From Microcaldota archaeon (lineage in GTDB: Archaea; Micrarchaeota; Micrarchaeia; Anstonellales; Anstonellaceae), in assembly GCA_026413765.1 (NCBI GenBank), contig JAOAKI010000005.1, positions 1 through 34,117 of the forward strand: a DNA stretch of 34,117 nt, given 5' to 3'. The translations under genes were made by a program, and so were the position numbers. This document shows, in pieces, positions 1-34,117 of the stretch. The first letter of the stretch is position 1. Every line of letters starts with the position of its first letter. A model generated the notes under the pieces. It had not been told where the DNA came from, ran no database searches, and was given only the letters and a program-made list of their open reading frames with translations.

Positions 1-1187
1 TTCGTTTATCCGGCTTGCAAATCTATTTGCCAGATGTTCAAATTCTTTAATTAACAGGTCGGTTTTGTTTTGATTACTTAAGGTGGTGTTGTTTTGCTGC
101 ATTTGAGTAGCAAGATATGAGTATATTTTTTGCAGCAGCTCGAGAATAATATTGGTGCCGTTGGAAGTGACGTATTGCCAGCATATTGATAATTGTGTTC
201 TTTCAACCCGTCCATAAATTCGAGCATCTCATGCAACAGAATGAGGGGTCTTTTCTGAGGAAGTTTTTGATATCATCGTATTTTTTGAACAAATATGCAG
301 TGGGTAAGTAAGATGTCAGGTTTCCGATTTCAACAGTGCTGAATTTGTTTGTTATTCCGTATGCTATTGATTTTTTTTCAATCTCTGCATCAGTTGCTGC
401 GGAAATCAGATCAAAAAATTGAGGAATGGCAGAAAACATTTCGTCAATAGAGCTCATTTTTTCTATAAGAGGCCGAGCAAAACTGTGTTTTCTGTATTTG
501 ACAAAATCGTCCCAAGACTTCCTGAAATTAGAGTCTGTTTGGTAAGCTCTTTTGACTTGTTCAAAATTTTGTTCTGCAAGCAAGATGGCTTCATCGAGAT
601 TGACTCCGCTTTTAACAATCTTCAAAGAAACAGCATCGGTGCTATTTGTAGAGGAGTTGATTTGCACTATATAATCATTATTTTTTTGTCTTTTATGCAT
701 GCATAATGAGCTCTGTTTTTTATCTGCTCGTCCAAAAATTCGGCTTGGTCTTTTTCAAACAAAAATTCGGCTTGGTCTTTTTCAGATTTGACATGCTCGT
801 TTAGCGCTGTTAGCAATTTTGAAACAGAATCTGCATCATCGGAAAAAACTTCGAAATAATTTTCATCCACACTTTTTTTGACTTGGAATTTTCCAATTCG
901 TACAGTTGAGATGTTTGTATAAATCGTCTTGTCTTTCTCTTTGAAAGGAAGAAAGCGATCTAATTGGCTAAGTTGGTCATCATTTACTCCTTGTTCTTGT
1001 AAATAAGCTTTAATTTCATTATATTTGCCTTTTTTGACAGCCTTCAAGTTGACTTGCACCTCTATCGGTTTCTGCGAATTTATTTGTGTCATTGCATTAT
1101 TTGCTTGATTGAATAGGCTTGAGAGCCTCTTAATCGAAGGGTCTATGTTTTGGGTTTGTTGGTTTGGAGAGGCGAGCTCTTCTTCAC
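1..1187 (-). pseudogene. broken or frameshifted gene of unknown function, truncated by window edge
   Basis: A TATA-like TTTAAATA (minus strand, 1228-1221) is followed about 34 bases later by a GTG at 1187. Reading from there needs four frame changes to stay open to base 1. They fall near 1150, at the A7 run around 675, at the CCCC run around 250 and near 160. Each is repaired by adding one base, two of them inside A or C runs. The pieces join into one hydrophilic, helix-rich protein of roughly 390 residues that is still open at the left edge. Typical segments are VNLKAVKKGKYNEI, SDDADSVSKLLTALNEHV and LHEMLEFMDGLKEHN. I see no membrane segment, catalytic motif or recognisable family. It could be a decaying gene or a region of lower-quality sequence. 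The rest of the window shows no comparable interruptions. Confidence 0.6.
733..784 (-). repeat. tandem 25-base repeat, 27-base period
   Basis: Two exact 25-base copies lie at 733-757 and 760-784. They encode EKDQAEFL twice inside the broken gene. The period is nine codons, so the reading frame is kept. Confidence 0.9.
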
Positions 1188-1220
1188 AGAAGCGTGACTT
1201 GTTATTTATGCAGACACAAG

Positions 1221-1228
1221 TATTTAAA
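1221..1228. promoter_or_regulatory. shared TATA box between divergent genes
   Basis: TATTTAAA sits between the broken minus-strand gene and the plus-strand gene at 1260. On the minus strand it reads AAAAG-TTTAAATA, which resembles a BRE plus TATA and predicts a start near 1197, about 10 bases before the GTG at 1187. On the plus strand it would start RNA near 1250, giving an almost leaderless message for the ATG at 1260. Confidence 0.55.
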
Positions 1229-1259
1229 CTTTTAGAGAGAAACACCAATTGCGACCAGT

Positions 1260-1769
1260 ATGGAGCAGCTGATGCAGCCTGAGCCGATAGAAAAAAGGCC
1301 GCAGTTTCCAGCGGTGAAAAGAAAGGAATTCGGCAAGCTGCTTGATGAGAGGTTCATCGACCCGAAGGTGGAGGCAGCCATCTTACCACAGGAAATTGGG
1401 CATGCGCCGATAGTTGTGGTGCAGCAGCAGGCAGCTGCCGCAAAAAAGCCGCTGATCCAGTACTTATATGAATACATTTCACTCATCATTTCTACGGTCA
1501 AGCGCAGGCTTTCAAGAAGGAGGCAGCGGCTGACAAGACGGGGAGCAGAGGCGCTTGAGCAGCTGAAATACCTTGCGGACTTGTGCGAGGCGACTTCGGT
1601 CAGGGAGGCTGAAGAGGTCATGGCTATTGAGTCTGCTTTTGGGCAAGCTTATTATGAGATAATGAGGCTGTCAGAGGAGCTTGCGAAAATGTCCCAAGAG
1701 GAGCAAGAGCACCACTTGAGAAGATACCAGCAGCAGTTCCTGCGCTTTGTGAGAAGCTTGGAGCAATAG
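1260..1769 (+). CDS. hypothetical helical protein, 169 aa
   Basis: First gene of the plus-strand run, starting with ATG at 1260 about 32 bases after a TATA box. The N-terminal half is rich in proline, glutamine and alanine and likely flexible (QQQAAAAKK at about 55-63). A short hydrophobic helix at about 66-80 is followed by a very basic stretch, KRRLSRRRQRLTRR at 81-94. The C-terminal 75 residues are charged and strongly helical (RLSEELAKMSQEEQEHHLRR). There is no signal peptide and no known motif. The hydrophobic helix followed by arginines could be a membrane-proximal or RNA-binding element, but neither is shown. The downstream gene starts 10 bases after its stop. I do not recognise the family. 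Confidence 0.75.
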   Translation: MEQLMQPEPIEKRPQFPAVKRKEFGKLLDERFIDPKVEAAILPQEIGHAPIVVVQQQAAAAKKPLIQYLYEYISLIISTVKRRLSRRRQRLTRRGAEALEQLKYLADLCEATSVREAEEVMAIESAFGQAYYEIMRLSEELAKMSQEEQEHHLRRYQQQFLRFVRSLEQ

Positions 1770-1778
1770 TGATTTTAG

Positions 1779-2222
1779 GTGAGATGGGGCGCGCACCTTT
1801 TATTTGGGGTTTTGTGCTCTTTTGCGGCAGGGAAAGCGCTTGGGCTGCCAGATAGCCAATTGGCGCCCTTTTGCGCTATTTCTGCATTCTTTTCGCTCTT
1901 ACCAGACATTGACGCAAAGCAAAGCAAGATTTCTGGGCTGGCAAGAGGCGCGATTGCTTTGGCTGGCATCTTGGCTTCGTTTGCCCTCTCTGAAGGCAAA
2001 GCGGAGAGATTTGCTTTTTTGGTGCTTGTGCTGTTTGCGGCGATTTGGGCTTTGGAGGAGATTGCAAGGCCGAGGCACCGTGGAATCACGCACAGCCTGC
2101 TGTTTGCGGCAGCCTGCGTTGCAGCAGTTTTCGCGGTTGCCGGCGAAATTCCTGCGATTGCCGCAGGCATCGGCATCATGAGCCACCTGCTTGCAGACGG
2201 AGTTGCCAGCAAGCCATTTTAA
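1779..2222 (+). CDS. YdjM-like (DUF457 type) membrane-bound metal-dependent hydrolase
   Basis: A 147-residue polytopic membrane protein. Three short polar motifs typical of the YdjM/DUF457 family are visible: LPDID (41-45), HRGITHS (100-106, two histidines) and SHLLAD (135-140). With His6 these would form the predicted metal site facing the membrane. About four hydrophobic segments separate the motifs (about 7-20, 52-70, 78-92, 107-132). The family is annotated as a predicted membrane-bound metal-dependent hydrolase. Its substrate is generally unknown, and I cannot say more here. The start is GTG at 1779, with AGGTG directly overlapping it. The next gene begins about 22 bases after the stop. 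Length is close to the short members of the family. Confidence 0.8.
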   Translation: MRWGAHLLFGVLCSFAAGKALGLPDSQLAPFCAISAFFSLLPDIDAKQSKISGLARGAIALAGILASFALSEGKAERFAFLVLVLFAAIWALEEIARPRHRGITHSLLFAAACVAAVFAVAGEIPAIAAGIGIMSHLLADGVASKPF

Positions 2223-2244
2223 GCTCATCTCTCAATATGGCTAC

Positions 2245-2667
2245 ATGGGTGCCTGGATTGAACCAAATGAGGCGCTGATGTCTGCCCTCGCGGTGAAGGC
2301 AGTGCTTGCAATTCTTGCCAGCGTCTTGTTTGTCTATTACAAGGTCAATTGGGACAAGGCAAGAAGGCATTTTCCGGTGCATTTCTTTTACGCCAAATGG
2401 AGGGCAGTAAGATATGCGACTGCGCTTGGAGTTGCCTCTTTTGGCTTTGCGGCAGGCTTTGCAGTCGAGCTTTTTGGCGGCCAGCTTGGCTTTTCCCCAT
2501 CCACTGCGCAGATGATCTCCAGCGCATTTGAGATTGTTTCGCTTTTGGCGATTCTGCTGGTGTTTTTTGAGCTTTGCATGGATGATGTTCCGCATTTCCA
2601 GCGGCTGCAGCATGCGCCAAAGCAGGAGATTCCAAAGAAGATGAGAAAAAGGGGTAAGAGAAGGTGA
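2245..2667 (+). CDS. hypothetical membrane protein, about 140 aa
   Basis: I place the start at the ATG at 2245, which follows the previous stop by 22 bases. The frame is open further upstream to 2191, and that start would overlap the YdjM-like gene by 32 bases. The protein has three likely membrane helices (about 8-26, 52-76 and 88-106), the second rich in alanine, glycine and phenylalanine. It ends in a very basic tail (KKMRKRGKRR), so the C-terminus is probably cytoplasmic. Between helices one and two is a basic, aromatic patch (KARRHFPVHFFYAKWRAVRY). No family is recognised. The next gene starts 4 bases after its stop. Confidence 0.7.
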   Translation: MGAWIEPNEALMSALAVKAVLAILASVLFVYYKVNWDKARRHFPVHFFYAKWRAVRYATALGVASFGFAAGFAVELFGGQLGFSPSTAQMISSAFEIVSLLAILLVFFELCMDDVPHFQRLQHAPKQEIPKKMRKRGKRR

Positions 2668-2671
2668 GAAT

Positions 2672-3082
2672 ATGGGGTTCCTTGATGAGCTTTTTGGCAA
2701 AAAGGAAGAGCCTGCAAAGCCAGGCTTGCCTTTCAATTTTACTACGACCCTCAGGCCGATGCGCCTTTCTGCGCGCAAAGAAAATTGTGTTGAAGTCTTG
2801 GTGTCAATCACCAATGTGACAAGCGAGCCATTTTTGGCATCCGCAACACTTGAGCTGCCAAAGGCTCTTGGGTTTGAGAATGCGGTGGTGGCTAAAGTCA
2901 AGGAGATAAGGCTTGGCGAGATTCCTGCAGGCAAAACCAAGGTCGCCAGCTTTTCTGTCTGCGCAAGCAGCCAGACTGCGGCAGGCACCTATGCAATGGT
3001 CCTCACGATAAACCAGCACTACAGAGATTATTCCCATGTGATGAATTACGCAAAAAAAACGGTTGAGATACGGGCTGTTTAA
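2672..3082 (+). CDS. small Ig-like/CARDB-like domain protein
   Basis: A 136-residue protein starting with ATG at 2672, preceded by an AAGGTGA ribosome-binding site. A short helical N-terminus (MGFLDELFGKKEE) leads into about 115 residues of alternating beta pattern, including VEVLVSITNVTSEPF and AGKTKVASFSVCAS. The spacing of hydrophobic strands and the ITN...LGEIPAGKT...Y pattern resemble the CARDB/Ig-fold domains common in archaeal surface proteins. There is no signal peptide or membrane segment, so this copy appears cytoplasmic or membrane-associated through a partner. The fold is inferred from the strand pattern and the function is unknown. It sits 9 bases before cysS. Confidence 0.65.
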   Translation: MGFLDELFGKKEEPAKPGLPFNFTTTLRPMRLSARKENCVEVLVSITNVTSEPFLASATLELPKALGFENAVVAKVKEIRLGEIPAGKTKVASFSVCASSQTAAGTYAMVLTINQHYRDYSHVMNYAKKTVEIRAV

Positions 3083-3091
3083 GGTGGAATC

Positions 3092-4489
3092 TTGAAAATC
3101 TACAACACCCTGACCAAAAGTAAGGAAGAATTCCTGCCGCAGGAAAAAAACAAGGTGAAAATGTATGTCTGCGGCATTACACCCTATGACAAGAGCCACC
3201 TTGGGCATGCCCGCACTCTTGTGGCTTTTGACAACATAAGAAGGTACTTTGAATTCCGTGGCTTTGATGTGGCTTATGTGCAAAATGTCACAGACATAGA
3301 TGACAAGATTATAAACCGAGCAAAGGAGATGGGGCTTCTTCCTCTTGAGGTTGCCAGCCTGTTCAACTCGCAGTCAGAAAGGGAGTTTGAAATTCTCGGC
3401 ATCAAAAAGCCGAATGCCTCTCCGAGAGTGAGCCAATATATCCCGCAAATAATCGAGCTGATCGGCAAAATAATGCAAAATGGATATGCCTATGTGACAA
3501 GCTCGGGCGTCTATTTCGATGTCATGAAATTCAGAGGCTATGGGGCGCTGTCTGGCCAAAATATGGACGAAATACGCGCGGGAGCAAGGATAGAGATAGA
3601 TGAGGAAAAGAAAAACCCACAGGACTTTGCACTTTGGAAATTTGGGCTTGAGGAAGGCGCGACTTTTGACTCGCCGTGGGGGAAAGGAAGGCCTGGCTGG
3701 CATATTGAATGCTCGGCAATGAGCATGTGCACGCTGGGTGAGACGATCGACATCCACGGTGGCGCAAGGGACTTGATCTTTCCTCACCATGAAAACGAGA
3801 TAGCCCAGTCCGAGTCTGCGACTGGTAAAAAATTCGTCAGGTATTGGATGCACACTGGCTTTTTGACTGTGAATGGGGAAAAAATGGCAAAATCGCTGGG
3901 CAATTTTGTCACAATAGAGGATGCGCTTTCTGAATTTTCCCCAAAAGCAATAAGGATGTTTTTCACGCTGACGCACTACCGCAGCCCGATTGACTTTTCA
4001 AGGCAAGCGATAGCTGCCGCAGCAAACTCGCTTCAGACAATTTACGATGCGATTGAGGCTGCAAAAAGCTACCCGTTGCCTGCAGTTGGAAATGCGAGGC
4101 TTTCCGAAGAGGCGAATTTGGCTGAGAAGGAATTCATAGCGCATATGGATGACGACTTTGACACGCCTAACGCGATGGCTGCGCTATTTGCGCTTGCAAG
4201 GAAGGTGTCAGCTGCCTGCTCAGAGTCGGATGCTGGAAAGATGGATGCGCTTTCTGCCGCAGCTACTCTTGAGAAGCTTCTTGCGATTTTCAGCCTCGAG
4301 CCGACGCAAGAAGGGCTGCCGCTGCCAAAAGAGGAGATTGAAAGGCTGATAAAGGAAAGAGACGATGCCAGGAAAAGGAAGGACTTTGCTCGCGCCGACA
4401 TGATAAGAAAGCAGCTGCAGCAGCAAGGGATAGTGCTTGAAGACCGGAAAGACGGCACCACTGCATGGAGGGCTGCAAAAAGAGTATAA
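3092..4489 (+). CDS. cysS: cysteinyl-tRNA synthetase
   Basis: This class I synthetase charges tRNA-Cys with cysteine using ATP in the cytoplasm. At 465 residues its length is normal. The HIGH-type motif is HLGH (36-39), and the KMSKS motif is KMAKS near 263-267. Zinc ligands are visible as Cys27 (MYVCGITPYD), the Cys in WHIECSAM and the HHENE segment near 234. The C-terminal DALR-like helical region (about 350-420) is followed by the usual C-terminal segment with KDFARADMIRKQL. The start is TTG at 3092, chosen because GGTGG lies just upstream and the protein then begins MKIYNTLTK, as is typical. The downstream membrane-protein gene may overlap its 3' end. Confidence 0.97.
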   Translation: MKIYNTLTKSKEEFLPQEKNKVKMYVCGITPYDKSHLGHARTLVAFDNIRRYFEFRGFDVAYVQNVTDIDDKIINRAKEMGLLPLEVASLFNSQSEREFEILGIKKPNASPRVSQYIPQIIELIGKIMQNGYAYVTSSGVYFDVMKFRGYGALSGQNMDEIRAGARIEIDEEKKNPQDFALWKFGLEEGATFDSPWGKGRPGWHIECSAMSMCTLGETIDIHGGARDLIFPHHENEIAQSESATGKKFVRYWMHTGFLTVNGEKMAKSLGNFVTIEDALSEFSPKAIRMFFTLTHYRSPIDFSRQAIAAAANSLQTIYDAIEAAKSYPLPAVGNARLSEEANLAEKEFIAHMDDDFDTPNAMAALFALARKVSAACSESDAGKMDALSAAATLEKLLAIFSLEPTQEGLPLPKEEIERLIKERDDARKRKDFARADMIRKQLQQQGIVLEDRKDGTTAWRAAKRV

Positions 4490-4511
4490 GTTTGACTGGA
4501 AAAAAATATCT

Positions 4512-6404
4512 ATGCGGCTTGTGGCTGCCACTGTTTTTTTGCTGCTGGTTGCTTTATTTTTTGCATTGTGGCTGCAAGAAAGCCACAGCGCGCAGAAGGT
4601 GGGGAAAGTCGAGGAGCCTGCCTTTTTGCTTTATGGCGCAGAGGTCGCAGACTGGGGCCAAGAAAAGGTAGTCCTGATTTATCCTTCTTTGAACGAAGGC
4701 AAAATCTGGGTTGAGTGTAGCCAAAAGCCAGACCGAAAATTTGTCATCCTTTCGGGCAGAAGCGTTCCTGGGATGCAGGAGGGCTTGGCGCAAAAGATAG
4801 AAAGGAGACTTTCAGAATGCGGCGTCTGGCCAACTTATGCAAACGCTGATGAGGCAGTAAGTATGCAGGATGCCACCGTCATTTCTGCTTTGGGAGCCTT
4901 GCCTGCTGAGCTCTATGAGGCGATGAACCAGACAGCCCAAAAAAACCAAAGGCTGATTTCGCTTGTTGCGCTTGAAGGCAAAAAAATTGACAGGTATGGC
5001 AATATAGAAGCAGCTGAGGGCGAGGGCGCATTTGAGGTTGTGAAATTAGAGGCTGGAAAAGAGGAGTTTGCGCTGCAGGCTCTGGTTGGCAAAGCGCTTC
5101 TTGCAGGCAAAGCAGTCGAATTTGACGGCGCGGTTGCGATTGTGCCTGTTGAATCCACTCCTGTTTACTGCAGCGTTGTCTATTGGGAGGAAGGCGGAAA
5201 GTGCAGGCTGGTCCGGACAGGCAGGATAGATGGGCCAAAAGGCAGGCTGATTGGCCCGCGACAGCTATTGGTTGGGCAGGCTGCTCAGTTTGAAGTTTCG
5301 ATTGAGGAGGAAAGAAGGCTTAGGCTTGAGGCTGCTGTTTTTTCTGCAAGAAAAAAGGTAAGCAAAGTGGAGGTTGGAAAAAGCGAGGCTGGGAAATGGA
5401 TAGGCTTGTTTTCTGCAAACATAAGCGTTCCTGGGCACACGATAGTTAAAATTGAGGACCAGTTTGGCAACCTCAAAGCTGCAGCCTATCTTGAAGCAAT
5501 CGGACTTGAAGCAAAGCCTAAAGGCGCGCAGGCAAATAGGCACGAATTTGAGCTAAGATTCGGAAAGAAGCCTGTTGATGGCCCGGTGCTTGTGTGGATG
5601 GACAGCGGCCAAAAAAAGCAGATTTATGCTTCGGAAGGGAAGCTTGTAGTTTTTGCCAGCCCAACAAAGCCGACAAAAACAATAAATTTTGAGTATAAGG
5701 GCTCGGTCGCCTCGCTTGATTATCCAATTGAGCCGCATGGACTTTTTGATGCATACATAAGATATGGGCTTCCTGCAGCCGCTTTCTTGGTTGCTGCCTA
5801 TCTTTTGATGAGGGCAAACAAAAAAATAAAGTATAGGATAGTCTTTCCGGAGCCTGATTGTGTAAATCCTGCTTTGCTTGCAGTGAAATGGAAGGATATA
5901 GCCGAAGCTTACAGCAAAGCAGATAAGAAAAATGGCGGGCATCGCTTGCCAGTCTATTTGGAGGAGCTGGCGGCTGAGATGCCTGTTGAGGCGGATTTGC
6001 ACAGCCTAAGCGAAGTGCTGGAGAAGCTTGCCAAAGAAGGCAAAATTTGCCAGGATGGGCAAGCGTATATTCCGCGCAGGCTGCTGGGCAAGATGACGAT
6101 AAGGCAAGCCCATGCATTAAGAGTTCTGCACGACGCAATGCTTGAGGTTGGCTTGCCGTTCGACAAAAAGGCGAACAAGGCAGGTGGCTTCAAAATCAGG
6201 CTTTTTGAAGGGAAAAGGAAAATATTGGAAAAGATAAAAGAAAAGCAAGCGATATTGTTTGAGAGCAGCAAGCAAAAAGAAGAATTTGAAGAGGAGCTGA
6301 ACCAGAACACTGCAGAAGATATAAAAATTAAGCTGGCAGCCGAAAATGGCAAGCTGATTTTTCTTGTCCCAGATAAAGAAAAAATAAAGGATGTAATTGG
6401 ATGA
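4512..6404 (+). CDS. unknown two-anchor surface protein with cytoplasmic helical domain
   Basis: From the ATG at 4512 the product is 630 residues. The frame is open back to a TTG at 4437 inside cysS, which has AAGGGAT upstream and would add 25 residues, so the start is uncertain. A membrane helix at about 2-21 is followed by about 390 mainly beta-pattern residues, probably extracellular and suggestive of Ig-like repeats. A second helix lies at about 415-437. The final ~190 residues are charged and presumably cytoplasmic. Within them, a stretch resembling a winged-helix/DNA-binding-like region (HSLSEVLEKLAKEGKICQDG) is only a weak impression. There are few cysteines, unlike the operon at 14504-33688. 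Its stop overlaps the next start (ATGA), implying translational coupling. No family recognised. Confidence 0.8.
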   Translation: MRLVAATVFLLLVALFFALWLQESHSAQKVGKVEEPAFLLYGAEVADWGQEKVVLIYPSLNEGKIWVECSQKPDRKFVILSGRSVPGMQEGLAQKIERRLSECGVWPTYANADEAVSMQDATVISALGALPAELYEAMNQTAQKNQRLISLVALEGKKIDRYGNIEAAEGEGAFEVVKLEAGKEEFALQALVGKALLAGKAVEFDGAVAIVPVESTPVYCSVVYWEEGGKCRLVRTGRIDGPKGRLIGPRQLLVGQAAQFEVSIEEERRLRLEAAVFSARKKVSKVEVGKSEAGKWIGLFSANISVPGHTIVKIEDQFGNLKAAAYLEAIGLEAKPKGAQANRHEFELRFGKKPVDGPVLVWMDSGQKKQIYASEGKLVVFASPTKPTKTINFEYKGSVASLDYPIEPHGLFDAYIRYGLPAAAFLVAAYLLMRANKKIKYRIVFPEPDCVNPALLAVKWKDIAEAYSKADKKNGGHRLPVYLEELAAEMPVEADLHSLSEVLEKLAKEGKICQDGQAYIPRRLLGKMTIRQAHALRVLHDAMLEVGLPFDKKANKAGGFKIRLFEGKRKILEKIKEKQAILFESSKQKEEFEEELNQNTAEDIKIKLAAENGKLIFLVPDKEKIKDVIG

Positions 6405-7636
6405 GAGAAGCATTCTTTGTTTTGTTGGCAGCCTGCCTGGCACATTCTTCGCTGGAAGAAGTTGCTGAGCACAACCTTGGAATTGCAGATGATTTGCTTG
6501 GCGCGCAAAATCCATGCGGCTTGCAGCCAAGAAGCCCAACAATTGACGACCTTTCTTATGTTTCTGGAATCAGGATTTTGTGCGCAGTTCCGCAAATTGA
6601 CAATCTCACCACTAACTTGGTGCGGCCGAAAATAATCTGGAGCTGGTTTGCGTGGTATCCGGAAAGAATAGCGTTCAAGACAGAAGGAAAAGATGGCTGC
6701 CCTGACGGCGAGATTGAATTTTTCGCAGAAGAGGAGCCTCGGCTGCAAGAGGGTGCTTTTGCCTACCGCTTCGCAAACCGCAGCGGCAAGATAAGCCTTT
6801 CAGCCGGAGGCCCAAATCCTATAGAGCTTGAGCTTGCAAATACCACAAGCTATGAGGTTTTCGAGCCGCTTTATTTGCAGATTGAAGGCAAAATAGAAAG
6901 AAGCTACAGCTATTTCCATAAAAGATATGTTTTGGAGTGCCGGCAGCAGGTTTGCGGCTGTGTTTTGAACACCACGACAGGAAAGGCAAATTTTGAAAAA
7001 TTCCACAACGACTCGATTGTCATTTTCGTGGAGACTGGGCCTGTCGAGTGGCTTTGGATAACGCCGCCGCTTGCAAAGATGCTTGATGTAAGGCAAAATG
7101 TCACTGCAATAGTTTTTGCAAAGAGGATGCCTGCCAAGATTGAGATATCCAAAGACGGCAAAACGCACGCACAAAACACCGTCTATTCATTTGAAACAAA
7201 AAAAGGCAGCTGCGGGGAAATGAGGCTTTTTTCTCGTCTGCTTTTGGAGGAAGACGGGCTGTTTGTTGAACTCAAAAATGAAACGCATGCAAGCCAGACG
7301 GTAAGCAGAAGCGCGAAATACCTTCCGATTGTTGCAAGATTTGAGCTTGGAGAAAAAGCAGGCAAAAGCAGGATAGAAGCCGCATATTATGATTGGTTCT
7401 CCAACAAGCATTCTTTTGTGACTGAGATGGCGATAAGAAGCCCGCTTCCTTATGCAGGCGAGTCTGCAGGGGCAATTGCAATCCGGCAAGGAAACCAAGA
7501 AAGCACTCCTGCGGCATATCCTTCTGTATTTGGATGGAAAAGGGCGGAGTTGGGAGTGGTGGGGGCGGTCTTTTTGGTTGTTTTGGTCGCATGCATGCAT
7601 CAAATAAAAGGGATGCTTTCAAAAATAATCGCATGA
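6401..7636 (+). CDS. unknown secreted, C-terminally anchored surface protein
   Basis: A 411-residue protein with a signal peptide at about 1-16 (MREAFFVLLAACLAHS), a beta-rich ectodomain and one membrane helix near 385-402 followed by a short basic tail (type I topology). Several N-x-S/T sites (NTT, NET, NVT, NDS) and scattered cysteines (for example CRQQVCGC) fit an extracellular location. Its start overlaps the preceding stop by 4 bases and its stop overlaps the rtcA start by 4 bases. It is therefore probably made together with the 4512 protein and may form a complex with it. No family is recognised. A possible S-layer-associated or envelope role is inference only. Confidence 0.8.
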   Translation: MREAFFVLLAACLAHSSLEEVAEHNLGIADDLLGAQNPCGLQPRSPTIDDLSYVSGIRILCAVPQIDNLTTNLVRPKIIWSWFAWYPERIAFKTEGKDGCPDGEIEFFAEEEPRLQEGAFAYRFANRSGKISLSAGGPNPIELELANTTSYEVFEPLYLQIEGKIERSYSYFHKRYVLECRQQVCGCVLNTTTGKANFEKFHNDSIVIFVETGPVEWLWITPPLAKMLDVRQNVTAIVFAKRMPAKIEISKDGKTHAQNTVYSFETKKGSCGEMRLFSRLLLEEDGLFVELKNETHASQTVSRSAKYLPIVARFELGEKAGKSRIEAAYYDWFSNKHSFVTEMAIRSPLPYAGESAGAIAIRQGNQESTPAAYPSVFGWKRAELGVVGAVFLVVLVACMHQIKGMLSKIIA

Positions 7637-8613
7637 TAGAGATTGATGGCTCTTTTGGGGAAGGCGGCGGCCAACTCTTCCGAAACGCCATCGCGCTCTC
7701 TTGCGTGCTTGGCAAGCCGATAAAGATAACCAACATCAGGGCTGGAAGAAAGAATCCTGGCCTGTCTTTCCAGCATCTTGCTGCTTGCAGGGCACTTGCA
7801 AAAATATGCAACGCGAAAATGAGGGGCGACAAGCTGGGCTCTCAAACACTCGAATTTGAGCCACAAGAGGCAGAGGTGCAAAATTGCAGCATAGAGATTG
7901 GCACTGCAGGCTCCTGCATGCTGCTTTTGCAGGCAGTGCTGCCAGTCTTGCTGTCTGCAAAAAAGGAAAGCATTTTGGAAGTCAGCGGCGGAACTCATGT
8001 GGAAGCTGCGCCCACGTTCGAATATTTTGCCAATGTCTTTGCCCCTGCTGCTTTCCTTTTTGGCGCAAAATTCAGCCTAACGCTTGTGCGAGCCGGATTT
8101 TACCCTAAAGGTGGTGGAAAGATAATTTTGCAGACTTTCCCCTCGCAGCTGAAAGGCTGCAAGATTGCAAAAACAGGCTCTGAGGCAAAATACAGCATAA
8201 TATGCTCTAGGCTGCCTATAGAAATCGCAAAAAGGGAAGAAGATGAAATCTTGAAACTGCTTGCAGGATACAGAACAGCAGGCAAAATAACGCAGCCGGA
8301 GAGCAGTTGCCCAGGAAATGCAATTACTGTTTGGAAGGGGTTTGTTGGGGCATGCGCGGTCGGAAAAAAAGGAGTGCCTGCAGAAGATGTCGCAGCCAAG
8401 GCATGCATGGATTTTCTTGAGCAGGAAAGAAGCGGCGCAGCGGTGGATTGCCATCTTGCAGACCAGCTTCTAATAATTGCCGCGCTTGCGAAAGGCAAGA
8501 CCGAATTTTCGACCCCAAGCTTCACAATGCATGCAAAAACAAGCGCATGGTTGATAAGGCTAATGACAGGAAGAAATATTATATTTTCAGATGGGATAGT
8601 TAGGGTGGAGTAA
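7633..8613 (+). CDS. rtcA: RNA 3'-terminal phosphate cyclase
   Basis: RtcA converts RNA 3'-phosphates to 2',3'-cyclic phosphates using ATP through a covalent adenylyl-histidine, acting in RNA repair and processing. The 326-residue product begins MIEIDGSFGEGGGQLFRNA, the diagnostic N-terminal signature. Other conserved parts are IRAGRKNPGLSFQH, the GTH motif in SGGTHVEAAPTFEYF, RAGFYPKGGG, and HLADQ near the C-terminus. The catalytic histidine is most likely that in TMHAKTSAWL. I chose ATG at 7633 because the signature starts there and it overlaps the upstream stop (ATGA). The frame continues upstream with no family similarity. RtcA genes are common in archaea, and tRNA introns in this genome fit a need for RNA end processing. 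Confidence 0.96.
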   Translation: MIEIDGSFGEGGGQLFRNAIALSCVLGKPIKITNIRAGRKNPGLSFQHLAACRALAKICNAKMRGDKLGSQTLEFEPQEAEVQNCSIEIGTAGSCMLLLQAVLPVLLSAKKESILEVSGGTHVEAAPTFEYFANVFAPAAFLFGAKFSLTLVRAGFYPKGGGKIILQTFPSQLKGCKIAKTGSEAKYSIICSRLPIEIAKREEDEILKLLAGYRTAGKITQPESSCPGNAITVWKGFVGACAVGKKGVPAEDVAAKACMDFLEQERSGAAVDCHLADQLLIIAALAKGKTEFSTPSFTMHAKTSAWLIRLMTGRNIIFSDGIVRVE

Positions 8614-9246
8614 ATGCCGGCAAAAGCAAATATCGCACTGCTTGACTGGGCAGGCCTGCTTCTTGCGACGATAATGGGCGCAATAGTATTTGTTTTTGGC
8701 TCTTCTGAGTTTCTGCTTTTGCTTTTTGCCTTCCTTGGGTTTTCAATTGTTGTGACAAGATACGGATATGAAAAAAAGAGAGAGCTTGGCATCTATGAGC
8801 ACGAGCGCTCTTGGGAAAATGTGCTTGCAAATGGGCTTGTCCCCACAATTTGCGCGGTCGCCTCACCTGTGATAGGATGGGGGGCCTATGTCGGCTCGAT
8901 TGCCGCAATAACTGCAGACAAGTTTGCCTCTGAATTGGGTGTCCTTTCCAACGAGCCTTTCTCTCTTCTGAATTTCAAGAAAGTCAAAAAAGGGACAAGC
9001 GGAGCAGTGACTTGGTTTGGGATGCTGGCTTCGTTTGATGGCGGCTTGCTGATAGGACTCATAAGCTATATGCTGTTTCCAAGCCTTACTTTATGGAACG
9101 TTGTGGTGATAGGGCTTATAGGGCTGGGTGGAAGCTTCATTGACAGCCTAGTTGGAGTAATGGAAGAAAAAGGGATAGGCAACAAAGCAACTACCAATGC
9201 TATCTGCTCAATCTTTGGGGCAGTTGCAGGGCTTGGATTCCTTTAG
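8614..9246 (+). CDS. DUF92 family integral membrane protein
   Basis: The 210-residue polytopic membrane protein begins directly after the rtcA stop (TAA-ATG). Conserved DUF92 signatures are visible: WENVLANGLVPT, AAITADKFASELG, KKGTSGAVTWFG, GGSFIDSLVGV and GNKATTNAIC. About six hydrophobic segments are present. The family (TIGR00297) includes plant VTE6, a phytyl-phosphate kinase, so a polyprenyl-phosphate kinase activity is possible; the archaeal substrate is unknown. The polar motifs lie at membrane boundaries, as in that family. Length is at the short end for DUF92. Its stop codon overlaps the stop of the converging acylphosphatase gene by 4 bases, and this ends the plus-strand run from 1260. 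Confidence 0.88.
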   Translation: MPAKANIALLDWAGLLLATIMGAIVFVFGSSEFLLLLFAFLGFSIVVTRYGYEKKRELGIYEHERSWENVLANGLVPTICAVASPVIGWGAYVGSIAAITADKFASELGVLSNEPFSLLNFKKVKKGTSGAVTWFGMLASFDGGLLIGLISYMLFPSLTLWNVVVIGLIGLGGSFIDSLVGVMEEKGIGNKATTNAICSIFGAVAGLGFL

Positions 9247-9527
9247 AGGGCAGAAAAATCAGGGTAGACAAGCTTGCTGATTCTTTCTGAATAGACTTTT
9301 GTTAGCTGCTCAACATAAATGCCTGCGGGCAATTTTGCGTTTTGTATTGTTTTTGCAAATTGGCTAATTTTCTTTTCATCTCCCTCGACAAGCAGCTCGA
9401 CTGTGCCATCCTGAAGGTTCTTCGCATAGCCGACAAGCTGCAGTGAATTTGCTATTCTGCATGCAAACGAGCGAAAGCCAACGCCTTGGACCCTTCCAGA
9501 AGCAACGAACACGATGCGCTGCATCAT
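9243..9527 (-). CDS. acyP: acylphosphatase
   Basis: This small cytoplasmic enzyme hydrolyses carboxyl-phosphate mixed anhydrides such as acetyl phosphate. The 94-residue product contains the family signature SGRVQGVGFRSF, with catalytic Arg19, and GYAKNLQDGTVE, with catalytic Asn37. Length and beta-alpha-beta pattern match the family. The start is ATG at 9527, one base after the TBP stop, with GGAGG at 7-11 bases upstream inside the last TBP codons, so translation is probably coupled to TBP. A second ATG follows directly. The last residues (KLVYPDFSAL) run slightly beyond the usual end. The two stops at 9243-9246 overlap with the DUF92 gene. Confidence 0.95.
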   Translation of the reverse strand: MMQRIVFVASGRVQGVGFRSFACRIANSLQLVGYAKNLQDGTVELLVEGDEKKISQFAKTIQNAKLPAGIYVEQLTKVYSERISKLVYPDFSAL

Positions 9528-9528
9528 G

Positions 9529-10128
9529 CTATCCTCCAGAAGAAGGAAGCGGCGAGGAATAGGGCTCAAGGAGCTTGGCTGCTTGGTTCAAGGCAGCAAC
9601 GACTTCCCCCTCGTTTTTGCCACCTGTGCAAATCACCTTGCCGTTCTTGAAAAGCAAAAGCGAGGTTTTTGGCGAGGAAAATTTCAATATTGCGCCAGGG
9701 AATTGCTCGGGCTCGTACTCCACATCCTCCAGCTCAGATGCGATTGCGTAAAGATCCAGCTCCACCCCAAGCTCTGCCGACGCGACAATATTTTGGACGA
9801 CGAATTTCGGCTTGAAATCTTTGGGCGGCTTGACCTTCGAATAGTTGATGAGCATTTTGAGCGTTTTTTGTATCGCCGCTTCGACTTCCCCCTCGTTTTT
9901 GCCCCCAGTGCAGATGATTTTGCCATTCTTGAAAAGCAAAAGCGAAGTCTTGGGCTCTTTGAGCTTGAGGATTGCGCCAGGGAATTGCTCGGGCTCGTAC
10001 TCCACATCAGAAAATCGCGAGGCGATCGTGTAAAGGTCAAGCTCCAAACCAAGTTCAGCAGAAGCAACAATGTTTTCTATCCTGTAGGTTGGCTTTATGC
10101 TGACCTTTGGCTTTTTTTGCTTTGACAC
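9529..10128 (-). CDS. tbp: TATA-binding protein (TBP)
   Basis: This general transcription factor binds TATA boxes and recruits TFB and RNA polymerase. The 199-residue product consists of two direct TBP repeats (about 15-92 and 103-180). Each has NIVASAELG, DVEYEPEQFPGAI, PKTSLLLFKNG and ICTGGKNEGEV, including the two intercalating phenylalanines per half. I chose GTG at 10128 because GGAGGAG lies 6 bases upstream; the frame is open to a TTG at 10143 that would place this site inside the gene. By hand alignment the halves are about 77% identical (59 of 77 positions), much more than the roughly 40% usual for archaeal TBPs. A short C-terminal tail ends PLPSSGG. It is co-transcribed with acylphosphatase and divergent from L21e. 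Confidence 0.97.
   Translation of the reverse strand: MSKQKKPKVSIKPTYRIENIVASAELGLELDLYTIASRFSDVEYEPEQFPGAILKLKEPKTSLLLFKNGKIICTGGKNEGEVEAAIQKTLKMLINYSKVKPPKDFKPKFVVQNIVASAELGVELDLYAIASELEDVEYEPEQFPGAILKFSSPKTSLLLFKNGKVICTGGKNEGEVVAALNQAAKLLEPYSSPLPSSGG
9689..10008 (-). repeat. exact 38-base repeat within the TBP gene
   Basis: Identical 38-base blocks at 9689-9726 and 9971-10008, 282 bases apart, encode DVEYEPEQFPGAI in each TBP half. Flanking parts are also closely similar. This is the internal duplication of TBP, unusually well preserved at the DNA level. Confidence 0.9.
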
Positions 10129-10149
10129 GGCAATCTCCTCCAAAAGATT

Positions 10150-10190
10150 TTTAAATTGGCAGAGATATTTAAAAAGGGAAGGTATTTAAA
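10150..10190. promoter_or_regulatory. divergent TBP/L21e promoter with three TTTAAA boxes
   Basis: TTTAAA occurs at 10150-10155, 10168-10173 and 10185-10190, spaced 18 and 17 bases. The plus-strand TATTTAAA at 10183-10190 should start RNA near 10213 for L21e. The minus-strand TTTTTAAATATC at about 10165-10175 should start RNA near 10144 for TBP, just before its ribosome-binding site. The third box lies over the expected TBP transcription start and could serve autoregulation. Confidence 0.6.
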
Positions 10191-10212
10191 TGAGATGCTA
10201 CCTTAAACCACA

Positions 10213-10227
10213 CCTCTTTTTGAGAGG
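10213..10227 (+). promoter_or_regulatory. short hairpin in the L21e leader
   Basis: CCTCT-TTTTG-AGAGG forms a 5-bp stem just upstream of the GAGGGG ribosome-binding site at 10231-10236. Its left arm (CACCTC) could pair instead with that site and mask it. Function is speculative. Confidence 0.3.
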
Positions 10228-10242
10228 GCAGAGGGGATCTGC

Positions 10243-10530
10243 ATGAAGCGCTCGCGCGGGAAGATATCAAAAAAGAGCAGGGCATTGGGTGCTGCCACCC
10301 ACACGCTGTCAGTGTCTGCCTTGGTTTCAGGATACAAAATAGGCGACAAGGTTGCAATAGACATACAGTCAAAATACAGCGGCATGCCGCACCCACGCTA
10401 CCGCGGAAGGACAGGGCAGATTGTTGGCAAGCAAGGCAGCGCATATGTTGTAAGGATCAAGGATGGAAAGATGGAAAAAGAGTTAATAATCCCATCCGTC
10501 CACCTAAAGCCGGTTAAAGAAGTGGTTTGA
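10243..10530 (+). CDS. rpl21e: 50S ribosomal protein L21e
   Basis: This is a component of the archaeal/eukaryotic large ribosomal subunit. The 95-residue product shows the family pattern: a basic N-terminus (MKRSRGKISKKSRALG), GYKIGDKVAIDI, the motif MPHPRYRGRTGQIVG, and a C-terminal IPSVHLKPVK. Length is normal. The start is ATG at 10243 with GAGGGG about 7 bases upstream, and a TATA box at 10183-10190 gives a leader of about 30 bases. The gene overlaps the following rpoF start, and the order L21e-RpoF-DUF655 is the conserved archaeal cluster. Confidence 0.97.
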   Translation: MKRSRGKISKKSRALGAATHTLSVSALVSGYKIGDKVAIDIQSKYSGMPHPRYRGRTGQIVGKQGSAYVVRIKDGKMEKELIIPSVHLKPVKEVV

Positions 10531-10931
10531 TGATAGGGAAAGGCGCATACGAAGTGAAGCCTGTGACTTTGGCAGAAGTCCTCAAGATATTGGAAAAGCG
10601 CCAAGGCACAGGAGGAGAATTTGGCTTTGAGCAGCAGACCGCATTGGATTATGTTCGCAAGTTTGCCCATTTGAAGCTTTCGGACGCGCAAGAAATGGCA
10701 AAAGAGCTTTTGGAGGCTGCAGAGCTAAAGGAAGAGATTGCGGTAAAGATTGTGGATATTTTGCCAAACAGGCAGCAGCTCATGCTCATTTTAGCAAAAG
10801 ACAAGGCAGAACTGCCTGAGAAAAAAATAGACGCAATCTTGGAGATTGTCGAGCGCTATAGGAAAAAGGCAAAAAAGGTTGAGACAAAGCGCGACGAAAC
10901 AAAAGAAGAAGAGCAGCAAGTGCCTCCTTAA
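10530..10931 (+). CDS. rpoF: DNA-directed RNA polymerase subunit F (Rpb4)
   Basis: Rpb4/F forms the stalk of archaeal RNA polymerase with Rpo7. The 133-residue protein shows the expected helical pattern: PVTLAEVLKILEKR, a region equivalent to the HRDC-like domain (QQTALDYVRKFAHL, KIVDILPNRQQLMLILAKD) and a charged tail. The C-terminus (KRDETKEEEQQVPP) is longer and more charged than in many homologues. ATG at 10530 overlaps the last base of the L21e TGA, so the two are translationally coupled. Identification rests on the DILPN...L..ILAK pattern and on the conserved gene order. Confidence 0.92.
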   Translation: MIGKGAYEVKPVTLAEVLKILEKRQGTGGEFGFEQQTALDYVRKFAHLKLSDAQEMAKELLEAAELKEEIAVKIVDILPNRQQLMLILAKDKAELPEKKIDAILEIVERYRKKAKKVETKRDETKEEEQQVPP

Positions 10932-10982
10932 AGATAGCATTATAATTTGCAGCATTGTAATATTGGCTAGCTGGTGGAATGA

Positions 10983-11540
10983 ATGGAAATGGAGGATTAT
11001 GCTCGCGTAATAGACTTTATGCCTGAAGGGAAGGCAACCGACCGTGAGCGCGAGCCGATAGCCCAGCTCGTTGGGGAGAAATATTTTACCCTTCTTGAAG
11101 TTAGCATAAGGAAGGGAGTGAAGTGCAGCTTGGGGCAAAGGCTATATATTGGAAAAAATGAGAGGGCGGAAGTCGAAAAAATAAAGAAGAGGATAGAGTT
11201 CTCTGAGCTTTCGGCAACCGCAAGAAACGAGCTTCCGATCGTGGTAAAAAACATTGTGAAGGACCGCGAGGCGGATTTTGTGCGTTTTTTCAACAAAGCA
11301 GGGCCGATTTCAATCAGGCTCCATCAGCTTGAGCTTCTTCCTGGGATTGGAAAAAAGCACCTCCAGCAGATTCTTGAGGCGCGCGAGGCTAAGCCTTTCG
11401 AGAGCTTTAAAGACATCCAAGAAAGGGTGAGCCTGCTGCCAGATCCGGCAAGCCTGATTCAGACGCGCATAATTGAAGAAGAAAATGGCAACAGCAAATA
11501 CTACCTTTTTGTGCGCCCTCCAGCCAGGCAGGAAAGGTGA
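10983..11540 (+). CDS. DUF655 predicted RNA-binding protein
   Basis: The 185-residue protein fits DUF655 (COG1491), an archaeal family with an OB-like N-terminal half and a C-terminal helix-hairpin-helix. Visible motifs are YARVIDFMPEG at the N-terminus, GEKYFTLLEVSIRKG, and a helix-hairpin-helix LELLPGIGKKHLQQILEAR near 115-135, followed by KPFESFKDIQERV. The function is unproven, though nucleic-acid binding is likely. The usual archaeal cluster is L21e-RpoF-DUF655-KsgA; here KsgA lies nearby on the opposite strand, so the cluster has been rearranged. The start is ATG at 10983 with GGTGG about 6 bases upstream. A weak TATA-like TTATAATT lies near 10940. Confidence 0.92.
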   Translation: MEMEDYARVIDFMPEGKATDREREPIAQLVGEKYFTLLEVSIRKGVKCSLGQRLYIGKNERAEVEKIKKRIEFSELSATARNELPIVVKNIVKDREADFVRFFNKAGPISIRLHQLELLPGIGKKHLQQILEAREAKPFESFKDIQERVSLLPDPASLIQTRIIEEENGNSKYYLFVRPPARQER

Positions 11541-11545
11541 ATGCA

Positions 11546-11556
11546 AATATAAAAAA
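11546..11556 (+). promoter_or_regulatory. TATA box for tRNA-Arg
   Basis: AAATATAAAAA is centred about 26 bases before the mature tRNA 5' end at 11577 and begins just after the DUF655 stop. This is the expected archaeal spacing for a tRNA promoter. Confidence 0.6.
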
Positions 11557-11615
11557 ATAGGCTCAGAAAATTGCTTGGGCCTGTGGCGCAACCTGGATAG
11601 CGCGTCTGGCTTCGA

Positions 11616-11651
11616 ATGCGCCCAAAAAGTGGTTTGGGCGTGGCAGGTGCC
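11616..11651 (+). other. canonical tRNA intron (37/38), 36 bases
   Basis: It interrupts the anticodon loop after A37. Predicted bulges are GAA and CCA, with central helix CTTC/GGTG (one T-T mismatch) and inner helix TGC/GCA. It would be cut by archaeal tRNA splicing endonuclease. Confidence 0.8.
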
Positions 11652-11673
11652 ACCAGAAGGCTGCGGGTTCAAA

Positions 11674-11689
11674 AGCCAAAGGCTGAAAA
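11674..11689 (+). other. T-loop tRNA intron (59/60), 16 bases
   Basis: A perfect bulge-helix-bulge is visible. The 4-bp central helix is TTCA (11668-11671) with TGAA (11684-11687), the 3-base bulges are AAA (11672-11674) and AAT (11688-11690), and the inner hairpin is GCC-AAA-GGC. Cutting between the second and third bulge bases gives the standard T-loop TTCAAAT. Confidence 0.88.
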
Positions 11690-11707
11690 TCCCGTCGGGC
11701 CCGCTTT

Positions 11708-12472
11708 ATGAAAGCTGCGATTTTGCTACTGCTGGTCAGCGGGGTGCTGCTTGCTGGGGGGTTTGAAGTTGGGCAGCTCAAGGAAGGAAGAGTGGCAATC
11801 CTGTGCGAAAACGGGGATGAAGTGTTTATTGCAGGCCCGGATGGCTTGCATCGGCTTGGCGTAAGCAGCGAAAACGAAGTAAGCTTTTCTCCACTGGTCA
11901 ACGGACACTACACAATACAGTGCGGCAGAGAAGTAAAGGAGGCATATTTTGAGATAGGCGGAGCAAATGAAATGCGAGAGGAAGCACCTCACGAGATTGC
12001 AGGAATCGTTCTTTTGGCGTTTTCGTTTTTGCTCATGCTTCTCATGCTGGTGGCGGCAGCCTATGTTTTTGCAAATTACCTGAATGAAACAAGGTTCTGC
12101 AAGGAGATTTGCGAAGGAAAGGTTCTTTTGTATTTGGAGTGCAGGAAGAAGATGCAAAACATAAGGATAGTCGATCCGCTTTATCTGCATGCCGAAAAGC
12201 CAAAAGAATTCGCACTGCCTCTTCTTGAAGCAGGCTCAATATGGAAATACGAATATGAGCTGCCTGCTGGGAAGCATCCGTTGCCGGCAACGCTTGTCGC
12301 AAAGGTAGGCGACAGGGAAATTGCGCTTCTTTCCGAGATTATTCCCACCAATGGACAGGGACAAAAAGCAAAACAGCAACGATTATTGTCAGCAGTGCCG
12401 CCGGCTCAAGGACCCATGGCTCAAACGAAATCAAAGTTGCCTCGATTCCAACCAAAGACAAAAGAAAGATGA
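11708..12472 (+). CDS. unknown single-anchor membrane protein with signal peptide
   Basis: The 254-residue product starts with ATG 5 bases after the end of the tRNA, so it is likely read from the tRNA promoter on a joint transcript. A signal peptide (MKAAILLLLVSGVLLAGG) is followed by about 75 extracellular beta-pattern residues, one strong membrane helix at about 96-120, and a cytoplasmic part. A second beta-rich segment follows at about 135-215. The last 45 residues are low-complexity and basic (GQGQKAKQQR..., ending QPKTKER). They lie antisense to the small membrane gene at 12339-12668. The overlapped tail looks like a read-through extension rather than a conserved domain. No family recognised. 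Confidence 0.75.
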   Translation: MKAAILLLLVSGVLLAGGFEVGQLKEGRVAILCENGDEVFIAGPDGLHRLGVSSENEVSFSPLVNGHYTIQCGREVKEAYFEIGGANEMREEAPHEIAGIVLLAFSFLLMLLMLVAAAYVFANYLNETRFCKEICEGKVLLYLECRKKMQNIRIVDPLYLHAEKPKEFALPLLEAGSIWKYEYELPAGKHPLPATLVAKVGDREIALLSEIIPTNGQGQKAKQQRLLSAVPPAQGPMAQTKSKLPRFQPKTKER

Positions 12473-12668
12473 TTTTTGCGGCAAGGACGCTTTGCCAGCA
12501 AAAAAACGAGCCGGCAAGCATCACAACGATTGCTGCCCCGCTTGCATGAAGCAAAGGAAGCTTAAGGTGGACAAAAAATATCAGAAGGCTTGCGCAGATG
12601 AGCATAATCTGGGATGAAACATTCAGAAGCATGCGGTTGAAAGCCACACCCTCATCCTCATAGCTCAT
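12339..12668 (-). CDS. small polytopic membrane protein, 109 aa
   Basis: It starts with ATG at 12668, overlapping the end of ksgA by 11 bases, with TGGAGGG about 5 bases upstream. The overlap and strong ribosome-binding site support a genuine coupled gene. About four hydrophobic helices are seen (14-33, 40-60, 64-82, 87-106), with a short acidic N-terminus (MSYEDEG) and the sequence ending HWWE. No catalytic motif is visible and the family is not recognised. Its last 134 bases are antisense to the end of the plus-strand gene at 11708-12472. It closes the MetAP-KsgA minus-strand run. Confidence 0.78.
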   Translation of the reverse strand: MSYEDEGVAFNRMLLNVSSQIMLICASLLIFFVHLKLPLLHASGAAIVVMLAGSFFCWQSVLAAKIIFLLSLVGIEATLISFEPWVLEPAALLTIIVAVLLFVPVHWWE

Positions 12669-13419
12669 TTAAACCCTCCAGCTCGCCCAAAATCTCAACA
12701 ACTTCTTTCGGCGACAATGTGAAAACTTTTCTTTGGGCATATTTAAGCTTTTTTGCGAACTCTGCTATTTTGTGCTTTTCTTCAATCCCAAACATCTTCC
12801 TGCTGTCGATGATTGCGTTTTTGAGTGTCTTTTTCTTGTGCGAAAAAAGGGCTGCGATCGCATTTTGCTGTTCTTTCGACAGCACAAGGCCAGTCTTTTC
12901 AAGGGCAACCAGCGAAGAATCCACTTTTGGTCTTGGGAAAAACGCTTGCTTGCTAATTTCGCAAACTAGTTTTGGCTTGAAAACAAGCTGACAAAACACT
13001 GAAAGCCTGCCGTATTGCCTGCAGCCAGGGGGCGCCACTATGCGCAATGCTACCTCTTTTTGCACGCACAGCAGCGCTTTCTCGAAACTGTAGTCGGAAA
13101 GTTTCACGATGATTGGCGAGGTGATATAATATGGAATATTTCCGACGATTCTTTCGAAAGGTTTCGGCTCCAAGTCAAGAAAATCCGCCTGCACCACTGC
13201 CACTCTCTCTTTAAATTTCTTTTTAAGGATTGATGCAAATTTTTCATCCAGCTCGACTGCGGTGATTTCTTTTGCGCCGAATGAAAGCAGCTTCTCCGTC
13301 AGTCTTCCATCCCCTGCCCCTATCTCAAGCACCTGCTTTCCTTTGACATCCGCAAGCGCAGCCTCTAGCTCCAAGACAGACTCGTCAATAATGAAATGTT
13401 GGCCCAATTTTGCTTTCAT
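12658..13419 (-). CDS. ksgA: 16S rRNA dimethyladenosine transferase (KsgA/Dim1)
   Basis: This S-adenosylmethionine-dependent methyltransferase dimethylates two adjacent adenosines near the 3' end of 16S rRNA during small-subunit assembly. The 253-residue product begins MKAKLGQHFIIDESVLE, which matches the family start. It has the SAM-binding motif VLEIGAGDGRLTEKL (about 30-44), acidic motif AVELDEKF, and the catalytic motif NIPYYITSPII (about 95-105, NxPY class). The C-terminal part carries FFPRPKVDSSLVAL and FSHKKKTLKNAI. Start is ATG at 13419 with GGTGG just upstream, 11 bases after the MetAP stop. It is transcribed with MetAP and the small membrane protein. Confidence 0.97.
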   Translation of the reverse strand: MKAKLGQHFIIDESVLELEAALADVKGKQVLEIGAGDGRLTEKLLSFGAKEITAVELDEKFASILKKKFKERVAVVQADFLDLEPKPFERIVGNIPYYITSPIIVKLSDYSFEKALLCVQKEVALRIVAPPGCRQYGRLSVFCQLVFKPKLVCEISKQAFFPRPKVDSSLVALEKTGLVLSKEQQNAIAALFSHKKKTLKNAIIDSRKMFGIEEKHKIAEFAKKLKYAQRKVFTLSPKEVVEILGELEGLNEL

Positions 13420-13430
13420 AACCCACCATC

Positions 13431-14342
13431 TTAGGGGGAAGTAAGCATCCGGGCAGAGTCATGCTCAACGATGATGGTGTGCTCATGCTGCGAAACTATG
13501 CCTTTGCCAGTGTCGCGCAGCACTGGGTAAGGGTGGAGCGCACCTGAATTCAAAAGCTCGCGCAAAGCGGCAGAGAGAGCCATCTTTGAATTGAAAACGT
13601 TGCGCAGCCACCTTTCTGCAAAGGGCAATGAAAAATAAGTGCTTGAGATGTGGTTCAGAAGCTCTCTGCTGTATCTCAAGCGCAGCTTTGGCGCTGCCTG
13701 CAATGAGAAAATTTCAACTTGCGAAGTGTCTGCAACTCTTCCGGAGCCTGTGGATGAGAATGGCTCAACCGCAAAGATATCCCCTTCCTTGAATTCGTAG
13801 CTGGCGGAGCTGGAAATGTTTGGTATCTCCACTCCGGCATGCAAAATGTAAGGGACAATCTTATGGCCGGTCAGGTTTTGGATTGGCTTGAATCCGCGGC
13901 TGACAATCTCTCTTTCTATCACCGCCCCCACTTTCCCTACCGAGACATTTGGCTTGATTGTAGAAATTGCCGCCTCAAGGGCAGCCTGGGATGCCTCAAG
14001 AAGCTTGCCGTGCTCGCCAGAAAGGTCAACTGTCACTGCTATGTCACCGATGCAGCCGTCTATCTGCACGCCCAAGTCGACTTTTACCACGTCTTTTTCC
14101 CCTATGAGCGCTTGGCTGTCTGCTTCAGGAGTAAAGTGCGCGGCAATATCGTTTACTGAGATGTTGACTGGAAAGGCGGGCTTTGCGCCTGCATCAAAAA
14201 TCATTTTTTCAAGCGATTCTGCAATGTCAAAGTAAGACTCTCCTGGGACGACGATTTTGGGGACTTCTGAGGCTATTTTGCTTGCTATTTTCCCTGCATC
14301 TGAAAAGTTCTTGAGCATTCTTTGCTTTTCTTCATCATCCAT
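13431..14342 (-). CDS. map: methionine aminopeptidase, type II
   Basis: This enzyme removes the initiator methionine from new proteins in the cytoplasm. The 303-residue product matches archaeal MAP-2. The dimetal ligands are visible as Asp89 (VVKVDLG), Asp100 (GCIGDIAV), the His in NLTGHKI, the Glu in FAVEPF and the Glu in QHEHTII. KPAFPVNISVNDIAAHF contains the substrate-side His69. Type II features include the inserted helical segment before the last ligand (LPFAERWLRN). I use ATG at 14342 (MDDEEKQRML), although a GTG at 14351 in frame is possible. A TATA-like TTATTTTAAAG on the minus strand at 14373-14383 predicts a very short leader. Confidence 0.96.
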   Translation of the reverse strand: MDDEEKQRMLKNFSDAGKIASKIASEVPKIVVPGESYFDIAESLEKMIFDAGAKPAFPVNISVNDIAAHFTPEADSQALIGEKDVVKVDLGVQIDGCIGDIAVTVDLSGEHGKLLEASQAALEAAISTIKPNVSVGKVGAVIEREIVSRGFKPIQNLTGHKIVPYILHAGVEIPNISSSASYEFKEGDIFAVEPFSSTGSGRVADTSQVEIFSLQAAPKLRLRYSRELLNHISSTYFSLPFAERWLRNVFNSKMALSAALRELLNSGALHPYPVLRDTGKGIVSQHEHTIIVEHDSARMLTSP

Positions 14343-14372
14343 AAAAACCACGACCTAATTAGGATGCTGCAT

Positions 14373-14383
14373 CTTTAAAATAA
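14373..14383 (-). promoter_or_regulatory. probable TATA box for the MetAP-KsgA run
   Basis: On the minus strand it reads TTATTTTAAAG, about 26 bases before a predicted start near 14352, giving a short leader before the ATG at 14342. Confidence 0.45.
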
Positions 14384-14472
14384 GTCTTATGGAAAGCCGC
14401 TTTGCGCTTGCAGCTTACAGCCAATTTTTGGGCTTGCATTCAAGAAGAATCCTCAGAACACGGCAAGCAGCA

Positions 14473-14481
14473 GCTTTAAAA
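14473..14481 (+). promoter_or_regulatory. probable TATA box for the eight-gene membrane operon
   Basis: CTTTAAAAA is centred about 27 bases before the ATG at 14504. Transcription would begin at or very near the start codon, so the operon message is probably leaderless. No ribosome-binding site is seen before that ATG. Confidence 0.55.
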
Positions 14482-14503
14482 ATGACAGCAGAGAAAGAGA
14501 GAC

Positions 14504-15769
14504 ATGCAGCATCAAATCAGAGGGGTGCTTTTTGCATTCTTTCTGTTGATTTTTGTCCAACTGGCAAATGCTGCAGGATGGTATGACAATCTCTATTATT
14601 GGATTGCCTTGTCGGTCATAATTGCTTCAGCTTTTCTTGGGATTGCCTACATGATTGGCTCTTTTTTTGAGCTGAAGATAGTTGAGGCTTGGACAAAAAT
14701 TGAGCTACAAGAATTAGTTGCTGGCGTGCTGATTGCAGTTTTTTGCGTTGGATTGATTGCAAGCGCAGACATGGCAGCAAGCTTTCTTTCTGGAAGGCAG
14801 ACAGGGGCAGCGCAATATGCGATCGATGCCATAACAAAAATAAGAGAGGATGGAAGATATATTTACCTGAAAATTGCCACCGCTTATTTCAATGCAGCAA
14901 AATATGCTTCCTATTCTTATACTGCCGGGGTGAATTTGGAAGTTGTGTCGATCAGCGTTTCTCAAAGCCCAGCTGCTGGCCTTTCTCCTTTGGTAGCAGA
15001 GCTTGGGGCGGCGCTTGATGGAGTCGCAAATTATCTTTTGTTTTTGTCTGCGCAAAAATCTTTCATAATATTTTTTGTGAATGCATCTGCAATCTTGCTT
15101 CCTGTTGGCATTTTTTTGCGCTGTTTTTCAATCACAAGAAGGATAGGGGGAACAATATTAGGAGGCATTATTGCTGCCTCTGTAATTTACCCTGCGTCAT
15201 TTGCACTTTCTTATGAGATATATTCAACATTTTCTCCAAACATGGTGGACATGGCCTCAAAAATCGACATTTTGTCTAATATTCCAAATCCTCCACTGAC
15301 AGAAGTAGTCTGCAGCCCGAAGACACAAACATTTATTCAAAGCCCTGTTGGAATAGTAATAAATAGCCTGACAAGCAGCATTGGAGGAACGGCGGGAGGG
15401 CTTATCAGCACATTTGCAAAGGCAGTAATTACTGGTGAGAATGGATGGGCGATTTTGATATGCCCACCGTTGTTTGTGTTAGGCGTAGATTTTGTAACAT
15501 GTTGGGACATGGTCGCGCGAGTATTCAAGCTCACAAAGGCTTTCTTTGCGCTGGGAATGTACCCACTACTCAGTCTTTATGGAGAAATAGATGTAAATTA
15601 TTTAATTGAAAATGCGCGGGAATATCTTCTTCCAACTACCGCAATGTTTGGGGTCCTTACTCTGATTTTTTCGCTTCTTCCAATAATAATAGGGTTGGTT
15701 GCTGCGCGGAATTTCATAATATATTTTGGAGGGGAACCACAGCTTTACGGCCTTTCGAAGTTGGTGTAA
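14504..15769 (+). CDS. polytopic membrane protein, operon paralogue 1
   Basis: The 421-residue first member of the six-protein family has a signal peptide at about 1-23. Block A (FLGIAYMIGSFFELK...AWTKIELQELVAGVLI, about 42-79) bridges the first two membrane helices. An extracellular loop follows, then block B (LLPVGIFLRCFSITRRIGG...VIYP, about 196-226). A long segment between block B and the last helix pair contains further hydrophobic stretches (about 310-350) and two cysteines. Block C at the end reads IYFGGEPQLYGLSKLV. About six to seven membrane helices in total. It lacks a large cysteine-rich domain and could represent the core of the family. The next gene begins directly after its stop. 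No named family is recognised. Confidence 0.88.
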   Translation: MQHQIRGVLFAFFLLIFVQLANAAGWYDNLYYWIALSVIIASAFLGIAYMIGSFFELKIVEAWTKIELQELVAGVLIAVFCVGLIASADMAASFLSGRQTGAAQYAIDAITKIREDGRYIYLKIATAYFNAAKYASYSYTAGVNLEVVSISVSQSPAAGLSPLVAELGAALDGVANYLLFLSAQKSFIIFFVNASAILLPVGIFLRCFSITRRIGGTILGGIIAASVIYPASFALSYEIYSTFSPNMVDMASKIDILSNIPNPPLTEVVCSPKTQTFIQSPVGIVINSLTSSIGGTAGGLISTFAKAVITGENGWAILICPPLFVLGVDFVTCWDMVARVFKLTKAFFALGMYPLLSLYGEIDVNYLIENAREYLLPTTAMFGVLTLIFSLLPIIIGLVAARNFIIYFGGEPQLYGLSKLV

Positions 15770-16693
15770 ATGATGCGGTTGTTTGTATTTTTAGTGATTG
15801 TCGGATTTGCAAATGCTTCGCAATATGCAGATGTATGCGAAATTAGTCGATTCCATCCAGATTCAGTGGGATTCATAATTTATGCTCTTGCTCTTGTCTC
15901 CTTCATAATCAGCATTGCGTATATGTATGCAAAATTTTCTCATGATGTAAAAGCTGAGACGTTTGCAAAAGATGAAGCAAAAAACCTGCTAATTACTGTC
16001 ATATTGCTTGCGGGTCTTCTTGCATTCTTCACCGGCTCATGCAGGATTGCATTCGAATATATAGGAAAAAGTCCTTTTGAAGCAGCCTACTATTATATGA
16101 ACAGCGTGCTTGTCAACAATGGCCTTTCGATTGCTCGTCAGCTTACCTACTCAAGCCTGAGCAATCAGCTTGACGCAACCGCATATCTTTTCGTAGGATT
16201 CACGCCTTACAAAGGATATGGGCTTGCGCATCGCGCAAACCTTAGGGTAGTTTCTTCACAAAAAGAGTTCCTGCTTGACTTGTATATTCCGATAATTGCA
16301 AGCATAAGTGTGCAGAAATATTTGTTACAGATGATTGAATTTGTTTCAGTAAGCGTGCTTTTGCCATTTGGCTTTGTGCTGAGAATCTTACCTGCGACAA
16401 GAGAATACGGAAATGTCTTGATAGCGTTGTTTTTTGGGCTCTATATTATCACACCTTCTCTTTATGCATTAAGCGCTCGCGAATACGCAAAAATTATGAA
16501 GGAGCCATATCGAGTGGTTGGGCATTCTTTTGAAGACAAGATGGCATTCGGTTCGCAGAGCGGAACAGCAAGCACGCTTTATAGAATAGCATCCACTCTG
16601 CCGCAAGCCATTTTTATACCAAATTTGATATTGGTGTTGCTGATAAGCTGTATCAGCGCACTGTCAAAAGCATTGAGGGCGATTGAAGTATGA
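15770..16693 (+). CDS. polytopic membrane protein, operon paralogue 2
   Basis: The 307-residue product, with a signal peptide at about 1-16, is the smallest of the six paralogues. Block A (ISIAYMYAKFSHDVKAETFAKDEAKNLL) and block B (LLPFGFVLRILPATREYGNVLIALFFG...ITP) are clear. The last helix ends ALSKALRAIEV, without the LGGE-type C-terminal signature seen in the others. An extracellular loop of about 85 residues between blocks A and B is not cysteine-rich. Start is ATG at 15770 directly after the previous TAA; a second ATG follows. Its stop overlaps the next start (ATGA). Function unknown; it may be a shortened structural subunit. Confidence 0.86.
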   Translation: MMRLFVFLVIVGFANASQYADVCEISRFHPDSVGFIIYALALVSFIISIAYMYAKFSHDVKAETFAKDEAKNLLITVILLAGLLAFFTGSCRIAFEYIGKSPFEAAYYYMNSVLVNNGLSIARQLTYSSLSNQLDATAYLFVGFTPYKGYGLAHRANLRVVSSQKEFLLDLYIPIIASISVQKYLLQMIEFVSVSVLLPFGFVLRILPATREYGNVLIALFFGLYIITPSLYALSAREYAKIMKEPYRVVGHSFEDKMAFGSQSGTASTLYRIASTLPQAIFIPNLILVLLISCISALSKALRAIEV

Positions 16694-19600
16694 CAAAGAA
16701 GATCCTGATTTTGTTGGTTCTTTTGACTGTTTTGCAACAGATGGTCCAAGGATATGAAGTTGGAGAGGGTCCGTGCTTTAACGATGCTGATTGCGGACCA
16801 GGTCTTGTGTGTATAGGGTCGATATGCCAAAGCCCAACAACACCACCCTCTCCCATTCCTGAAAGACATTCGTATGGAAAAGGACCTTGCTTTAGTGATA
16901 ACGACTGTGTTTATCCGCTTGAGTGCGATGTTTCTTCAGGAAAATGCACTCAGCCACAAAGCCTTATCTGCGAGCGTATTCCGCAGACATGGGTATTTGT
17001 CTATACTCCTTCTGGCTATTCACAACAAAAAAACATAACGCAAATGATAAGTGCTCTTGAAGAGGGAAATAAGACGAAAGGGAGCGCAGTTGCAAGTACA
17101 AGCGGCATCTACAAAGCAGGTTGGTTTTCAGACTGGAAGACCACATCAATGATTGGAGTGATGATTGCCATCTTGCTTATTTCTCTTGCAGCAATAGCAG
17201 GGTATGCGTTCAATCTAAATGAGATAAAAGCGTTCGTGAGCATTGAGCTTGGGCAAGCATTGATTTCTGTTCTTTTGGTAAGCGGGATTATAGGGGGGAT
17301 AGTATTTATTGACGAGATAGCAAATGTAATAGTGAGCACAGCGGACTTGCCAGTCGTTTGCACTCCGGACGAGCCTTGCTATATAACTGTGGCAAAACGA
17401 TATCTTGATGACATTTATTCTATAGGCTCAAAATATGCGGCTGACGCGCTCAAGAGAAGCATAAATGAGCAAAAGATTGCAAGCTTTGGAATAAACACTG
17501 TATCAAATTGGGCTACACTTCTTTATGCAGGAACAAGCATAAGGCCAAACGCTGGTAGAACAATTGAGGCAGAGCGTGCGGGGGCGATATTTGAGACAAC
17601 AAGCAAGCTTCTTGTCAGCATTTACGCGCAAAGATATTTCATAGATGTCATCGCTTTTGCGCTTGCTCCCATTTTGCTTTTGCTTGGAGTGCTTTTGCGT
17701 ACATTCTTCTTTACTCGGAAACTTGGGGGACTTCTTTTGGCTATCGGGATTGCAATCTTCGTGATTTACCCCTTAACATATGCATTCGCATGGTACACTT
17801 TGAATATCACAGTGTATGGAGAAAGAGTGGGCGCAGAAGAAGAAGGAAGCTGCCCTGTGGAGTGCAAATTAAAGCCGCCAGTTGCATTTTATATAAACAA
17901 TACTACCGGCGGAATAATTCAGTTTGAAAGCAAGCTTGACTTGAGGAGAGCTGGAATAAATCGTCTGAACTGGAAAAGCGGAGATGTCAACGGTGACGGC
18001 AATCCTGAATTTCCTGGCTTGGTTGCATGCACAAACTTGAGTGAAATAAGTACGGAAATAGAGGATAGCTGCAAAGACTGCCCGACAGAATGTAGAGAAG
18101 TTCCGCTGCCAAGGCATAGAGGAGAATGCAACAGCGAAGCTTGTGTAAAATGCAATCCTGGATGCAAGATAATGAGGCTAAGAACAGATTGCGCACAAAA
18201 ATGCAGCTTGTCAGGTTGTCCTTCGGTCTGCAGGGCCCAGCTTCCTTTTGAAAACAAATGCTATATCGCATCGAACGGCACAAAGGTTGCAGCTAACTTT
18301 TCGGTTGACTGTACAAAGTGCATAAATTGCCCGAATTGGTGTCTGCTGAAAAAACTCAATCCAGATGGCAGCATAGAGCTTGTGAGAAGAAATGAGCCGC
18401 TCTGCAAAAACAATGTTGATTGTGAACAGTGTCCCACGCAGTGCGCCTATTTGACCAAAGTTGGAGAAAGTTATGATTGTGAAGATGCAAAAGTCTGTGG
18501 CAGATGCCCAAAACCATGCAGGATCGATGCTGACTTTCAGCTATCTTCTTATGATACTGAAAATTTGATTCCAAGATATTGCAAAGCGAACCAACAAATA
18601 GCTGAGGCTTGCCAAAGATGCCCGTCTTTGTGTAAAATCCAAATCCCTCAAGATCCATTAAATGAAGAAAATCCTTCTTGCTATCCTTATCCGCAGAAAA
18701 ACTATAGGCCGCAAAACTGCACATCTTGCCCGAAATATTGCAGATTTTCAAGCTATCAATTCATCAGCAAATATTCAGCTGTTGTCAAGGAAATTACTGG
18801 GGTGCCTAGTGATTGTAAAGGTGCAGATATCTTCTGTGATAGTTCTGCCTGCCCTTCAGACTGCCGTGCATCACAAACGCCGCCAACCTGCAGAGAGTTC
18901 AACGAGTACGATGAAGACAATTTTAATTTGTGCAGAAAATGCCCGCCGGAGGGAAGAATAATACTTCGGCACACAAATGCTGCTGGTCAGCAAGACTATT
19001 TTGGTCCTCCAGCAATAAACACTCAATTTTATGGCTCAGACTACTCAACTATTAAGTGCGATGAAGAAAATTGCTCTTCTTCTTGCAAAAGATTGTTAGA
19101 AGTTCCTTCTGGACCAGGTTGTATGGATTTTGACCCTTCTGCTGGCACCTCTTCTAACTGCACAAAATGCCCGATTGAATGCAGAGTTATATTTTCAAAC
19201 CAAGGCATGCTTTCAAACAACTGCGATAATTATGCTTGCGGAGAGCAAGACTGCCCAAGCAATTGCAAAGTTCACGTTTCTTCTAATCAAGGCTATGTTT
19301 GCAGCGAATATTTTGGAAATGGCAGGAGAGGAGATTACGTGAGCTACAGTTTTGGTTGCTATAACGTAACTAATCCTTCGACAAGCCAGGGATGCATAGA
19401 TAAGACTAGCGAGGAAACTTGCGAGTTATTGAGAGAACAAGGATGCAAATGGCTCCGAAATGACGATATTACTATTCCGATAGGCCAAAGAAACCCCCCA
19501 TACAACCAATTTGATTCGTGCAAACAATGCCCAGAGCATTATAGAATAAAAGGGTTTGATTTCAGAAATCTGCAAATTGACTGCAGCCTTTCATCTTGCC

Positions 19601-20121
19601 CGGATGAATGCCGAATTGAAATTCCAAAGAAAAACGGCGGGCACCAAGAATGCAGAGAATACATATCAAGCAGCTTGCCTTATTTTGGATGCCCGATGCT
19701 TTGCAGAAGAATTAAGTCAGACATGCCTCCTTCTCCATATTGCAATAATCCAACCTGTTTGCCGCCAATTGAAAAAACTGATTTGAACAATTGCACATTT
19801 GATCCAGCCCCCCAAAGAGTTTGCGAGGGCTGCTTTGATTGCCCATATGATTGCTTGTTTGAGCCGCCTGTCAGGACAGATTGCGCGGAGTTGTGCAGCA
19901 AAGAAGAAATGGTTGAACAAAGATTGTCTCCTGGAGAGTTTGTGTCAAGTTTCCCCGGAGCTGCAAGTGGAGCGGTGGATGTGAGAAATGTTGGTGTGCT
20001 GATGATGCCTGCTCTTGTCCTTCCATTATTTTCAATAGTCATTGTGATATCATTTGTGAGAGTGCTTTCATCAATTTTGGGTGGAGATATTGACATACCA
20101 GGATTGAGTAGGATAATATGA
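16690..20121 (+). CDS. giant polytopic membrane protein with a CxxCPxxC-repeat ectodomain, paralogue 3
   Basis: This 1143-residue protein has a signal peptide (about 1-21) and two N-terminal cysteine modules of the form GPCF-x-D-x-DC-x(5)-C (about 28-95). Block A (AGYAFNLNEIKAFVSIELGQALISVLL, about 172-198) and block B (ILLLLGVLLRTFFFTRKLGGLLLAIGI...VIYP, about 323-358) follow. Between block B and the last helix is a region of about 670 residues (about 387-1055) with many C-x2-C-P-x2-C-[RK] modules. I count 14 CPxxC, two variant CxxxC and two degenerate copies. The chain ends with a helix and RVLSSILGGDIDIPGLSRII. The repeats must be extracellular if the topology matches the paralogues, and are probably disulfide-bonded. 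Starts and stops overlap both neighbours by 4 bases. Function unknown. Confidence 0.88.
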   Translation: MTKKILILLVLLTVLQQMVQGYEVGEGPCFNDADCGPGLVCIGSICQSPTTPPSPIPERHSYGKGPCFSDNDCVYPLECDVSSGKCTQPQSLICERIPQTWVFVYTPSGYSQQKNITQMISALEEGNKTKGSAVASTSGIYKAGWFSDWKTTSMIGVMIAILLISLAAIAGYAFNLNEIKAFVSIELGQALISVLLVSGIIGGIVFIDEIANVIVSTADLPVVCTPDEPCYITVAKRYLDDIYSIGSKYAADALKRSINEQKIASFGINTVSNWATLLYAGTSIRPNAGRTIEAERAGAIFETTSKLLVSIYAQRYFIDVIAFALAPILLLLGVLLRTFFFTRKLGGLLLAIGIAIFVIYPLTYAFAWYTLNITVYGERVGAEEEGSCPVECKLKPPVAFYINNTTGGIIQFESKLDLRRAGINRLNWKSGDVNGDGNPEFPGLVACTNLSEISTEIEDSCKDCPTECREVPLPRHRGECNSEACVKCNPGCKIMRLRTDCAQKCSLSGCPSVCRAQLPFENKCYIASNGTKVAANFSVDCTKCINCPNWCLLKKLNPDGSIELVRRNEPLCKNNVDCEQCPTQCAYLTKVGESYDCEDAKVCGRCPKPCRIDADFQLSSYDTENLIPRYCKANQQIAEACQRCPSLCKIQIPQDPLNEENPSCYPYPQKNYRPQNCTSCPKYCRFSSYQFISKYSAVVKEITGVPSDCKGADIFCDSSACPSDCRASQTPPTCREFNEYDEDNFNLCRKCPPEGRIILRHTNAAGQQDYFGPPAINTQFYGSDYSTIKCDEENCSSSCKRLLEVPSGPGCMDFDPSAGTSSNCTKCPIECRVIFSNQGMLSNNCDNYACGEQDCPSNCKVHVSSNQGYVCSEYFGNGRRGDYVSYSFGCYNVTNPSTSQGCIDKTSEETCELLREQGCKWLRNDDITIPIGQRNPPYNQFDSCKQCPEHYRIKGFDFRNLQIDCSLSSCPDECRIEIPKKNGGHQECREYISSSLPYFGCPMLCRRIKSDMPPSPYCNNPTCLPPIEKTDLNNCTFDPAPQRVCEGCFDCPYDCLFEPPVRTDCAELCSKEEMVEQRLSPGEFVSSFPGAASGAVDVRNVGVLMMPALVLPLFSIVIVISFVRVLSSILGGDIDIPGLSRII
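17851..19854 (+). repeat. protein-level repeat array, C-x2-C-P-x2-C-[RK] modules
   Basis: Sixteen CxxxC cores (CPVEC, CPTEC, CNPGC, CPSVC, CPNWC, CPTQC, CPKPC, CPSLC, CPKYC, CPSDC, CSSSC, CPIEC, CPSNC, CPDEC, CPMLC, CPYDC) and two broken ones (CPPEG, CPEHY) recur at irregular spacing of about 20-60 residues. Most are preceded by C-x2 and followed by R or K. DNA identity between units is low, so the array is old. Confidence 0.85.
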
Positions 20122-22319
20122 GGGGCATTTTTGTCTGCATTGGCTTGCTTTTGCTTGTTACGGTTTCCGCTGCAATATCAAAATGCATTCCCAAGTCTGC
20201 CGACCAGCCAAATGTAAGCTGCACTGGGCTATCAAAGTCTGTTTGTATTCTTGGCGATAACCAAGGTGAGTGGGTATGTGATACAATAGATTTTCCATAT
20301 GTGTGCTACTCATTTGAACAAAAAGGCTTTTGCGATCTAAAATATGAGTTAAGCTCACTGCCTTGTAGCTGCAATGGAAAAGGATCGGTATGTAGCAATT
20401 TAAATGAGAGTGATTGTGCTTCAGCAAGCAAAGACTGCGGAAGTAATGGAAAGTGCAGATTCGACAAGATCGCAACAATTCCGTGTTGGAATAAAAATGA
20501 CAATACAGTTCCTACTCTTCCTTGCAGAGAAATAGAAAATAAAAAACTATGCGAAATGTTGGGATGCAGATGGGACGATGCTCAATGCGTAGGAAATGGT
20601 GGCGAGTGCGAACAAAACAGCGATTGCTGCAGTGAGAAATGTGATTCCCCCCCTTCTTCTTCTCCTCCTGGTGAAAGTTTACAAAAAGAAAAAAGAATAT
20701 TTTTCGGGATGAAATTTGGGACAGTAAAGGGAATCTGTGTGGGGTGTTGGGGAAAAAATAGAGGGTGCCAACATGACAGTGATTGCTGCGGTCAGCTTAG
20801 GTGTAGAAGTGGAATTTGCCTGGATTGCATACCTTTAGGAATGAGTGGCTGCAATCAATTTCCAGGCACAGGAGGGTGCTGCAGTGGGCTTGTATGCAAT
20901 GCAACTGGTTGGTGTGTGAGCTGCTATAATAAAGGCACAACCTGCAATAGCAATGACCAATGCTGCAGCAGAAATTGCCAAAATTCCAAATGCTGCTTGA
21001 CTGGCACTTCAAATGAGCAGTGCGACACTGACAATGACTGCTGCCAGAATTTTAAGTGCAATCCTGAGAATAAAAAGTGCGAACGAATAAGACCGACAAA
21101 GCCTTCGACACCAAAAATAGCCCCACTAGAAATATTGCCGGATGGAAAAGTTTCGTGTACTGAAAATTGTGCAGCCAACAGCTACAGGTGGAGGATAGAC
21201 AGTACTTTTTATGAATGGAAATTTTTCTTGAGTGATTTTGATTGCGCAGCCGAAGGGTGTGCCCCGAACCAGAAGATTTATCTTCAGGTAAGAAATTGTG
21301 TGGGCGAGCTTTGCAATGAATCAGATTGGTCGGAGCCTGCAACAGTCAAGCCATTCCCGCCCCCACAAGTAATCCAGTCGTCGAATTATTTGCAATATAT
21401 AATATATGCACTCTTGCTTGCGATTGGAATCCTTGCTTTGGCATACATGTTCGCCAAGATATTTGGCATTCCACATTGGATTGAGATAATCAAGGATGAG
21501 CTTTTCCAAGTGATCTTGACAGGAATTGTTGCGCTTTTGCTTGTAGGCATAACACAGCTAGTAAACTATTATTTGGGCTCTGCTTTGGCCGCCTTGCCCG
21601 ACTATACAACTACAATTCCCGACAACACCAATCAAATATTTAAGGCAGCTTATCAAGAGCTTGGCAGTCTTTCAAGCCCTTCTCTTTTGAGCCAAATTCA
21701 GAAAGAAAACAAAAAGATTGCAAAAGAAGCGTCAAAAGGCATCTATTGTAACATGTTGGGAGTTGGATTCAGCTTAGTAAATTGCAGCCCACTGAATGCT
21801 TTCAGGGGCACGTTGACTTCTGCTTCATTTACTGTGCTTGCAGGAATGATAGACATATACGCGCAGCAAATCCTTCTTAGTTTTGGCGCAAATTTTGGCT
21901 TCAATCTTCTGATACCGCTTGGCTTGTTTTTCAGGTGTTTCAAACCCACAAGACAGGCAGGCGGGGCACTGATCGCTATAGGGTTTGGATTTTATACCGT
22001 CTATCCTTTGGTGATTGTAGCAACTCTAAAAACACTTGCACTTAGCGAGACTTTGCAGGTTCCGCAACCACAAACCATTCCGACAATTTCTGAATGCGAC
22101 CCATATGAAATAGATGTTTCGAAATCTCGACAGCAATTTCAGATATATGCTGCCGAGCTAAGCCGTCCTACGATTTCTGATTATCTTACTTATGAAGTTT
22201 TGGTAAAGACAATTTTCCTTTCAATTTTGAATTTGATAATAACTTTAGGATTTATCTCTTCATTTGCAAAAATACTTGGAACAGAAATTGATTTGGCTGG
22301 GCTGGCTAGAATAGGGTGA
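20118..22319 (+). CDS. polytopic membrane protein with knottin-like and Fn3-like ectodomain, paralogue 4
   Basis: The 733-residue product has a signal peptide at about 1-18. Residues about 19-330 are very cysteine-rich and include five modules of the form C-x(4-7)-CC-x(3-5)-C-x(2-8)-C, several with DSDCC or DNDCC (about 166-323). About 85 residues resembling a fibronectin type III domain follow (PSTPKIAPLEI... to SDWSEPATVKPF). Then come the membrane core with block A (ALAYMFAKIFG...WIEIIKDELFQVILTG), block B (LLIPLGLFFRCFKPTRQAGGALIAIGFG...VYP) and the tail AKILGTEIDLAGLARIG. The cysteine modules look like Dickkopf/knottin-type disulfide knots, by pattern only. The start overlaps the previous stop. 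It would display a stalked extracellular domain on the shared core. Confidence 0.87.
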   Translation: MRGIFVCIGLLLLVTVSAAISKCIPKSADQPNVSCTGLSKSVCILGDNQGEWVCDTIDFPYVCYSFEQKGFCDLKYELSSLPCSCNGKGSVCSNLNESDCASASKDCGSNGKCRFDKIATIPCWNKNDNTVPTLPCREIENKKLCEMLGCRWDDAQCVGNGGECEQNSDCCSEKCDSPPSSSPPGESLQKEKRIFFGMKFGTVKGICVGCWGKNRGCQHDSDCCGQLRCRSGICLDCIPLGMSGCNQFPGTGGCCSGLVCNATGWCVSCYNKGTTCNSNDQCCSRNCQNSKCCLTGTSNEQCDTDNDCCQNFKCNPENKKCERIRPTKPSTPKIAPLEILPDGKVSCTENCAANSYRWRIDSTFYEWKFFLSDFDCAAEGCAPNQKIYLQVRNCVGELCNESDWSEPATVKPFPPPQVIQSSNYLQYIIYALLLAIGILALAYMFAKIFGIPHWIEIIKDELFQVILTGIVALLLVGITQLVNYYLGSALAALPDYTTTIPDNTNQIFKAAYQELGSLSSPSLLSQIQKENKKIAKEASKGIYCNMLGVGFSLVNCSPLNAFRGTLTSASFTVLAGMIDIYAQQILLSFGANFGFNLLIPLGLFFRCFKPTRQAGGALIAIGFGFYTVYPLVIVATLKTLALSETLQVPQPQTIPTISECDPYEIDVSKSRQQFQIYAAELSRPTISDYLTYEVLVKTIFLSILNLIITLGFISSFAKILGTEIDLAGLARIG
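20601..21084 (+). repeat. five DxDCC-type cysteine modules
   Basis: Five successive units include ECEQNSDCCSEKC, GCQHDSDCCGQLRC, GGCCSGLVC, QCCSRNCQNSKC and QCDTDNDCCQNFKC. The double cysteine and spacing suggest small disulfide knots; this is judged from pattern alone. Confidence 0.75.
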
Positions 22320-22320
22320 G

Positions 22321-23649
22321 GTGTTGAAAAAAGTGAGCATGCTTGCGGTTGCTTTCATTTTGCTTTCACAGCTAGCTTGGCCTTCATGCGCAACCTTAGG
22401 GCAAAAATGCACGACAGTAGGATGCTGCTCGCCATATTTTTGCGACACACGAAGCAATCCGCCCGTTTGCAGAGACTGTCTTCCTTTAGGCTCAGATTGC
22501 TCTAGCGCTAGAGACAAATGCTGTGGAGCCCCAGCTGTGCAGTGTACCGGGACTCCGGCTGTTTGCACTGTCTCTTCTACTGCTGCTCCTATTTGCGGCG
22601 CATCAAGTAAAGCAGAGCTTATTTGGCTTGCTGCTCTTGCAGCTCTGGCAACTGCAATACTGATTGCGCTTGTCTATATGGCAGGAGAAATCATGCAAAA
22701 TCCAAGGCTTTTGACATGGGCAAAGACAGAAAGTAGCCAGATTTTTGCGAGCATAATAATTGTGGGGGCAGTGATAGGGATGATAGAGCTTTTCTGCTCT
22801 ATTCAAATAGGAGAGGTTGCCTCAATATTCACCCCCCTGCCAAAGATTTTTCAGCCCTACAAGGAAAAATCGATTTATGATGGCGCAATCATATATCTTG
22901 AAAAATTGATGGATATTGCCCGCTCCAATTTTCAGGGGTTGCGCTATCTTGCTGGCGCATATGAAATCAGAATCAGCTATACTAAAATGGTTTGTAAAGG
23001 AAACTGCTTCATTTCTCTCGTCGGATACAATGAGGCAGAGCATGGAGGGGAGACGCTGCATCTTGCGCTGATAAACAATCTTTTAAATTCAGCCACTATC
23101 TCCTACCTAACTGCCGCATTTGAATATTTCACGCTGCAATACATACTAAATGGATTGTTCTTGGTCCTGCTGCCCATTGCAATAATATTGAGGTCGTTGC
23201 CATTCATGAGGCAATTTGCAGGCACAATTGTCGCAATTTGCATATCACTATACATAATGTATCCTGCGATGCTTGTTTTCAATGCATCAATTGTTCCGGG
23301 AGTTGCTCCGCCTTCTCTCTTATTCAGCTCTTGTACATGCGCAGGAGTAGATATTTTTGCTTATGAAAACGGGCGGGCGACTGTGGGGTGCAAAGGAAGA
23401 GCAAATGAATGCTATGATGAAGAAGCACTTGCAAGAGCAGGGCTTGAGATGGCCGGGTTTGGGGCGTCACCAAGGCTTCCACACGTCCCAAATTCGATTG
23501 ACGGCGATGTCAAGGCAAATGCTTTAATTTTTATTATTACTGTCTTTTTTGCTGCATTCAATTTCATTGTGATAGTTGCTTTCGCAAGAGGGATGGCGCG
23601 CTTGCTGGGAGAAGAAGTAGACATAAGCAAGTTGGGGCAAATGATATGA
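22321..23649 (+). CDS. polytopic membrane protein with two N-terminal cysteine modules, paralogue 5
   Basis: The 442-residue product has a signal peptide (about 1-20) and two C-x-CC-type modules at about 21-83 (KCTTVGCCSPYFC, DCSSARDKCCG), like those in paralogue 4. Block A (ALVYMAGEIMQNPRLLTWAKTESSQIFAS) and block B (LLPIAIILRSLPFMRQFAGTIVAICIS...MYP) follow. A cysteine-bearing loop (CTCAGV...VGCKGRANEC) precedes the last helix, and the tail is ARLLGEEVDISKLGQMI. The start is GTG at 22321 (or TTG at 22324), one base after the previous stop. Its stop overlaps the next ATG. I infer the same extracellular orientation for the cysteine modules as in paralogue 4. Confidence 0.87.
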   Translation: MLKKVSMLAVAFILLSQLAWPSCATLGQKCTTVGCCSPYFCDTRSNPPVCRDCLPLGSDCSSARDKCCGAPAVQCTGTPAVCTVSSTAAPICGASSKAELIWLAALAALATAILIALVYMAGEIMQNPRLLTWAKTESSQIFASIIIVGAVIGMIELFCSIQIGEVASIFTPLPKIFQPYKEKSIYDGAIIYLEKLMDIARSNFQGLRYLAGAYEIRISYTKMVCKGNCFISLVGYNEAEHGGETLHLALINNLLNSATISYLTAAFEYFTLQYILNGLFLVLLPIAIILRSLPFMRQFAGTIVAICISLYIMYPAMLVFNASIVPGVAPPSLLFSSCTCAGVDIFAYENGRATVGCKGRANECYDEEALARAGLEMAGFGASPRLPHVPNSIDGDVKANALIFIITVFFAAFNFIVIVAFARGMARLLGEEVDISKLGQMI

Positions 23650-24749
23650 AGATTGCTTTGTTTTTGGTATTTCTTATTGTGCTTCAAAACGCGACAATTC
23701 AGGACATCATTCAGGCAGAAAGAGGAAAATACGAGGCAAAACTTGGAAAAGGGACAGAATGGTATGGCCTTGCAATATTGGCGATTGGTTTATGCCTGTT
23801 TTTCAATATTTTGCTTTACATGATTGGCACCTTTTTGCAGGCAGAAAACATCAAAAGGTACGCCAAAGCTGAATTTTTTCAGCTTTTTGCTTCCTCTCTT
23901 ATGATATTTTTTGCAGTTGCTCTCCTTTTTGAACTCTCATCAGGCGGGGCGTTTGGAGTCATGGAGAGGCTGTTGGGTAGCGGAGGAAGCGTGGCGTGCA
24001 ATGCGGTACCTGGAGGAAGGTACTATTTTTGGAATATGCAGGCTTACGGCGGAGGTCCGATAGGAGCATTCAAATGCAAGACGCAGGAAAAAATAGATGC
24101 GCTTGACAGGCAATATGACAACATATTCAAAGCAAATAAGGCACAGGAAGCGCTGACGTCGACATGCATAAGCATTTTTGGCTTTCCTATATGGTGCTGG
24201 AGTTGGGATTTGAGCTATCATAAAAAAGTAGAGGAAGCCCATCTGCTCTGCTCAAAAATTACTGGCCTTTTGATTTCATTGCATGCTCAATATGCTCTCG
24301 CAGAGTATGTGCAAAGAAATATGCTTTCGGTGTTTTTGCCTTTAGGCTTGCTCCTTCGCATTATTCCTTTGACGCGCGGAGTTGGCGGGCTATTTATCGC
24401 GATAGCCATAGGATTTTACTTTGTTTGGCCAACGTTTTTTGTGCTCACCGACCCGACATTTGTAAAGGTAGATGACAAAAAGTTTGACGACAAGCTTGCA
24501 GGAATGTGCTTCAGCGGATTCAAAGGAGTTGCGGTCATAGTCAATACTGCATTGAATATAGGGGGAGGGATGGATGCGAGTGCGCTTGCAAATGCTCAGG
24601 GAAGGCAGCTTCTTTATGAAATCACAATCGGCTCAATGTTTTATCCATTTGTCGCACTTGCAATCACGTTGATATTTATACGCTCCGCCACACCGCTGCT
24701 TGGCGGAGAGTTGGGAGAATTTATGAGAATGGTTGCGAGGCTGAGCTGA
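23646..24749 (+). CDS. polytopic membrane protein, operon paralogue 6
   Basis: The 367-residue product has a hydrophobic N-terminus (about 1-17) that may be a signal peptide. Block A (ILLYMIGTFLQAENIKRYAKAEFFQLFASS) and block B (FLPLGLLLRIIPLTRGVGGLFIAIAIG...VWP) are among the clearest of the set. The loop between them holds about seven cysteines and several tryptophans (IFGFPIWCWSWDLSY). The C-terminus reads RSATPLLGGELGEFMRMVARLS, a slightly altered version of the family tail. It lacks a large ectodomain. ATG at 23646 overlaps the previous TGA, and its own TGA overlaps the next ATG by one base. Confidence 0.87.
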   Translation: MKIALFLVFLIVLQNATIQDIIQAERGKYEAKLGKGTEWYGLAILAIGLCLFFNILLYMIGTFLQAENIKRYAKAEFFQLFASSLMIFFAVALLFELSSGGAFGVMERLLGSGGSVACNAVPGGRYYFWNMQAYGGGPIGAFKCKTQEKIDALDRQYDNIFKANKAQEALTSTCISIFGFPIWCWSWDLSYHKKVEEAHLLCSKITGLLISLHAQYALAEYVQRNMLSVFLPLGLLLRIIPLTRGVGGLFIAIAIGFYFVWPTFFVLTDPTFVKVDDKKFDDKLAGMCFSGFKGVAVIVNTALNIGGGMDASALANAQGRQLLYEITIGSMFYPFVALAITLIFIRSATPLLGGELGEFMRMVARLS

Positions 24750-27700
24750 TGAAAATAACGGACTTAGCAATAATTGCTACAATTCTTTGCTTATTTTTCC
24801 TGTTTGGATGCTCCAAAAATGAATACATTCCTTGCTGCCAGAGGCAATACATATTCGATTTGAATGGGCCTGACCCGCAAAAAATCCTTCACGACCCAAG
24901 ATGCAATCAAACAGATGGGACATATTTTGGAATATGCGATCCTGCAACAACAACGTCCAGCATGGCAAACTGCACAAATGGAAAAAGCTGCTCCCAGCTT
25001 GATAAGGCAACCTGCGTCAAAACGAATAATTGCTATTGGAATGAAACCTCAAGGAGGTGCATAGGCGACACTGCTTATTGGTTCATGCCAATATGTGCAG
25101 ACCCTGCTCCGTCAAATTGCATCAATGACAAGTGCGCTGCCATGGTGTGCGGCTATTCAAAAATAAGCATAGGGCCTGCCCCGACTGCGAAAGACTTTGA
25201 CGAAGAGAAAAAGAAAGGCCCTATTGAAGTAAGCTCGCAGGCAGATCCTCTTTCTGGAGTTGGACTGCTTGGAAAAAGCTGCTCCATCAAAACGATGGAC
25301 CAAAATCTGTACAATAAAGTCGTGCAATCCAAAGGAAACCTGTGGGTCAATTCTTTCAGATTTGGCGTTGGAAGAAGCTTTTCCGACTTTGAGCAGGCGC
25401 GATATTTCTTCCCAATTTCAGACAGATTTTGCTCAACGAATATGCTTGGAGGCAAAGATAGATTTATGAATTATTTGAATGCGCCCTCAACTTGGTGCGC
25501 AAGCTATTCTGGAAACGTTTATCATTGCTCAAAGACAGGAATGAACTTTTCAAGCCAGCAGAAATGCCAAGATTATTGCTTTGGCTTGCTTCCACCCCAA
25601 GACTGCGAAGTCATCAGCACCAGTACAAAATATCGATGCATTGAAACTGAATTTTTGTACAATGATCAAAAAGACTGCCAGCTGGAGTGCCCAATAATTT
25701 CACAACCAGATCTTTGTTCAAACGACCAGACCAAATTCCCATTTCTTGAGCCTGACGCACGATACAAAAGCGTGCTTCAGGCAGACTATATATACGGTAC
25801 TAACAACTATAAGAGTTGGTGTACGTTGTGGAAACCAAATTGCGAAGGGTACAAAGAGGCATGCAAGCAAGAAAATTGGAGAAACCTTGGAAAATTTGGA
25901 AACTATCACCACGGCTGTGACGATTTCGAGCCTTATGCTTGCCCGGAAGATAAGCTGGACACAAGAGAGTGTTTGTGGAGCCCAGGTATTGGTGGCCACC
26001 GGCAGGGGATGCGGTGGATGAACAACAGACAATTCACACTCGAGCTTGACACTATGTATTATGTAGATCGGCTAAAAAAGCAAATAGAAAATGCTCCGCA
26101 AAAAGCCACGATGTTTGAGTGCGAGCATGGTGGCCAGTGCCTTTCAGGAGTGTGCGACAAGACCCAATACAGCAGAGAAACATGTAAAAGCACTGCTGGT
26201 GGACCTGTTGAATGTGGATGTAAAAAAGAAGGGGGATACAGGCTAAACTGCGGAATGTTTGGAGACGGAAGCACTTATAACACCAGCTATTATATGCTGG
26301 AGGCGATCAACGCGTCTCCAAACAAATTTGGATTCGAAGCTACTTATTCTTCTGTTATCTTTGAGGAAGGAAGATTTTCGTCCGAACAAGGAACTGTTTA
26401 TATATTCACACAACCTTATGGCGCTAATATACCGCCAAAACCGAGCACGACATTCCAAATTTTGAAAAATTGCCAGATTCAGCCACTACAAAGCGCCGTT
26501 TATTTTTCTGATGCGCAAGTTGGCAGAAGCAAAATCGACCAAATAAAAATGTGTCTAATTGTTGAGCCAGAAGAGCCTGCAAAAATTCAGCTTCTTCCAG
26601 AAAATTATCCTGGCTTGACTATAAATGATGATAATTGCACGCTCAATGGAGAAGATTTGAAAGGATCTCGGAGAACAAATGAAGAAGGAAAGATTGTCTA
26701 TGTGTCAGCGTATCATTTCTTACCTAAAGAGGAGAATGGAGAGGGAGCAATTGGAGTATGTAAGCTTAATGATATTCCAGCATTTGCAACACCGCCATAT
26801 TTTGATCTTACAAGGTTGGGATGGTGCATGCCTTGCACTTATGCTACACTTGCAGTCCAGAAAATAAATTGGAATCTGAGGGGATGGAGATACAATTGCT
26901 ATGCCTTTAGAGCCTATTACAATTATAGTGCAAGCAATGGCACAATTCCGACTATGAATCCTGCTTATAAGGTAGGGTGGGGGCGCAGCACAAGAGAAAA
27001 CGCCTACGATGTTTCTCCTGTCAAAAGAGATTTTGTTTTGTTTGGCAGAAGAGCTGAAAGGCAGAATGGAAATCTCGCAAGGGGATATTATAGCAGCCGA
27101 TTGGGCAATTTTATAAGTGAATATGTATGCGAGGATGGATGGGGCAATATATGGGTCTACCCAACTTATCCAGAAGAGAGAGTTGAAATGCGTTATTCTA
27201 ATGCAAAACAGACATGGCACTTTCAATTGATGATCGACCCTTCGCTCCCATATGTTGTGCAAAAGACAAGGGATTATCTTGCTGCAGGAGTGATACCTAT
27301 ATTGGATATCAGCGAAGGTGGACCGTCTGTTTCGGCTGTAGTATATGACGACGTCCTTACTTTCTTAGGCTTGCCAGTTAAAGAAAGTATAAGATTAGCT
27401 ACTCAGACTAAAAAGTTGCCTGATGTGGATGGGGCAGTAATTTACGCAATAGCAAATATTTCACATATCAACAACGAAAGCTTGAACGGAAGCGTTGTGG
27501 CTGGAGACGGCGTATATAATTCAGAGTTGGCCTCATATTTGGGAATCAAACAGAATAGCAACAATCAAAAGATAGTTGAGCTCAAAGGAGGGAAGAATTT
27601 GACTATTTATAGCGCTGTGTTTTTCAAAGAGACGAGCAAAAATCCGCCGTTGATTGCAATTGATGTAGGAAATCCGGAAGGAAAAGAGCAATTCGTTTTT

Positions 27701-28849
27701 GGGACCCTTGATGAATTTTTCTACAAGCCAGGTGAAAACGGGCGAGAGTGGAGGATGAGAAATGGGGTGCCAGACAAATATCCCGGATATGTCGATTTGC
27801 TTTTGCAAGAATGGGTTCCAATGTGCAACAAGGGAGGGGTAAGCGATGAAGAAAAAATTGAGAAGGAATTCGAGTACAGGATGAACCTCAGTAGGCAATT
27901 TCTCAAGAATTATTCGAGACCAACCATCGTCTGGAGATTCCATTTCACAAGCAATACATATTGCAACATTGACAAGTTTTTGAGCTATTTATTCGACCAT
28001 CAAGCTCAGATGGTGGATTCGGGAATCATCGGACTTATATATGATGCTTGGCTTACAGAAGACGGAAAGCCTTATGTGAATTATAGTCATGCGAACTGGG
28101 ATGGCGGAGATGCGACTGGAACTACTGACAAGATAGAAAATTCTGTCCTTACTCTTGAGAGATTGGGGATGCAAAGCAAAACAGATGTTTTTTGCTCTCT
28201 CCAAAACCATTCGAAGAAAATTTTGGGGATGACAAGGCTTACCTATGGGCAAAAAGTTTATGCGGAAAACAAAAGCTGCATGTGCGAAGTATGCAAAGAT
28301 GAAGATGTCATTAGTGGAGCGTGCCAGAAGCCGCATGAAGACTATCAGCCAGGAGATGAGAATTTGCCTCAACTTTATTGCATGGATGGGGAAAAATGCC
28401 AAATGCCTGATTCATCTTGGACAAACTACTCTTATTATCGCTGCCCTGCCATGTGTGTGAATGCAACTGCATGCAAAAAATGCAAAGATATTGTTCCTCC
28501 CACGGCAGGAAGCAACCTGTTTTGCAGAATAGAAACAAGTGACAATAGAATTTTCAGAGTCCTGAAAAATTATTCTCAGCTTACAGATGATTATTGGGAC
28601 ATTATTGCGGCTTTGCAAAACAAGGACAAATGTTGCTTGAATATGAGTGACCCACAAAACAACGAAGAAATAAAATACACATACGGAAAAATAGAGGGGG
28701 TCAAGCAAAGGACTGAATTTATCCAATATCCAAAAAGAGGAGACATTGGCATAGATTGCGGCCGCGCACCAGACACATCGGTATTGAAATACTGTAATGT
28801 TAAAATACCTTTAAGCAATAATCATTTGGCTTGCTGGAAGGTTGGATAA
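24749..28849 (+). CDS. giant cysteine-rich putative lipoprotein
   Basis: The 1366-residue product begins with a lipoprotein-type signal: a hydrophobic core ending LFLFGC-like, with candidate Cys21 followed by SKNEY. There is no other membrane segment, so it is predicted to be secreted and lipid-anchored. Residues about 22-520 are cysteine-rich with many aromatic residues and N-x-S/T sites. The middle is less cysteine-rich. At about 835-1100 a pattern of strands and helices (AAGVIPILDISEGG, PTIVWRFHF, GIIGLIYDAWLTEDG) suggests a TIM-barrel, perhaps glycoside-hydrolase-like domain, but I cannot name catalytic residues with confidence. The C-terminal ~170 residues are again cysteine-rich, with one RCPAMC unit like those of paralogue 3. 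It is the only member of the operon with no polytopic region besides the last gene. Confidence 0.83.
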   Translation: MKITDLAIIATILCLFFLFGCSKNEYIPCCQRQYIFDLNGPDPQKILHDPRCNQTDGTYFGICDPATTTSSMANCTNGKSCSQLDKATCVKTNNCYWNETSRRCIGDTAYWFMPICADPAPSNCINDKCAAMVCGYSKISIGPAPTAKDFDEEKKKGPIEVSSQADPLSGVGLLGKSCSIKTMDQNLYNKVVQSKGNLWVNSFRFGVGRSFSDFEQARYFFPISDRFCSTNMLGGKDRFMNYLNAPSTWCASYSGNVYHCSKTGMNFSSQQKCQDYCFGLLPPQDCEVISTSTKYRCIETEFLYNDQKDCQLECPIISQPDLCSNDQTKFPFLEPDARYKSVLQADYIYGTNNYKSWCTLWKPNCEGYKEACKQENWRNLGKFGNYHHGCDDFEPYACPEDKLDTRECLWSPGIGGHRQGMRWMNNRQFTLELDTMYYVDRLKKQIENAPQKATMFECEHGGQCLSGVCDKTQYSRETCKSTAGGPVECGCKKEGGYRLNCGMFGDGSTYNTSYYMLEAINASPNKFGFEATYSSVIFEEGRFSSEQGTVYIFTQPYGANIPPKPSTTFQILKNCQIQPLQSAVYFSDAQVGRSKIDQIKMCLIVEPEEPAKIQLLPENYPGLTINDDNCTLNGEDLKGSRRTNEEGKIVYVSAYHFLPKEENGEGAIGVCKLNDIPAFATPPYFDLTRLGWCMPCTYATLAVQKINWNLRGWRYNCYAFRAYYNYSASNGTIPTMNPAYKVGWGRSTRENAYDVSPVKRDFVLFGRRAERQNGNLARGYYSSRLGNFISEYVCEDGWGNIWVYPTYPEERVEMRYSNAKQTWHFQLMIDPSLPYVVQKTRDYLAAGVIPILDISEGGPSVSAVVYDDVLTFLGLPVKESIRLATQTKKLPDVDGAVIYAIANISHINNESLNGSVVAGDGVYNSELASYLGIKQNSNNQKIVELKGGKNLTIYSAVFFKETSKNPPLIAIDVGNPEGKEQFVFGTLDEFFYKPGENGREWRMRNGVPDKYPGYVDLLLQEWVPMCNKGGVSDEEKIEKEFEYRMNLSRQFLKNYSRPTIVWRFHFTSNTYCNIDKFLSYLFDHQAQMVDSGIIGLIYDAWLTEDGKPYVNYSHANWDGGDATGTTDKIENSVLTLERLGMQSKTDVFCSLQNHSKKILGMTRLTYGQKVYAENKSCMCEVCKDEDVISGACQKPHEDYQPGDENLPQLYCMDGEKCQMPDSSWTNYSYYRCPAMCVNATACKKCKDIVPPTAGSNLFCRIETSDNRIFRVLKNYSQLTDDYWDIIAALQNKDKCCLNMSDPQNNEEIKYTYGKIEGVKQRTEFIQYPKRGDIGIDCGRAPDTSVLKYCNVKIPLSNNHLACWKVG

Positions 28850-31800
28850 ATGAGGGGTGCGCTGATTTTTTTGCTTTTTTTTTCTTTCGTTTTTGCCCAG
28901 CCAACACAAGTGTGCCCGGTAAATCCAGTGCCCTCTTATTTGGACATAAGGATTGATGAAAAGGCAGGCGAAATCAGCATCTTTGTCTATAATATAAGCG
29001 GGGATTATGAAAAGAGCCCGATCGTCAATGGCCTGGTCTATCGGGTCAATCTAAGCGGCATGCAGCAGAACCCACCAAAGTCTCCAACTATCTGCTATGA
29101 TGTGACGGACGAAAACGGAAGAATTTTGCATACGTATGACTTAAATGCAAGCGGCTGCATCGATTATTGGTATATTTTTTGCCCAAATGACGCAAACACA
29201 AAAGAATGCCTCAATGGGAGCGGCCTGACAAACATTCCTCAAAAGTACAACGATACGCAGCCATGCAGAACTGCCAGAACTCCTCTCAATTATGTAGATT
29301 ATTTGCCGTCGCACAATGAATTTTATATATGCAACACGCCAGCAGTGGATCTGGCTCCGCTTTGCTGGCCGCTTATGCTTATTTTCTCTCTTTTGCTGGG
29401 AGCATCTTTCGCAATTGGAAGAAATCCTTTCTCTTTTTTTGACTTTTCTGTCCCGAGGATGGGAAGAGGGCGGCAGTATTCGATAAGAACACAGCAAAAA
29501 AGCTTTGATATCCTTCAATATATATCTGGTTTGGACAGGTTGTCTGAAAAGACGACCGGAAAGAGCGTAACTGGTTCTCTTTCCAGGGGACTGAATAGCA
29601 TAATTTTTGCGGTTGTTGGATTCTTAGAAAGAACTTCTCAGTGGCTTTATTTTAAATTCGGTGGGAAGACCGATTTGGAGAAACTGTATGCGTTAAAAGC
29701 CGACATAGAGGAGGGGAAAGCGAAGCTAGCAGAGCTCAAAGCACAGTATAGCCGGCTTGGGGAAGGCAAAGAGAAAGAGGCCGTAAAGAAGCAAATTCAA
29801 AATCTAGAAAAAAGAATTGCAGAGTTAGAAGGAATTGCAAAACGTATGGAAGAAAAGTTGAAAAACACAGAAAGCAACAAGATGAATAACCTGTCAAACA
29901 AGCAAGTGATGGAGAACGAGAAGAAGACAGGAGAAGAAAATCAGAAGGGGGAAGAAAGCAAAGGTAAAACAACACTTGAAGATCAAAAAAATAAATCAAC
30001 CCTTGCGTCCTCACAACAGACTGTCCTTTTTGGTGCACCAAACATCATTGAGTTGTTATATGCTGCTTTTCGAGGACTAAGTGAGAAAGAAATGGAGGAG
30101 GCGGTAGCAACGAAAAACAGGTTTGAAAATTTCAAGAAAGAGATGGGTATAGATGAGAAATCAAGCTGGGTTCAAAAGCTTGCGGTCGCGCTGCTTTTTG
30201 GATTAAAAGAGCAATTTAATTTGAGTGCATTTTCATCCGACCAGTGGGCTAAAAGTTTGGCAAACCTGTTTCTACAGTGGCTTGCTTTCAGAGAGCGAAA
30301 TAAAGGGAGAGACAGCTTGGAAAAATTCGTGGGCAAACTTGAAAGCATATTGGGAAGAGACAGCTTTCTTTTAGCTTATTATATGAGCAGCCCTGCAGAT
30401 CTCCCAACTGGATTGAGAATTTTTTCTGGTGCAATAGAATATGGCAAAGCCGAAGTAAAGAAGATTACTACCAAAGGTGATGAAGACAAGGTAATATTGA
30501 AGGGGAAAATAGTAGAGTATGAGGGAAAAGAGTGGCTTCTTATGAGTATAGGAGAAGAAGGAGGCACTAAGAAGGTCTTGATTAATGACAAGGGAGAAAG
30601 AATGGAGGTTATAGAAGAAAAAGTAGGCACTAAGAAGGTCTTGATTAATGACAAGGGAGAAATAAAGGATGTTTCGTCTGGTGCAACACTTAACGAAAAG
30701 GGTGGGGGGTATCTTGTTTTTGATGCTGGGGATGTGAAATACACTCTCTACAAAGGAGAGAACAATAAAGAGGTAGCTGCATTCAAAAAGAATGCTGCAA
30801 GTTATTATTCTGCATTAGCCACACAGCTTGAATTGAAGTTAAGCGCCAGTCTTAGTGAGGGGGAAATAAGACAAAAGTATGAAGAAAAGTTTTTGGAGAT
30901 GACTGGCACAAAAAGAAAAGAAAACCAGAAACTAGAAGACTATTTTAAGGAATGCATCGAAGCTGTAAAAGACAATAAAGCGTTGGCAGAAGAACTGAGA
31001 GGGCGCTTAAAAGAATACTATGCAGAAATAATGGAAAGAACAAATGCTGTGGAAATCGCAAAAGCTACGAGAACATATGCCGACGCGCTAGAAGATAGTT
31101 ATCGTGCGTTGAAAAAAGGAACTGCTAATGATATAAACTATGCATTTTTCAAGGAGAGAATTGCTCGCGATATTCTTGAACTGGCCGCAAATGATATGCA
31201 AAGAACCTCAGAAATTATCCAGGAGATGAACCACAGAATTTCAGAAGCGCAGAAGATGACAGCAGAAGAGAGGCAAAGTGCTCTAAACAAACTAAAAACA
31301 GACTATGAAAACAAAATTAAGGAGCTTACCGATATTGAAAAGAAAACGGAGGAAACACATGAAGAGTATGAGGAAAAGTGCAAGAATAAATTAGTAGAAG
31401 ATGGAGAGTTGGCCAAGCTCGGGGCTCTTGAAAAAATAATTATGGAGCGGAAATTGGTTGAGGCAGTCTATAGTGCAACTGATGAGGATCTGAAAACGCT
31501 TAAAAGGATGGATGAATGGCTGGTTCTTCTTGACGCTAATATAAGAAAGAGAAATGAGATACTTCAAGGATTCTATGTAATGGCATCTGTCGCGAATACT
31601 GTAAATTTGGATATAGAGATTCTTTCGCGTGGTTATGTCAATGCGACTGATGTAAGAAATGCCCATATTGTTCTTTCGGATGATGTTAAGCCATATTTGG
31701 ACGCAATGTTTGACAAGATAGGCAAAATCCAATTACTTTCAACGTATTTGATATCGCAGAGCGAGTTAGGAAAAGATATCAAGACGGCTATTGACAACGC

Positions 31801-33688
31801 AATGGGAGCATTCAATGAGATTTTTAAGCAAGAAGAAGATAAGAAAAAAGAAGAACCGATAAAGCAACAGACAACAGATACGCAGCAGCCTAGTCATTCT
31901 AAAGTGGAAGTGGCATCAGCTTTTCGAATATTTCAACGAACACTAAAGAAGGGTGGGCTTTCTAGCGAGAATTTAGAAATAATAAACAACATCGTAACAG
32001 CAGTCTGTAATACAACAAACTTGCAAGGCGCCAAAATTGTAATTACAGTTCCACGTGAAAATTATGGGGCAACGTTTGAGTGGGGGTTTAATACTACGCT
32101 TGGCCAAAATATGGCGGATGAGGCGGTAGATAAATTAAGGGATAAAGGAGTCTCTCTAGATGCTCTGAAAGGAAGACTGATAGGAGAAGGAGTCGGCCTA
32201 AACAAAATCAAAGTATTGAAGAACAGTAGCGAGGATTATGATGAGCTGAAGTTAGATAAAACCTTCAGTAAAGAAGGAGACGCCACTGTTATTTTAGGAA
32301 GGAAAGGACAAACAATTGGAAACATTACGCTTGAAGAGGGAAAAGTTTATATTGCCTGCTACGAAGGTGGAAAGATTAATGTTTATGAGAATAACGGTGC
32401 GAAGATCCAGATTAAGGTCGATTTTTTTGATGTAACTGGAGAGCAGCTACTGAACACCTTAGACAAAGATAAAAATTTCTTTAACCAAATGAAAAATGAG
32501 ATAAACAGCGTGGATATAGTTAAGTCTGACGGGACAAAGGAAACTATTAATCTTGGAAACATCAGTGAAGCTAAATTTAGGGATATGCTTCGTGGAAAAC
32601 TCAGTGAAGATGAATTTAAGAAGATGCTTAGGGAATGTAAGATTTATTTCAATTTTAAGAATATAGAAGATAGCGAAGTAAGAAAGAAGCTTTATGGAGA
32701 CCAATATAAAATAGAGGCAACAATTATTAAACAGGAGGAGGTGCAAAAGCAGGAACCGCCACCTCCACCAACAGAGGAGCCGGAAGTCAAGCTAAACAAG
32801 ATGGATGTGTTTAAGGTCAATGCTTTGAGTTTAGCAAAAGATGCGACAGTGTTAGTCGATATACTTTCTCAATATTCAAAGGTGAATGAGAGGTATACCC
32901 AAGGCATAAACGAAGCACTGTCGCAAGGGCTTTTTGGACAAATAGAGTTAAAAAAAGGTGACAACCCGATAAGCTGGGATGAATTTCTGAACCTTAACAA
33001 TAAAGAGAAAAATAGTGTATTGAAAGAGAATATAGATCGACTTTTTGTGGAAAGTCTGCAAAATCAAAGCAAAATATTGCAACGTTATGTGAAAAATAAT
33101 GCGATTCCAGAAGAAATGAAGGATGAGGCAGAAGGGCTCAGGAAGAACATCCAAGATGCACTTGTGCATTACAAAGAAACCCAAAAAAACAGCACTTTTG
33201 ATCCAAATTCTGCTTTGAGATATTTGCAAGAGGTTTCTAATTTATCTGAAGCGATATATAGGTATCCGTCCTCATCTTCGCCAATATGGAAAAGGAAAAC
33301 AGAATATGAGGATCTGATGCTTTCAAAGACTCACGAATGGGCAGGAATGGTCGGATTTCCTTATGACTTTACAGACAAAATGAGGTATTTTGTCCACGGA
33401 GACGTAGACCGCAATGAGTATGAGAAAGAGATAAAACAGCGTCTGTCTTATTTGGAAGAATATGTTTCAAGCCTCCCCCCGTCAGATTCTCATAAAGAGG
33501 CTCAGAAAAGGGTCTGGGAAACTCGTCCGAGATCTATTTTGTTTTCACTACAAGAGAATATTGGAGAAACATATGATCCTCATCTTCGCGAGCCTCCTCC
33601 GCTCCCCCCTCCAATCGGAGAGCATTGGGATCGGGATGAATGGGTGAAATGGAGAGAAGATATGAAAAGATGGAGGAATGGTCAATAA
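28850..33688 (+). CDS. giant anchored protein with long helical, probably cytoplasmic, C-terminal region
   Basis: The 1612-residue last gene of the operon starts directly after the previous TAA. It has a signal peptide (MRGALIFLLFFSFVFA), an ectodomain of about 155 residues with about nine cysteines, and one membrane helix near 173-190 (LCWPLMLIFSLLLGASFAIG). A basic segment follows (GRGRQYSIRTQQ), so the remaining ~1400 residues should be cytoplasmic. They include a short hydrophobic stretch near 243-260, a coiled coil at about 275-350 (many E/K heptads), long helical regions at 640-1000, and beta-pattern segments around 540-640 and 1060-1260. A proline run (PPPPPTEEPE) lies near 1305, and the end is PPLPPPIGEHW. 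No ATPase or nucleotide-binding motif is seen. Its codon and base usage is more AT-rich than the upstream genes. Confidence 0.83.
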   Translation: MRGALIFLLFFSFVFAQPTQVCPVNPVPSYLDIRIDEKAGEISIFVYNISGDYEKSPIVNGLVYRVNLSGMQQNPPKSPTICYDVTDENGRILHTYDLNASGCIDYWYIFCPNDANTKECLNGSGLTNIPQKYNDTQPCRTARTPLNYVDYLPSHNEFYICNTPAVDLAPLCWPLMLIFSLLLGASFAIGRNPFSFFDFSVPRMGRGRQYSIRTQQKSFDILQYISGLDRLSEKTTGKSVTGSLSRGLNSIIFAVVGFLERTSQWLYFKFGGKTDLEKLYALKADIEEGKAKLAELKAQYSRLGEGKEKEAVKKQIQNLEKRIAELEGIAKRMEEKLKNTESNKMNNLSNKQVMENEKKTGEENQKGEESKGKTTLEDQKNKSTLASSQQTVLFGAPNIIELLYAAFRGLSEKEMEEAVATKNRFENFKKEMGIDEKSSWVQKLAVALLFGLKEQFNLSAFSSDQWAKSLANLFLQWLAFRERNKGRDSLEKFVGKLESILGRDSFLLAYYMSSPADLPTGLRIFSGAIEYGKAEVKKITTKGDEDKVILKGKIVEYEGKEWLLMSIGEEGGTKKVLINDKGERMEVIEEKVGTKKVLINDKGEIKDVSSGATLNEKGGGYLVFDAGDVKYTLYKGENNKEVAAFKKNAASYYSALATQLELKLSASLSEGEIRQKYEEKFLEMTGTKRKENQKLEDYFKECIEAVKDNKALAEELRGRLKEYYAEIMERTNAVEIAKATRTYADALEDSYRALKKGTANDINYAFFKERIARDILELAANDMQRTSEIIQEMNHRISEAQKMTAEERQSALNKLKTDYENKIKELTDIEKKTEETHEEYEEKCKNKLVEDGELAKLGALEKIIMERKLVEAVYSATDEDLKTLKRMDEWLVLLDANIRKRNEILQGFYVMASVANTVNLDIEILSRGYVNATDVRNAHIVLSDDVKPYLDAMFDKIGKIQLLSTYLISQSELGKDIKTAIDNAMGAFNEIFKQEEDKKKEEPIKQQTTDTQQPSHSKVEVASAFRIFQRTLKKGGLSSENLEIINNIVTAVCNTTNLQGAKIVITVPRENYGATFEWGFNTTLGQNMADEAVDKLRDKGVSLDALKGRLIGEGVGLNKIKVLKNSSEDYDELKLDKTFSKEGDATVILGRKGQTIGNITLEEGKVYIACYEGGKINVYENNGAKIQIKVDFFDVTGEQLLNTLDKDKNFFNQMKNEINSVDIVKSDGTKETINLGNISEAKFRDMLRGKLSEDEFKKMLRECKIYFNFKNIEDSEVRKKLYGDQYKIEATIIKQEEVQKQEPPPPPTEEPEVKLNKMDVFKVNALSLAKDATVLVDILSQYSKVNERYTQGINEALSQGLFGQIELKKGDNPISWDEFLNLNNKEKNSVLKENIDRLFVESLQNQSKILQRYVKNNAIPEEMKDEAEGLRKNIQDALVHYKETQKNSTFDPNSALRYLQEVSNLSEAIYRYPSSSSPIWKRKTEYEDLMLSKTHEWAGMVGFPYDFTDKMRYFVHGDVDRNEYEKEIKQRLSYLEEYVSSLPPSDSHKEAQKRVWETRPRSILFSLQENIGETYDPHLREPPPLPPPIGEHWDRDEWVKWREDMKRWRNGQ
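30562..30662 (+). repeat. exact 38-base direct repeat, 63-base period
   Basis: Copies at 30562-30599 and 30625-30662 are identical over 38 bases and are 21 codons apart. They encode GTKKVLINDKGE twice in the giant last gene. The perfect identity implies a recent in-frame duplication. Confidence 0.92.
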
Positions 33689-33712
33689 AAGCAAGTAAGA
33701 AGAAAGCAACTG
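33686..33712 (-). terminator. possible pyrimidine-tract terminator for 23S rRNA
   Basis: On the minus strand the region just past the 23S 3' end reads as a T/C-rich tract (TTGCTTTCTTCTTACTTGCTT), typical of archaeal transcript ends. It overlaps the stop codon of the converging operon. No hairpin is evident. Confidence 0.35.
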
Positions 33713-33723
33713 AAGGCAGATAT

Positions 33724-34117
33724 GCATAACGGCTTTAGTAGCGGCAGGCTGAATGGCTCGCGTAAGCTAGCCACTTACACCCCCGCCCTATCAAAGTCAT
33801 CTGCTATGACCGCCTACACCGTCTAGTTTTGAGATTGGCTTCGACCTTAGATGCTTTCAGGTCTTATCCAATAGCGCGTAGCTGCCCGGCGATGCTTGGC
33901 ACAACCGGTACACCAGAGGCGCCGAACCCAAGTTCCTCTCGTACTCATGGGTTCTTCCTCTCAAACGGTGACACTCCTAGGAGATACTACCGAACTGTCT
34001 CGCGACGTTCTGAACCCAGCTCATGTAGGTCTTTAATGGATGAACAACCCAACCTTTGGGGGCTCCTGCACCCCCAGGATGACCTAAGCCGACAGCGATG
34101 TACCAAACCGCGGGGTC
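33724..34117 (-). rRNA. 23S rRNA, 3' part (cut by window edge)
   Basis: The minus strand carries the conserved 3' domain of large-subunit rRNA. The sarcin-ricin loop reads AGTACGAGAGGAACT (33945-33931), with the archaeal/eukaryotic form at its end. Further conserved runs include TTTGATAGGGCGGGGGTGTAAG and the terminal CTACTAAAGCC, similar to the end of other archaeal 23S genes. The 3' end is placed near 33724 by that similarity and could be off by several bases. The 5' part lies beyond the right edge. Only about 35 bases separate it from the stop of the converging giant gene, so no 5S rRNA follows it. Confidence 0.95.

Follow-up and report, generated by a model that had tools for sequence, protein, structure and literature searches.

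Six tandem VirB6-like paralogues as a probable channel module of a trans-envelope machine in Micrarchaeota

An operon of Candidatus Micrarchaeota encodes six tandem membrane paralogues followed by a giant lipoprotein and a giant protein with one transmembrane helix (TM). It occupies positions 14504-33688 on the + strand of the window, the whole stretch of 34,117 nucleotides that was analyzed. We consider it likely that the operon supplies the membrane channel of a trans-envelope machine of the Micrarchaeota that is encoded on the chromosome and resembles type IV secretion (T4SS) or Ced systems. Six different subunits probably make up its VirB6 channel as a hetero-oligomer. No published description of a six-core machine was found in the literature.

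Six paralogous cores and two giant proteins

The eight open reading frames proposed in an earlier note on this DNA were all recovered, all on the + strand (Table 1). From g1 to g8, the junctions were, in order, abutting, a 4-base overlap, a 4-base overlap, a 1-base gap, a 4-base overlap, a 1-base overlap, and abutting. A Pfam search with all eight proteins returned nothing above the cut-offs; the matches of g4 to Dickkopf_N (weak) and of g5 to UPF0506 (E 0.0038) were below them.

Table 1. Genes of the operon in the window
Gene	Coordinates	Strand	Product	Length (aa)	Features
g1	14504..15769	+	VirB6/CedA-like core, position 1	421	C-terminus FGGEPQLYGLSKLV; position-1 clade in tree
g2	15770..16693	+	Core, position 2	307	Smallest core; without block C tail; position-2 clade with UFBoot 100
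g3	16690..20121	+	Core, position 3	1143	Position-3 clade in tree
g4	20118..22319	+	Core, position 4	733	N-terminal knottin-like Cys-rich ectodomain of ~400 residues; placed in tree
g5	22321..23649	+	Core, position 5	442	GTG start; short N-terminal Cys-rich (knottin-like) domain; placed in tree
g6	23646..24749	+	Core, position 6	367	Placed in tree
g7	24749..28849	+	Putative lipoprotein	1366	Lipobox-like LFGC
g8	28850..33688	+	One-TM giant protein	1612	Long cytoplasmic region

Pairwise BLASTP among g1-g6 gave weak but significant matches (down to 3e-8), and conserved blocks A, B, and C were recovered in a common alignment of these proteins with six paralogues of the same genome, which bears out the homology claimed earlier. 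R206 and P230 (g1 numbering) were invariant in this 12-protein alignment, while E67, R212, and G409 were at least 90% conserved. Block C had been assigned to five of the six proteins, and this holds with g2 as the exception and the C-termini of g1 and g6 as variants of the block. A profile of the 12 paralogues had no match among PDB sequences. The Cys-rich insertion of g3, of ~700 residues and predicted to be extracellular, separates the block B helices from the last TM. The AlphaFold2 model of g6 had a mean pLDDT of 74.7, with a confident helical core.

The description of the two genes after the cores as encoding a putative lipoprotein and a protein with a long cytoplasmic region was also upheld. 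The g7 protein has no such helix other than the lipobox-like one at its N-terminus, and in other type I operons, too, a g7 counterpart follows position 6. In g8, a signal peptide and a short ectodomain precede a single TM at ~171-189, beyond which a very long stretch is cytoplasmic. The motif GRNPxSxFD after this TM is shared with c8 of a second operon described below.

ATPase, two-TM partner, and pilins

The earlier note had seen no ATPase in the window. This is correct for the window itself, but a VirB4/CedB-like ATPase is encoded elsewhere, in several families in one operon with the cores, and its two-TM N-terminal half is a separate protein. The recurrence of the operon order and of a VirB4/FtsK-type ATPase in related genomes, which the note had put forward as a check, was observed. 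The ATPase matched the Pfam models DUF87 (8e-17), AAA_10 (5.8e-13), and TraG P-loop (1.3e-9) above their cut-offs, the NCBIfam models of CedB (5.9e-22) and CedD (4.5e-22), and the C-terminal half of conventional VirB4 (E 5.9e-20). Both NCBIfam cut-offs were missed, with 78 bits versus 700 for CedB and 600 for CedD. By these matches the protein qualifies as the VirB4-type ATPase of a T4SS in a broad sense; HerA relatives scored comparably, so its clade may be that of either VirB4 or HerA. The two-TM protein aligned with CedB residues 31-195 (E 4e-4) and had no clear match to the N-terminal part of conventional VirB4 (E 0.054).

Several relatives encode the components together in single operons (L114, L116, L175, L176, L177, L178). 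The locus of a genome matching the co-cultured strain Mia14 in chromosome length (L175) contains a pilin, a 243 aa protein, six cores, two two-TM proteins, the ATPase, and a wHTH protein in one operon, and the same arrangement without the pilin was found in the locus of a genome matching M. harzensis in the same way (L177) and in G078 (L116). Six cores occur together with two two-TM proteins in G053 (L117), two pilins lie upstream of the cores in G081 (L114), and the ATPase cassette immediately follows the giant gene in the g8 position in G023 and G030. A minimal operon consisting of a pilin, one core, a two-TM protein, and the ATPase was found at five loci (L176, L178, L180, L103, L105), and its core matched the six cores with an E-value of 1e-34.

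In the window's genome (G000), the ATPase cassettes are located on other contigs, C5 and C10, and the core of a single-core system lies at C10:58425-59369. The ATPase tree grouped C5 with the six-core systems and C10 with the minimal systems. An ATPase cassette of its own for each six-gene operon was ruled out by the ATPase and two-TM protein trees.

In several families, pilin-like genes of the VirB2/TrbC type were found in or next to the core operons; the window's genome has them expanded into arrays. Six of ten pilin-like proteins had TrbC/VirB2 and/or T4SS_pilin among their matches, all under the curated Pfam cut-offs, with best E-values of 7.2e-6 and 1e-4 for TrbC/VirB2 and 2.4e-4 for T4SS_pilin.

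Relationship to VirB6 and alternative explanations

Block B aligned with conventional VirB6 profiles in hhalign with an E-value of 7.8e-7, over only ~50-60 columns; a small set of conventional VirB6 sequences gave only 0.0025, and a deeper set the lower value. The minimal-system core alone reached 8.5e-4. The earlier note had allowed a VirB6/TrbL likeness only in general shape. This was probably too cautious in view of this alignment and of operons in which cores are joined by a VirB2-like pilin and a VirB4-like ATPase. The Pfam TrbL model (PF04610) was not matched above its gathering cut-off in any of 21 genomes, and G000 had no match at all. Foldseek searches with the g6 model yielded no significant match in the PDB, where VirB6 of R388 (7o3v) ranked 44th with an E-value of 5, and nothing significant in BFVD. 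Residues 202-268 of g6 had a weak match to CedE (NF053657; 18 bits versus a cut-off of 400), which was seen in 2 of 55 members with E-values near those of sporadic matches of unrelated membrane families.

The negative TrbL and Foldseek results and the short hhalign span would also fit a separate kind of membrane machine, with a HerA/VirB4-type ATPase taken over from elsewhere, no T4SS descent, and a shallow or convergent likeness between block B and VirB6, serving, for example, S-layer assembly, DNA segregation, or surface-protein export. The resemblance of the ATPase to HerA and the secDF or ftsZ neighborhood of the type II operon (see below) point the same way. However, the multi-TM families used as hhalign controls gave no match (P 0.16-0.72), the cores share operons with VirB2-like pilins and a CedB-like N-terminal partner, and the minimal pilin-core-two-TM-ATPase operon has the VirB2-VirB6-VirB4 composition of Ced and Ted (PMC9905601). 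We regard this explanation as improbable.

A second six-gene operon, colinear with that of the window, lies elsewhere in the same genome. Best BLASTP matches between the two operons were mostly position-specific (g6-c6 2e-19, g2-c2 4e-12, g1-c1 6e-11, g3-c3 3e-9). A tree calculated for 102 cores united the members of each position from both operons in one clade, and every position clade and every clade of position by type was monophyletic. The six subunits were thus already distinct before the operon was duplicated and behave as non-interchangeable parts. The type II operon adjoins secDF in G000, G003, and G009 and lies near ftsZ in G029 and G034.

Alternatively, the six cores could be interchangeable forms of a homo-oligomeric VirB6 channel, deployed one after another for antigenic or host-range variation of the kind proposed for surface components that are duplicated in host-associated bacteria. 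The extracellular insertions do vary widely, among members and among genomes, in how long and how Cys-rich they are. Nevertheless, each position has its own clade, the gene order is fixed across relatives throughout the order with no sign in the tree of conversion between positions, and all six genes are intact in one overlapping operon, making this reading very unlikely.

The core family was present in 134 of 146 Micrarchaeota genomes, far above chance. In the same genomes, the CedB-N-like protein was found in 135, together with the cores in 134; both were absent in 11 and one genome was discordant. This agreement in 145/146 genomes has a Fisher p of 1e-15, which is only nominal because the genomes are related. 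The six-core genes were present in genomes whose chromosomes are exactly as long as those of Mia14 (952,257 bp; PMC5498576) and M. harzensis (989,838 bp; PMC8975820). The texts of these two articles, when searched, mentioned no VirB genes. No relative of the core turned up in a search of viral contigs and plasmids, so nothing points to a mobile element. A purely adhesive complex that transports nothing, with the cores as mere anchors for variable ectodomains and a coincidental ATPase association, would suit the knottin-like Cys-rich ectodomains of g3, g4, g5, and c1 and the lack of an ATPase in the window, but it is highly improbable given that conservation peaks in the membrane core rather than the ectodomains, that cores and CedB-N-like protein agree so closely across genomes, and that they are linked in single operons in several.

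Comparison with known systems and proposed machine

Among the closest known systems are Ced of the Sulfolobales (CedA, CedE, CedB, CedD, CedA1) and Ted of the Thermoproteales, which likewise are chromosomal archaeal systems with a VirB2-like pilin, a VirB6-like polytopic protein, and a VirB4-like ATPase (PMC9905601, PMC11868833). CedA and CedE are two paralogues for which a hetero-oligomer was proposed, and archaea are stated to lack homologues of VirB3 and VirB8 (PMC11868833). The Micrarchaeota ATPase and its N-terminal half match CedB/CedD models. Unlike Ced/Ted, which have one or two channel paralogues, the present system has six in tandem, encodes the ATPase and its N-terminal half as separate genes, often with two N-half paralogues, adds two giant proteins (a lipoprotein and a one-TM protein), and combines two six-gene operons with a single-core system in one genome. 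The cores have no recognizable sequence-level orthology to CedA. Judged by sequence, the system is related to Ced and is not an equivalog, as the NCBIfam cut-offs for CedB, CedD, and CedE were missed.

The Rickettsiales (Anaplasma, Ehrlichia; PMC7648143), which also depend on hosts, have a T4SS with more than one VirB6-type paralogue, and these carry extensions that are long and divergent. The cores show the tandem array and large extensions of that type; the Rickettsiales array is bacterial, with four paralogues in Anaplasma, and the likeness is one of analogy only. The nanohaloarchaea, also DPANN symbionts, carry VirB4/TraG-type systems with VirB4-type ATPases and giant membrane-anchored SPEARE surface proteins for which an action on the host was suggested (PMC10266531); their ATPase sits on the giant protein itself, unlike here, and a search of that text for VirB6 found none reported. 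Patescibacteria resemble the Micrarchaeota in their small cells and dependence on a host, and T4SS parts are widespread among them, with VirB2 genes in tandem arrays (PMC12102498), but they are bacterial and their arrays expand pilins, not VirB6. Some Micrarchaeota also carry a conventional mobile T4SS (e.g., L111), whose VirB6-like protein of 316 aa aligns with block B of the cores; it occurs in only 21 of 245 genomes and, unlike the six-core system, has one VirB6 and a VirB4 fused to a PrgI domain.

In the machine that we propose, the six cores, in one copy each or in a fixed ratio, would come together in the cytoplasmic membrane as a single hetero-oligomeric ring or pore, with the two-TM protein as the docking piece between ATPase and pore. 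ATP hydrolysis would power pilin polymerization or the passage of substrates through the pore. The differing Cys-rich ectodomains of g3-g5 and some pilins would be exposed on the outside, in contact with the S-layer or with a partner cell, with g7 as an outer and g8 as a cytoplasmic scaffold. The most likely job would be macromolecule exchange with the host archaeon on which the Micrarchaeota depend. More tentatively, and with somewhat less than even confidence, we suggest an ancestral, nearly universal chromosomal T4SS-like machine in which six dedicated VirB6 paralogues would form the inner-membrane channel as an obligate hetero-hexamer. This ring would have broken symmetry and match the VirB4 ATPase hexamer, and the same cell would also have a simpler version with one VirB6. 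The machine would serve contact, both physical and molecular, with the archaeal host. A candidate link is the large envelope barrel of ARM-1 imaged by cryo-tomography (PMC11329633), which such a machine could form.

For the exchange of material between DPANN symbionts and their hosts, the six-core system provides defined genes to test. It probably represents a near-universal envelope machine of the Micrarchaeota, including strains grown only with a host (the Mia14 and M. harzensis matches), and may be a route of material exchange between these dependent archaea and the host cell. If true, a cell that has both a VirB6 channel of six non-interchangeable subunits and a one-subunit version would be a rare example in which to study the evolution of a symmetric into an asymmetric secretion pore.

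Six core positions in two operon types

The eight open reading frames described in the earlier note were all located at their positions on a single strand, with ends that abut or overlap, and its blocks A, B, and C were recovered as common to the six tandem membrane cores g1 to g6 in an alignment with six paralogues from elsewhere in the same genome (G000, 840 kb; the window is one entire contig of 34 kb). Among these 12 paralogues, R206 and P230 (g1 numbering) were invariant, and E67, R212, and G409 almost invariant. The translated window proteins had an N-terminal TM segment or signal peptide, then about five helices that make up the core, and differed greatly in their extracellular insertions. 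No Pfam family matched the window proteins above the cut-off, and no PDB chain was matched in a sequence search with the core-family profile. The g3 insertion was a long run of CPxxC-type cysteine motifs without a Pfam match, and shorter knottin-like cysteine motifs were present in g4, g5, c1 (the g1 counterpart in the second operon), and one pilin. Sequence inspection of the region 5′ of the operon indicated a housekeeping block (TBP-like, L21e, KsgA-like, and methionine aminopeptidase-like genes), which also adjoined the window-type operon in G009 and G027, two further genomes. This shared neighbourhood suggests that the operon's site on the chromosome is stable.

A second operon in G000 contained six cores in the same order as in the window, together with the lipoprotein c7 and the giant, divergently transcribed c8. 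Window-type (type I) and second (type II) operons both recurred throughout the order. When 102 cores drawn from 17 operons were placed in a maximum-likelihood tree, each position formed a separate clade in which both operon types were represented, with bootstrap values of 98, 100, 98, 72, 75, and 99 for positions 1 to 6. All clades of one position and one type were monophyletic (support 88–100), and in G053, which belongs to a different family in the class, the cores at positions 1, 3, and 6 grouped with their counterparts. Since the position clades span both operon types, the six-fold split predates the operon duplication. The subunits have been kept distinct and in a fixed order, the pattern expected of specialized, non-interchangeable parts.

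The lipoprotein c7 carried an SLT domain of the lytic transglycosylase type. Such domains lay close to the cores of type II operons in at least five genomes (G000, G002, G003, G007, and G014), and may represent a VirB1-like feature in an archaeon. The second operon adjoined secD/secF in three genomes and lay near ftsZ genes in two others (G029 and G034).

Relation to VirB6 and a split ATPase

Conventional mobile T4SS-like modules, in which a single VirB6-like gene lies beside a VirB4 with a PrgI domain, were detected in 21 of 245 Micrarchaeota genomes. Block B of the cores aligned with a profile of 24 conventional VirB6-like proteins (E 7.8e-7, 91.7%), while five unrelated multi-TM families used as a control gave P values of 0.16–0.72. 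A few cores weakly matched CedE and CedA. Three results speak against a VirB6 identity: the CedE matches scored little above sporadic matches to unrelated membrane families, a Pfam TrbL search of the relatives gave no significant match, and the AlphaFold2 model of g6 (mean pLDDT of 74.7, most core helices at about 80–97) had no significant match among PDB structures. The pilin-like proteins matched TrbC/VirB2 and T4SS_pilin, all under the cut-off (best E 7.2e-6). The cores are likely to be homologous to VirB6, chiefly in view of the genes around them and of the profile alignment over block B.

The earlier note had proposed looking in related genomes for a VirB4/VirD4-, FtsK-, or PilT-type ATPase, and AAA_10-type ATPases were indeed present in nearly all relatives. 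The ATPase (about 500 residues) was encoded in a cassette with a protein of about 265 residues, whose two TM segments are both N-terminal, and a third protein, coiled-coil/winged-helix in type and about 250 residues long. The ATPase carried the Walker A motif GVTGAGKS or GITGSGKS and matched the DUF87/HerA, AAA_10, and TraG P-loop families; the nearest NCBIfam models were CedB (5.9e-22) and CedD (4.5e-22), both far under the equivalog cut-offs. The two-TM protein matched CedB residues 31–195 (E 4e-4), weakly but at the expected place before the ATPase domain. Taken together, the two proteins are a CedB/VirB4-like ATPase made as two pieces. In many families, six-core systems had an uncharacterized protein of about 750–870 aa encoded after the ATPase cassette.

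Distribution and linkage of the parts

All 39 relatives had the core family. In a sample of 146 genomes from across Micrarchaeota, it was present in 134, and the two-TM family in 135; both were absent from 11, and one genome was discordant (Fisher p 1e-15, nominal because the genomes are related). A named-genome scan returned Micrarchaeota matches plus two loci in records titled only "archaeon", and the plasmids and viral contigs searched contained no core family member. A few families (f16, f18, f20, and f21) lacked the whole system; the core family was not found in the sampled genomes of the first three, nor in four of six f21 genomes.

The suggested recurrence of operon order with an ATPase was borne out in other families, where cores, two-TM proteins, and ATPase occupied a single operon. 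Two such genomes, of 952,257 and 989,838 bp, are putatively Ca. Mancarchaeum acidiphilum Mia14, a co-cultured strain with a published genome of 952,257 bp (PMC5498576), and Ca. Micrarchaeum harzensis, with a published genome of 989,838 bp (PMC8975820). Each also had a minimal operon, and the six cores matched the minimal-system core with E 1e-34. In G023 and G030, the cassette lay immediately 3′ of the giant gene occupying the g8 position.

The cassettes of G000 were on contigs C5 and C10, away from the window contig C14. This genome thus carries 13 VirB6-like genes and two split ATPases. Its pilin-like genes number at least six, some of them truncated where a contig stops. The tandem pilin-like genes of C13 and C7 shared a near-identical core (VYAGGQMMGAETRARANVWATAALVGAI) and had variable C-termini, one tail being cysteine-rich. 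Three of the four pilin contigs stopped inside or just past pilin genes, so pilin arrays probably broke the assembly.

Locations of the features (C, contigs of G000; L, loci)
Feature	Location	Details
VirB2-like pilin genes, G000	C13 (L137:5090-5709)	
VirB2-like pilin genes, G000	C7 (L138:4503-5139)	
VirB2-like pilin genes, G000	C10 (L139:4366-4695)	
VirB2-like pilin genes, G000	C15 (L140:4349-4663)	
Minimal-type core, G000	C10:58425-59369	
Second operon, G000	C1:116816-131745	
c7, with its SLT domain (PF01464)	L010:4539-6746 = C1:129538-131745	E 2.2e-5
g3 insertion	window:16690-20121 (whole g3 gene)	
Housekeeping block	window:9529-14351	
secD/secF beside second operon (G000, G003, G009) or ftsZ genes near it (G029, G034)	L009:8907-11761; L050; L052	
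Conventional module	L111:6150-11754; also L141-L170	VirB6-like 316 aa + PrgI-VirB4 fusion; several copies in G003
Protein after ATPase cassette	L099:11528-14113; L116:5917-8322	
Six-core operon, putative Mia14	L175	pilin-like, 243-aa gene, six cores, two two-TM, ATPase, 161-aa gene, winged-helix
Six-core operon, putative Ca. M. harzensis	L177	as L175 minus pilin
Minimal operons, one in each of these two genomes	L176; L178	pilin, one core, one two-TM protein, ATPase

Proposed working of the machine

The analysis established six distinct subunits of channel type, an ATPase in two parts, and genes for pilin-like proteins, as well as the linkage and co-occurrence of these components. In the proposed machine, the six subunits would join into one hetero-oligomeric pore, which the two-TM protein would link to a hexameric ATPase. 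The pilin-like proteins would build a pilus or plug, the cysteine-rich ectodomains of g3 to g5, c1, and some pilins would point outward, and the giant putative lipoprotein g7 and the giant one-TM protein g8 would serve as scaffolds. A hetero-oligomer has already been suggested for CedA and CedE of Saccharolobus (PMC11868833), and the VirB6 of model systems is pentameric (PMC12857230); six dedicated subunits would therefore be a real departure. The system is best read as a new form of type IV secretion/Ced-like machinery, and searches of open-access papers turned up no account of the array of six cores or of such a channel architecture. In the envelope of strain ARM-1, a 21-nm barrel docking host nanotubes has been imaged (PMC11329633); a link between that barrel and these genes would be conjecture. 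The setting in which the machine works is likely to be contact with a host archaeon.

Follow-up and report, generated by a model that had tools for sequence, protein, structure and literature searches.

A six-paralog operon in a Micrarchaeota order

The window analyzed here, 34,117 nucleotides at its full length, derives from one contig of the 840-kb genome of a Microcaldota archaeon (Micrarchaeota; Anstonellales). Six consecutive paralogous genes, g1-g6, span positions 14504-24749, and the third of them, g3, encodes a membrane protein carrying a large cysteine-rich array. The first-pass annotation had described this array without recognizing the identity of its carrier or the operon. The genes of the region are as follows.

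14504..15769, + strand: g1, paralogous membrane protein, 421 aa
15770..16693, + strand: g2, paralogous membrane protein, 307 aa
16690..20121, + strand: g3, membrane protein termed CedA/VirB6-like, with the array, 1143 aa, 86 Cys, third of six paralogs (ORF, relatives, core fold match)
20118..22319, + strand: g4, paralogous membrane protein, 733 aa, Cys-rich over a long N-terminal stretch (57 Cys)
22321..23649, + strand: g5, paralogous membrane protein, 442 aa, with a short N-terminal Cys-rich region
23646..24749, + strand: g6, paralogous membrane protein, 367 aa, with a weak CedE match
24749..28849, + strand: g7, Cys-rich lipoprotein (66 Cys), 1366 aa, with a conserved lipobox, LFGC
28850..33688, + strand: g8, 1612 aa, with an N-terminal signal, one TM segment (164-190) and a long charged coiled-coil-like region

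The g3, g5 and g6 families are homologous, as profile-profile comparison with the g3 family showed (hhalign, 99.8% for g5 and 99.9% for g6). Weak matches were obtained for g2 (a pilin-like NCBIfam model, E 0.033), g4 (Dickkopf_N in Pfam, E 0.026) and g5 (UPF0506 in Pfam), and a Pfam search with six g7 orthologs returned no match. Matches to g3 were present in 58 of 59 related genomes. An alignment-based scan of genome contigs located 47 loci, and the named records encoding relatives of g3 are nearly all Candidatus Micrarchaeota MAGs. The gene order g1-g2-g3-g4-g5-g6-g7 is kept throughout the order, with g8 adjacent or divergently transcribed in relatives, and the array carrier is nearly always the third gene of its cluster. 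No cluster contains more than six paralogs; six is the commonest count (38 of 67 uncut clusters), and the counts below six include genes that the simple selection of ORFs missed or that fell victim to broken assemblies. Six-gene clusters persist in other orders of the class (L185, L186, L192 and L194), and in L185 and L186 they include long Cys-rich members essentially without the CPxxC module; within the genomes searched, the CPxxC array is seemingly restricted to the order of the window. The operon, present throughout a Micrarchaeota order, is unmatched by Pfam or NCBIfam above cut-off. The operon neighborhoods that we fetched contained no homolog of the VirB4/VirD4-like ATPases of the genome and no identified pilin gene.

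A second six-paralog cluster was located in the same genome (C1, 116.8-123.9 kb), where it adjoins SecDF. It includes a divergent 1867-aa protein with a layout like that of g8, and a lipoprotein of 735 aa in which an SLT transglycosylase-type domain was recognized (E 2.2e-5); in the relative L065, the corresponding lipoprotein scores 2.7e-21 against the g7 profile. Given the g8-like protein and the g7-related lipoprotein beside its paralogs, the two clusters are compositionally parallel.

The cysteine array of g3

The array lies between the second transmembrane block and the last transmembrane helix of g3, whose parts are arranged as follows.

16690..16755, + strand: signal-peptide-like N-terminus, residues 1-22 (hydropathy; helix 2-20 in the model)
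16774..16971, + strand: N-terminal Cys modules, C29-C94, 9 Cys, predicted extracellular (sequence, Cys positions)
17134..17343, + strand: TM helices alpha1-alpha2, residues 149-218 (hydropathy, AlphaFold2 model)
17626..17796, + strand: TM helices, residues 313-369, with the basic, predicted cytoplasmic loop RTFFFTRKLGG (hydropathy, model)
17851..19896, + strand: Cys array, residues 388-1069, C-x2-C-P-x2-C-[RK] modules, predicted extracellular and disulfide-bonded (sequence, alignment)
18940..18954, + strand: degenerate module core CPPEG, third Cys missing, R retained
19528..19542, + strand: degenerate module core CPEHY, third Cys missing, R retained
19981..20097, + strand: last TM helix, 1098-1136, followed by a conserved C-terminal GGDIDIPG motif (hydropathy, model)

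Hydrophobic segments were assigned by hydropathy to residues 1-19, 149-177, 179-218, 313-343, 339-369 and 1098-1136, and the AlphaFold2 model placed helices at 149-173, 177-218, 290-338, 340-380 and 1096-1129, which upholds the earlier claim that the array is inserted in the loop before the last helix. The sole strongly basic short loop of the protein (337-347), in which R337, R343, G346 and G347 are invariant among orthologs, faces the side opposite the array. Display outside the cell, likewise claimed, is supported but not proven by the signal-like start, this basic loop, the position of the last TM helix, nine N-x-S/T sequons and the even numbers of cysteines.

To the first-pass annotation, the array was a run of C-x2-C-P-x2-C modules with sixteen CxxxC cores, spanning 17851-19854. 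This segment corresponds to residues 388-1055 and holds 73 Cys among 669 residues; we counted 17 CxxxC, 14 CPxxC and 8 CxxCPxxC occurrences within it, with an 18th CxxxC at residue 1065. Composition-preserving shuffles (n=5000) gave means of 7.8, 0.66 and 0.08 and maxima of 17, 8 and 2 for the three motifs, respectively, so that the claimed array held: the enrichment of CPxxC and CxxCPxxC is far above chance, and the excess of bare CxxxC is less extreme. The claimed preference for R or K after the core also held, in 13 of 18 cases in g3 (binomial P 1.5e-9 against a background of 11%) and, among orthologs, in 320 of 428 cores (75%; background 7%). The two degenerate cores that had been reported are real, and the same form, CxxCPxxx followed by R/K with the third Cys missing, was seen in 21 of 59 orthologs; this recurrence indicates a conserved sub-type, not decay. 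Two pairs, C501-xxx-C505 and C1065-xxx-C1069, fit CxxxC and stand outside the CPxxC[RK] module. The span required only a minor correction, the natural end of the array being C1069 (about 19896).

Among relatives, the module number, loop length and sequence of the array differ strongly between genera, with 20-85 array cysteines, while the Cys anchors near either end are invariant and the flanking anchor modules unchanged among orthologs. In the ortholog alignment, 47 array columns exceed 80% identity, namely 30 Cys, 10 Pro, 4 Arg and 3 Gly. Tandem Repeats Finder detected no DNA-level repeat in the array, from which we conclude that the modules are old and not recently expanded. The array is conserved throughout the lineage and is thus probably a stiff contact structure instead of a one-genome accident, the contact role being inferred only.

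The array of orthologs carries an even number of cysteines in 45 of 55 cases (P 2e-6), and in 22 of 29 once the orthologs were clustered at 40% identity (P 0.008). In a first count of 47 orthologs, the even numbers were split between 4n (22) and 4n+2 (17). Because the counts are even yet not multiples of four, disulfide pairs are favored over Cys4 metal sites. We consider disulfide pairing of the array cysteines supported but not proven. In g3 of the window, 75 Cys belong to the array and nine to the N-terminal region, and one bridge between the two might complete the pairing, which is no more than a guess. Histidine is scarce in the array (5 of 669 residues). A check for disulfide enzymes found no match to VKOR or Thioredoxin_4 anywhere in the genome, and identified two tandem membrane-anchored thioredoxin-fold proteins (at C11) with the motifs CPYG and CPHC.

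The array resembles no known repeat family in these searches, in agreement with the last claim of the first-pass annotation. Pfam returned zero families for g3 at E<=1 and zero for 25 g3 orthologs at E<=0.01, zinc-ribbon and rubredoxin families included, and PDB sequences gave no significant match to the array. A weak profile match to a sulfite reductase chain was observed (E 0.34). The isolated array was modeled with middling confidence (mean pLDDT 74, pTM 0.48); searched against PDB folds, this model gave no Foldseek match with E<=0.001 and a single VIA-align row (Z 2.2). The eukaryotic TNFR, EGF, furin-like and GCC2/GCC3 domains are small disulfide-bonded modules with CxxC pairs and CxxCP motifs, and in this they recall the array; they differ in that none matched it in Pfam or, significantly, by PDB sequence or fold. 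No Pfam-level sequence match tied the array to the EGF, TNFR, furin-like or TSP families, and the fold comparison relies on a model of middling confidence. Within these searches, the array is a Cys-repeat type unmatched in Pfam or the PDB.

Likeness of the g3 core to VirB6 and CedA

The whole-g3 AlphaFold2 model was built from a 25-sequence alignment (mean pLDDT 64, about 80 in the core; pTM 0.42). Among 988 PDB chains aligned to it with VIA-align, the top three were R388 VirB6/TrwI (8rtd, 7o3v and 8rt9), at Z 8.5-8.6 over 162-232 residues with the array skipped; the next row, unrelated, reached 7.2. For helical proteins, a Z of about 8.6 is only modest, and VIA-align warns that helical bundles reach such values by chance. 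In Foldseek, two VirB6 chains ranked third and eighth, without significance. The helix plan of g3, with five hydrophobic helices (alpha1-2 and alpha5-7) and soluble helices between them, is that of R388 VirB6 (PMC9259494).

Furthermore, when 46 g6 orthologs were compared with 18950 NCBIfam models, CedE (5 of 46) and CedA (2 of 46) were the sole models to match more than one ortholog; g6 itself matched CedE at E 0.0019. The best E values among orthologs and paralogs were 4.2e-5 (one of 44 other paralogs) and 3.8e-4 for CedE and 0.0011 for CedA, with scores far under the curated cut-offs (18 bits vs 400). No g5 ortholog matched CedA or CedE. Comparison of the g3, g5 and g6 families with nine VirB6 proteins of bacterial MPF_T plasmids yielded hhalign probabilities of 2% or less, and sequence homology of the paralogs to bacterial VirB6 is therefore unsupported. 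Given this negative profile test, we term g3 "VirB6/CedA-like", a distant likeness to channels through which cells transfer DNA or proteins, without assigning it to the family. Such a fold of its core rests on a predicted model and weak family matches, which support it without proving it.

The genome encodes two CedB/CedD/VirB4-type ATPases, at C5 (CedD 4.5e-22, CedB 5.9e-22) and at C10 (CD1110 VirB4-like 5.9e-28, CedB 3.1e-25), and one VirD4/TrwB-like ATPase (PF10412, E 2.6e-9). A match to the C5 type was shown in all 59 genomes searched. That these ATPases, encoded away from the operon, couple to a six-paralog channel is inferred only. Co-occurrence failed to tie one VirB4 type to the operon: genomes of family f8 have a single VirB4 type, yet in one of them, G026, the operon persists and its array is short, which precludes assigning an ATPase to the operon. 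The genes upstream of the two VirB4-type ATPases were considered as split VirB4 N-terminal domains; the one beside C10 is actually a ribose-phosphate diphosphokinase, and the one beside C5 gave no convincing family match.

A putative translocator and its alternatives

We propose that the six paralogs belong to a T4SS/Ced-like translocator and that the g3 array is the disulfide-rich ectodomain of one of its subunits, a reading that we hold as likely to prove wrong as right and in which transfer function and substrate are inferred only. The tandem paralogs would jointly make up the membrane channel of a CedA/VirB6-like machine that resembles type IV secretion. The array, between the last two membrane helices, would be exported and fold into a series of small units, each held by disulfide bonds. 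It would stand on the outer side of the channel, the position at which VirB6 of bacterial T4SSs receives VirB5 and the pilus. There it may serve as a rigid stalk or as a surface that touches a partner cell, with a length that differs between lineages. This role is inferred from position and variability; neither expression nor interaction data bear on contact, translocation or substrate.

Known systems offer partial parallels. Archaeal DNA exchange by Ced/Ted (PMC9905601, PMC11868833) likewise employs polytopic CedA-type proteins and CedB/CedD/VirB4-type ATPases, and CedA and CedE of Sulfolobales have been proposed to assemble into a hetero-oligomer that imports DNA (PMC11868833). However, Ced has one or two CedA-type proteins, whereas the Micrarchaeota genome has two clusters of six tandem paralogs each; the paralogs score far under the Ced equivalog cut-offs, no CedA1-like pilin was identified in the Micrarchaeota system, and Ced is not known to include a giant Cys ectodomain. 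R388 VirB6 is a membrane base on which VirB5 sits and where the pilus is proposed to grow (PMC9259494). R388 TrwI/VirB6 shares the helix plan and gives the best fold match of g3, but it is a homopentamer without a Cys array, and bacterial VirB6 lacks profile-profile similarity to the paralogs. The nearest parallel in design is RvhB6a-e of Rickettsiales (PMC2653234). These five VirB6-like proteins are 674-1154 aa long, of which the VirB6/TrbL domain takes up ~413 aa, and they combine several VirB6-like genes, long extra regions and a host-dependent lineage. These are bacterial, number five and not six, and have no described CPxxC array (that paper mentions cysteine once, for VirB9/VirB7); the design is similar, and homology is not shown. 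The open-access literature searched, which excludes subscription papers and preprints, yielded no account of such an operon in DPANN or Micrarchaeota.

The strongest competitor, which remains possible, holds that the six paralogs form a Micrarchaeota-specific transporter or envelope-organizing complex unrelated to T4SS/Ced, with an S-layer-like or structural array, and that the likeness to VirB6 is mere helical-bundle geometry. The missing profile-profile support against bacterial VirB6, the modest Z to R388 VirB6, the absence of an ATPase from the operon neighborhoods and the SecDF genes adjoining the second cluster all favor it. Against it stand the three VirB6 entries heading the fold ranking, the repeated CedE/CedA matches, CedB/CedD/VirB4 ATPases in all relatives searched and the SLT domain, as in VirB1, in the lipoprotein of the second cluster.

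Two other explanations appear unlikely. The array might consist of extracellular metal- or Fe-S-binding modules for metal storage or electron transfer, its CxxC pairs ligating metals. Metals are typically bound by such pairs and by multi-Cys clusters, and the weak sulfite reductase match points the same way; nevertheless, the Cys counts are even without being multiples of four (22 vs 17), His is nearly absent, the array is predicted to be extracellular, and zinc-ribbon and rubredoxin matches are lacking. Alternatively, diversifying selection might act on the array as a variable adhesin or decoy that happens to sit on a channel scaffold, the channel being secondary to its function. Its strong variation between invariant flanking anchors is compatible with this idea, but those invariant Cys anchors and the fixed gene position argue for a structural role coupled to the channel.

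Returning to the translocator reading, a bolder version is conceivable, in which six VirB6/CedA-like subunits would form a hetero-hexamer, one gene per ring position, matching the VirB4 hexamer, and a new disulfide-repeat family on one fixed subunit would replace VirB5 and the pilus as the host-contact organ. The hetero-hexamer idea is based solely on the number six. Little is settled about the exchange of molecules between DPANN archaea, ultra-small and probably dependent on a host, and their partner cells. An operon that is conserved, encodes six CedA/VirB6-like proteins and includes a giant disulfide-type ectodomain provides a concrete candidate for a DPANN exchange machine.

Paralogs beyond the window

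Contig C1 of the genome containing the window (G000) carries another set of these membrane proteins:

G000:C1:116846-131742 (L048, L125), second six-paralog membrane-protein cluster, adjoining SecDF

A 1867-aa divergent protein accompanies this cluster, and its 735-aa lipoprotein bears an SLT (lytic-transglycosylase-type) domain, which is odd because the archaeon is presumed to lack peptidoglycan. The region common to this lipoprotein (L125:7539-9746) and g7, the Cys-rich lipoprotein downstream of g6 (window 24749-28849), resembles a glycoside-hydrolase-type barrel by eye; this resemblance found no match in Pfam. A thirteenth paralog (339 aa) stands alone outside both clusters (G000:C10:58359-59378; L049:4360-5379), and single-copy paralogs also occur elsewhere in the class (L190, L195).

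Other candidate genes

Two further features were recorded:

G000:C11:14768-16538 (L201), a tandem pair of thioredoxin-fold proteins, both membrane-anchored, with CPYG and CPHC motifs
window 9529-10143, - strand, 204-aa ORF with two similar halves

The tandem thioredoxin-fold pair represents possible extracytoplasmic disulfide enzymes. By eye, the ORF resembles TATA-binding protein.

Cys-rich regions outside the g3 array

Towards their N-termini, g4 and g5 (window 20118-23649) are Cys-rich in a knottin/Dickkopf-like pattern (CxxDxDCC...) that differs from the CPxxC array; Pfam gave only weak matches there. In a related genome, a g1-type paralog (L066, G021:C83) reaches 1717 aa with 113 Cys, and Cys-rich expansions also occur in g1 or g2 at L051, L052 and L094; Cys-rich expansion is therefore not strictly confined to g3.
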